Below are positions 1-64,000 of a stretch of 64,000 nt of DNA, one piece after another. Both the position numbers and the translations under genes were made by a program. This DNA is from Xanthostigma xanthostigma (lineage: Eukaryota; Arthropoda; Insecta; Raphidioptera; Raphidiidae). Under the pieces are notes generated by a model. It was not told the origin of the DNA. It did no database searches and saw only the letters and a program-made list of their open reading frames with translations. The DNA is taken from assembly GCA_963575645.1 (NCBI GenBank), contig OY754466.1, positions 39,340,001 to 39,404,000 on the forward strand, read 5' to 3'. How positions within the stretch are numbered: position 1 is the stretch's first letter; the number at the start of each line of letters is the position of its first letter.

Positions 1-766
1 ACGAAGTTAATGTCAGCGACAGAGCAACCCGAACGGGCACACACTGAGGGCACACGTCTTTGCGAGTGGTCGTGTGGAGAGCGCATGTTTGGAATGTTAA
101 TGTTTATCGCTGGAGATCATTGTTAATTTTATTTGCAGGTTATTTCTTTTAGTGATCTTTGTTCATTGATTGTTTGACGCCGACTCAAAATTACTTAGAT
201 ATACAAGACTGTCACATACGTTCAACTACTTAGATAGAACTTAGTTAAATAAAAAGATTTATTATTTTTTGCTTTTCAGTTTTTCGGCGGTTTCATTTTT
301 TTGTTAAAAAGTTTTTATTTTATAATTTTTTGTGGCTATATAATTTATAATTGTAATACACAACTCAGCATGAGAATCTGTGAGTGAACAATAAATCATT
401 CCTATTTTCCCACCCTTAGGGTAGAAATCTTTTTCCAAATTTATATGAGACCAACTTCGAGGTATACCCTATCCAATAAAAAAAGAATTATCAAAATCGA
501 ACTACTCTGTAAAAAGTTATGCGTGGTCATACATTACAATCTGTGAGTGAACAATCAATAATCCCGTTTTCCTACCCTTAGGGTTGAAATTTTTTTTCCA
601 AATTTATATGGGACCAACTTCGGGGTATACCCTTTCAAATAAAAAAATAATTATCAAAATCGCACTACTCTGTAAAAAGTTATGCGTGGTCATACATAAA
701 TTAAAAAAAAATATATATATACGCGTCGACTTGAGAACCTCCTCCGTTTTTGTTTTTCGTCGGTTA
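1..766. repeat. Left-edge repeat block with RTE-like LINE 3' tail
   Basis: No gene is visible. Two direct copies of a block of about 170 bases (near 370-540 and 541-700) share the words CCCTTAGGGT, CCAAATTTATATG and GTTATGCGTGGTCATACAT. The second copy ends in CGACTTGAGAACCTCCTCCG followed by GTCGGTTAAAA, a tail commonly seen on RTE-type LINEs in Lepidoptera (recognised from memory, not searched). Homology to the corresponding intron of gene C begins only at about 767, so this block is private to the left copy. I recognise nothing in bases 1-360. Confidence 0.5.
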
Positions 767-2130
767 AAAAATTAATTAGTATCTACGTTATATAGGTATA
801 TAAAATTTTTATTGTCATTTAAATAATAATACATTCAATTTAATACAAATAGTAGTTTAGGAGTTTTCAAATTAGGTATTTTTTAACAAAAAAGAATAAA
901 ATAATAGGGAATAAGCGAAGCAGGTCGTTTCGACGCCGATGGTTCGACGCCAACGTTTCGACGCGTGGTAAGTTCGACGCCGTACGTTTCGACGCGGGGT
1001 CAGTTCGACGCCATACTCTTTTTTCGTGCTTTTTTTTATTTTTAAAATAACTTTGCATCATCATTCAAATAAATGCGATATGCCTGATATAATATAACAT
1101 ATATTTTATATCTATATATATAAAACAAAGTCGTGTTAGTTACACCATTTATAACTCAAGAACGGCTTAACTGATTTTAAAAAACTTTTTTTTGTTCGAT
1201 TCTAGTAAAGTACAACGACAGGTTTTTCTTATCAACGAGGTAATTCCTGTTGAATTATTTGTTATAGCTTTTTGGGTTTCACATTAACATTTATTATAAT
1301 ATATATAAACTTATTTATTTGAATCACGCTTCATATATATAACATATAAAATATATATTATATTATATCAGGCATATCGCATTTATTTGAATGATGATGC
1401 AAAGTTATTCTAAAAATAAAAAAAATACGAAAGAAAGTACGGCGTCGAACTGACCCCGCGTCGAAACGACCTCGCGTCGAAATGACCACGCGTCGAAACG
1501 TTGGCGTCGAACCGTTGGCGTCGAAACGTTGGCGTCTAACTGACGTGTACCGGGAATAAGTATAGGTGGAAAGTATTAGGGACAATGGGAAAAGTTTAAA
1601 AAAACCCATATCATCTCGATGCACATGTTATGTTTATGATGTAGTCAATTAAAATTTATTGTTTTAGAAATATGTGCTTTAGTCTTTTATGCTTATATTT
1701 TTTGTATTTCAGAGTTGATACTTGGTAGTTTCCGATTTTATTAATGAGACGATTTGGGTTTTTTCGCATTTTTCAAAGAATTTTTTAGACATTTCTTTTA
1801 TAATATCAATTATGTATCTACTTATTTTCTAATAAAATTAAGTTTGAATTTATATTTATTAACGAAATATTAATGAAAAATTAATAACAAACATTTTTTT
1901 TTGTTTGTTATTAATTTTTCATTAATATTTCGTTAATAAAATAAATTCTAACTTAATTCTATTAGAAAATAAGTAGATACTAATTAATTTTTATATTTTT
2001 TTGATTATTTCTGAAGAAGATCCAAATCCGGACCGAAACGTCATCTATTGAATTACAATTTTATAATTTTTGTTAATACTTATATAGTTTGAAAAAGTTG
2101 GTCGATAATTTTATTTATTTGTAGTATTTA
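767..2130. repeat. Foldback element abutting exon 4 of receptor A
   Basis: The arms read toward each other: TTAATTAGTATCTA on the left and TAGATACTAATTAATTTT near 1974. A shared end motif is TTGGTCGATAATTTTATTTA at 2099. The matching element upstream of gene C exon 4 (28905-29734) has both arms complete, whereas here the left arm is cut at 767. The right arm ends only about 20 bases before the splice acceptor of exon 4, so the element supplies the end of that intron. The same end motif recurs near 6700, 8610, 40420 and 51570. Confidence 0.6.
916..1551. mobile_element. TIR/foldback insertion with 9-bp target duplication
   Basis: It is flanked by GGGAATAAG on both sides (907-915 and 1552-1560), and gene C has a single GGGAATAAG at the empty site near 29171. 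Subterminal arms are built from many TCGACGCC and TCGAAACG words in opposite orientation on the two sides. Inside, 1030-1110 and 1335-1430 are also inverted copies of each other, around a core resembling a Helitron 5' end (TATATATAAAACAAAGTCG). A 9-bp duplication with long arms resembles Mutator-like foldbacks, but no transposase is present. Confidence 0.65.
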
Positions 2131-2152
2131 TTATATTGTTGTTTTTTAATAG

Positions 2153-5100
2153 GCTCTCAATGTAATCGGTGGGCTGTCGTTAATTTATTTAGATATCTTT
2201 GTAATAGTAATGAGCTACGCCATGACCGTTAAATTTCAACAGATCACCATTCGAATTTATACCACTCTGAAGAAAACGGTAATTATCTCTGTTAAAAACA
2301 TATATTTAATACTCCAATATTGCTAGTAGGGATCGAGAGAAAGACTTGACCATTACTGTGCAGACATATAGGCTGTGTGCACGAAGCCTACTGGCGCCGC
2401 TACTGGGTAATAGAGAATTATTGAACTCACTTATGGAAATCGCGACATGTTTTTAAGGTGATAAGACAAAATCTTTAGTTGGCCATGATATGTTAAAAAA
2501 AATGTGATAAGAAAAACTGATGTTAATTTGTTTACACTGACAGTGGAACGTCAAATTAGGGCGCCAACGGTCTTTATTTTAGTTAAATCGCCATCAGCGC
2601 AACAGTCTGGAACACAACAAGCATTTCCAGATCGCTTAATTTTGCCCATGTTTTCTTTGTACCTAATTAAAAAACTTAATAAAATTATAACTATTTTCAC
2701 TTTTAATAAACATTGCTCACTGACATACGGAAAATTTGAGCTGAAGTTTCCCCTAGTGCTCACCACGAACGTTCGCATCGAAAAATTTATAACTCCGTCT
2801 CTCTGCACATAGCCCATATGCATCTGTATCACTTATTGTACGCTGAGTCCCATGCGCATGTCCGTGAATGTATGTCACAACTGGATTTTAAGCTGTGAAT
2901 GGAGATGGCTTGCCCTACTCCACTTGCCAATTGCCCCACTACAGACGCGAGGCTTGTGCACAACGGGTCAAATACCAAGAATGAGATAGAAACATGAGCG
3001 TTTGCTGTCTCACTTACGGCCACTAGCAATATAGGAGTATTGAATATAATATATATGGTTAAGAATATGACTTGAGTATGTCATCAGTTTCATTTGTTAC
3101 AAATTTATTTTTTAGATAACAACTCAGTCATTTTGGAACGAAATCAGACGCGACACTTGCTATGTCAGAAACATGTGTCAAACGCTCGACAACACCATAT
3201 CGACTTTAATATTATTTTCATTAGCATCCAATTTATTTTCAATATGTTTAACATTATTTCAAAGCTTCAGGTACGTGTTTTTTTTCAGAATTTGATATAC
3301 CTACATTGACTTATTTTGAACTGATCAACGTGCGGGTTGTACTTGATGTTGTACATTTTAACACCTTGACGGACAAACCGACTTAGACCGCCATAAAGTT
3401 TGACACGACAGCTGAAGCCGTCGTATACTACGGAACGTTTTATAGCCAGACGGATGTAGCAATCTATTTTTCAGTGTAGAATACATACCCTGTGTGCTTT
3501 GTGTCACCGTACAAAGATCTACTAAGGCAATATTGTCACAACATAACAGCTTATAAAACTAATTCAATTTCAAACATATGAAAAAAATTATAGTGTCAAA
3601 ATTGGAACAAAACTGAATTTTTAAGTGTCCGTCAAAGTGTTAAAAGATTTTAAACATAACATTTATTTTGAAATTTTAACTGTTTATTATCAACAAAAAT
3701 CGGTATCTCGTAAGATATAGTGGATGTTTATAACATATTTAAATTTGATTTGTGATATTAATTGTGGTCGGCTGTAAGATATCTGAGACATATTATCCAG
3801 CACATCAACGATGGGCAACTTCCAAAGAGCAACCAGCACTAATCTTTATTGTTTCAAGGTAAATTTACGAAGTGAGACAAGTATAGTTTTCAAGTATAAC
3901 AAAAATATTTTCTCTCATTTTCTTTTACAGTCGCTTATTGGAGCTATGGAGGGTAGAGGTAACCATCTTATATGGGGGTAAAACTGAAAAAGTGTCCATC
4001 TAAAAGCGTCAAATAGCAGTTCAAAAAGTGACCAGAATGGCCCTAGTATAGAAAAAGTGTTTAATGTAAACCAATGTAAATTCAGCAGGTGTAGACGAAA
4101 TGGTGTGCTGAAAGGAAAACATACCGCTTAACTAGCGGTATGTGCTCTATTTAATATTTTTGGCGACTAAAGTAGTTAATATATTCACAGTAAATAAAAC
4201 CTTAATCACTTATGTAGTCAAGCATTATTTGGTAAATATAACCTATAAAATCATCAGAGAGAAATTGACACCCTTCCTACGGCAGCGCCATCTTAATTTC
4301 ACTCTTTTTGACGGACACTTTTCATACACAGATATAATAGTTCTCCTTATCCTCTACCCTCCATAATTGGAGCTACCTGGAGAGTTCCTAGGAGCTCAAA
4401 CAGCCGAGGTTGCCCAGCGCTGCAGTACATGGACACTCCGGCAAACAGAATTGTTAATACAGCGTTTAATATCAATTTTAGAGATGCGCATGCAGAGTCA
4501 TTTGTGTCGGAAATTCATTATGTTTATTATATCTATTCATTCACCTTAAGAACGGTACGTGTACTGTGGGTCACCATTGCTGCTTCAAAAGTCTACGAGG
4601 AGAGTCGCCGACCTCTGACACTTTTATTTTCTGTACCACAACGAGAATATTTTATCGACGTGAGTATATGAAAATACCAAAAACTACAATATTTTTATTT
4701 AGGTATATTCGCAAAAGTAATGCCTAAGAATTGTGAGAGCACATTCCCGAAATTCGACCAACTATTTACAGGCCAATATACAAATAAAAATTCCAGCCAA
4801 TTGGGCGACGGGATCATTCCAACTTCAAAAATGTTGACATTTGATTATAATAAAGAAAATAAAATTTCTGATATCGCGTGAGGTGACGCGGGTAATGGCT
4901 AGTATTCAATATGATATTAACTATTCGTTACCATGGTTACCTACATAATATGTTCCACGTCATGTAAAAATTAATCAAAGCATGCCTAACTAGTTTATTT
5001 CTATGGATATAATAATAATAATCATTACAATTAGATTCCAAATACAGCATATTTTCACTGAATTAGTGAAAGCATAATAATATTAAACGATTATCGTAAT

Positions 5101-8100
5101 AATATTTTTTTAGAAGGCTTATATATAAGAAAAATTTAAATGTCACTGTCGGGACTTGAACCCGAAACAACCAATTTTGCGTTGGCTGAGTTACATTACT
5201 CTACAGTGCCCACGATGTTTCGGGTTCAAGTCCCGACAGTGACATTTAAATTTTTCTTATATATAAGCCTTCTAAAAAAATATTATGACGATAATCGTTT
5301 AATATTATTATGCTTTCACTAATTCAGTGAAAATATGCTGTATTTGGAATCTAATCGTAATGATTATTATTATTATATCCATTGTAATAAATTACAGCAA
5401 TTAAAAATCTTTCTCTTGGTTTATTAGTTTAGTTTATTTCTGATAGATCCTTAATACAAAAGAGCGGCTGATTTCTTTTTATTTTCAAAATATTTCCGAA
5501 ACTATAAAGTTTAGATAAAAAAAATTTTTAACAAAACTTTCTTGCAAAAATAAATAGAATAATAAGCCGTTATGAAAAGTATACCATTATTATATAAAAA
5601 AACACCGTTATAGCATATATCTCTTCTGCGCATGCGCCGATTTACCCCAAAAACAATAGGGCTCTTCATACTTGCATACCAAACATCCTCCCAAAATTTG
5701 GATTCAATCCGCTTATCCGTTTGACCTGTATCGTGTTCACAGACAGACTAACAGACACACAGAGATTTTCCAAAAATATGTTTTTTGAATTCGGGGGACC
5801 TCAAAACGGAAAGATATTGTAAAATTTTTGAAAAGTGATTTTTGACCTAAATTAGTACCAATCCCCACTTGTGGGTTGGAATGGTAAAATTAGTCGATTT
5901 CTGACTCAAGCGCAAGTGTTGTAGAGGGAAATTATTATATTCAAGTGTGTAAGTTAAACGCCAAAGACCTCAGCTGTTTAGCGTCTATAATCTACAATTT
6001 ATGACCCTTTTTGAAGGATGTTAAATTTTTCTTTAAAACTAGTCTTTACTGCTTTCAGATTTAAACGGTAACAATAATATATGTTTACTTCTGCTGTATG
6101 AGTAATTTTAAATATTATGTTTCAGGCTGAGCGGTTAACCGAACAACTTTGTACCGAGCAAATAACATTAACAGGCATGAAATTCTTCTCAATGAAACGG
6201 TCTGTCATATTAACGGTAATTTAAATTGAAAACTAACGGAATTTTCCATTAAATTCTTTTCAAGATTTTAAAAATCATAACCATGAGACCATTCGCGCGT
6301 CTCAAGATATTCTTGTAAGATATACTGCCAGAATATTGATCGAATTGCTCGAGATTAGTGATGTGTCGCTCCTGAGCGAGTCGTTCATAATGAATGACTC
6401 CTTTCACGGAGCGAAGCCATAGTCGCTCTTTTTTGTGAATGACTCACTCCGAGCGCCATTGCTCTATGCTGAGCTGTCTTATACTGTTGCAGTCGCACAT
6501 TTATAGAGCGCACACAGCACAAACCACAGAGGCACTAGTGAATTTTGCACGTACGGAGTTATCTTTGCCGAGTCATTTAATGTTGAATAACACACTGTAA
6601 GTGCAATAGTACTAAGCTTACAGTGACTTAAACCATTCACATTGACGTCGTTGACAAATATATAATATTGTAACAATAAACATTATTATTCAATAAATAA
6701 AATTATCGACCAATTTTTCAGACAATATATTATAGACCGGGCTCTCAGTGGAGTTCCGTTTGCAAAAATTGCGGACCTCAATCTGACTTCTGATATATAT
6801 TGTATAGATCCCAGACATCCTACAAACAAATGTTGCCAACCAGTTTTGTGGTCCCCCTCCCCCTCCCCGGCAATTAAAAATGGCATACTACAAATAAAAA
6901 AAAAAAATCATCAAGCCATGCCGTGTGGGGTATCAAATGAAAGGGCTTATTGAGTAGATCACGAATATATAGCACACTATAACATTTTTTACACTTTCTC
7001 TAAGAATTTTTTGAAAATTTACTAAAATGCTCCATTTTCGAGTTAACTTTAAACCACTATAGATTGAAAACTAATGAATATATTTATATAATTATTATTT
7101 TTAATAACTAACAATAGTCCATTGTTTACGAACCAATAGTTCGTACAGTGAAAATGTTGCACGGGGGAGCGGGGGGAGCAATCAAAGATGGCGAGTTTCG
7201 ATATTTCAATATATTTCTTAAAATTTCGGACTCTCAGTGGAGTTCCGTTTGCAAACATTGCGGACCTCAATCTGACTTCTGATATATATTGTATAGATCC
7301 CAGATAGCCTATAAACAGATGTTGCCAACAAGTTTTGTAGTCCCCTCCCCCCTTCCCCTCCATCACAAATATTACTGATAAATTACAAAGATTTTTGGTT
7401 TTAATATGGAATTTCATTAGAAAATTAGTACTTATGTGTCTATATGTGCCATAAATAAAAAACAAGGCAGTAAAGTAAACCAATAGAACATAATATGTAT
7501 TTATTTTGATGCAATTTTACGAAATTTCAAATTTACGAAAAAATGCTTACACGCATGCAAGTAACAGTTTGATTTTGTTACAAGTTTTTACAATTATTAT
7601 TTACACATTTACACAAGGATATACATTTCAGTGCTGCTTTTTTGCAAGTACACGGTTTTATTAAAAAGTCAGGTAGAGATTTTTTTGTCATTTGCTTTGG
7701 GTAAAGGTTTCCTTCGCGTAACTCGTAACCAAATTGAAAGATTAATATGCTCAAATATTGGTTCAAAAGAGCTTTTCCATATATAAACTTGAGCGGATGC
7801 TCTCAAGCAGTGTAAATGCAATGCATCAGAGGTACATATAATTCTTGTCAAATTTAAGGCAAAGCCTATGTTTTGGCACAACAATTTGTGTCGAAGATCA
7901 TCTGCTGTTGTTTGTTGCTTAGAAATTAAGTAACTGCAAACTTTTTCGAGATCTGTAAATTGCTCACTAGTTAAAAGCCCATTACCCATAGCAGAAACTG
8001 CATCCTGAACAAAATCCAGATTCGCGGCGTTCAACATTTGTGTCTTTGTACCTATGCGACATGTGGTGTCGCAGCCAGTTACAGAGTGCAACCCTGGTAA

Positions 8101-10152
8101 AATATCACATATATTTTCGCCAAGACTTCGTGCAGCTAAATGGCACCCAAGAAAACGGTTTTTCTTTCGTGATCCCTTAAACCACAAAGCGCGGCAACCT
8201 AAATTTTTAAGTTTATTCGAGAAATAAAGGCCTAATACAAAGATATCGGTGTCAGGGCTTAGAATAATTATCTCTGCACTGTCGTTGTGTTTGACAGAAT
8301 GAAAAATATGGCAGAACATTCTTGAATCTAATTTTGACAATATTACAAAAAAGAGAGAGCGTTAATGTAACAAAGCTTGCTACAATGGTTTTGACGAGCT
8401 GGCAACGTCGCATGACACAGGACCGCGCGCGCGCGCGGCAACATGGCTTTTTACGATGTCGATAGCATCAGGTAGATGAATCACAAAACATTTCGCGGTC
8501 CGCTATTTTTGCAAACGAACATCCCCTTGTAGCCTGCTCTATTAACAAACAATATAAAATTAATACATTATAATGTATTAATTTTATATTGTTTGTTAAT
8601 ATATTGTCTGAAAAATTGGTCGATAATTTTATTTATTGAAGAGTTCTAATCAGACGTTAATCAAAGATTTAAACATTATTATTGTTAAGCTTTTATTATA
8701 CTTTATAGTTTATCCGAAATGCGAATAATATAAGATCAGAATCTTATGAAAATGAGCTCAGAGCTGAGTATGTGTATTGTGCTGTGCAATGCTAAGTGAC
8801 TCCTGAGCATGCATGATGACAGTTCACACCTCTGCAGTCTGCACTTTTGTGTAGTGCATACTGTCTAGTGTCGCTCCTTTGAACGACTCGCTCTGAGCGA
8901 CTCTTTTTAGTGAGCGGAGCGCACGGAGCCAGCTCTCAATGAAGCGTCATGTGGACACATCACTACTCGAGATATCGCAAGCAACTTCAAGATAGAAAAG
9001 GGAACCAGTCAGGAGCTCGGAAAGCCGGACGAAAATGGCTGCCTACATGGGGAAAAACGGCAACTGCACTCTTGTGTTCTCCTTTCTCTCTTTTAGATAT
9101 ATTCGCAGGCATAACTTTTATGCGTGGAACGGATATGCTTTGCATTCATTGATTAGTCGTTCCATTAATCAAACCATACTATAATTATGACTCACTCCTT
9201 ACTATAGATGATTTCGTCGTGTCGAGATTGTCGATTATCTCCTCGCCTCAAGCTTCGAGAAATCGGAATATAGAAATCATTAATTAATTGTTGTTGTTCT
9301 AATCCATTTTAAAATATTGTATATGATTAGTTATTGGGCACTTGGACAAATTCATTAATATTCCGCTGAACAGATTTAGATAAAATTTGGGAAGGAGTCC
9401 ATCCTGAGGAATGTCTAAAAAATCCTGAAGGAGGTGAAGTAGGGGATGAAAGTTTGTATGGAGAACCCATCATTTATCTAGTTAGAGATATGAACATTCA
9501 TATTTAAGCTTTCGGTAAGAAATGAAGAATTATTTCAGCGTTTTTGCAAAATCATCACTCAAGGGGGTAAAATAATAAAATAATACGGGTTGTCGCTGCC
9601 GTGCAAAGTCGCGGGTAGCGGCTAGTATCTAATAATTATTTCATTATCCAAATACCCAATAACTTATAATATATAATTTATTAATGATGTTTGGATGAAG
9701 AAATTCTTCGTAGCATAGGATCAGGCAAAAAAGCAATACAATGGTGAAATTGCATTTATTATGCTGACGTTTCGATAATTATTTTTTACATCTTCGGAGC
9801 TCAAATGCAGTTTAGGGTAGTATTTTCAATCAACAAGAAAACTATCCTAAGCCGCATTTGAGCTCCGAAGATGTAAAATATAACTGTCGAAACGTCAGCA
9901 TAATAAATGCAATTCTACCATAGTACCTATTGCTTTTTTCTGATCCTATGCTACGAAAAATTTCTTCATCCAAGCATCATAGTCAACCAAGATCATATTC
10001 ATCTCTGCGTTGAGATAAGTTTTCTTAATAATTGATTAATATTCCGTAGTATCAAGCCCTAATTGGTTATTACAAAATTAGAACCTATGGGTTGTTTTTA
10101 GGTTGCTGCAAGTATAGTTACATACGAGCTGGTTCTAATTCAATATACCTAA
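2153..10152 (+). CDS. Sugar gustatory receptor A, exons 4-8 (5' part outside window)
   Basis: C-terminal half of a seven-transmembrane insect gustatory receptor of the Gr5a/Gr64 sugar clade. These proteins form ligand-gated cation channels in taste neurons. Exons: 2153-2278, 3116-3270, 4482-4659, 6126-6215, 10102-10152. All have AG/GT borders and the phases join without stops, giving 199 codons. Visible marks are FVIVMSYAMTVKFQQ (exon 4), LDNTIS and a membrane helix (exon 5), YEESRRPL (exon 6), ITLTGMKFFS (exon 7) and the family signature TYELVLIQY before the stop (exon 8). The product ends QYT, against QYQDG in gene C. Exons 1-3 are not in the window. If the tandem-duplication model is right, they lie just to the left. 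Across exons 4-8 about 29 of 594 aligned bases differ from gene C. The very long last intron holds a hAT element. Confidence 0.88.
3945..4365. mobile_element. TIR element with 8-bp duplication in intron 5 of A
   Basis: Terminal inverted repeats TATGGAGGGTAGAGG and CCTCTACCCTCCATA are flanked by the duplication ATTGGAGC (3937-3944 and 4366-4373). The same insertion sits in gene C at 33439-34177, so it predates the duplication. The 8-bp duplication fits hAT or P-type elements, but the superfamily is not settled. Confidence 0.7.
4813..5885. mobile_element. CATTCCAAC-ended element in intron 6 of A
   Basis: The ends read ATCATTCCAAC on the left and GTTGGAATGGT on the right. Homologous copies are at 34614-35183 (same site in gene C, so older than the duplication) and, inverted, at about 55094-55729. 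The copy here is enlarged by the tRNA-like foldback at 5003-5429. No coding capacity is seen. Confidence 0.6.
5003..5429. mobile_element. Foldback retroposon-like insertion with tRNA-like core
   Basis: It is flanked by a 12-base direct repeat TAGTTTATTTCT (4991-5002 and 5430-5441). The site is uninterrupted in the related sequence near 55535. Arms of about 170 bases fold back on each other around 5180-5215. On the minus strand about 5142-5212 can be folded as a cloverleaf: acceptor with 6 of 7 pairs, D stem GAGT/ACTC, anticodon stem GCCAA/TTGGT with a seven-base loop CGCAAAA, and T arm TCGGG-TTCAAGT-CCCGA. U33 is replaced by G and the A box is poor, so it is tRNA-derived rather than a working gene. 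The long direct repeat suggests target-primed insertion. Confidence 0.6.
6356..8965. mobile_element. hAT element in last intron of receptor A
   Basis: The termini TAGTGATGTG and CACATCACTA are inverted and typical of hAT elements. The 8-bp duplication CTCGAGAT is exact (6348-6355 and 8966-8973). Gene C keeps the empty site with one CTCGAGAT (near 35641), so the insertion is private to the left copy. No hAT transposase is visible. Nested inside are inverted ends (about 6690-6731 and 8583-8640) of the family that also flanks exon 4, and two direct repeats of about 130 bases (6735-6865 and 7228-7360) sharing GTGGAGTTCCGTTTGCAAA. Confidence 0.85.
7578..8340 (-). pseudogene. Frameshifted PIN-like / CXC-tail protein remnant
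   Basis: Minus-strand coding remnant carried inside the hAT-bounded insertion. The first frame (8340 down to about 7740) has ILSPDTDIFVLGLYF, which resembles the acidic strand of PIN-like nuclease folds, then LPGLHSVTGCDTT, the hallmark of a large family of uncharacterised proteins repeated in insect and cnidarian genomes. The second frame (about 7740 to 7578) continues with FGYELREGNLYPKQMTKK and ends in a cysteine-rich CTCKK...CKCVNNNC tail like tesmin/TSO1 CXC regions. A one-base indel near 7735 separates the two frames, so the gene is broken. The N-terminal part of the usual protein is missing. Family membership is from memory of its motifs, and the function is unknown. Confidence 0.6.
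9320..9635. mobile_element. Helitron-like fragment in last intron of A
   Basis: It ends in TCGCGGGTAGCGGCTAGT, the hairpin-plus-CTAG form of a Helitron 3' end. The counterpart in gene C is at about 36450-36782, so it is older than the duplication. The 5' end is less clear here than in the gene C copy. Confidence 0.5.
9735..9960. repeat. Foldback repeat, intron 7 of A
   Basis: Inverted arms around 9825 share TGCTGACGTTTCGA, GAGCTCAAATGC and their complements. It is also present in gene C at about 36895-37125, so it predates the duplication. Confidence 0.6.
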
Positions 10153-11989
10153 GGACGATTAAGGTTTGTTTACATTAATCTGAGTAGCTAAATTTTAGTT
10201 CAAAATCTAAATCATAATATGCTGTATTGTGATTAGAAATTTGTAGAGAAAACGATTTGTTCTGTATAAAAATAAAAATAATTAAATTGTCAAAATTTTT
10301 TTTATAATCATTGATTCTTTATGTTTGCAGATTTAGTTGATAATTTTTTCGTTCTTAAATATTAATTTGAAATTAAAAATATAACATTTAAAAGTACTAC
10401 ACGTTACAGTTGTTATTTCAGACAAGACGGTCATATTCTAATTTTTCCTTCCCAATATAGTAAAATCAAAAGTTTTGCATGTATAAAGGCCGCTGCACAC
10501 GAGGCTAGAAACGCTGCTAGATTCCTTGCTAGATGTGTCTACTAGTTTTCTAACGCTAGTTTTCTTGTTTGCTTTTATGTGCGCGCTTCACACGAGACGT
10601 CTTTTCAAGCTTATTTTGTGGATAGATCTGGTGCGCGCGCAGTAGCATTTCAAATATGAACAGAGCAAAACGTGTCTGTTGACTGACTCTGAGCAGAATG
10701 ACGCCATTTTGGTCTGTGGGCGTTTGTTCAAGTCGCCCACGTAACAAGATACTGCTTCCTGATTGGTTCTTGCTCATACCTAGCAGCAGACCTAGCAAGA
10801 AAAATAGCCCCTGTTCTAATTTTAAAACCTATCTTGTGAGCTAGCAGGCGAGTCCGCAGTGACGTCATTTCCAGCTTCGTACCCAGCCGGCCAGCAGAAC
10901 TCCTAGCAGCGTTTCTAGCCTCGTGTGCAGCGACCTTTAGACAATTTGATTTCTATTACAATACCTTCCCAATATATTGGGAAGTTAAAATACTTAACGT
11001 TGATTTCACTGCAGTATTGCCTGCAATTTATTTACCTACTGCAGACTCAGGGTATAAATCAAATCATTCATTATAAAATATTCATTTTCAATGTGTTTTG
11101 TTGTGTCTTTATGAGTGGTTAAATTTAATATACACTTTTCAGTATTTTGGATGTCTAGATAATTTCCTCTATTGTTTTTTTATCATAGACGTTTGCAGAA
11201 GTTTTTCCAAGGGGGAGGCTAGACACCGGGGAGTGTCAAATATATGAAATACCACTCAAAAAGAAAAGGGAATCCGAGCGGTTTCCTCTGGATAGTTTTC
11301 CAAAAATTGTGTGGCCTAAGAGTACTTTTAGATAATTAAGCACGTAAAGCTTTACTAACAGCTTTGATATTTTTTGTTAATTATTAAGAATTGTTGATTT
11401 TAAGTAATAAGAAAAATCGCAAGTTTGTGGACAAAAGTTATATTTATAAATGTACGACGTTTCGTCTATAAATTTATACTTTTTCAAGTACAAATTGAAA
11501 ATTATTTAAAACAATAATTATGAAAATTATTATTATTATTGTTTTAAATAATTTTCATATTGTACTTGAAAAAGTCTAAACATTTCTCGACGTTTCATGA
11601 ATTAATTAATTTTAAGGAAATTTGGTCCACATGTTGAAATCCATCACCGCATGAAGCTTATTTAAAATGGGCCTAATCGGATCATTTTAAGGGTGGTTTT
11701 AAGAGTTGAAAAATATTTTTGGGCTGAAAAATATTTTTGGGCTCAAAAATATCGAAAAATGTGCTACCAAAATTTGAATAAAATCGATCCGACAGGACCG
11801 GACTTACAAATTTTATGAAAACACTAGTTTGCGAATAGGGATTCATTTACTGATGAAGGGTGTGTTTTTTGGTGCAAACGCTGGATTGATATTAATATTG
11901 AAATTAAATAAAAAAGTATTACTTTAAGGGAATGTATTAAGGTATTAGGTACTTCCGAAAAAAATTTAAAAAAAACTTTCGAACTGGCG
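10153..11989. other. A-B intergenic region
   Basis: No gene is seen. It holds a CACACGAGG-family MITE (10486-10938), a foldback with the AT-rich core ATTATTATTATTATTG (about 11440-11580) and a stretch colinear with 37316-41557 between C and D. Because the downstream gene B is broken, any promoter here would now drive only a transposon-fused fragment. Confidence 0.6.
10486..10938. mobile_element. CACACGAGG-family MITE, copy 1
   Basis: About 450 bases with terminal inverted repeats AAGGCCGCTGCACACGAGG and CCTCGTGTGCAGCGACCTT. It is shared with the other duplicate at 37625-38095. The family has about ten copies in this window and no coding capacity. Confidence 0.75.
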
Positions 11990-12522
11990 ATGTTGAAGTA
12001 TTTAAGAGCCCGTTTCCCCTGGTTTTCTCAATGCAATACAGTGGTCTGCGGTCCCGTATAAATCTGATCGTAAAACGAGAGATAATATTATGAAAAATTA
12101 TTTTTATGGAGATTAAGGATCAATCTATGTCCCTATTGTACCATTTTTTTAATTTTTTTAGCAGAAAAATTTTTATAAAAATTTTAAAAACCGTAAAAAG
12201 TGTCTTTTAAAAGCATTCGCCATTAATTAACAAAGTAAAAAATGAAAAATTTGTTACAATACGGACATAGATTGATCCTTAATATAACTAGAAAAAAATA
12301 TGCCGTAGCCTGTTTTCCAAAATTACGACCCAGTTTATACGGGAAGCCGTAGCTCTGCAATGAAAAAATATCGTAATATGTTGAATTGACTGGTGCTGTA
12401 ACTACGGAAAGAACGGGTGTTTTTGAAATTATCATCTGTGCTGGCATGTGCCGTTAAAATTTAGGGCTGGGTTGTATACTATATAGTGGTTTGATATATT
12501 CGTTGCAACGATTTTAATTTAA

Positions 12523-13480
12523 AGTTCGCTGCATACGAGGCTGGATTTGCCGCTAGATTTCAGTACTAGTTTTCTTAATTGCTATTATGTGCTCGCTTCA
12601 CACAAGGGCGTAGATATTTTTTTTTCTGGGGGGCGGGGTATAAAGCTAAATAAATCAATATTTTTAAGTTTTATTAATAGGAACACCAAAACCAAACGAC
12701 TAAACTAAAAAACTTTGTTTTGGGTAGAATTTGAAGAGCCAAAAAAAGTCTTTTTCATATAGCCACACGGGTCTCGTAAAATTCACGTAATAATGCGGGA
12801 CATTTCCTATAATACGGGACACGGAACTTTAATGCAGGACTGACCAGGGGTATGAAACTCAATGCTATTCGAGCTTCTCTTATTTGTCTGAAGGAATAAT
12901 TTTAATGCCAACATGATAGCATGAAAATTAATGAAAATGTACTTTTGACGAACTTTTTTCAGTCATTGGCATCGCTGAAATGGCGCCAGCTCACCAAAGC
13001 GCAACAAAGCGGGAGTTTCAAAATTGTCTACTTATGTTATGAACAATATTATTTAATAAAAAAGGATAAAAAACTGTTCAATTCTTACAAAATTACAATT
13101 ATAAGAGGAAATGTATTTTAAACATCAACCATTTTGTTCGAAACGTGCTTGTTGTGACAACACCATTCCCAGGGCAGCTACGACACACACACCATTTTAC
13201 ACAGTTGGTATTAAAATCATTCCTTGTCATTTAAGAGGTCACCTTGCCATCACACGAGACATCTTTACAAACACACACTATGTCATAATGTTTGTTTGTG
13301 GGCCTTTGTTCATGTCACCCACGTTACAAGATACCGTTTCCAGATTGGTTCTTGCTCAGAGCCAGCAGATGACCTTGAAAGAACAATAGCCCCTGTCCTT
13401 ATTGTAATTTTGTGAGCTAGCAGGCGAGCCCACAGTGACTTCATTTCCAGCTTTGTACCAACAGAAGTCCAGCGTTTCAA
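12523..13480. repeat. Decayed and interrupted CACACGAGG-family MITE
   Basis: The left end GCTGCATACGAGGCTGG (12529) and internal landmarks such as TGGGCCTTTGTTCATGTC (about 13300) match the family order, but the middle is interrupted and the right end lost. Confidence 0.45.
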
Positions 13481-14503
13481 CATGGATTATCGCCTTGGAA
13501 AATAAACAAGATTACCTTTGTCAGCAGTACGTAAGAAAAAATGTAACATTTCCAAATATAATAGGTAAATATTTTATCTATAATACTTATTTTATTGATT
13601 TATATTGATATTTAACTTCCAATAGGAAGTTATTGTATTTAATAGTAAAAGAAAAATTATCTGAAAAGTCAAAACAGAAAAAAAATTTTGTCACAGCATA
13701 ATTAAAATGGAAGAGATTAATTTTACATCTATACACATAGAATATATTGAGAATTTTAATTATGAAGAGATAATAAAATAAATATGAATTCAAATAAAAT
13801 TATGTACCTACATAATAAAAATTCAGAATTAATGACAAAATAAGAATTTTGAATTAAAATGATGTAAATAATAAAACTGTTTTAATTACTATGGCACTAG
13901 TACAGGTAATAGAGAATTTTTTTCTGCATTATCCTACAACTTTTTTTTGTTTTCTTAAATAGGTTCAGTATCACGTACTGACCCTAAATGCACAAAATCC
14001 TTACAAATTAGGAGGGCGGAAGTGCCGCCATTTTGACAAAAACCGTTTCAGCCTATATCTCCCTAACCGTGCACTTGAGGCGAAAAAAGGTAATAACCTT
14101 TATTGTAGATAAATAAATTTACTATCTTTTTTGTTCAATACTTTTTTTTTGTATCACTTACCGTTTACGACTTATTCAACTATTACGATTTGTTTATTGA
14201 CTTTTGGATCCATATCTCTTCTAATAATTGTTTAAACAATAAAATGCTAATGACTTAAGTTTTAAATCTACAAATTTTCTACAGCTTTTAATTCAAACTT
14301 TTTTTCTAAAATTAATATTTTTAAAGTTATAACGCGCTAATGTCAAAAAACCTGTGCCTAGGCGCATGAGTGGACATAATAAAATAAGAATGAATTGTAA
14401 TAAAATTATGTACATAATAAAAATTCAGAATTAAAAAACCAAAAAAATAAAAAGTGTGCATTCATTTTTTTAATTGATTTCTAGTAAATTAACTGATTTA
14501 TTA

Positions 14504-14658
14504 TTAACTTCCCGCTTAAAAAAAAAATTTTTTTTTTTCAAAAATCGGGAAGTTATTGGTTTCACCCCGATTTTCGAAAATCGAGTTTTCGCCAGATATT
14601 GACGTTTTGAGGTCCTAGGAAGCTATTGAAACTATTTTGGCGATGATGTCCGTAGGAC

Positions 14659-14707
<49 letters not shown>

Positions 14708-15318
14708 ATGTAAACCTTTTATATCTTTTGAATGGAGTGTCCGACTGAAACGCGGTTTGCGGCATCTGACGTGAACTTGGTGAACTTAGACTTCCTGAAA
14801 ATTTGAAACGATTCGGCCCAAAAAATTTTGAGAAATCTTAAAAAAACAAGTTTCAAAAATTTTTTAAAATTTGCTTTTGTAAAATATTTTCTAAACTACT
14901 AAACCGATTAATTCCAAAATCTAATCAGCTCTTCTCCTTAACAAACTGCGTCGATTTCCGCAAACCGCATCAAAATCGGTTCATTTGTTCACGAGATACC
15001 GTGAACGAAAAAATCGTAAAAAAGTGTTTTTTTTTAAATTGCTCGTAAAATTCCTATGAGATCGATTTTTCTGTAATAAATTATTTTTTTAGGTTAAAAA
15101 ATTGCGTCGACTACCGCAAATCGCATCAAAATCGGTTCATTTGTTCATGAGATATCGTGAACGAAAATTTAGTAACAAAGTGTTTTTTTTTTTTTTGGGC
15201 TCGAAGAGCTAAAAAATAAACTTCTTGCTATATTTTATATATTTTTGAGCGTTTTGAACTCGAAAATAGCGGGAAGTTACAGGGATGGCCTGCAGGGTCA
15301 AACTTCTTTTCAAATTTG
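14504..15318. mobile_element. TAACTTCCCGC-family element, two internal repeats
   Basis: Inverted ends are TAACTTCCCGCT and GCGGGAAGTTA, followed by a shared tail CAGGGATGGCCTGCAGGGTC. Inside is a unit of about 155 bases carrying GCGTCGA...CCGCAAA and GAGATACCGTGAACGAAAA, present twice (at 14946 and 15105). The copy at 30868-31969 has four units. Confidence 0.7.
14659..14711. repeat. TG then TATG microsatellite
   Basis: A run of TG dinucleotides passes into GTAT tetranucleotides. It lies inside the TAACTTCCCGC element. A shorter version occurs at the same place in the copy near 31026-31060. Confidence 0.9.
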
Positions 15319-18050
15319 TATTTATGCAACAGCTGTATTAGATTCCATAGCTCATAAGTTGGCTAATAGTTGTGTCACTGTGGTCTGTGGAGTAAAGAAA
15401 CTCAGTCATAAATTAAATAATTAAATAAATAATATATAAAACAAATAATGAAAGTCCTATATTTTTGCAACTTTAAAAAAATACTTTTTTTTTCGAAAAA
15501 AAGGTGGCAACCCTAATTGTAACAAACAGTACCTACTGTATTATAGTTATTATTATGAATATACAATACATTTTTTCCATATTTTTGTGACATTTAACAT
15601 AATTCAATTTTTTGTAAACTATTTCTTTGCAGATAAATTATATGTTGTAAAGTTTTGTAATTCTGGATATAAAATGAATATAGCACATCCCTATTTGATA
15701 TCTGCAGTCTATACGTGTCTGTGTTAGTATACTAACACATGTAATAGTATGTATATCACTATAACGAGGCATATAATAATTCGGTTCTCTTTGTCAATCC
15801 TTCTCACATGTGTGAAAGATAGAGAGAGAGCATTCAATTCTCATAGACCACAATAATTAGGTGTACTATTATGAATGGAATGTTTCAAAATGTTTCCTCA
15901 CCACACGCCGCAAAATACAGCTTCCCCTCTGTGATCGGCAAACGGGCTCTTAAAGCTAAGGATTTCATCGCCTAACACGGAGGAACGCACCAACTCATTG
16001 CATTCAGCAATATGTCTGACGTTGATGACGGCACAGAGCATCTGCTATATGCCGGTATCAGGTATCACAGACCCAGATCCACGGAATCTTTCATTTAGAT
16101 GGATGTCATGGCGAGTTTTATACACGTTTATGGGCTTAGCTTATTCTTTAGTATTCTTCGTAACGATTCTTTGCGGAAATACTGATCAACTATTGGTAAT
16201 GAAGTTTGGAGAGTCTTATCGTTTATTATTTGTCTCTAATTTTAAAAGTTCAGATCGTGTTTTAGAAATTATATTAAAATAAAAGAGAAACGCATTTTCT
16301 AGTGGTAAAATTGACGTACCATTCGATTTTTTCCTGTTGCATTCTTAATTTCAAAGAAACCTTTGAACTCGAAGGATGTTTTGATTTTTAATGAAACCAA
16401 ACTAATTTTGATACAATCTGACGGTCGTGAACAAGTATGGCGAAGACCTGGGGTGTATTGTTGGCGCTGGTATAGTCACCGCCTGTCCACTACAAACTCC
16501 TTCCTTCCTTTCAATATACATATATTTATATCATATTGAAATGCAGCCCATGCGTTATTAACTATAACAATTAAGTAAGTGTTATAATTAATATACTACC
16601 TTTGCAGTTTACATTTCAATTAATATACGTAACTTAACCGACTTAATGTATGTATCCACTACAGGGGAATGGTTTTCTGCCTGCGGACGTTCAAGCAAAT
16701 GCGTTCCCAGAACACCAAATAGTTCCCTTGCAGAGATCAAATTTTTCTTCAAGCCTTCGCCATACTCGTTCACTACCATCTGATGTTTCAGACATACTCT
16801 GGTTTCACCAGTAAACAAAACAAGCTTTCTATTCAAATATTTTTAACAATAAATATATATAGCATTAGTTGGCTATTGTTGTTATGAAACACACTTTGTT
16901 ACAGTTATAATGCAATATTCGAAAAAAATACTTTCAAACAATGACCCCAAACTTCCACTATCGCGGCGAATGAGTTATCAAAAACTCTACAATAAACAAT
17001 CAATCTCTCTCAAAACATGTCACATACTCCGAGAGCTAATTTTTACATTAGGTATCGGTGTACCTTCACTCAAATGAGAGCTACTTCTAAAAGTGAATTA
17101 AAGGTGAAATTTTTCCTTATTGTTTACTAGAGTAAGAATGTGTGTTTGATAAAAGGGATTCAACATTCTAAATATACATATAAAGTGAAATATTTTAGTT
17201 CAAGGTGGACTTTTTTTTTCGTTTCTACATATCAGTGGTTGGTTATTTTTGATTATTGCAAGACGATGGCCAACTTTTGTATGTAAATGGTCTGAAATGG
17301 AGAAGCAAATGTACAAGTACACTTGCCATGTTAATCTGCGCATGCGATTTAATATAATAAATTTCACATCATTTTTCTGTCAAATGGTTCGTATAATTTT
17401 ATTTTTTTTATACGCTTTTTTATACCGTGACTAGTGCATCTGAGAACTATGTTACATCGGGCATAATAAAAATAATTAAGGAAGAGAACGAGTTTGTTTT
17501 GTTTTACAGTGGAACATTGCGCATTCATCTATTCTCTGGTACAGAAGAGTGGGTGCTCATTTTTCAATTGTGTCACTCTTGATGATTATTTACAAGGTCG
17601 ATATGCTGCCATGTTTGAATTTACCGAATATACTCTATGGAAATCATGTTTTGGTATATTTTAATTTTAAGAGAGCTTTTATCTATTGATGGTGTGCATG
17701 GTGGAGGAACATAACTTATGGTGGAGAAGCGGGCATTATGGTGGAAGAAAAGTGCATTAAAATACAAATCTTCCGGTAGTATAGTAAGCATTATTAGTGT
17801 ATTTGCCATAAGGCACTTACACTATTGGCGTCGGTCGGATGGCGGGATCTAGGGGTCGGACCAAAATTTCTCGACGTTTCATAGCCTCCTTTCTGAACTA
17901 ACTTATTATTTTTTTTCTGTTGTCAATTTTTTGACTGATAACCATGGATACCAAAATATAGTATAGATATAATTATACATAGGACTCTATATATAATTAT
18001 ACCATGAACTTATTAGTCAGGTACGATTAGATATAATTATATATAGACCT

Positions 18051-18543
18051 ATACAGATTGTATCAAATCAAAACGGTCCATAGAACATTCTGTGTGTAAG
18101 ACAGAGACGATATTATATAAAGCACTAAAGCAGTAAGTAAGAATGAGATAAATGATCGCTAATAGCTAGATACTGTGGTTATACAATCTGATAGTATCGT
18201 CTTTGTTTTCTACAGTAAAAATCACAATTTTATCAAATGTCAGTATTCACTAGTGAAATTATTGATAAAATGGCTATTTATACTGTTCGGGAAAAAATCC
18301 AAATAATTAAATGGTTTTATGGTGGTAATTCAACCGCCAACATAATTTTATTTGTAGTTGTTTTAATTATTGATAAATTGGTAAAAAGATTTACAGTGTA
18401 CGTAATTATTTATTTACGTAACTACAGTAACTATATTAGCGATCATTTATCTCATTCTTACTTACTGTTTTAGATCTTTATATATCGTCTCTGTCTTACA
18501 CACAGAATGTCCTATGGACCGTTTTGATTTGATACAATCTGTA
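18051..18543. mobile_element. Foldback DNA transposon derivative with HTH remnant
   Basis: Arms of about 100 bases: TACAGATTGTATCAAATC on the left and GATTTGATACAATCTGTA on the right. The interior (18271-18345) reads MAIYTVREKIQIIKWFYGGN, resembling the N-terminal helix-turn-helix of mariner-like transposases or DUF4817 proteins, and is then cut off. It is best read as an internally deleted derivative of a coding element. Confidence 0.5.
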
Positions 18544-20647
18544 TATAATTAGATATGGATTGATATTACCCGCAACTACATGATCAGCTCAGAAGAGGAG
18601 GGGATCCGGAAAAATTTCATTTAAAGGGAGGGGGGTCAATGAAAATCTCACATCAACTTTTTAGTTCGGAGAATAGATTATTATAACAGATACAATTTTG
18701 TATCATTTTTCTCTTCTTATTTAACAGAAAAAATGTGGTAGGTACATAGAAGACATCTGTATTGAAGCTTAGGTATTTAATGATATGAAGCAACACCCAT
18801 GAACATACCTAATAAATTTAATTATTTAAAAATGAATTAAATAACCCCAATTCTGTAATTTGTAATAAAGCGGGCACTACGTATCCCGCATTTGTAATAA
18901 AAAATAGTACAGTATATACTCAATATAGCGAACTTCTATTTAACGAAAAACTTCTTAAAACGTAGAAATTGCTGAGGTTTATTTGCTTTACATTGTTTAC
19001 CCATATTGAAACACTTAGGTATATATAGCGTAACAACCATTCTCAATAGCGAAACAATACGTCATTATTAAGACCCCAAAAATGGTATTCTTAGAAATGA
19101 GTTCATTTGTTTGTTGTAAAAAGATAGGTACAATATTAAAAAACGACAAAGTTAACAGAAAAAAATGTTGTTTTGGAAATTTTTTTCACTTAATTAAATC
19201 AACTTGTTCGTAAAATTTTCTTTTACTGTTCCTTTAACGAATACTCCTTACAACGCAATAAAATACCCGGACTCTTCAATTTCGTTTTATAGAGTTTACA
19301 CTGCATGTGTAACGCGCGCGGTGTTGTCGATCGCCTATTCGAGCGGATGGACTCGTGAGCAATTGACAACTTACCGCACTAGTTGCCCAATCTACATATT
19401 AAATTTTTTGTGCTGCATTCTCCTCCTAAACTATTCGACCGATTTCGACGATCGAGGTGTCGTTTGAAAGGGCTCGACGTAGAAATGTACAATGAGGCGT
19501 TTGAATTGTGATAAGGGAATTTTAAGGGATGAAAATCGATTTTCATGAACACAATTTTAACGTTACAAAATACCTACATTTTATAGGTATTATGAGCAGG
19601 CTTTGATAAAACAAATTGCATATATATGTAAAAAAATAGAGAACATACAATTGAGTACGTGAGAGAGCAGTGAAAGTTTCTGCAATTAAGAGAGAGAACA
19701 GTCCTTATCTCTACGGTAACTAATGATGCAAAACAACGCTGATCTGAGTACCTAAACAATTTCTGGTTTTCTGCAGCGTTCTCTCTCTCTTAACTGAGGG
19801 CACTTTCACTTATGGCAAGCATACGCACTAGCGTACTCTAGTTACTTATATCTCTATGGAGAAAAAGGAAAAACAAACAAGAAAGTTTATAGTTGAAAAA
19901 ATAAATTTGCTCGATTTCAGAGCAACAGGACGGCTGGTATATATTATTAATGTAGGTTGCTTGATTGACACAAATACTTTAACCACATTCACACAAAAGA
20001 ATACATATTTTCACATTTCAGAATACCATCAAATCAATCAGTTTTTTCAATGGAATTACATTTGAGATATTTTTAGGCGTAGACACTGAGTTGCAGTGAC
20101 CTTGAAAAATATCCACCGCTTGAATGGCTCTTTGTCATGAAAACAAAACATTATTTTGAAAAATAAAACCGTTAGAAGTGTAGCGATAGTTATTTATGCT
20201 TATTTATGAAAAACTATTAACTTGTTTTCGAGCTTCTGCAAGCAAATTAATTATTATAGTATCATTAATGTTCTCTTTGGTATAGCGTTGTGCATAATTT
20301 TGAGCTTTCAAACATTAGTTATAAAATATTCTATGATAAAACGTTGTTCCGTCGATTAAATAAATTGGATATATAGTAATAATATGAAATTTAAAATAAT
20401 TAATAATTTACATAATTTTACAAACGATGGTTGTCATTTTTAATTTTTTATGTAATAGGTGTTCACTGTTCATATATTATTTGATAAAAAATATGGGGAT
20501 CATTATAATATGTGGTTTAGTGATGTAACGAACATTCGCATTCCCGAGTATTTGCATATTTTTTGACATACGCATTCGTAAAATTCTTGCGAATATTAAT
20601 ATTAGAAAAAAATTGGTTGTCTGTAAAGTCGGTTTACGGACGATAGT

Positions 20648-21300
20648 TTTACGTGATAACGTATTCCGTAATACATAACCTAAACCTCCCAAAATTTGGT
20701 TTCAATCCGCTTATCCTTGGTGTCGGAATGATAAGAAATGTCAAAAGTGACGTTTGCAACTGTCAAAGTATTATGTTCTAATAATAATTAGTTATTCCAA
20801 TACTTAACTTAGCAGGCGTTGCATTTCACAAAATACTAATGTCAAAAAATTGAATTAAACATTAGAAATGCAGCCGTTTTCATGTTAAGACAAGACGTAC
20901 GTTATATTCTAATTTCCATGTACGGCAAACAAAGACGACCGACCGCGTCGCGCCATGCATTAGACAACATTGCATTTATATTTTATACAGCTATTTTTCT
21001 ATATAAATTTGTATAAAAAAACTGTTTAGGCAAATTCTGTTATACGAAATCTATGTAAAATGTTCTCCTCTTTCGTTTAAGACTGGTTTCAAACCGATCT
21101 GATTTAAATTGAGCGAGAAATTAGCAAAAAGCACGCACAGGGTCAGGCGGAACGTTACGCGTTACGAACGTTAGGAACGTTACGCGTTATAGGAACGTTA
21201 CGCGTTAGGAACGTTACACTTTTTCGTGCATGCAGCCGGTGTTTTATCAATTTATGAGATTGGTGATTCATCAATTTATAAGACGTTATCACGTCAAAAA
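20648..21300. mobile_element. ACGTGATAACG-ended element upstream of gene C
   Basis: Inverted ends are TTTTACGTGATAACGT and ACGTTATCACGTCAAAA. The right part contains reiterated GGAACGTTACGCGTTA words. A shorter relative at 41371-41541 sits directly in front of gene D's start codon. Confidence 0.55.
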
Positions 21301-22085
21301 ATTAATTGTTTTTATTGTGAATATAATCTATATATCTATACACAAATAAATAAAATCGTAGTGTTTGTAATAATATGTTACAATATTTCAATATAAGTAT
21401 ATTATAGTTGGGTTCTCCTATGTATTTATAGTAACGGATTACAAAATCCACATACTGCGAGAGATGTTTTTTTTATTAATTATATAGACGTTACCTCAAT
21501 TAATACAAATAAATAAAATCGTAACTTAGCCTGCAATTGAACAGTTTTAAATATTCTTAGAGCGAATTTTCAGTTTTCATCACTTTTTTCTGTTTATGTT
21601 TTTGTACCTATCTATCTATACATATATAAATATAATATCTGTTGGTTTGTTCGACGAATCTCCGAAACGACTGGACCGATTTTGACGGGACTTTCACTGG
21701 CAGATAGCCGATGTTATAAGGAGTAACTTAGGCTTATTATACGCTATGTATATAGTGTTTCAATATATACTAAGATAACACTGTAAACCAAACAGACCCC
21801 AGCAATTTCTACGTTATAAAAAGTTTTTCGTTAAATGGAAGTTCGCTATATAGAGTATTTTGAAATGTCACCTATTATAAATTAAAATATTAATCTTTAC
21901 AATGTTTGTTCTGCCGTTGTAGTTCGAAAAAGAAAAATATCAATATTTTCGGGTTTCAGATTAAAGTTTGCTTAAAATTGATTTCTTAAAAGAATATTTG
22001 ACGTTTTTGAAGGCACAGAGTTCAAAGTTTTACGCGGAATACGTTCCATTCTTCATTTTATAGAAAAAAAATAGCTATCATAAAA

Positions 22086-25000
22086 ATGCCGACGGCGCGT
22101 CACGGATTTGCACGAATGAAATTACTGCAAGTTACAAAAATTTTTAATAAACAAAAAATGAAGATACATCCTAGTGAGTTATTGTCAAAAACAGTACAAA
22201 CCGGTTCGAAATCTCTTCAAACCGCAATGCGCGCTTCGCTCTTGACAGCTCAATTTATAGCATTAATGCCGGTATCAGGCATTACAAGTGCTAATCCACG
22301 AAAGCTCTCTTTTGATTGGCTATCTTTTAAAATGTTGTACAATCTCACAACTATGTGTTTTGCATGTGCGATGGTTTTTCTGATAGTCACTGAAGAAACA
22401 GGAGACTCTGCGATTATAAAATTTGGTAAGTGTAAAAAACAATAAGTCAGTGTAACCTTTACGCGCGGTTGAAGTAAAACTTTTTCAATATTTATTTCTG
22501 ATTCATTACAGAGTAGCTACTGTTTGCTACAATTGTTAAGAATACCCATTGTTACAACGTTATATCAACATTAGAAAAATTTAATTTTTTAAACAATGTC
22601 ACGTCGGGATACGAATTCGGGGTTCGTATCCCAACGGTGACATTGTTTGAAAAATTAAAATCGATGATAAAAAATGGGGATCCCATTTAAAAAACAAAAG
22701 TCACCCCCCTGTCCCTACTAAGGGGTGAGATGGTACGGGTCTGGTTATTGTATCCAAACGATTTCCCCCTCGAGACCCAACAACTTTCGTTCGAACTTTT
22801 TATTTATTAAACCCACTGTTTAAAAAAAAACGTCCAAAGCTCTCAAAAAAACACCCGGTATAATAAACTAGCCGTTACTCACGTTAGGTATGGGTGCGAG
22901 TTGTTACGTGGGTGGTGTTAGTTGTTGCGTAGATGGGAAGGTCAATATAATATTTACTTAGAGAGAGAGGGGGAGAGAGATGAAGAGAAAGACTATCTTT
23001 ATGTTACTCGCAATGTTATTCGCAATAGCAGAAATCAGCCACTGCCCGAAATTTTTGCCCACAACACGTTGCGGGTAAGGAAATGTACCCACAAAGCATT
23101 TTCTGTTATTTTTTGCGGGGCATGGGTAAAATTAAATGCCTACAACGCGTTGTGGATAAATGCCCGTATCCACTACACGAATTAAAAGTTTTTGAAGCGT
23201 CGCATCGGTTTGTGGGAATACCAATCTACCCACGTCGCGTTGTGGGCGTCTCTTTACACACGATGCGTTATAATAATAATAACAATTTTTCTAATAGCTT
23301 TTAATAATACCATTAATATCATATATTATAATAATAAAGTTTTAGCTCCAAAAAACGTGTATAGTATCTAAATACCTAATAATCACTGAGTTCATTTAAA
23401 TATGAAAGTATGTATCAAAAAATTCACCACAGTTTTTCTTCCAGGCTCTACTTATTCTTGCACGGATTGCCTTTGAGACGCTCACAACGCGACGTGGGTA
23501 GATTGGAATGCACACAAACCGATGCGACGCTTCAAAAACTTTTAATTCGTGTAGTGGGTACGGGCATTTACCCACAATGCGTTGTGGGCCTTTAATTTTA
23601 CCCATGCCCCGCAAAAACTAACAGAAAACGCTTTGTATGTTTCCTTACCCGCAACGCGTTGTGGGCAAAAATTTCGGGCAGTGGCCGATTTCGGCTATTG
23701 CGAATAACATATAGACGCTGATGACCTCAGCTGTTGAGCGTCTATAATTTACAATCTCTCTCTCTATTCTTCTGTCCGTGTGTATGTCACTGAACTCCTC
23801 CTAAACGGCTGGACCGATTTTGATGAAATTTTTTGTGTGTGTTCAAGGGGATTCGAGAATGGTTTAGATTCACAATTTGGTCCACTGGAAACTGTCTCTT
23901 TAATTAATTTTTTATTTGTAAGTAGTTGTTGATTTTGGAATGTTTTACATTGGATCCGGCAGACTGCGCTACCATCGCAGTATCGAATATTTAATATTAT
24001 CCTATTTTAATTTTAGTTTGTCTTGAGAGTCGTTCTTCTTCAGACGGGTGAAACCGGACGGGACCGCTAGTGTATTTATAAATCATACAGTTTTGCACCC
24101 GGGTGAATCCCGGACAGGCCGCTGGTTCCTTATACAACCACCGATTCCTTCCTCCTTCCCAATGAAAGCCTGTAACCGCCCCTGAGTCATAATGAATTTA
24201 TTTCACCTTGAGTATACTTCATTTATTAAACAGCACACCGACTAAAAATTATAGAGAGATGTATTTATTTTCAGCTAATGGTGGAACTTATTATCTTTTT
24301 GTATCGGTCAACCATCTATCGTTCATAATATTAGCAAGACGTTGGCCTAATTTCATGTCTAAATGGGCTAAACTTGAAGAATATATGAAAGCATATAAAT
24401 GTCATGTGAATATCGATAAGAAGATCAATTTAATACATTTTTCATTGTTTCTACTCGATTGTGGTTAGTATAAAGAATTATTATAATTACGGAACTGCAA
24501 CAGGTATAGTTACTGAACTACAGTGGCGGCACGTAAACATTTTAAATGGGTGTTCTGCAGGGTCAACCGGAGGTACCTCCTAACACGGACTGGGAGTGGG
24601 GGTAATTAAATTGCGAATCACATCCATGCTTATGATGTTTTATTTATTAACTTTTTTCAAACACTGCCGACAACAAACAAGTACGGCCTCTTGTTAACGA
24701 CAACGAATAACGGCCCGATTTTTATGACGGGCGACGGGCCGACGCGCAGTGTTCAATGTGTGGGTGTTTGTTAACGCGACGGGCATGTAACCAAAACTCA
24801 ACGGATACCCGCACGTCGCCCCTCGGCACGACGGCGGTCGGTTCGATGCAGTGGACCACGTAATTTCATAGAAGTCTGTTGACGACGACAGATGTGCGTG
24901 CACGTTTTTAACTGTACCTATCTACCTACCTTGCTCTGCTCATTGTGAATATGGAGTTTAAAATTGATATTGATATATGGATTTACTAATTAGCCTTGTT

Positions 25001-28000
25001 CATAATAGGCCAGTGTTGGGACAAGACTAGAATATTACAAAAATAAACAAGCAAGACTTAATGTACTTGCACTTCTTCGCCCTTCAAGTATAGAACTGCT
25101 ATCGATAACAATGGACGCGCTCACGTATATGCGGTAACAGTTTCGCGTCGGCCCGTTACCCGTTGACTAAAACGGCCGTTAACAAGAGCCCTAACTCTGT
25201 AATGTCATAATCCGTGTGTCGTGTATCATGTAGGTGTAGGTACGAGTCAAACCCGTTGGCTGAATAATATAGATAAAGAGAACACAGTTCTATCACATGA
25301 CAGTGACAGATGCTTATTTATCTAGTGTGCTGACGGTGAATGCAGCTCAAAGCCGATCTAAATAACACGTTATGATAATAATATTCTTTATTGTGTTAAA
25401 TACATACAGTTTACACTCGTCATATATTTGTCGGTCAGGGGGTATCTGATGATGACGTTTCATGTGCTGCTTCAGAGCGCAGAACAGCGTCTGAACGTAA
25501 AAAAAGTTTGCCACACAGAACATACACGAGTTTTGTTGTCTGCCAGTGGCTGTTCAACTAAAGGCCGGTGTGCACGAGGTTAGTTTTGACGCTGGAATAA
25601 CTGCTGAGACTTGAGTTGGCTGCGAGAATGAAAATGACGTCACTGCGGGCTCGTGTGAGTGGTTAGAATCGAGATTTCAATATTAGAACCGGGACTATTT
25701 TTCGTGCCTGTTTTTGTACTTGTTTTGATCAAGAATCAATCAGAAAACAGTTTCTTGTCACGTGGGCGATATTGGCATATGTCATTAACATGGCGTCAAA
25801 GTGTGTGTTCTGTTCAGAGACAATAAACGTCCACCTTTGTTAACATTCGAACTGTCACTGCGCACGCACCAAAACCATCTACAAATCCACTTTGAAAACA
25901 CGCATTGTGTGAAGCCAGCGCATGAGAACAATCAGGAAATGCAGCGCCACAGCACGCTTGGAACATTGCAGCGAAATCAAGCAACGAATCTAGCGGCAAA
26001 ACCAGCCTCGTGTGCAGCGACTTTTATGAACACTTGACAAGTACCGATGAAATATTAAATTGGTTTATTTGTTCACAGTTGAACATATTTTGTACAGATG
26101 CAGAGTTATAGCCAATATAGATTGTTCGCATTTGCATTGTTCAACGATTCAAGCTTTCTTATTGGGTCAACACGCCAAAATATTTTCCTGCATTGAATAC
26201 TCCCTATGGAAAGGGCTTTTATTCGAAGTAAGTATTATTCAGAAGAATTAAAGACACTCGAGTAAATTTTGGATCGTGAGAGATTTTGGATGGAGCGCGT
26301 ATTGTTTTGTAATAAAAATTTCAAACACTTAAGCGACCTACACACCTTGATGTTAGCTGCAATGTAGACATCGACTCTTATGTTACATGAAACTTGCATC
26401 AGTTGCATAAACGCCCAGAGTCGGATTAAGAAGCGAAGGGGCCCGTAGGCGGGACCCTGGGGGGGGGGGCTATCGCCTATGTAAGGGGACGAAAATCAAT
26501 TGAAATAAGAATAGCATTTGAAAATGAACTTTTGAAATAATATGAAAAATTATTAATTTATTTATACTATGCCAAAAAATAAATATATAAATACAATGAT
26601 AACGTTTATAATAGAAAGAGAGCACCGACAAATACGTCGCTGTAGATAATGTAGAGCACTTATTTTTCAACTGTTGTAAAATAAGTGCTCTACATTATCT
26701 ACAATAATTTGTAATACAACACTACATAAAAGGAAAAAATGGATGTTATGAGAGTACTTCATTGAACAAGCTTTAATGATTTCTAATCAGCCTGTAACTT
26801 GCAACATAAACACGCTGTACCTTCACATTTTCTCAAATTAGCATAACATAAATGAGAAAATTACAAAATGAAAATATTCTATCACCTTCTGGAGATCTTA
26901 AAAGAAATTATGACGAAGAATTTGGAACAAAAAATTAACAATTTTCTATCTTTCATGTTTGTATAATATGATTTTTTTTTCTAATCCAAAAAAAATTCAT
27001 TTTCATTTTTTTTTTATTCATTTTCATTTTTTTCTCAATTTTTCCACTTTGGTGGGGCCCCAAGATTTGGGGGGCCGCCTATAACGTCTACACAGTAAAT
27101 CCGGCTCTGTAAACGCCTACTTAAATCGAAACCTATTGCGATGCCTGAATCGACTCGATGTTCATGCAACACAAGAACAGTAGGGGTAAGTTATCTTCTA
27201 GGTACCTAGTGCTTGACGAATAAAATGAGATACGTTTTGCCAACACCAGTTTTATTAGCAGTAGTTGGGGCACTCTTTATACTCCATAAAAGAAAAAGAA
27301 AATCAAAAAGGAAATGGTCAAAAAGATGGTTTATAGAAAGAAAACGTTATTCAAATGCAAATTTATTGAAAGAGCTAAAAGTACGATCTTCATATGCTTG
27401 GTTTTTTATGTTTCTGTCTAAATACTCTTTAGCCTTTGTTTTCTAAAGACACGTATGCAGATGATAAATATTTATGAACTTTTCCCAAAATACACGATCA
27501 CTTTCCACCATGGAATTTACACAAACAAACAACAAACTAACCTCTAAAATGGCGCGGGAAAATAAATTAATATCGTCGTAGCATCGACGCAATTCTATGC
27601 ACGCTGAAACTTACATCAGCATCACCGACTCGGTGTCGTGGCTCGCGGACCAAAATGGGATTCCAGACTCTGCATCGCTGCAAGCTGCAACTGATGCCAA
27701 ATACGTGATTCACTACTACACACACTGATACTTGCATCATGAAACATAAGAGTCGATGCCTGTATCGTAGCTAACATCAAGGTGTGTAGGCCGCTTTAGA
27801 AATACTTATCAAACACACATTTATCAAGCGTGGATCAGCACGACCAGCACAGAAGGGAGCAGAATAGCCTGTTCGTGAAGTATCCAAGTTTCTGCTGGCC
27901 GGCAGGCTGGAAATGATATCACTGCTGGCTCGCCTGTTATATCACAAGATGTATTTTAAAATTAGAACAGGGACTATTTTTCTTGCTTGGTTCTCTGCTT

Positions 28001-31000
28001 GCTCTGAGCAAGAACCAATCAGAAAACGGTATCTTATCACGTGGGAGACATGAACAAACGCCTATACAAACGATCACCGTGCCATAGTGTGTGTTCTGTT
28101 CAGATACAATAAACGTCCACTTTTGCTACCGTTCTATCACTGCGCGCCCACCGAACCTACCTATAAAACAAGCTTGAAAAGACGTCTCGTGTGAAGTAAG
28201 CACATAAAAGCAATCAGAAAAATCAGCGCTAGAAAACTAGTAGTTAAATCTAGCAAGGAATCTAGCGGCAAATCTAGCCTCGGTTGCAGCAACCTTAACG
28301 CACATTAGACTGCCCTGCACCCATCAACCTGTAACCAACAACCGACAACAACCGTAAGTAGGTCGCTCGAAATTTCTGTCTAGCCGTGCTGGACCGATCT
28401 AGTGTGCTGGTGATGTTTCGTTATGGAATCCGCACTAAAAGTTGCTGATGGAAAATGCAGCTCAAAGCCGATCTAAATAATACGCTATAACTTGTGGGTC
28501 TAGAGCCGTACGGTGTACACCGGGAGTATCTGATTATGACGTTTTATGTGCTGCTTCGGAACGCAGAACAGCGCCTGAATACAAGAAAGTCAGCCACAAG
28601 AACACACACGAGTTTTGTGGTTTGCCCAGTGGCTTTTAAACTTTAGCGTTGATGAATTAATTATTACACTATTTCCTAACATTAAATATTGAAGCATGTA
28701 ATTCATTTGAAAATTACAAAGTAACTAAGATTTTAGTTGTTCTGCAGCTCTGCAGCGCTCATAGAGAAACTGTCACTGGGGATACTTAAATTTTTCTTTT
28801 GAATCGCCAATCTAATTTTGGGTCGCGAGTATACTAATTGGGTGAAAAAAATAAAATGGTATTTATTATTCAACTCTTTGATTAACGTCTGAATAAAACT
28901 CTTCAAATAAATAAAATTATCGACCAATTTTTTCAGACTATTACCTAACAAAAATTATAGTTCAATAGATGACGTTTCGGTTTGGATTTGGATCTTCTTC
29001 AGAAATAATCTAAAAAATATAAAAATTAATTAGTATCTAAGTACTTTATATATATATATAAAATTTTTATTATCATTTAAATAATAATACATTCAATATA
29101 ATACAAATAGTAATTTAAGAGTTTTTTTAAATTAGGTATTTTATAACTCTACAAAAAAGAATGAAATAATAGGGAATAAGTAGGTGGAAAGTATTAGGGA
29201 CAATGGGATAAGTTTGAAGAAACCCATATCATCTCAATGCACATGTTATGTTTATGATGTAGTCAATTTATTGTTTTAGAAATATGTGTTTTAGTCTTTT
29301 ATGCTCATATTTTTTTATTTCAGAGTTGATACTTGGTAGTTTCCGATTTTATTAATGAGACGATTTGGGTTTTTTCGCATTTTTCAAAGAATTTTTTAGA
29401 CATTTCTTTTATAATATCAATTATGTATCTACTTATTTTCTAATAAAATCAAGTTTGAATTTATATTTATTAACGAAAATTAATGAAAAATTAATAACAA
29501 ACAATTTTTTTGGTGTGTTATTAATTTTTCATTAATATTTCGTTAATAAAATAAATTCAAACTTAATTCTATTAGAAAATAAGTAGATACTAATTAATTT
29601 TTATATTTTTTTGATTATTTCTGAAGAAGCTCCAAGCCCGGACCGAACGTCATCTATTGAATTATTGAATTATAATTTTATAATTTTTGTGAATATATAG
29701 TTTGAAAAAATTGGTCGATAATTTTATTTATTTGTAGTATTTATTATATTGTTGTTTTTTAATAGGCTCTCAATGTAATCGGTGGACTGTCGTTAATTTA
29801 TTTAGATATCATGGTAATAGTGATGAGCTCCGTCATGGCCGTTAAATTTCAACAGATCACCATTCGAATTTATACCACTCTGAAGAAAACGGTAATTATC
29901 TCTGTTAAAAACATATATTTAATACTCCAATATTGCTAGTAGGGATCGAGAGAAAGACTCATTATTACTGTGCAGACATACAGGCTGTGTGCACGAAGTC
30001 TACTAGCGCTACTAGTGGGTAATAGAGAATTATTGAACTCACTTTTTATGGAAATCGCGACATGTTTATAAGGTGATAAGACAAAAACTTTAGTTTGCCA
30101 TGATGTGTCAAAAAGAAAATGTGATAAGAAAAACTGATGTTAATTTGTTTACACTGACAGTGGAACGTCAAATTAGGGCGCCAATTGTCTTTATTTTACT
30201 TAAATCGCCATCAGCGCAACAGTCCGGAACATAACAAGCATTTCCAGATCGCTTAGTTTTCCTGTGCTTTCTTTGTAATTAAAAAACTTATAACTAATTA
30301 TAACTATTTTATTTTTAATAAACATTGCTCACTGACATACGGAGAATCTGAGTTTGAAGTTTCCCCTAGTGCTCACCACAAACGCTCGCATCGAAAAATT
30401 TGTAACTCCGCCTCCCTGCACATAGCCCATATGTGTCTGTATCACTTATTGTACGCTGAGTCTCATGCGCATGTCCGTGAATATATGCCACAACTGGATT
30501 TTAAGCTGTGAAGGGAGATGGCTTGCCCTACTCCACTTGCCAATTGCCCCACTACAGACGCGAGGCTTGTGCACAACGGGTCAAATACCAAGAATGAGAT
30601 AGAAACATGGACATTTGCTGTCTCACTTCATGGGCCACGCTTCCACTTACGGCCACTAGCAATATAGGAGTATTGAATATATATGGTTAAGAATGTGACT
30701 TGAGTATGTTATCATAGAGTGCCCATCGGCAAAAATTTTATTGATATATTATACTCTCCCCAAACTTTGTATACGGCTTCATTAGGCCTAGTCTGACACC
30801 TATTTCCTCTATGACTTTTCTTGATTTTGGGGCGTTTTCCCTCTAATGTTTCCGAACGATGTCGTTTTAACTTCCCGCTTAAAAAAAAAAAAATTTTTTT
30901 TTCAAAAATTGGGAAGTTATTGGTTTCACCCCGATTTTCGAAAATTGAGTTTTCGCCAGATCTCGACGTTTTGAGGTCCTAGGAAGCTATTGAAACTATT

Positions 31001-34000
31001 TTGACGATGATGTCCGTAGGGCTGGATGTGTTTGTGTGTGTGTGTGTGTGTGTATGTATGTAAACCTTTTATATCTTTTGAACGGAGTGTCCGACTGAAA
31101 CGCGGTTTGCGGCATCTGACGTGATCTTGGTGAACTTAGACTTCCTGAAAATTTGAAACGATTCGGCCCAAAAAATTTTGAGAAATCTTAAAAAAACAAG
31201 TTTCAAAAATTTGTAAAAATTTGTTTTTGTAAAATATTTTCTAAACTACTAAACTGATTAATTCCAAAATCTAATCAGCTCTTCTCCTTAACAAACTGCG
31301 TCGATTTCCGCAAACCGCATCAAAATCGGCTCATTTATTCACGAGATACCGTGAACGAAAAAATCGTAAAAAAGTGTTTTTTTAAAATGACTCTTAAAAT
31401 TGTTATCAGATCGATTTTTTTGTAATAAATTACTTAGGCTAAAAAAACTGCGTCGATCGCCGCAAACCAGATCAAAATTGGTTCATTTGTTCATGAGATA
31501 ACGTGAACGAAAAATTAGGAAAAAAGTAATTTTTTTAAATTACTTGTAAAATTCTTATCAAATCGATTTTTTTGTAATAATTTACTTTTTTAGGTTTAAA
31601 AACTGCGTCGATTGCCGCAAACCTCATCAAAATCGGCTCATTTGTTCACGAGATATTGTGAACGAAAAATTTGTAAAAATGTGTTTTTTTTAAATTACTC
31701 GTAAAATTCCTATGAGATCGATTTTTCTGTAATAAATTACTTTTTTAGGTTAAAAAATTGCGTCGACTGCCGCAAATGGCATCAAAATCGGTTCATTTGT
31801 TCATGAGATATCGTGAACGAAAATTTCGTAACAAAGTGTTTTTTTTTTTGAGCTCGAAGAGCTAAAAAATAAACTTCTTGCTATATTTTATATATTTTTG
31901 AGTGTTTTGAACTCGAAAATAGCGGGAAGTTACAGGGATGGCCTGCAGGGTCAAACTTCTTTTCAAATTTTTTTAATTGGATAGCTTAAAAACTTCAACC
32001 AAAACGCTAAAATAATGTTCTCTGACAAATAATATGAACCATTTAAAATGTCTGACACCTCGAATATGTCGAACATAGTCGAGGTGTCAGACATTTTAAA
32101 TAGTTCATATTATCTATAAATTTTTACATGTCGTCAAAACGACATCGTTCGGAAACATTAGAGGGAAAACGCCCCAAAATCAAGAAAAGTCATAGAGGAA
32201 ATACGTGTCAGACTAGGCCTAATGAAGCCGTATACAAAGTTTGGGGAGAGTATGTATCAATAAAATTTTTGCCGATGGGCACTCTGACTATCAGTTTCAT
32301 TTGTTACAAATTTATTTTTTAGATAACAACTCAGTCATTTTGGAACGAAATCAGGCGCGACTTCTGCTATGTCAGAAACATGTGTCAAACGCTCGACAAC
32401 ACCATATCGAATTTAATATTATTTTCATTAATATCCAATTTATTTTCAATATGTTTAACATTATTTCAAAGCTTCAGGTACGTTTTTTGGAGAATTTTAT
32501 ATACATTGACTTATTTTGAACTGGTCAACATGCGGGTTTTACTTGATGTACATTTCAAAAGATTTTAAACATCAACAAAAATCGGTATATCGCAAGATAC
32601 AGTGTATGTTTATAACATATTTAAATTTGATTTGTGATATTAATTGTGGTCGGCTGTAAGATATCTGGGACATATTATCCAGTAGGGTAGGACGGGGGGA
32701 TGGCGAAAACATGGTGTATTTTTTAAATTATTTATTATAAATCAAAATTAAGAAGAGTAACAAAGTCTTTAATTATCGAGTAATCAACAATTTAACAACA
32801 AAAGCATATATCTTTCATCTACTAGTAGTAGGAAAACATTAAAAAAACATGTTTGAGCGGCATTGCCCCTGACTTTGGGTAATGCCGCTCAGGGTCTCAA
32901 AAGAAGTGTACCCAATCCAATCCGGCTGTTTTGCTGCTTTGATCAAAATTGTTTTTGATATTGTTGCGCTCAGCAAATTTATAAACAAGTTTACGCAAAT
33001 CTGCAACACTGAGTCCATAGTATAGCGAGCCCCAGCAACTTAACTTGTTCAGCACCTGATTAAAAATTAGATCAGCGCGGCCGCAAACGAAGAAACGCTC
33101 TTCATCGGTCGCATGACACGAGCTGACTGTCCGTTTGCATCGCTGTCTATTAGAGGCCCCCTCCCCTCGCGCTTCACGCGACGTGACGTGTTGTTACGTT
33201 CCTTTTTGACAGAGTTACAGAGGTGAGCGCCATTCCCCCTCCCTCCCCTACATCAACGATGGGCTAACTATGGCTTCCAAAGAGCGACCAGCATTAATCT
33301 CTATATTGTTTCAAGGTTCTCTAATCTCTATTGTTCGTTACGCTTAGGTAAATTTACGATCCTAAGTGAGACAAGTATAGTTTTCAAGTATAACAAAAAT
33401 ATTTTCTCTCATTCTCTTTTACAGTCGCTTATTGGAGCTATAGAGGGTAGAGGTAGTCATCTTATATAGGGGTAAAACTGAAAAAGTGTCCATCTGAAAG
33501 CGTCAAATAGCAGTTCAAAAAGTGACCAGAATGGCCCTAGTGTAGTTTAATATAAATCAGCAGTTGTAGATGAAGTGGTGTGCTGAAAGGAAATATTTTT
33601 GGCGACTAGAGTAGTTAATATATTCACTAGAGCTGTAACAAACCGTATGTATTCGTTACTGAGTAACGGGTACATCGTCTGACTCGAAGTAACGAATCGT
33701 TATTTACAAATTCATTTCGTTACTCGCATCTTTCGCATCCATGTCAGTTCGACTCGTTTGATGCGGTTATACGTTATACGAACGAAATCATTCCGTATCA
33801 CGTACTGATTACGTATGCGAAGAGCCTCGATGCGATGGTAGTGGTACATGCTTGATGCTGTTGCCTGTTAGTACACGATTGTATGTCGTATGAAAAGTAA
33901 CGAGTAACGTAACGATACGAAAGTAACGGGTACTGGTTCTTTAAGTAACGAATACATACGAGTACACAATTTCTCGTTACTTTTACAGCTCTAATATTCA

Positions 34001-37000
34001 CAGTAAATAAAACCTCAATCACTTATACGTAATCAAGCATTATTTGGTAAATATAACCTAGAAAATCATCAGAGAGAAATTGACACTCTTCCTACGGTAG
34101 CGCCATCTTAATTTCACTCGTTTTGACGGACACTTTTCATACACAGATACTGTTCTCCTTATCCTCTACCCTCCATAATTGGAGAGTTCCTAGGAGCTCA
34201 AAGAGCCGAGGCTGCCCGGCGCTGCAGTACATGGACTCTGCGGCAAACAGAATTGTTAATACAGCGTTTAATATAAATTTTAGAGATTCGCATGCAGAGT
34301 CCTTTGTGTCGGCAATTCATTATGTTTATTATATCTATTCATTCACCTTAAGAATGGCACGTGTATTGTGGGTCACCATTGCTGCTTCAAAAGTCTACGA
34401 GGAGAGTCGCCGACCTCTGACACTTTTATTTTCTTTACCACAACGAGAATATTTTATCGACGTGAGTATATGAAAATACCAAAAACTACAACATTTGTAT
34501 TTAGGTATATTCGCAGAAGTAATGCCATGGATTGTGAGAGCACATTCCCAAAGTTCGACCAACTATTTACAGGCCAATATACAAATAAAAATTCCAGCCA
34601 ATTGGGCGACGGGACCATTCCAACTTCAAAAATGTTGACATTTGATTATAATAAAGAAAATAAAATTTCTGATATCGCGTGAGGTGACGCGGGTAATGGC
34701 TAGTATTCAATATGATATTAACTATTCGTGGCCATCGTTACCTACATAATATGTTCCACATCATGTAAAAATTAGTCAAAGCTTATTTATGACAGATCCA
34801 TAAAACAAAAGGGCGGCTAATTTTTTTTTATTTTCAAAATATTTCCGAAACTATAAAGTTAAGAAAAAAAATAGAATAATAAGCCGTTATGAAAAGTATA
34901 CCATTATTATATAAAAAGTACCGTTTTAGTATATATCTCTTCTGCACATGCGCCGATTTTCCCCAAAAATAATAGGGCTCTTCGTACCAAACATCCTCCC
35001 AAAATTTGGTTTCAATCCGCTCATCCGTTTGATCTGTATTGTGTTCACAGACTAAGAAACAGACAGAGTTTTTCCAAAAATATGTTTTTTGGATTCAGGG
35101 AGCCCCAAAGAAAATTGTAAAATTTCTGAAAAGTGATTTTTGACCTAAACTAGTACCATTCCCCACTTGTGGGTTGGAATGGTAAAATTAGTCGATTTCT
35201 GACTCAAGCGCAAGAGTTGTAGAGGGAAATTATTATATTCAAGTGTGTAAGTTAGACGCCGATGACCTCAGCTGTTTAGCGTCTATAATCTACAATGTAT
35301 GACCCGTTTTGAAGGAGGTTAAATTTTTCTTTAAAACCAGTCTTTACTGCTTTCAGATTTAAACGGTAACAAAGATATGTTTACTTCTGCTGTATGAGTA
35401 ATTTTAAATATGTTTCAGGCTGAGCGGCTAACCGAACAACTTTGTGAAGAGCAAATAACATTAACAGGCATGAAATTCTTCTCAATGAAACGGTCTGTCA
35501 TATTAACGGTAATTTAAATTGAAAACTAACGGAATTTTCCTTTAAATTCTTTCCAAGATTTTAAAAACCATAACCAGAAAACCATTCGCGCGTCTCGAGA
35601 TATCCTTGTAAGATATACTGCCAGAATATTGATCGAATTGCTCGAGATATCGCAAGCAACTTCAAGATAGAAAAGGGAACCAATCAGGAGCTCAGAAAGC
35701 CGGACGAAAAAGGCTGCCTACATGGGGAAAAACGGCAACTTTACTCTTGTGTTCTCCTTTCTCTCTTTTAGATATATTTCACAGGCATAACTTTTATGCG
35801 TGGAACATGCTTTACATTCATTGCTTTGTCATTCCATTAAACAAATTGTACTATAATTGGGCTTTTGAATGAAATTTTTTTTCGTCATAAATGGAAAGAT
35901 CGTATATAAGTTTTATAATAAAACTATTTTTCTTTTTTTTATTTTCGTTATAATTCAAAAGTTATATCAAATTAAAAATAAATTTTTGTACCCAGTTCCG
36001 AGAACGCGCCGATATTTCCCGAACATAATGTGACGTCATAATGTTTTAGTCAATACACATGTAGAATTGATAGTATACTGCGTATATACATTTTACCATT
36101 ATGACGTCACAACTGTCAAAAACAATTTTAGTGCGTTTGCAGTCACGTGATTTTTTTTAATATTTTATCAATTTTAAATTGTTTATCATTAATTTAAAAA
36201 AAGTTTTTTGAAAGTTTTTCGCATCGATTATCAGTATTATTTATAATAAAGTTTTAAAATACAATAAAAAAATCGATAATTATTTTTTTTTCAAAAGCCT
36301 AATTATGACGACTCTCTCCTTACTATAGATAATCTCGTCGAGCCGAGATTGTCAATTCTCCTCGCCTCAAGCTTCAAGAAATCTCGACTTTACGGAATAT
36401 AGAAATAACTAATTAATTGTTGTTGCTATAATCCATCTTAAAATATTTATATTTTAATATTATAAATGCGAAAGTATAATTCTGCCTGCCTGTCTGTCTG
36501 TCTGCTACCTTTTTATGCCTAAACTGCTGATCAGATTTAGATAAAATTTGGGAAGGAGTCCATCCTGAGGAATATCTAAAAAATCCTGAAGGAGGTGAAA
36601 TAGGGGATGAAAGTTTGTATGGAGAATCTATCATTTATCAAGTTAGAGATACATATTTAAGCTTTTGCTAAAAAATGAATATTTATTTCAGCGTTTTTGC
36701 AAAATCATCACTCAAGGGAGTAAAATAGTAAAATAATACGGGTTGTTGTTGCCTTGCAAAGTCGCGGGTAGCGGCTAGTATCTAAAAATTATTTCATTAT
36801 CCAAGTACCCAATAACACTAATAATATATAATTTAATAATGATGTTTGGATGAAGAAATTCTTCGTAGCATAGGATCAGAAAAAAAGCAATAACTATGGT
36901 AGAAATTACATTTATTGTGCTGAAGTTTCGACAATTATTTTTGTTATCTTCGAAGCTCAAATGCGGTTTAGGGTAGTATTTTCAATCAACAAAAATACTA

Positions 37001-37315
37001 TCCTAAACCGCATTTGAGCTCCGAAATGACAAAAATAATTGTCGAAATGTCAGCATAATAATAGCAAGTTCTACCATAGTATTGTTTTTTTCTGATTCTA
37101 TGCTATGAAAAATTTCTTCATCCAAACATCATAATCAACCAAGATCATATTCAGCTCTGCGTTGAGATAAGTTTTCTTCATATGTAATTAATTAATATTT
37201 CCGTACTATCAAGCCCTAAGTGGTTATTACAAAATTAGAACCTATTGGTTGTTTTTAGGTTGCCGCAAGTATAGTTACATATGAGTTGGTTCTAATACAA
37301 TATCAAGACGGTTAA
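22086..37315 (+). CDS. Sugar gustatory receptor C (complete, 8 exons, 427 aa)
   Basis: Complete receptor of the insect sugar clade, expected in the dendrite membrane of sweet-sensing neurons as a subunit of a sugar-gated cation channel. Exons: 22086-22425, 24275-24463, 26079-26227, 29766-29891, 32323-32477, 34284-34461, 35419-35508, 37259-37315. Splice borders are all AG/GT and phases (1,1,0,0,2,0,0) match D and E. The joined frame is 428 codons, normal for the family. Landmarks: ALMPVSGI then LSFDW near residue 60-80, ILARRWPNFMSKW in exon 2, EYSLWKG in exon 3, CQTLDNTIS in exon 5, YEESRRPL in exon 6, ITLTGMKFFS in exon 7 and TYELVLIQY at the C terminus. In exon 4 the motif SYAMT, kept in A, D and E (SYAMT), is SSVMA here. 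The start is the first in-frame ATG; later Mets at codons 11 and 25 are alternatives. A possible polyadenylation signal AATAAA lies at 37418. Confidence 0.92.
22590..22660. repeat. Small hairpin repeat with T-arm-like core
   Basis: Inverted arms AAACAATGTCACGTCGGGAT and ATCCCAACGGTGACATTGTT enclose GGGGTTCGTATCCC, close to a tRNA B box. Its layout echoes the core of the foldback at 5003-5429 (TGTCACTGTCGGGA with TTCAAGTCCCGACAGTGACA). It lies in intron 1 of gene C. Confidence 0.5.
23018..23706. mobile_element. Foldback element in intron 1 of C
   Basis: Imperfect inverted arms of about 230 bases (23018-23252 and 23475-23706) surround a spacer of about 220. The arms contain several copies of the self-complementary word CAACGCGTTGTGG. 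No coding capacity is seen. Confidence 0.75.
23755..24072. mobile_element. Helitron-like element in intron 1 of C
   Basis: It starts near ATCTCTCTCTCTATTC and ends GGACCGCTAGT, matching the TC...CTAG form with a T following. The interior contains GGCTGGACCGATTTTGATG, common in short insect Helitrons. Ends are approximate. Confidence 0.5.
24684..25191. mobile_element. TIR MITE in intron 2 of C
   Basis: Imperfect inverted ends are CGGCCTCTTGTTAACG and CGGCCGTTAACAAGAGCCC. The GC-rich subterminal sequence contains GACGGGCGACGGGCCGACG. The target duplication is not clear. Confidence 0.5.
25562..26031. mobile_element. CACACGAGG-family MITE, intron 2 of C
   Basis: Ends are AAAGGCCGGTGTGCACGAGG and CCTCGTGTGCAGCGACTTT. 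It stops about 50 bases before the exon 3 acceptor at 26078. Confidence 0.75.
26613..26704. repeat. Short hairpin in intron 3 of C
   Basis: GATAATGTAGAGCACTTATT and AATAAGTGCTCTACATTATC form an exact stem of about 23 bases with a short loop. The flanks are AT-rich with no gene seen between 26228 and 27860. Confidence 0.6.
27880..28295. mobile_element. CACACGAGG-family MITE, intron 3 of C
   Basis: The right end CTAGCCTCGGTTGCAGCAAC (28272) and internal family order are clear. The left end is degraded. It shares CACGTGGGAGACATGAACAA-type central sequence with other copies. Confidence 0.6.
28905..29734. repeat. Foldback element abutting exon 4 of receptor C
   Basis: Both arms are visible: TAAATAAAATTATCGACCAA on the left and TTGGTCGATAATTTTATTTA on the right. 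The internal landmarks ATGACGTTTCGG and CGGACCGAACGTCAT are inverted. It is the counterpart of 767-2130, so it predates the duplication. Confidence 0.7.
30714..32290. mobile_element. Private foldback insertion in intron 4 of C
   Basis: Inverted ends of more than 30 bases begin AGAGTGCCCATCGGCAAAAA and close TTTTTGCCGATGGGCACTCT. The arms extend to about 30867 and from about 32125. Gene A lacks it: TATGTCATCAGTTTC reads through at 3078. A TAACTTCCCGC element is nested inside. A second hairpin with AGGTGTCAGACATTTTAAAT lies near 32040-32110. Confidence 0.7.
30868..31969. mobile_element. TAACTTCCCGC-family element, four internal repeats
   Basis: Same ends as 14504-15318, nested in the insertion above. 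The internal unit with GCGTCGA...CCGCAAA occurs four times (near 31305, 31447, 31601 and 31759), against two in the other copy. Confidence 0.7.
32682..33241. mobile_element. Private MITE in intron 5 of C
   Basis: Imperfect inverted ends are TAGGGTAGGACGGGGGGAT and GCCATTCCCCCTCCCTCCCC. It is absent from gene A, where CCAGCACATCAACG is continuous near 3798. No clear target duplication was found. Confidence 0.6.
33439..34177. mobile_element. TIR element with 8-bp duplication in intron 5 of C
   Basis: Counterpart of 3945-4365 with ends TATAGAGGGTAGAGG and CCTCTACCCTCCATA. The left flank is ATTGGAGC and the right flank ATTGGAGA, the last base having changed. A hAT MITE is nested at 33628-33993. 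Confidence 0.7.
33628..33993. mobile_element. hAT MITE nested in the older TIR element
   Basis: Inverted ends are TAGAGCTGTAA and TTTTACAGCTCTA, with the exact 8-bp duplication ATATTCAC (33620-33627 and 33994-34001). The empty site is preserved in gene A (TATATTCACAGTAAA near 4180). The interior is rich in GTAACGAAT-type words. Confidence 0.85.
34614..35183. mobile_element. CATTCCAAC-ended element, intron 6 of C
   Basis: Ends ACCATTCCAAC and GTTGGAATGGT. It is the same insertion as in gene A but without the tRNA-like foldback. Confidence 0.6.
35868..36299. mobile_element. Private TIR element in intron 7 of C
   Basis: Ends are GGGCTTTTGAATG and TTTTCAAAAGCCT. Gene A lacks it (ACTATAATTATGACTC near 9178). 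It is a non-coding AT-rich element of about 430 bases. The duplication is short and ambiguous (ATT or TAATT). Confidence 0.65.
36450..36782. mobile_element. Helitron-like element in intron 7 of C
   Basis: Contains CTGCCTGTCTGTCTGTCTGC near the start and ends CGCGGGTAGCGGCTAGT. It is shared with 9320-9635. Confidence 0.5.
36895..37125. repeat. Foldback repeat, intron 7 of C
   Basis: Inverted arms with GTAGTATTTTCAATC at the centre. Counterpart of 9735-9960. It ends about 130 bases before the last exon. Confidence 0.6.
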
Positions 37316-37624
37316 GATTCGTTTACATTATGAATAGCTAAATTTTAGTTTGAAATCTAAATCATATACTGTATTATGATTAGGAATTTGTAAACAAAAC
37401 GATTTGTTCTGTATAAAAATAAAAATAATTAAAATGTCAAAACTTTTTTTATAATCATTGATTCTTTATGTTTGCAGATTTAGTTGATAATATTTTCGTT
37501 CTTAAATATTAATTTGAAATTAAAAATATAACATTTAAAAGTACTACACGTTACAGTTGTTATTCCAGTCATATTCTAATTTTTCCTTCCCAATATAGTA
37601 AAATCAAAAGTTTTGCATGTATAA

Positions 37625-38095
37625 AGGCCGCTGCACACGAGGCTAGAAACGCTGCTAGATTTTTGCTAGAACTGCCTACTAGTTCTCTAGCGCTGGTTTT
37701 CTTGATTGCTTTTATGTGCTCGCTTCACACGAGATGTCTTTTCAAGCTTATTTTGTGAATACATGTGGTGCGCGCGCAGTGGCAGTTCAAATAATATATA
37801 AACAGAGCAAAACGTGTCTGTTGACTGACTCTGAGCAGAATGACGCCATGTTGGTTTGTGGGCGTTTGCTCAAGTCGCCCACGTGACAAGATACTGCTTC
37901 CTGATTGGTTCTTGCTCACACCTAACAGCGGATCTAGCAAGGAAAATAGCCCCTGTTCTAATTTTAAAATCTATCTTGTGGGCTAGCAGGCGAGTCCGCA
38001 GTGACGTCATTTCCAGCTCCGTACCCAGCCTACCGGCCAGCAGAACTCCAAGCAGTGCTTCTAGAAGCGTTTCTAGCCTCGTATGCAGCGACCTT
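37625..38095. mobile_element. CACACGAGG-family MITE downstream of C
   Basis: Ends AAGGCCGCTGCACACGAGG and CCTCGTATGCAGCGACCTT. It is the counterpart of 10486-10938 and so inserted before the duplication. Confidence 0.75.
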
Positions 38096-41000
38096 TAGAC
38101 AATTTGATTTCTGTTACAATAACTTCCCAATATATTGGGAAGTTAAAATACTTAACGTTGATTTCACTGCAGTATTGCCTGCAATTTATTTACCTACTGC
38201 AGACTCATGGTATAAATAAAATCATTCATTATAAAATATTCATTTTCCATGTGTTTTGTTGTGTCTTTATGGTAAGTGGTTAAATTTAATATACACTTTT
38301 CAGTATTTTAGCTGTCTAGATAATTTCCTCTGTTGTTTTTTTATCATAGACGTCTGCAGAATTTTTTCCAAGGGGGAGGCGAGACACCGGGGAGTGTCAA
38401 ATATATGAAATACCACTCACAAAGAAAAGGGACCCGAGCGGTTTCCTCTGGATAGTTTTCCAAAAATTGTGTGGCCTAAGAGTACATTTTAGATAATTGA
38501 GCACGTAAAGCTTTACTAACAGCTTTGATATTTTTTGTTAATTATTAAGAATTGTTGATTTTAAGTTTATAAAGGATTATCACTTTGACTATAAAATTCA
38601 GTTGAAAACAGAAAATAAAATAAGAATCTTTGTTTCATTTTAAGAACATTCATTTTCAAATAAAAGAAAAACATGATTAGATTAACTTGTCGGGATAAAT
38701 ATTATAATTTTACTATATACCGAGCATAGGAATAAAATCGCAATCGAACCATTAGGGTGCAAACATATACTTCTGTCTTTTTTTAAGTCGTAAGACCTCG
38801 TTGGTTCTGATTGGCTAGCGCCATAAATAAAGACAAGACTTTTGATAATGCTAATATATCTATATTTATACTAATTTATAAAGCTGAAGAGTTTATTTGG
38901 TTGTTTGTTTGGTTGAACGCACTAATCTCAAGAACTACTGATTCGAATTGATTTTTTTTTTGTTGGATAGTTCATTTAACACGCTACGACCAATAGGAGC
39001 GGAGCATCAATGAAAAATTTTTATAAAATACTACTCAAAATTTGTCCGTCCGACAAAAACTTTTGAATGGTAACTCCGATCATCATGGGACACAACATTC
39101 ATCTCAGTAAACTAAGATGAACGTGCGTATAATATATATTGTCGGAATAACCAAGGAACTACTTCGAAAAAAGAGACACAGATATATTTTCGATACGCTT
39201 TGTTGCCTTCGCTCACCGCATATTGAGTAAATAGCCTGAATTCTTCATATAGTAATTATTATATATATGGGCTGTATTTATATTTCCCACAAAATTTTTG
39301 TTTTGAATCTGATTTTCCTATCGCTCCACTTTTACAATTTCTGGTGGGAGATATTATGTCTCCTTCCTGCGGGCGCCCATGGCTCTTATAATATTGCATT
39401 TACAGTATCGATTGATGATGTACCGGTGGTGCATATTTTCTAGTCTTATCCAACATTTGTGCACTGTACATATATTGAGTGATTGGCACTAGCACTTATT
39501 TACCACACAAAATAATAGAATTCACATTTCAGAGTACCATCGAATCAATCAATTTTAAATTGAATTACATTTGAAACATTTTTGAACGAATACACTGAAT
39601 AGTAGAGTCCTTGAATTATTTCCAGCTTTGAATGGCTTTTTGTCATGAAAACAAAACATTATTTTGAAAAATAAAACCGTTAGAAATATTGCGACAGTTG
39701 TTTATGCTTTGCCTATGAAAAAATATTACTTTGTTTTCAAGCTTCTCAAATTACTACAATTAAAATTATAGTACGTATAAACCATATTTTTTTATTATTA
39801 TTATTTGTTAATGGCCTGACTCTTGTCTTTGGCCAGTTGCCGTATTGCTTAGCTTGATTTTATGTTATCTTTATTTCTTTATAGTTTCATTAGTCCTTCC
39901 TTCAAATATTGGTAGATTGCCTTGTAAGTATTACAGTCTGTTTTGGTTAGAACCTGGATAACATCATCCCAGTTAGTGCACATTTGTATATTATTATTAT
40001 TTGTTAGTAGGTATCTTATGTGTGAATAAAGAGGGCACAGACAGAGGATGTGATTTATATGGTACCGTTTAAACCATGCTCTCTTTGGTTATAATATAAT
40101 AGTACATAGCAGCATACTCGTAATGTTTCACTTAACCTTAGCTATGATGCTACCATAAACTGTTATTCCATGTATTAAAGCAATACATAATAATAATAAT
40201 AAGTCAAATCTTTGATTAACGTTTGATTAGAACTCTTCAATAAATAAAATTATATTTCAATATTAAAAAAATCTTTCACGAATTTCGTTAAAAATAAATA
40301 GAAACTAAATAAGTATTAATTATTTTTTTATATTTTTAGATTCATTCTGAAGAAGATCCAAATCGGGATCGAAACGTTAATGTATTAATTATATTTTGTT
40401 AATATATTGTCTGAAAAATTGGTCGATAATTTTATTTATTGAATAATAATAAGTAATTGGAAATAATTAATATTAAAAACGATACAATTTTCAATCTTCA
40501 TGATTTTTAGTAAGTATTAATTAGTTAACCGCTCGATAACACGCGTTCTGTTTTCAATCGTCCCTTACTCCTGCACATCGTGATGCGATATGTTAGATCT
40601 CAAAATATGTTCAGTTTGGAACAAGTAAGATATAAAGAGAACAAACTCCCATTAAGTCGGCATTTTCTTCCCCAAACGCACCGTAGATGTTGACATAACG
40701 AAAATACTGTATTTTTACTGTATTTGCCATAAGGCACTTACACTATTGGCGTCGGTCGGATGGCGGGACCTAGGAGTCGGACCAAAATTTCTCGACGTTT
40801 TATGAGTTAATAGATTTTAACATGTTGAAATCAATCACCGCACGAAGCCTATTTAAAATGGACCCAATCGAACCATTTTAGGATCGTTTTTAGAGGTTGA
40901 AAAATATTTTTGGACTCAAAAATACCGAAAAATTTCTCCGAATCATTTCAAAACTGAAATTTAACCCTTTAGTAATGATTTAAATGTGCTACCAAAATTT

Positions 41001-41370
41001 TAATAAAATCGGCCCGACAGGACCAGACTTACAAATTTTATGAAAACACTAGTTTGCGGATAGGGATTCATTTACTGATGAAGGGTGTATTTTTTGGTGC
41101 AGACGCTGGATTGATATTAATATTGAAATTAAGTAAAAAAAGTATTACTTTAAAGTTTAAGGGAATGCATTAAGGGGTTAAATTTTTAATTTTGTTCAAA
41201 AAGAAAGTTTAAGTTCACATAATAAAACCACAATGCCTGTATTAGCAAATACACTATATTGTCGGCAGGGTCGGGTACTGCGACCCGAGTTTTTTTTTAA
41301 TTGTGTTAAATCATGTAATAATTAATACGGATCAACTGAATTTTATTACTTCCGAAGAAAATTTAAAAAA

Positions 41371-41541
41371 ATTGGTTGTCTGTAAAGTCGGTTTACGGAC
41401 GATAGTTTTACGTGATAACGTATTCCGCTCGAATATCATATTTAATAATCACGCACAGGGTCAGGCGGAACGTTAGGAACGTTACGCTTTTTCGTGCGTG
41501 CAGCTGGTGTTTCATCAATTTATAAGACGTTATCACGTCAA
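41371..41541. mobile_element. Short MITE ending 16 bases before the start codon of D
   Basis: It contains TTTTACGTGATAACGT and ACGTTATCACGTCAAAA as inverted ends, plus GGAACGTTAGGAACGTTACG. The left duplicate copy lacks it and runs straight from TTTAAAAAAAACTTTCG into the ATG (about 11965-11990). It therefore forms the 5' leader or proximal promoter of gene D. Confidence 0.65.
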
Positions 41542-41557
41542 AACTTTCGAACTGGCG

Positions 41558-44500
41558 ATGTTGAAGTATTTAAAGCTAAGGATTTCATCGCCTAACACGG
41601 AGGAACGCACCAACTCATTGCATTCAGCAATATGTCTGACGTTGATGACGGCACAGAGCATCTGCTATATGCCGGTATCAGGTATCACAGACCCAGATCC
41701 ACGGAATCTTTCATTTAGATGGATGTCATGGCGAGTTTTATATACGTTTATGGGCTTAGCTTATTCTTTAGTATTCCTCGTAACGGTTCTTTGCGGAAAT
41801 ACTGATCAACTATTGGTAATGAAGTTTGGTGAGTCTAATTGTACACACTCTTTTTATTTTAGATTTTCTCTAATTTTAAAAGTTCAGATCGTGTTTTAGA
41901 AATTATATTAAAATAAAAGAGAAACGCATTTTCAAATTTAAATATGCATCGTAATAAAATTGACGTATCACTCGATTTTTTCCTGTTGCAACTTAATGTC
42001 AAAGAAACCTTTGAACTCGAAGTATGTTTTGATTTTTAATGAAACCAAACTAATTTTGATACAATCTGACGGTCGTGAACAAGTATGGCGAAGACCTGGG
42101 GTGTATTGTTGGTGGTTGAACAAGTTATTTTTGAGTTAATAATACCTTTTAATTTAATTTAATTATATTTGTTTACAAACACCAACGTCGACATATGCCA
42201 GCTTGCGCTGGCATAGTCACCGCCTGTCCACTACATAACTCCTTCCTTCCTTTCAATATACATATATTTATATCATATTATTGAAATGCAATCCATGCGT
42301 TATTAACTAGAACAATTAAGTAAGTGTTATAATTAATACTACCTTTGCAGTTTACATTTCAATTAATATACGTAACTTAACCTACTTAATGTATGTATCC
42401 ACTACAGGGGAATGGTTTTCTGTCTGCGGACGTTCAAGCAAATGCGTTCCCAGAACACCAAATGGTTCCCTTGCAGAGATAAAATTTTTCTTCAAGCCTT
42501 CGCCATACTTGTTCACTACCATTTGATGTTTCAAACATACTCTGGTTTCACCAGTAAACAAAACAAGCTTTCTGTTCAAATATTTTTAACAACAAATATA
42601 TATAACATTAGTTTGCTGTTGTTGTTATGAAACACACATTGTTACAGTTATAATGCAATATTCGAAAAAAATATTTTCAAACAATGACCCCAAACTTCCA
42701 CTATTGCGGCGAATGAGTTATCAAAAACTCTACAATAAACAATCAATCGTTCTCAAAACAAAGCATTGTATGTCACATACTCCGAGAGCTAATTTTTACA
42801 TTAGGTATATCGGTGTACCTTCACTCAAATGAGAGCTACTTCTAAAAGTGAATTAAATGTGAAATTTTTCCTTATTGTTTACTAGAGTAAGAATGTGTGT
42901 TTGATAAAAGGGATTCAACATTCTAAATATACATATAAAGTGAAATATTTTAGTTCAAGGTGGACTCTTTTTTTCGTTTCTACATATCAGTGGTTGGTTA
43001 TTTTTGATTATTGCAAGACGATGGCCAACTTTTGTATGTAAATGGTCTGAAATGGAGAAGCAAATGTACAAGTACCCTTGCCATGTTAATCTGCGCATGC
43101 GATTTAATATAATAAATTTCACAATCCTTTTTCTGTCAAATGGTTCGTATAACTTTATTTTTTTTGTACGCTTTTTTATACCGTGACTAGTGCATCTGAG
43201 AACTATGTTACATCGGGCATAATAAAAATAATTAAGGAAGAAAACGAGTTTGTTTTGTTTTACAGTGGAACATTGCGCATTCATCTATTCTCTAGTACAG
43301 AAGAGTGGGTGCTCATTTTTCAATTGTGTCACTCTTGATGATTATTTACAAGGTCGATATGCTGCCATGTTTGAATTTACCGAATATACTCTATGGAAGG
43401 GCCTAATATTTGAGGTAAGACCGCTTTACACGAGGCTGGTTTTGTCGCTGGAATCATTGCAAGGACTTGTGCTGGCTGGCGCGCTGGCAGCGAAGATGGA
43501 AATGACGTCAGTGCGGGTTGGCGTGCGTGATCACAAGATTAATTTCAAAGTTAGAACCGGGGCTATTTTTCGTGCTTGTTTTGAACAAGAACCAATCAGG
43601 AAACAGTATCTTGTCACGCGGGCGACATGGACAAAAGCCTTACAAATAAACACGGCGTCGTAGTGTGTGTTCTGTTCAGAGACAATAACATTCGGACCAA
43701 ATCGCACCAAATCCGTCTACAAAGCCAGCTTCAATACACGCATCGTGTGAAGCGAAAACATAAAAGTCATCACGAAACTCAGCGCCACAGCCCGCTTGAA
43801 ACCAAACAGGCAAATCTGGCAAGGAATCTACCGGCAAAATCAGTCTCGTGTGCAGCTGTATCACAGTATAAATGTTAATTTATACACAACTATTCCATGT
43901 CTGCACTGTATTCTAAAAAAAAAATAAAAAGTTACCAGATTTTCATATAATATAACAGTTTATACATCATTCATGTCCTTGGCCTGTTGTGCCTCGGCCA
44001 CGAATAATGTAATCGCTGATATTTCCCGGTAAGGCCGTTTGTCCACCGCCGCCGTCACCGGGACGTCACCGAGAACGAGATGACGGCGCCGATTTAGCGA
44101 TACATACATTTACTATGGCCATGTGTCCACCGCACGCCCGTCACCCGAGCGCCGTCATCCCGGCCGCCGATGTTTCGAGTAGTTCGGCGTGACCGCTAGA
44201 ACTCGGCACGGTTTTATGACGGGCCGATGTGCCGGCAATACAAAACACGTTTGTTCTTGTCCACACACTACCGTCGCACCGCGCCGTTCGCCCGGTTTTT
44301 GTTTTGTCTATCATAAAATTTGTAAAAAAATGGCTAACAAATTCAAATACGATATTTATACATTAATTGAACTTGTAGAGAGTAAAGACTGTTTGTGGGA
44401 TAAAACAAAGGATGTGTCCAAAGATAAAATTTTGTGAAAAAATGCGTGGCGCGACAAAGCTCTAGAACTGAGCTCGCGGTGGACACACGATCGCCGTCAC

Positions 44501-47500
44501 GTCATCTAAACTCTCGGCCCGAAGTAATCTCGTTCTCGGTGACGTCCCGGTGACGGCGGCGGTGGACAAACGGCCTAACTCGGAAGGTTCACGACACGGA
44601 TTTTTTATATTATAAAAACGATATCGTATTTGAACAATTACCATGGCTAAGCATTCTAAAGGATATCTAAAGCAAACGACAATTTATATATATAAAAACT
44701 AGTGTGACCTGTGCGAATTATTCGCACTAAATAAGTATAATAATTATCACTTTACAAAATTATTTTTTAAATATGATTGCAGGTATTCAATTCGTTTCTA
44801 ATTTTGCACACTGCTTATAACGTTCTTCTTTTTGTTGTATTACAATATGAAGCTCAGATGACAGATCGAAGAAATATTTTACTAAAATTGTCATATAGAG
44901 GCGCAAGTAGCAAAAGCGTTGAGCTAAGCCAGATAGCATCATGCAGTATTGCTGTGACGTTGTTCAGCGTTGCTCGCTGTTTTCAAAATTAAAGCCGTTA
45001 GATGGCAGTATGCAGTATTGTGTCTGTTGTATTACAATATTAAGGTCAGATGACAGATCGAAGTGTTGACGTTGTTTCAAAATTAAAGCCGTCAGATGGC
45101 AGACGTTGTTCAGCGTTGCTGTATTTTAATTAATTTACAAAAACAAAAGCAATAATAAATTTTTTAGTTGTCGATGTCAGTAGAGCAAGCAATTATCTGT
45201 AAAATGATATATAATTTATGTGGAGAAATTGTGAGGTTTTTTCTAAAAAGGGAGGCAAACATCTTTAACCTTACTCCTTAGCGTATTAATATATATGATC
45301 TCGTGTCACAATTTTGGTCGCGCTAATCTCCGAAACCACTGAATCGATTTGAAATTTTGTAAATGTGTCTTGCTTGGTCCAACTTAGACTCTAGGATAGT
45401 TTTTATAATAATTACGGGGTTTTGTGAAAATAAACTGTTTTAGTAACGCATATAGCGACATCTGATAGAATTTACTCAAAGCTATTAGTTCAGAAGCAAA
45501 TCTGGGAGAATTTGCTCAAAGCTCAGACGCCGGGCCGCAAACGAAATTATACATTTTGCAGAATTATATCTATGGCATCCGGGTGAAACCAGGATGGGAC
45601 GCTAATATCTATATATATATATATATAAGATATAGACATTGTTTTTCTTGATGCGATGTCTAAGCAGTACCTACATTTTTTAATTTGAAAAAGACCATGT
45701 TTCACCACGAAACCGACAAGCCGTTTGCTTTAGGTGCCCTTTAGTAATCAAAATATATTTTTTTGCCTCTTTAATTTTTTTTTATATTTAAAAAACACAT
45801 TTGTTTATATGTTAGTATTTCAACTGGGTTATTGGAACGGCATTGTACTACGTTGATACTTTCATAATTTTGATGAGTTACGCAATGACTGTCAAATTTC
45901 AACAAATCACAAATCGAATAAAATTGAACTGCTTTTATAAGGTAAATATCTTTGATTTTAAATTTTAGAAAGTTCAATTAACGGCTGACTGACTCGAGAA
46001 CAGATTTATATAAAACAAGAACTCTTCAAAACTTCTACGAAGCTTGTGGATACGTATAGAATTAAAGTCGCTGCACACGCGGCTGGTATTATCGCTGTGC
46101 TGGCTGCTAGGATGGAAATGGCCGTCACTGTGGGCTTAGTATGGACCCAATGAGACACTGGTCTCTTATCAAAGTGGCGTCATAATGTGTGTTCTGTTCA
46201 GAGACAATAAACATCCACTTTTTTCACTCTTCGCGCACCAAAACTATCTACAGACCCGACATCGCGTGAAGCCAACACCATTCCGAAATCTAGCGCCATA
46301 GCACGCTTGGAATCATGCAGCGAATCTAGCGGCAAAATCAACCTCGTGTGCAGCGACCTTTACGTAACTGAAAACATCTAATCTTTTCCAGACAACTGAT
46401 TCTGCATTCTGGTATGAAGTGAGACGGGACTTTGGCCGTGTCTGTAATGTGTGCCGTTTGTTAGACGACACAATATCAAGCATTATATTGCTATCGTTCG
46501 TCAATAACTTGCTTAATATATGCTTTTCTTTACTGAGATTTATCAGGTACTGATTTAAATATCCAATAATTAAAAAACGAGTGTGCTTTAGACCACACGA
46601 CTAAAGTAAAACTTCTTTAGCTCCATCTATATGTATGTATATACAGTGTGTCCCCGAATTAAGTTCACAATAGGTGGGATTGAACAAAAATTTTCGAATT
46701 GGAATTTCATATTTTGGGTTCCGCCCTGCTTGGTCTGAAAATTATTTTTAGTTTACTTTCAATTTTTTTAAATCAAGTAGGCCTTTACAGTTGAGCAAAA
46801 CCTCTTTTCGTTTCAGGTAAAGTACCTTTTCCGTTCATAGTACGCAAAAGTGTCACGAAAAAAAGTTGTTCACAATGAAAAATTATGACGTTATGCAAAT
46901 TTTCAGAATGATCGACCTACTTTGATAATAGAAGTAGAAAATAGGAGAAAAATATTTATTATTAACGATTGCATGACAAATTTTAGATGAGAAAACAGGC
47001 TGATTAGAAATGTTCAAATTCAAATTCAAATTTTTACAGTTTATCAAAAAAGTAAATTAAACTCCAATTACCCTATTTGGCTTCCTACACGCGATTGTTT
47101 TTCAAACAAAACAAAACAAAAGCGGATTTTATCAAAGTAAGCCGATCATTCTGAAAATTTGCATTACGCTATAATTTTTCATTGTGAACAACTTTTCTTA
47201 GTGACACTTTTGCGTACTAATACTATGAACGGAATAGGTACTTTACCTGAAACGAAAAGAGGTTTTGCTCAACTGTAAAGGCCTACTTGATTTAAAAAAA
47301 ATCGAAAGTAAACTAAAAATAAGTTTCAGACCAAGCAGGGCGGAATCCAAAAATATGAAATTCCAATTCGAAAATTTTTGGTCAAGCTCACCTTTTGTGA
47401 ACTCAATCCGGGGACACACTGTATGTATAAAAAACGGCTTCAGTTCAACTGTATGCTCATGTCATCTAAGTAACTCGCGAGGAGTTCCACAAGGATCGAT

Positions 47501-50500
47501 ACTTGGTCCATTGCTTTTTCTAATTTACATCAATGATTTACCGAAGTGTATCAAAGACAATGTAATATTGTTTGCTGATGATGTGGCAGCTATTTATGAC
47601 AGCGAAAACAAAGTTAATCTTTTAGATATCATTGACTGTTCAGTCTCTAACATTAAAAACTGGTTTGATGAAAATAGTCTCAAACTTAACTTAAGCAAGT
47701 TTAAATTTATCAAATTTGGTGAATATGGCGATAGCGACAAAGTTTTGACTCTTCCTGATAATGGTGATGTCCAAATAGATGATTCAGTAAAGTTTCTTGG
47801 CATCTTTATAGATAAAAATATCACATTGAGCAGCTCAGTAATACAATTAGTAAATATAGTTATCTTTTGAGAGCTTTAAGCAACTTCGCTCCACGTTCTG
47901 TATTATTGAGCGCTTATCATGCCTACGTGGGGTCAAACATTCGATACGGAATCATCTTTTGGGGCAATTCTCTATACATTCAGGATTTGTTCATTATCCA
48001 GAAACGCTGCATAAGAACTATAAGTAATGTTGGACCCAGAGAATCGTGCAGACCGCTATTCAATGGCATAAAACTACTCACCATTTATGACATTTTCATT
48101 TACGAATGTTCAATATTCTGCAAAAAATATCCGCACCTCTTTATGAACAATGTATGCCAACATGAGTACGACACTAGAACGAGAAGCCACTTCGTAACAT
48201 CTTTTCTCGCAGTCAACAAAGGTTCTATGAATATTATCATTAAAATTTATAATCATTTGCCTCTAAATATTAAAAAATTAAACTTACCGAAATTTAAAAG
48301 GGAACTCAAAACTAATAAATAAAATAATTTTTATAATATTAACGAATTTTTATCCACTGTATTGTAATATTTTTGTAATCGACGTTTTCCACACTACACA
48401 TGTAGTACATTACGGAAATAAAGAAATTATTATTATTATTATTATTATTATACATGTATACCTATACATATATTAATTTTCTACAAATATTTAAATTTAT
48501 TATCGGTTTTACGACGCCAACAACTAGTATGAGATACGCACTCACCTTTGTCGAGAGTAGAATGCCGCGTATTAGTAGAGGGAGAAAATAGACACGGAAA
48601 AAGGAACGCTGCATATGACGCTACGACGCCAGCAACTAGTATGAGAAAGAAAATGTACGCGCGCACCTCTCTCTCTTGCCCCTACAGTAATATACGAAAC
48701 GTAACTCTCTCTCTTTCTATCTTCACAAACTTATATCTCCCTCTCAACTTCCGTTCGCCCCGCCCGATCACACAATCACCGTTCGCGTAACGCCCGATCA
48801 CAATTTTCGTAAGCATTCACCAGCCAAGCGTGCGTAAAGAAGTTTTACTTCAATAAAAATAAAAGATTATTAAAAATTTCGGCAACGACTCTAGTTATAC
48901 ATTCCTTCCGATGCGAATACCGACGATGTATGCTGTAATTGTTATGTTTCAAAAGTCCCGAAACGGTTTAATATTTCTTATCGGGTAAGCCGGACAAAAA
49001 ATGTTAAAATAATTTTTAGTATAACTTTTTCCTGTCTATCGAATGGCAAAATTAGAATTTGGGCCCGAGGGCCCTAAAAGGGTCCCGTAGGGTCCAACTC
49101 TGAAATTTTAAATGAGATTCATACTTTTCATTTCATATTCTGATTCTGCGGGAAATTTTACATATGACTACGTCTTAGTATTTCTTTAACCCTCGGATTC
49201 TTTAGGTATAAGAGCCCCTAAAAATAGGTCCTGCACAATAAACATCCAAGTTTGAAATGATTAACTTACTTTTACCTAAAATATTCGTTTTGAGGAGAAA
49301 TTTCACTAATCAATACTTCATAGGTCTCTAAAACTCGATTTTGAACCTTAAGGCCCCTTAAAAAGGTCTAAAAGGGTTCAGAGTTGAATAAATCTTAATT
49401 TGAATTCCGTTCTTGATACTTTTTTTCGGGGTGAAAGTGTACGTTTAGAGGTATCGCAGCGTTCCTAGGCAGGGAGCCCATAACTTAGAACGTCTTCAAA
49501 CGACGCTGTTCCCCCCAGCCGTGCCGGTAGAAAAGCGATCCGTCAACGATTCCGTAGCAGAATGGTAACCACCAAAGGCCACAGTATTGAAAAAACGAAA
49601 ACCATGACACGTATCTGTCAGGAATTGAGATGTCGCTGTTAGAGTCTTCTAGCAGCCTCCTCCCCTCCCCCCTTCATCGACAGCCATTTTAGAATCTGTT
49701 TCTCGCTATGGGTTTCTTATCTTAAATTACTACATTAACATTAATTCGCTCTCTACAGTGAATATCATAATATAAGACGTAATATATTATACATGAGTTT
49801 TGTATGGAAATCGTTAACGCATTACAGAAAATCGTTCCACATAAAGTGCGCCCAAGAGAGGTTCGTATGCATTTTATGTGGAACGATTCTATGTAATGCA
49901 TTAATGATTTACATAGCTACCATATCAACCAAACTCAAGCATATATTGCATCAATTTAGTGGGGCCAAAATATCTCTTTTTTCAAAAGAAATATATATGA
50001 TAGCAATTATAAGGACTTTTACAAACAAAATAATATATTTTATAGAGATGTAAAAAATAATTCATCGCATACCGTCGGATATTACATCTATTACATAACA
50101 TTGTTGATTTTAACGACTGGAAGAATGTCCAGTGTAACAATCGCTGTCTCTCAAATTTATGAAGAAAGTCGTCGCCCGCTGGACTTTCTGTTTTCTGTAC
50201 CACTGCAGGAATACTGTCCTGATGTAAGTGAATATTTTATAAAGGATAGCCGGGATTACCCGACTACTAAGGTCGCTGCACACGAGGCTGGTTTTACCTC
50301 AAGTTTCCTTGCTAGATTTGGCTGCTAGGTTTCAAGCTTGATGGCTTTTATGTGTTTGCTTTACACGATGTGTGTTTTGAAGCTGGTTTTGTAGATGGGT
50401 TTGGTGCGCACGCAAGTGAACATACACTACGCCATGTTTGTTTGTGGGCGTTTGTCCATGTCGCTCACGTCACAAAATACTGTTTTCTGAATGGTTCTTT

Positions 50501-51529
50501 CTGAAAACCGGCAGAGAAACAAGCAAAAAACAAAGCCCCGGTTCTAATTTTAAAATCCAACTTGTAACCACGCACTCGAGCCAACAATGACGTAATTTCC
50601 ATACTCGAAGCCAGCGCGGTAGCTAGCATAAGTCCCAGCAACGATTCCAGCGGCAAAACCAGCCTCGTGTGCAGCGACCTTTACACTATAATAAGTCGTC
50701 AAATCTTTTATAATTGCAAAAGATTACTTACGTTATACCATAAAAAAAACAGTAAAGAACAGTTGACCCCCATCCCTCCCTCGGGAGCTGATTGAAAGAA
50801 GTATTTTTGTTTTATGATAAGTTAATAAAAAATAGAGAATAGTTACTTCTTACCACAACAAGTTTATTAGTGGATGTACATTTCGAGAGCTATGCTCTCA
50901 TCTTCAGCAATACACTAAACTCTTTAGTTTAGTGTATACACTAAACTCTTTAGTTTAGTGTATTGCTGAAGATGAGAGCATAGCTCTCGAAATGTACATC
51001 CACTAATAAACTTGTTGTGGTAAGAAGTAACTATTCTCTATTTTTTATTAGATTCAAACCACAGTGCTCCTAATATTTTTGTTATTATGATAAGTTACTG
51101 AAAATATACAATGTACTAGTAACTATAGGTGATTTGATATATAGGTATAATATTTTTGCTTCCTCTCCCTCCTGGAAAATTATCTAGCATGATGGTATAC
51201 GCAAATTAACAAACGCGAATTTAAGAAGGGAGAGCGACAAACATTTGTGGAAATTTTGGGTGTTCTAAATTGTGATTTTAAAACATTCATTTAAGGTAAA
51301 GAGATTTATTCAACAAATTATCGCAGATCCAATGACTTTAACTGGAATGAAGTTCTTTTCAATTAGCCGGCGTACTTTATTATCGGTAATAATTGTGTTT
51401 ATTAAAATTTAGACGTGCTTCTTGCATTTTCACATCAAGTAGAAAATTAATTATTTGTTATTTTTATTACAGATTGCAGCCACTGTTGTAACATATGAAC
51501 TTGTATTAATGCAATACAAAGATGCTTAA
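41558..51529 (+). CDS. Sugar gustatory receptor D (complete, 8 exons, 404 aa)
   Basis: Complete sugar-clade gustatory receptor. Exons: 41558-41828, 42954-43142, 43266-43414, 45816-45941, 46392-46546, 50046-50223, 51296-51385, 51473-51529. Joined length is 1215 bases with no stop. The start is the first ATG that keeps the frame. Its N terminus is about 23 residues shorter than C's. Landmarks: YMPVSGITDPDPRNLSFRW, LIIARRWPTFVCKW, EYTLWKGLIFE, FIILMSYAMTVKFQQIT, LDDTIS then LLSFVNNL, YEESRRPLDFLFSVP, MTLTGMKFFSISRR and TYELVLMQYKDA before the stop. The intron 2 donor is GTTCGT, weaker than usual. The intron 3 donor is completed by a MITE. A possible ATTAAA polyadenylation signal lies about 25 bases past the stop. 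Exons 4-8 are flanked by two inverted copies of one Helitron. Confidence 0.92.
43418..43858. mobile_element. CACACGAGG-family MITE at the intron 3 donor of D
   Basis: Ends are AAGACCGCTTTACACGAGG and CTCGTGTGCAGCTGT. The terminal AAG may begin at 43417, directly after the donor GT at 43415-43416, so bases +3 onward of the donor come from the element. Confidence 0.75.
44033..44575. mobile_element. PIF/Harbinger MITE with MADF remnant, intron 3 of D
   Basis: Inverted ends of nearly 50 bases start GGCCGTTTGTCCACCGCC, with target duplication TAA on both sides (44030-44032 and 44576-44578), the 3-base form used by PIF/Harbinger. Inside, 44330-44476 reads LIELVESKDCLWDKTKD then, after an in-frame TGA, KNAWRDKALEL: the first part of a MADF DNA-binding domain such as Harbinger second proteins carry. 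The stop and truncation make it non-functional. Confidence 0.82.
44699..45298 (-). mobile_element. Helitron copy 1, intron 3 of D
   Basis: Read on the minus strand it begins TCATATATATTAATACGC after an A and ends with hairpin GTGCGAATAATTCGCAC, then CACTAG before a T: textbook non-autonomous Helitron ends. The second copy lies inverted at 54321-54900. An open frame of about 70 codons antisense to the element is identical in protein in both copies, indicating recent spread rather than function. Confidence 0.82.
45299..45600. mobile_element. Second Helitron-like element, intron 3 of D
   Basis: Directly abuts the previous Helitron. It contains GTCGCGCTAATCTCCGAAAC and GATTTGAAATTTTGT and ends GGATGGGACGCTAAT. 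Ends are approximate and it may be a fragment. Confidence 0.4.
46064..46362. mobile_element. CACACGAGG-family MITE in intron 4 of D
   Basis: Shortened copy with ends AAGTCGCTGCACACGCGGCTG and CCTCGTGTGCAGCGACCTT. It finishes about 30 bases before the exon 5 acceptor. Confidence 0.75.
46644..47421. mobile_element. Mariner-like MITE in intron 5 of D
   Basis: Inverted ends are CAGTGTGTCCCCGAATTAAG and GGGGACACACTG, flanked by TA. Arms of about 250 bases are inverted copies (for example GACCAAGCAGGGCGG). No transposase is present. TA targeting and the CAGT start fit Tc1/mariner. Confidence 0.75.
47424..48451 (+). mobile_element. 5'-truncated non-LTR retrotransposon (Jockey/CR1-like LINE)
   Basis: Reverse transcriptase remnant. 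The first frame (about 47424-47870) shows SRGVPQGSILGPLLFLIYIN and the catalytic FADD box (ILFADDVAAIYD). A frameshift near 47840 moves the thumb and C-terminal part (NIRYGIIFWGNS, IIQKRCIRTI) to the next frame (47867-48322). The 3' end has AATAAAG then an ATT repeat run at 48431-48451, a usual tail for this group. The endonuclease and the start of the polymerase are missing, so the copy is dead. It begins just after the mariner-like MITE. Confidence 0.82.
49786..49940. repeat. Small foldback before exon 6 of D
   Basis: Inverted arms GCATTACAGAAAATCGTTCC and GGAACGATTCTATGTAATGC. A second copy lies at about 57550-57690. Confidence 0.6.
50269..50683. mobile_element. CACACGAGG-family MITE in intron 6 of D
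   Basis: Ends AAGGTCGCTGCACACGAGG and CCTCGTGTGCAGCGACCTT. It starts about 45 bases after the exon 6 donor. Confidence 0.8.
50823..51050. repeat. 228-base perfect palindrome in intron 6 of D
   Basis: Two arms of 114 bases meet at the centre GTGTATACAC (50932-50941). By eye they match without mismatch or spacer, from TAATAAAAAATAGAG to CTCTATTTTTTATTA. Confidence 0.85.
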
Positions 51530-51630
51530 CTTGGTTGAATTTGAGATAGTTTTCTTATTAAAGTATTATAATTTTATTTATTGAAGAGTTCTAATCAGAC
51601 GTTAATCAAAGATTTGAACAGTATTATAAT

Positions 51631-52068
51631 TAGGGTTGCAACGATATATCGGTTAACCGATATTATCGATAATATCGAAACGAAAATATTGATATTTATA
51701 TCGATATATAGGTATACATTCCCGATATGATATTATCGATATTCTGGCATACAAATATCAGAGAGCATGAAAATATCGATATATTTACATTACCGATAAT
51801 ATGATTTTATTGATATTATGGTATAAAAATATCGAAGAGCAAATGTGACTTAAAGAATTTTTAAAAAAAAAGGTAATTCGTGAAACTAAGGGTCTTTAAA
51901 CTCAAGGTACTAAAAAATGGTCATCGTTTTCGCGGAAGTTTAAAAAAATTTCACTCGTCTTCGTGCATGCTGATATCGATATTAGGTATCGATTATCGAT
52001 ATCGGTCCAGTGTCGATATAAATATCGATGTACCTATTTATCGATATTAAAATCATTTTGCATCCCTA
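51631..52068. mobile_element. hAT MITE rich in ATCGAT, just downstream of D
   Basis: Inverted ends are TAGGGTTGCAACGAT and ATTTTGCATCCCTA, with the exact 8-bp duplication ATTATAAT (51623-51630 and 52069-52076). The interior is packed with TATCGATA and GATATTATCG words. It starts about 100 bases after the stop codon of D. Confidence 0.85.
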
Positions 52069-53514
52069 ATTATAATACTAAGGTCTAAGCTATTTTCAAA
52101 AAAAATACTTAGGTACTTGAAAAGTTCTGGTTGTCTTAATTACTCTAATCATATCTATTTTCAATAAAGAACTAAGGTGTTAAAATTTGTTTGCTTATTC
52201 TTATGTAATTTAAGGGACACATTGGCGTACGTAGAGGAGAGTAAGGGGGGGTTGTTAGCTGCTGATAAAAATTCAAAACAGTGTAGATACATAATATTAT
52301 CACGCACCTCCTTGGCGCAAATAAAAATAAACACGGCTATTGTTTGTTTTCAGGCAAACAATAAATTATTACAAAAACCGATCAATTATCTGAGTTAGAA
52401 CAGCTTTGTGCGGTATAACTGTCAATAACATACAGGGGCGGTAGGGCTCAACTATTCCGGCCCGGAAAAGCAAGATTCCAATCCCGTCTTGAATACTACT
52501 TTTTTTCGTACAGAGGGCACCTACGGTTACCAGATTGGCGGGACTTGGCTGGATTGTCCAGCAATTTTACACGTTTACCAGTGTCCCGCTTTTAGGCAAA
52601 ATGTCCAGCTAAAAATAAAAAACATGCACCGCCAGAGCTAATAATTCGATTAAACTTTGAAGAAAACTGTACTAATTTTAAATCTTTTCTAAATACAGAG
52701 AAAGGTTCTAAAATGATAAAAAGGCGGCTAAGAGAAATACTAAATATATGTGGCAAAAAAGTGACTAGAAAGGTACCATTGACTGTTAGATTAAGCTATA
52801 CCTCTGTTTTTGTACCAATTTCAGCTGTTCAGCTCAATAGTTCATATTTTCGTTTTTCTTATAACAATAATACCAAGTAAGTACTTACATATTACTTAAT
52901 TATATGTCGTGTTTCGGTTGATTAATGCAGATTTTTATTTTGTCCAGCCTAAAATCCTTTGGTCCAGATATTTTAGAATTTTGTCCAGAAATTTTGATTT
53001 CCCAATCTGGCTACCAAAGTGAGCGTTCATCAACACTCTCTATTCACCGTCAAAAAAAAGTATAGTTTACGGTTGTGAGAGCTATTACAACAAATACAAA
53101 AAACGCATTATTAATTTTAACTAAGAATTACCTATATCTATAAAAAATAAAATAATTCTAGTAAACAAAAAAGATATAAACTAATATAGGTAATCGGGGT
53201 ATACAGACCCGGAAAACTCCTAAAATCCCCGTGGGTTATTCCGCCCCTGAAAACAAAGTACCTAATAGAAGAAATAATAGACAGAAAATCGAATTCTAAC
53301 CTCAATTTACTGGCATGATACACGGCTGCACAAAAACATACTATAAGTTTTTAGATACCGACAAACTCGCCGAAGCCCCAGCACTTTTAATTTTTTTTAT
53401 ATTTAAAAACTTGTAATTTGCAATTTCGCTTCCATTAATCATTAATGCCGGTTTTTTATTACACGCTCAGTTTCTTTTGACTGTAGTGACGTTGGGTAAG
53501 TTCCGAAATATAAC

Positions 53515-54174
53515 CCAGTATACTTCCAGTGCTAATGACGTCATGAATCCGACGCCATAATTGTACTGCTGTGCCACCATATTGTATTGGTGAGGCAGCA
53601 TAAATATTTAACTGAACGTGTGTGCATCAAGCTTAGTGGAATTTTTTATTATTTTATTATTTGTTATTTGCAATACAGTGGACCCTCGGTAAACCGGCCC
53701 CTGTCTAGTCCGGCACCCCCTGTAATCCGACATGGTCTATTATTTATTATTGAATATTTTTTTGACAATCTTCGCTAATGCATGAATGAACAAGTTATAA
53801 CTTGTACGCACCACCACTATTGTGCTCGACGCGTAGGGTATTCTATAGCATTAATGACATTAATTTTATAATAAAACGTAAGCTCTCTATTGTGTTGTTT
53901 AATTTACTAAATTTGACATACATAGTGAAGTATGATTTGTACTTCAGAGTAGGCAGTACTCTATAATCCGACAAATTCGATAGTCCGACACTGCCCTGCA
54001 AAATGTTTGTCGGATTACCGGGGGTCCACTGTAATGTCTTCTCAACAAAGTGAACAATTGATTTTGGTGGACGAAGGAAAAAAAAATACGTAAACGCGCT
54101 GGTCAGTATATTTCGAAATGAATCAACGGTATGGCGCTGATTCATGACGTCATTAGCACTGGCCAGTATCCTGG
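53515..54174. mobile_element. TIR element carrying a nested pogo-like MITE
   Basis: Outer inverted ends share CCAGTGCTAATGACGTCATG, with CCAGTATACT and AGTATCCTGG at the extreme ends. A second element sits inside at 53676-54031. Confidence 0.7.
53676..54031. mobile_element. Pogo/Tigger-like MITE
   Basis: Ends CAGTGGACCCTCGGTAA and TTACCGGGGGTCCACTG, flanked by TA. The interior has repeated AATCCGACA words. Such ends are typical of pogo-type mariners. Confidence 0.8.
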
Positions 54175-54320
54175 TTGAAGTATGTGAAGTGAAGCGTTTT
54201 ACTTTTCGTGTGATCCAGGCTAATTTGCCCGATTTGCCCTACCGTGTCTAAAGAAGTTTCACTTCAATAATATTCGCAGAACTGAGTCATACAATATTAA
54301 TGCATAATTGATTTTAACAA

Positions 54321-54900
54321 TCATATATATTAATACGCTATAAGGTTAAAGATGTTTGCCTCCCTTTTTAGAAAAAAACCTTACAATTTCTCCACATAAA
54401 TTATATGTCATTTTACAGATAATTGCTTGCTCTACTGACATCGACAACTAAAAAATTTATTATTGCTTTTGTTTTTGTAAATTAATTAAAATACAGCAAC
54501 GCTGAACAACGTCTGACATCTAACGGCTTTAATTACGTCAACATTTCGATCTGTCATCTGACCTTCATATTGTATTACAACAGACACAATACTGCCATCT
54601 GACGGTTTTAATTTTGAAACAGCGAGCAACGCTGAACAACGTCACAGCAATGCTGCATGATGCTATCTGGCTTAGCTCAACGCTTTTGCTACTTGCGCCT
54701 CTATATGACAATTTTAGTAAAATATTTCTTCGATCTGTCATCTGAGCTTCATATTGTAATACAACAAAAAGAAGAACGTTATAAGCAGTGTGCAAAATTA
54801 GAAACGAATTGAATACCTGCAATCATATTTAAAAAATAATTTTGTAAAGTAATAATTATTATACTTATTTAGTGCGAATAATTCGCACAGGTCACACTAG
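54321..54900 (+). mobile_element. Helitron copy 2, downstream of D
   Basis: Begins TCATATATATTAATACGC after an A and ends GTGCGAATAATTCGCAC then CACTAG before a T. It is the inverted partner of 44699-45298 and nearly identical to it. Confidence 0.82.
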
Positions 54901-55093
54901 TAAAATTTAATTTTCGTAGTACTAAACACCCTTAAAAATTATATGGATTATAATTGTGTCCCACTTAAAATGCTTACAGTCAATTACTGCAGTAAACAAT
55001 AGGTAAAAAATAATTATATATCAATTGTCAAGAATGTATTTATACTGACAAAACTAATACAGTTGAATCCTGACTTTAAGTATCATAAGATAT

Positions 55094-55729
55094 TACCATC
55101 CCAACCCACAAGTGGGGAATGGTAGGTACCTATTAGTTTAGGTGAAAAATCACTTTGCAAAATTTTACAATATCTTTTCATTTTGAGCTCCCCCGAATCC
55201 AAAAAACATTTTTTTGGAAAAACTCTGTGCGTCTGTTAGTCGGTGAGCACGATACAGATCAAACGGATGACTGAACTGAAACCAAATTTTGGAAGGATGT
55301 TTGGTATACAGATATGAAGGCCCTATTGTTTTTGGGCAAAATCGGCGCATGCGCAGAAGAGAAATATGCTATAACGGTGATTTTTTAGATAATAATGGTG
55401 TACTTTTCAAAACGGCTTATTATTTTATTTGTTTTTTTAAGAAAGAAAAATAAATTTCTAAAATTTATAGTTTTGGAAATATTTTAAAATAAAAAAAATC
55501 AGCTATTCTTTTGTTTGTAGATCTGTCAGAAATAAACTAGTTAAGCATGCTTTGATTAATTTTTACATGACGTGGAACATATTATATAGGTAACCATGGC
55601 AACGAATAGCAAATATCATATTGAATACTAGCCATTACCCGCGTCAACTCACGCGATATCAGAAAATTTATTTTCCCTATTGTAATAATCAAATGTCAAC
55701 ATTTTGAAGTTGGAATGGTTCCGTCACTC
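55094..55729 (-). mobile_element. CATTCCAAC-ended element, inverted copy
   Basis: Reverse-oriented relative of 4813-5885 and 34614-35183, with CACAAGTGGGGAATGG at its left. Its flank retains TAAACTAGTTAAGCATGC, the uninterrupted form of the site that received the tRNA-like foldback in gene A. Confidence 0.6.
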
Positions 55730-56150
55730 AATTGGCTGAAATTTTATAATATCGTATTGTTATCGTACCTACATACGTAAGCAAAATTTCAACTCAATCG
55801 TATAACGGGAAGTAGTTGAAAAAGCTGTCGCAATATTTGAAACAAATATAGTTATTAGTAACAAATATACGGGCTCATGGTAAAAAAAAAACCGTTTGAA
55901 GAACTGTCATATCGGGAGCTACACTGTAATTATATGTATAGCTTCACAGAACTTGTAAACAACTTGTTTTTCTAAACTTATGACAAGTTTTGATTTTGAA
56001 ACAATAATTAAACCTAATTTCCATACGAAAGAAACATTTCTCAAGTCTAATAAATCCTCTTATCAGATTGTTTTGCATTAGTATTCAGTAATCAAGAAAT
56101 AGAAAATCCTTTCATAAAATTCGCTTATCGATTTTATTTAACACATCAAA

Positions 56151-59100
56151 ATGATGAGATACATTTCTCGTGGAAATAATAAAGTGAATTCAAGTGATAC
56201 TAATCTAATGTTTTCAAAATATATCAAGAAAAATTTTAATTACAACTTGCAATCGGCGATACGTTGGCCTCTAATGACGGCCCAAAGTATCGCACTTCTG
56301 CCCGTATCGGGTATCACAGACCCAGATCCACGAAATCTTTCGTTTCGTTGGATATCGTGGAGAGTTTTGTACACGGTCGTTAATTCAATTAGTTCGCTTA
56401 TATTTTTCCTATTAATATTCACTACAAATGAATCTATAGTTTCAAAATTTGGTAAATTTAACGCATGAAATTTAGTATACAGTGAATTTAGAATTTTGAC
56501 GAATTGGTAGCTTTGGAAATCATTAAATAATTAGTCTTAAGGCCGCTGCACACGAGACTATAGAAACTAGTGATGTGCCGGATATCCCTATCCATATCCG
56601 CGAATATCCGAGGGAGAAGAAAGGTCCGTATCCGTATCCACTATCCGTTAGTTTTTGGCGGATCTTTTACCTTATTAATTTTCAATTCATAGATGAAATT
56701 CTATATATATAGGTGATTAGGTAATAATGAAAACCTGTTAAATTCCATTTAGATTATTGTTTATTTTTTTAAATCTAATTTGGCACCTTTATATTGCAAA
56801 CATTTATCGTAGTGAGTACCATACTAATAGTACATAACTCAAAGGTACTAAATCAACTATCTTTATAATGAGATATTGCACATCGATCTTTGGAAAGAGA
56901 CAATCTGTTATGAGAGTTAACTCTTATAAAGAGGTCAATAACTTTTTCCCATAACAGATAGTCTCTTTCCAAAGGTCGATGTGCAATTTTTACCGCCGCG
57001 TACTCTAAGAAAGTTAAGATCCGTATCCGTATCTGCGGATCTTGAAACCAAATATCCGTATTCAGATCCGTATCCGCGGATATACATTTTTAACGATCCG
57101 GCACATCACTACTAGAAACACTGTTTGGAGTTCTGCTGGCCGGTAGGCTGGGTACGAAGCTGGATATGACGCCACTGCGGTCTCGCCTGCTAGCTCACAA
57201 GATAGGTTTTAAAATTAGAACGGGCTATATCCTTGCTAGGTTTTCTGCTAGGTATAGCAAGAACCAACCAGGAAGCAGTATCTTGTCGCGTGGGCGACTT
57301 GAACAAACGCCCACAAACCAACATGGCGTCATTATGCTCAGTGTCAGACAACAGACACGTTTTGCTCTGTGTTTATATTTGAACTGTCACTGCGCGCGCA
57401 CCAGATTTATTCACAAAATTAGCTTGAAAAGACGTCTCGTGTGAAGCGAGCACATAACAGCAATTAAGAAAACCAGCGCTAGAAAACTAGTGCAGGGCAA
57501 ATCTAGCAAGGAATCTAGCAGCGTTTCTAGTCTCGTGTGCAGCGGCCTTTATACAGAAAATCGTTTCACATTAAATACATACGAACCTGCCATGGGCGTT
57601 CGGTCTATGTTGCATTTTATGTGGAGCGATTTTCTGTAATGCACTAATGATTTCCATAGCTATATACGATATCAACAAAACTCATGTATATATATTGTAT
57701 TTTATTTAAATGAAATTCACAGTATATAGAGACGATACAGTTTTTGTATATATATTATATTATCGACGAACTGTGACATAGAAAAACGAAGTAACGATGA
57801 ATATTATATCAAAATATATCTTATAAAACAATATAAAAACAGATTTTTGAGATATTAATCATAAGGGGACGTCCATTAATTACTTGAGCTAAAAATATCA
57901 TCAAATATCATTTAAAGAGAGGGGGAGGTCAATGAAAATATCACGTCGACTGTGGTGTCGAAGCCCATTTTTTACTTTTACTAAATCTAAAACGTAGTAC
58001 CTATAGAGTATAGACTAAGCTCCCATGACAGAAAAAGTTACCTCTATTAAAACACCTCAAAATTATAAAGTGAAAATGGCTGAAAAACATGTAAGAAACA
58101 TGTTACGCCCGCAAAACTAGTAAAAATTTGTTAATTGTTATTTTTTATGAATTTTTGAATTAAAAAAAAAACATGATTTTACTTTCCAAAACACCTGCTT
58201 GAAATTTATACAATTTGTAGTAAATAATGTACCATTTTTGAAAAAATTGGTCTGGCTGACAATTTTTGTTAATAAATTTGTCAGACTTCATTTGTTATAA
58301 ATTATTTTTTTTTATGAAAATGCATTTCATAACCCTTCCTTGAATTTTTTTTTAAATAAAGTTTAAGATCTCTTCTAGCTAATACAACTTGTCTGGCTGA
58401 CAATTTTTGTTAATAAATTTGTCAGACTTCATTTGTTATAAATTTTTTTTTTTTATGAAGTCTGTCATAGTAAAAAACATTTTTTCGCTGACAGACCAAT
58501 TTTTATGCAGAAAATAGATGTCAAACCTTCTTTCAGAAAAAAATTAAGGTGGTGTTTTGACACGGCCCCTTGTAAAAGCTGATTTGTTTATGAAAAAACG
58601 CTGTCACGGCGCTTAAAAATTGAATCTGGCATGGTAAAAAACAATATTTTGATGAAAAATGTATTAAAGTGTACATATAAAAGAGATCTACCGTATTAAT
58701 TTAGAATTAAATAAAAAAATTTTTTCTAGTTAGCAACGATTATACCATATTTTGTCATTAAAAAATGTGGTCGCATTTAATGAAAAAATATGGTATAATC
58801 GTTGCTAACTAGAAAAAATTTTTTTATTTAATTCTAAATTAATACGGTAGATCTCTTTTATATGTACACTTTAATACATTTTTCATCAAAATATTGTTTT
58901 TTACCATGCCAGATTCAATTTTTAAGCGCCGTGACAGCGTTTTTTCATAAACAAATCAGCTTTTACAAGAGGCCGTGTCAAAACACCACCTTAATTTTTT
59001 TCTGAAAGAAGGTTTGACATCTATTTTCTGCATAAAAATTGGTCTGTCAGCGAAAAAATGTTTTTTACTATGACAGACTTCATAAAAAAAAAATTTATAA

Positions 59101-62100
59101 CAAATGAAGTCTGACAAATTTATTAACAAAAATTGTCAGCCAGACCAATTTTTTCAAAAATGGTACATTATTTACTACAAATTGTATAAATTTCAAGCAG
59201 GTGTTTTGGAAAGTAAAATCATGTTTTTTTTTAATTCAAAAATTCATAAAAAATAACAATTAACAAATTTTTACTAGTTTGGCGGGCGTAACATGTTTCT
59301 TACATGTTTTTCAGCCATTTTCACTTTATAATTTTGAGGTGTTCGTAGGGGTAACTTTTTCTGTCATGGGAGCTTGGACTACTAGGTATCATTTTTTCCC
59401 CTCTTATTTCACAGAAAAAATGTAGTACCTACATCAGTTTTAGGTATTTAGTGACATAATGAAGGAAAATACTGCATGAACATATATACATTTAATTATT
59501 TAAATATTAAACGGTAAATCTCACGTGAGGGGGAGGGGGGTCTACCATATATTACCAAATCTAAACAGGGGGGAGCGTCAAATTAAAAAAAAAAAAACAC
59601 CTCGCGTAATTAATAGACGTCCCTTGACTACTTTATAATTATAGCAAATGGCGGAATTTATTACGTAATTACAACTGTAAGCAGAATATTATTTTTGAGT
59701 TTGTCGACACATTGGCCAAAATTTATGTTGGAATGGGCGGAATTAGAAGAAAGTTTGAGAAAATATAAATTGAAAGTTAATCTTCGTAAACGTTTAAATT
59801 TAATACATTTTACATTTTTCACGTTTTCTTGGGGTTAGTAGCTATATAGTCTTGTATTTGTGCAACAGCTACTGAGCTAAATAAGTCTTGACGCATAAAC
59901 AAACCCTGCACATGTTACACACTGTACTTTATTATTCAGCATGTCTGGCTAGCTCGCTAAATCAGAGTCTAAATGGCTGTTTATCGATGCTTTCGAAAAG
60001 TGCTAAAATGAATCATTATACAGGCTGTCCCACGACATGACTGTCATAGCCTGGGATTGTGTTGCTGGGATGTCTAATGAACATATACCCGGAACGCTAT
60101 CTTAACTGAGCTAGAGTAAGAGAAGCATTTGAAATTTTAAATAAGTAAGCCCACTAATGCAGGTATTAGGTTCGGCTGTTGGTTTTGTTATTATTAAAAA
60201 GACCAAGTGGCTGTGAATCACCATTAGTATTTATTAAACTATTCATGCTGATCCTGAGACAATTCGCAGAGCTATAACCACTTCAATTCTAAGAAGAGCT
60301 AGACTATATTATGTATACAGCAACTGGGTGGACATTTTGAGCAACTAATTCAATAAAGCGATTTCTTTTTAAATGGTTTTTAAATTGGTAGGGAATTCCT
60401 ACTACTACTTATCTAAAATTTCAAATGCTTTTAGCTCAGTTAGGATAGCGTTCCGGGTAATATGTTCATTAGACATTTTTGACTTGAAATCCCCCCAGCA
60501 ACACAGTCCCAGGCTATGGCAGTCATGTCGTGGGACATTCTGCAGTATAAAACGATTTAGACTCCGAATTACGCGCTAAAACCCGATAGGTATGTGCTAA
60601 ATAAAATAAAATATGTAATAAGTATTAAAAAAATTGTATTTTGCAGTTGAACATATTGACTACATTTATAGTTCAATTTCAAAAATTGATTGCGACAATA
60701 GCAACTGTTCAACAGTCGATGAATATTTAAAAAGTCAATTCACTCAATTGTTTTCTTTCACACAATATGCTTTATGGAAAGGTGTGATAGCTCAGGTCAG
60801 GACATATTAAAATAATACTTTCTTATTAATTGTAAACTATACACAATACAATTGATAGTTAAACATATTAAAAGTAGTCAGGAGAAAATGTTAGATTAAA
60901 AGACCGGGCACATTAATTGTCAAGCATAAACCAATGGACCACGGTCTATAAGATTTGAAAAAATTGTGTTTGTTTAACTTCCAATTTCCAATGTTGCCCG
61001 ACATCGAATCGGGAGAAATACGGATTAAGGTTAAAGCCTTAGCATGTTTTAATAAATTACTATTTTTTTAATAAACAGTTCTTCAACACATTGTGCGCAC
61101 TGTCGTGGGGCTTCGTAGACGATTTTATTGTGCTGATGAGCTACGCAATGACAAATAAGTTTCAGCAAATAAATGACAGAATATCTGATAGTTTAGATAA
61201 TGTAGTAAGTATCAGTTTCTATCGATTTGTCATTCAAGAACACCTTGCACACGAGGCTGGTTTCGCCGCTAGAATCCTTGCTAGATTTGGCAGCTGGGTT
61301 TCGTGATGGCTTTTATGTGTTCGCTTCACACGATGCGTGTATTGAAGCTGGCTTTGTAGATGGGTTTGGTGCACGCGCAAAAGTGAACGTTTATTGTCTC
61401 TCAACAGTAGAACGCCATGTTTGTTTGTGAGCGTTTGCCAATGTCGCTCACGTGACAAAATACCGTTATCTGATTCAGAGTCAGCAGAGAAGCAAGCACG
61501 AAAAATAGTTCCGGTTCTAACTTTAGAATCCAGCTTGTAATCACGCATAGAAGCCCGCAGTGATGTCGTTTCCATCCTCTCAGCAAGCACGGCAGCCAGT
61601 AGGTACAAATCCTAGCAGTGATTCCAGCGGCAAAACAGGTCTCGTGTGCAGCGACTTTTACATGAAAATTATGCGATGATAAACTAATGAACATTCTCAG
61701 CTGTATACTTAAAAAAATATTTTTTAAACAACTCCCTTCAAAACAGCTACTTTGTTGTAAAATGGCCATTTTTTGTACTAGTGCGTAAAGTAAAACAAAA
61801 GTAAATCGAGTTTAATGATAGTCGGTTGTCTTTTAAATCTATTTGAGCAAGAGAGACTATCATAAACAGTTTGCATTATGTATCCAATATGGCCGAGCTG
61901 AAGTGTCTAAAATATTACAAATACACTTTTTATGATGTAAAAATTAATTATTTTACAGGAGGTATGTGCAAAAAATGTAGTATGTATCTTGTTTGTAATG
62001 TTATTATCACTCAAATGACTGTTAACACTCGCTAAATCGCTCGTGATAACACCGTGTCACCCTCGTAATAGTACCTTTATTTACAAACAAAATTCATAAA

Positions 62101-62389
62101 CTATTATTTTATCTCTTCTGAAGCCTTCGAAGGGCATATATTATAACACCTACATATAGTTTTAGCTATAGAAAATATGACAGAATTTTATAGCAAATAC
62201 ATCCGAGAAAAATAAAACATATTTTTGTTTATAGCCAAAAAATCAACAGCTTTGGAAAGAAATTAGACAGGACTACACACTTGTATGTAACACGTGTCGC
62301 TCTCTCGATAATAACATTTCGATTATTATATTATTATCATTCGCCAGCAATTTGTTTTCGATATGCTTGACGTTGTTCCGTGGATTTGC
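56151..62389 (+). CDS. Sugar gustatory receptor E, exons 1-5 (continues past window)
   Basis: Sugar-clade gustatory receptor, cut by the window edge. Exons: 56151-56451, 59645-59833, 60647-60795, 61079-61204, 62235-62389, together about 306 codons with the same phases as C and D. The start ATG is the first in the frame and is followed by a second Met. Landmarks: ALLPVSGITDPDPRNLSFRW, THWPKFMLEW, QYALWKGVIAQ, FIVLMSYAMTNKFQQIN and LDNNIS then LLSFASNLFSICLTLF. The intron 3 donor is GTCAGG. Exons 6-8 were looked for in 62390-64000 and not found, so they should lie within the next few kilobases. Intron 1 contains an inverted repeat of about 1.35 kb and intron 4 a CACACGAGG MITE. E is more diverged from C and D than B is from D. 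Confidence 0.9.
56540..57551. mobile_element. CACACGAGG-family MITE split by a hAT MITE, intron 1 of E
   Basis: Outer ends AAGGCCGCTGCACACGAGAC and CTCGTGTGCAGCGGCCTT. The continuous family sequence is interrupted at 56568-57111. Confidence 0.75.
56568..57111. mobile_element. hAT MITE nested in intron 1 of E
   Basis: Ends TAGTGATGTGCCGGAT and ATCCGGCACATCACTA. Flanks are ATAGAAAC and CTAGAAAC, an 8-bp duplication with one change. The interior has a hairpin with GGAAAGAGACAATCTGTTAT. The ends are close to those of 6356-8965. Confidence 0.8.
57550..57690. repeat. Small foldback in intron 1 of E
   Basis: Second copy of the 49786-49940 repeat, with ACAGAAAATCGTTTCACAT and ATGTGGAGCGATTTTCTGT arms. 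Confidence 0.6.
57863..59625. mobile_element. Long foldback element with 1.35-kb inverted repeat, intron 1 of E
   Basis: Outer ends AAGGGGACGTCCATTAATTA and GTAATTAATAGACGTCCCTT. Inside, 58017-59374 is a near-perfect inverted repeat. The right arm is about 590 bases; the left arm is about 735 because a segment with GGCTGACAATTTTTGTTAAT is tandemly doubled (58250 and 58390). The loop is about 58752-58785. No coding capacity is seen. Confidence 0.82.
60021..60543. mobile_element. Mariner-like MITE in intron 2 of E
   Basis: Inverted ends CAGGCTGTCCCACGACATGA and TCATGTCGTGGGACATTCTG after a TA. Long subterminal arms include GGAACGCTATC and GATAGCGTTCC. Confidence 0.7.
61240..61662. mobile_element. 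CACACGAGG-family MITE in intron 4 of E
   Basis: Ends CCTTGCACACGAGGCTGG and CTCGTGTGCAGCGACTTT. It begins about 35 bases after the exon 4 donor. Confidence 0.75.
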
Positions 62390-64000
62390 GTAAGTTATTT
62401 TGAAATTTTCGAAACCTAGCAAATTAATCTTTTAAATTCATAGTTTTAAAAATATTAAGGAAAATAAGCGATAATAATTCCCCTTATCTCCGAAACTACT
62501 GAGCCTAAAAGTTGAAAAAAAAAATAGGGAATATAGTTAACAGAAAAACCTAAACGAAAAGTTCTTACGGAAAATTGAATGGTGCGGAACCCCCTCGCAC
62601 TTGACCGGTTTTTTAAGCGATAATAATTCCCCTTATCTCCGAAACTACTGAGCCTAAAATTTTGAAAAAAAATAGGGAATATAGTTAACAGAAAAACCTA
62701 AACGAAAAGTTCTTACGGAAAAAGGAATGGTGCGGAACCCCCTCGCACTTGACCTGTTTTTTAAGCGATAATAATTCCCCTTATCTCCGAAACTACTGAG
62801 CCTAAAATTTTGAAAAAAAAATAGGGAATATAGTTAACAGAAAAACCTAAACGAAAAGTTCTTACGGAAAATTGAATGGTGCGGAACCCCCTCGCACTTG
62901 ACCGTTTTTTTAAGCGATAATAATTCCCCTTATCTCCGAAACTATACTGAGCCTAAAATTTTGAAAAAAAAAAATAGGGAATAAAGTTAACAGAAAAACC
63001 TAAACGAAAAGTTCTTACCGAAAAAGGAATGGTGCGGAACCCCCTCGCACTTGACCGGTTTTTTTAGTCATCAAAACCGTGGCGAACGAAATAATTTAAC
63101 ATATATTTAAACATTTCTGCACAGAGCTGTATACATTACCTCGGAATGGCACTGCACCCGCCAACACTGTAGCTATAATACACGCCACGAATCTAAAAAG
63201 CTCGAAAGTTAGATGCGAATGCGGGCTTGCGCTTGTACAGTCCGTTGAAAAACTACAAACTCGCCACTCAACAAAACTAAAATAACAATAACAACTTGAC
63301 AATAGCGTACTCGACTGTACTTTAAAGCAGGAAAGCGACAAGTGACAAAGGCAACGAGCGATCACGGCCAATCACCGATGAGCGCACGTTCCGTGCAAGT
63401 AGCTGGGAGGTGGTGGGAGTCTCAACAGCTCTAAAATGTGCCTTTGCGACGCTGTTTGTGACTAACTTCCGAATTTTAGATCCGTGGCGCGTATTATACC
63501 TTAATTTAAAAGCATAGAAATTATGAAACGCTCCGGGGTTTTCACGCCCCAGTATGTATATATGTTACCGGCAAAGCCCGTTACGCAGTCATACCTAGGT
63601 TTGTCTAGGCAAAGTCCGCATTGCCGGGCCACTTTAGGCTAAGTCGGAAATTAGTTGATATTTCCGACATTGCCTGCACTGTTGTAAGACAATCTTAGGT
63701 TTACCAAATATGTAGCAGGCAAACTCCGAAATAACCTACCGCATTACTATCCTACCTACTGTCAATATTATACCTATGTGCGAGTAAGAAGCACAGTTTG
63801 CGATAGAAAAAAAAAACACTAATTTGTATTAATAATTTGTTGCTTAGTGCTTTTATCATAATATCTCTTCCAGCATGACCACATTCCTTGTGAGCATTAT
63901 CTAGCACCTCAAACAATTCTTAATTGGGGACAAAGTATTTCACTTCAGTGACTTGCGCAGATAATGGCAAAATTAACTTTTTAATGCCCCCAACAAGTAA
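62390..64000. other. Right-edge intron of receptor E
   Basis: Starts with four tandem repeats (62465-63068). Beyond these, 63070-64000 shows no exon similar to receptor exons 6-8 and no recognised repeat. A minus-strand frame of 91 codons at 63096-63371 has no family resemblance and is not called. Confidence 0.5.
62465..63068. repeat. Four tandem repeats of about 149 bases, intron 5 of E
   Basis: Units start AAGCGATAATAATTCCCC at 62465, 62615, 62763 and 62912 and end GCACTTGACCGGTTTTTT. They differ by a few bases and by the length of an A run. Each contains CTCCGAAACTACTGAGCC. Confidence 0.92.

Follow-up and report, generated by a model that had tools for sequence, protein, structure and literature searches.

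Head-to-tail copies of a receptor gene segment in a sugar taste receptor cluster of Xanthostigma xanthostigma

A cluster of sugar gustatory receptor genes in Xanthostigma xanthostigma contains two adjacent copies of one segment in direct orientation, the end of the first joined to the start of the second, and a single head-to-tail tandem duplication very probably explains the locus. The process of tandem duplication is itself already well known. What the locus offers is a base-level record of one taste-receptor gene becoming two, in which both breakpoints, a by-product fragment and the decay of that fragment can be read.

Two adjacent copies in a receptor cluster

The window, the whole 64,000-nucleotide stretch that was analysed, corresponds to C3:39340001-39404000 (C3 position = 39340000 + window coordinate, negative coordinates lying to its left). 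We analysed it together with 50 kb of left flank and 40 kb of right flank, 154 kb in all, and searched a genome of 623,323,696 bases in 28 contigs. The two copies and their junction are as follows.

-13253 to 17642, plus strand: copy 1, 30,896 bases, starting at C3:39326747; its in-window part is 1 to 17642 (17.6 kb); blastn chain
17643 to 43398, plus strand: copy 2, 25,756 bases; blastn chain
17640 to 17645, plus strand: head-to-tail junction 17642/17643, from comparison of the junction, left edge and right edge

Self-comparison of the window gave plus-strand colinear matches from 767/29021 to 17642/43398 at 83-96% identity, bearing out the colinearity of 767-17642 with 29020-43398 that the first-pass annotation had described. 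With the flank added, the same order ran from -13253/17640 to 17642/43398 in 26 chain pieces. The in-window match starts at 767 because -193 to 766 and 26369 to 29020 are not shared, and 767 is not the start of the unit. Its left edge was found at -13253, where sequence like that of 17640-17795 starts beside unrelated DNA, and unrelated DNA likewise lies outside the right edge at 43398. The blastn chain and the edge comparison both place the head-to-tail join at 17642/17643, as had been proposed; the proposed unit of about 25.8 kb fits copy 2 (25.8 kb) and does not fit copy 1 (30.9 kb). No N bases occur in the window or in the 90 kb of flank, and the join of the copies is gapless.

About half of the sequence is colinear (14,626 of 30,896 bases in copy 1 and 14,625 of 25,756 in copy 2), leaving 53% of the first copy and 43% of the second unshared. 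Among the 25 gaps between chain pieces, those above 700 bases are wholly or mostly one-sided, with two exceptions (-13095 to -11381 / 17796 to 18582 and -193 to 766 / 26369 to 29020). On the plus strand, 17,276 bases of copy 2 are covered by matches to copy 1, a figure that includes dispersed repeats, and 14 of these matches reach at least 300 bases. As background, matches to the 36.7-kb left flank cover 434 bases of copy 2, none of them of at least 300 bases, and matches to the 60.6-kb right flank cover 2,994 bases, one of them of at least 300 bases. Because the flanks cover far less of copy 2 than copy 1 does, background repeats of the cluster do not account for the colinearity.

A tblastn search of the 154 kb with 17 exon peptides (E up to 0.01; up to 10 for exon 8) returned the exon sets of five genes and no sixth gene. 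Four of these genes yielded intact, splice-consistent models.

-6188 to -5879, -2319 to -2131 and -483 to -335, plus strand: gene A exons 1-3, left of the window; tblastn, splice-consistent model
2153-2278, 3116-3270, 4482-4659, 6126-6215 and 10102-10152, plus strand: gene A exons 4-8; tblastn, splice-consistent model; the whole gene encodes 415 aa (PF06151 E 1.7e-79)
22116 to 37315, plus strand: gene C, eight exons, 417 aa, intact (PF06151 E 3.8e-81)
41558 to 51529, plus strand: gene D, eight exons, 404 aa, intact (PF06151 E 1e-81)
56151 to 64000, plus strand: gene E exons 1-5, outside the unit, with exons 6-8 right of the window, to 66343; the gene encodes 411 aa (PF06151 E 2.1e-94)

All three C-like exons 1-3 of gene A that had been predicted to lie left of the window are present there. 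Genes A, C, D and E each have eight exons with GT-AG borders and one common phase pattern; exons 2-5 and 7 are equal in length across the four (189, 149, 126, 155 and 90 bases), and exon 6 is 169 bases long in E and 178 in the other three. Every one of the four models matches Trehalose_recp PF06151, the family of insect sugar gustatory receptors, nearly full length (267.9-316.9 bits against a cut-off of 21), and no departure from that family was found in A, C, D or E. The best PDB match of C is Drosophila Gr64a (8ze0; residues 40-415, E 3.4e-37). On this evidence, A, C, D and E are intact genes of the sugar receptor family PF06151. A and C are 93.5% identical in amino acids, and each is 42.6-46.9% identical to D and E. 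It is uncertain where translation of A and C starts, since the first ATG of C is ATA in A; the next in-frame ATG was taken. Their C-termini differ as well, A ending in T* and C in QDG*, probably through a small indel at the 3' end that falls outside the frameshift count given below. Genome-wide, PF06151 gave 31 exon matches, 14 of them in this cluster (C3:39.33-39.40 Mb) and the other 17 on C1, C3 at 4.2 Mb, C8 and C10.

Divergence of the copies and a possible haplotype join

Non-coding DNA differs between copy 1 and copy 2 at 656 of 11,639 sites (5.6%, K 0.059), counted over 17 of the 26 chain pieces, which were split at exons into 25 blocks, with nine short pieces dropped. Divergence is uneven among blocks (2.4% to 16.2%). 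It is lower over the final 1.2 kb up to the junction, where 25 of 856 non-coding sites differ between B and D versus 631 of 10,783 elsewhere (p 1.5e-4); subsequent gene conversion and variation in rate are possible explanations. The non-coding DNA also carries 103 indels, of which 82 are not multiples of three. Assuming a mutation rate near 3e-9 per site and generation, its age would be roughly ten million generations for the duplication as a whole.

Between A and C, dS is 0.066 and dN 0.038 (17.0 and 36.0 changes over 415 codons), giving a dN/dS of 0.57, which does not fall significantly below 1 (Fisher p 0.086). Frameshifting indels number 0 in these 415 codons (1,245 coding bases, leaving out the last codons, where the lengths of A and C differ), versus 8.8 expected from the non-coding DNA (Poisson P 1.6e-4). 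This absence argues that both copies have been kept since the duplication, and both would presumably work as sugar receptors.

A false (heterotype) duplication, in which the assembly placed two divergent C-D haplotypes one after the other, would also be expected to show the order X-U-U-Y. Like the locus described here, the cases presented in the part of PMC9516828 drawn on consist of adjacent divergent colinear copies, and their marks are given there as half depth, gaps between copies, discordant read pairs and one-copy k-mers. According to the same text, a gap between false copies is usual and not obligatory, some being joined without one through sequence lacking read support (PMC9516828); its absence here is therefore no proof against a false duplication. 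In an excerpted Spodoptera study, moreover, gustatory receptors at least 90% identical were treated as alleles (PMC9339325), and A and C fall in that range.

The usual gap is nonetheless missing, with 0 N in 154 kb, and the high divergence and the decay of the fragment at the junction further set the locus apart from the false duplications of PMC9516828. Several features of the copies speak against a join: their non-coding divergence and indels, the large unshared portions of both, and the three lesions that fragment B has relative to D besides its truncation. A non-coding divergence of 5.6% is far above usual heterozygosity, a general figure that may not be this species' own. Taking divergence, unshared DNA, decay of B and lack of N together, a joined second haplotype appears unlikely, and we give it very little weight.

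As a control for leftover haplotypes, the RNA polymerase domain PF00623 gave nine matches at four loci on four contigs; three loci are expected, and the count carries no firm weight for or against leftover haplotypes. With D exons 4-5 as query, a DNA search gave 48 matches from the best 40 of 1,737 candidates, and among these the window was the one full-length place, the other 47 matches covering a dispersed repeat only (query 471-677). An assembly error is a much poorer account of the extra receptor, which is very probably real; this bears on the counting of such genes.

A truncated receptor gene and its inserted element

The fifth exon set belongs to a fragment, B, which lies at the end of copy 1 and is interrupted by a mobile element.

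11990 to 17642, plus strand: fragment B; start codon at 11990, exon 1 split and resuming at 15950-16208, exon 2 at 17199-17386, exon 3 at 17510-17642 and cut by the junction
12006 to 15949, no strand assigned: mobile element in B exon 1, 3,944 bp, with 10-bp terminal inverted repeats GAGCCCGTTT

The start codon of B is present but set apart from the rest of exon 1 by the insertion, which occurred at a TTAA 12 bases past the start, after the fourth codon. TTAA borders the element on both sides (12002-12005 and 15950-15953), and sites of this sequence are characteristic of the piggyBac superfamily. The TTAA-plus-terminus pattern was found at 217 places in the genome with at most two mismatches (105 forward, 112 reverse), versus 0 for a reversed control; the element therefore belongs to a repeated family.

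Besides being truncated, B differs from D by three lesions: the insertion, a lost donor (exon 1 ends in GAGAGT where D has GTGAGT, a GT to GA change) and a 1-bp frameshift near the end of exon 2. B and D stop matching after 17642/43398, within exon 3 of D (43266-43414), as the first-pass annotation had noted. This exon contains the right edge of the unit, and the junction takes away its last 16 bases (43399-43414 in D) together with the splice donor. Exons 4-8 of B are absent. With introns kept and lesions that are disabling, B has the features of an unprocessed pseudogene, and it is a dead 5' fragment copy of D.

Since alternative 5' exons are known in the Drosophila receptors Gr28b and Gr39a, B might be thought to work still as an alternative first part spliced to C exons 3-8. 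Its intron phases are common to the paralogues, and its coding sequence differs from that of D at only 6 of 555 compared bases (185 codons, without the indel-bearing end of exon 2). Such a role is highly improbable, being disfavoured by a 3.9-kb insertion after codon four, an exon-1 donor that is GA and not GT, and a frameshifted exon 2.

Other repeats are scattered through the region. One element occurs at three places in the cluster (20606-21299, -4690 to -2801 and 41365-41544) with differing internal lengths; stretches of 63-79 bases are 100% identical among them, and it was perhaps recently mobile. In D intron 5, 47238-48322 holds two overlapping open frames like reverse transcriptase (FADD), which we take to be a LINE-type remnant. 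Left of the cluster, a tandem array at -40504 to -34719 (C3:39299496-39305281) has a period of about 450-460 bp and self-matches of 92-98%. Right of E exon 5, direct repeats of about 149 bp at 62465-63066 are about 94-96% alike.

Breakpoints and origin of the duplication

At the left edge, unrelated DNA passes into GAAATCATG; the junction reads TATGGAAATCATG and the right edge TATGGAAGGGCC. GAA (17640-17642) is the sole overlap of the two breakpoint sequences, and comparison of the junction and edges revealed no long repeat common to both unit ends. The junction sits 16 bases before the end of a receptor exon 3. Searching the genome with 17500-17800 gave three places (all three of three candidates scored): the query itself, D exon 3 (query 1-143) and the left unit edge at C3:39326747 (query 141-296).

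These sequences leave next to no room for unequal crossing-over between paralogous receptor genes as the source of the duplication and of a chimeric B: although the junction falls within an exon, and exons of tandemly arrayed paralogous receptors might pair with one another, the sequence to its right matches the intergenic DNA of the left edge at -13253 and no receptor exon, reads SCFGIF and then a stop in the D frame, and has only GAA in common with the other breakpoint.

Under the preferred reading, a single tandem duplication, the duplicated segment would have run from intergenic DNA upstream of a C-type gene to within exon 3 of the neighbouring D-type gene. With only three bases common to its ends, end joining or a replication-template switch seems the likely joining route, rather than recombination between long repeats, although a 3-base microhomology can arise by chance. 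A three-gene cluster would in this way have become A, B fragment, C, D and E, with the original D and E left intact and a truncated 5' copy of D lying between two complete C-type receptors. B would have been without exons 4-8 from birth and have gathered its further lesions since, while A and C kept open frames and the surrounding non-coding DNA drifted by about 6% and gained unshared DNA, including mobile elements.

Duplication of one whole sugar receptor gene plus the start of the next is an ordinary growth route for such families. In Drosophila yakuba, tandem duplications ignore gene borders and leave fragments, according to the portion of PMC5460883 used here, and the duplication described here likewise cuts through a gene and leaves a fragment. 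The duplications treated in that portion are polymorphic within the species, whereas the copies here are about 6% diverged and the fragment is degenerate (PMC5460883). The excerpt of the Spodoptera study (PMC9339325) similarly links growth of the receptor family to tandem duplication among mobile elements; it deals mainly with bitter receptors, and here the breakpoints have no long repeat in common.

Four of the five strictly derived residues of C lie within ten positions of exon 4 (29766-29891), as the changes F232M, Y238S, A239V and T241A, where A, D and E agree. C also sits downstream of the remnant D-type 5' region, B. From these two features, it is conceivable, if doubtful, that C has been diverging from A in function since the duplication and may differ in ligand range or expression. 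A relative-rate comparison counted 5 A-derived and 11 C-derived residues under a lenient rule (p 0.21, not significant) and 2 and 5, with 21 unresolved, under a strict one.

Elsewhere in the assembly, the mitochondrial-looking contig C28 has 12 TGA codons inside its COX1 match, and COX1-like stretches with stops at C6:1195571-1196020 and C2:16906869-16907126 are perhaps nuclear mitochondrial copies.
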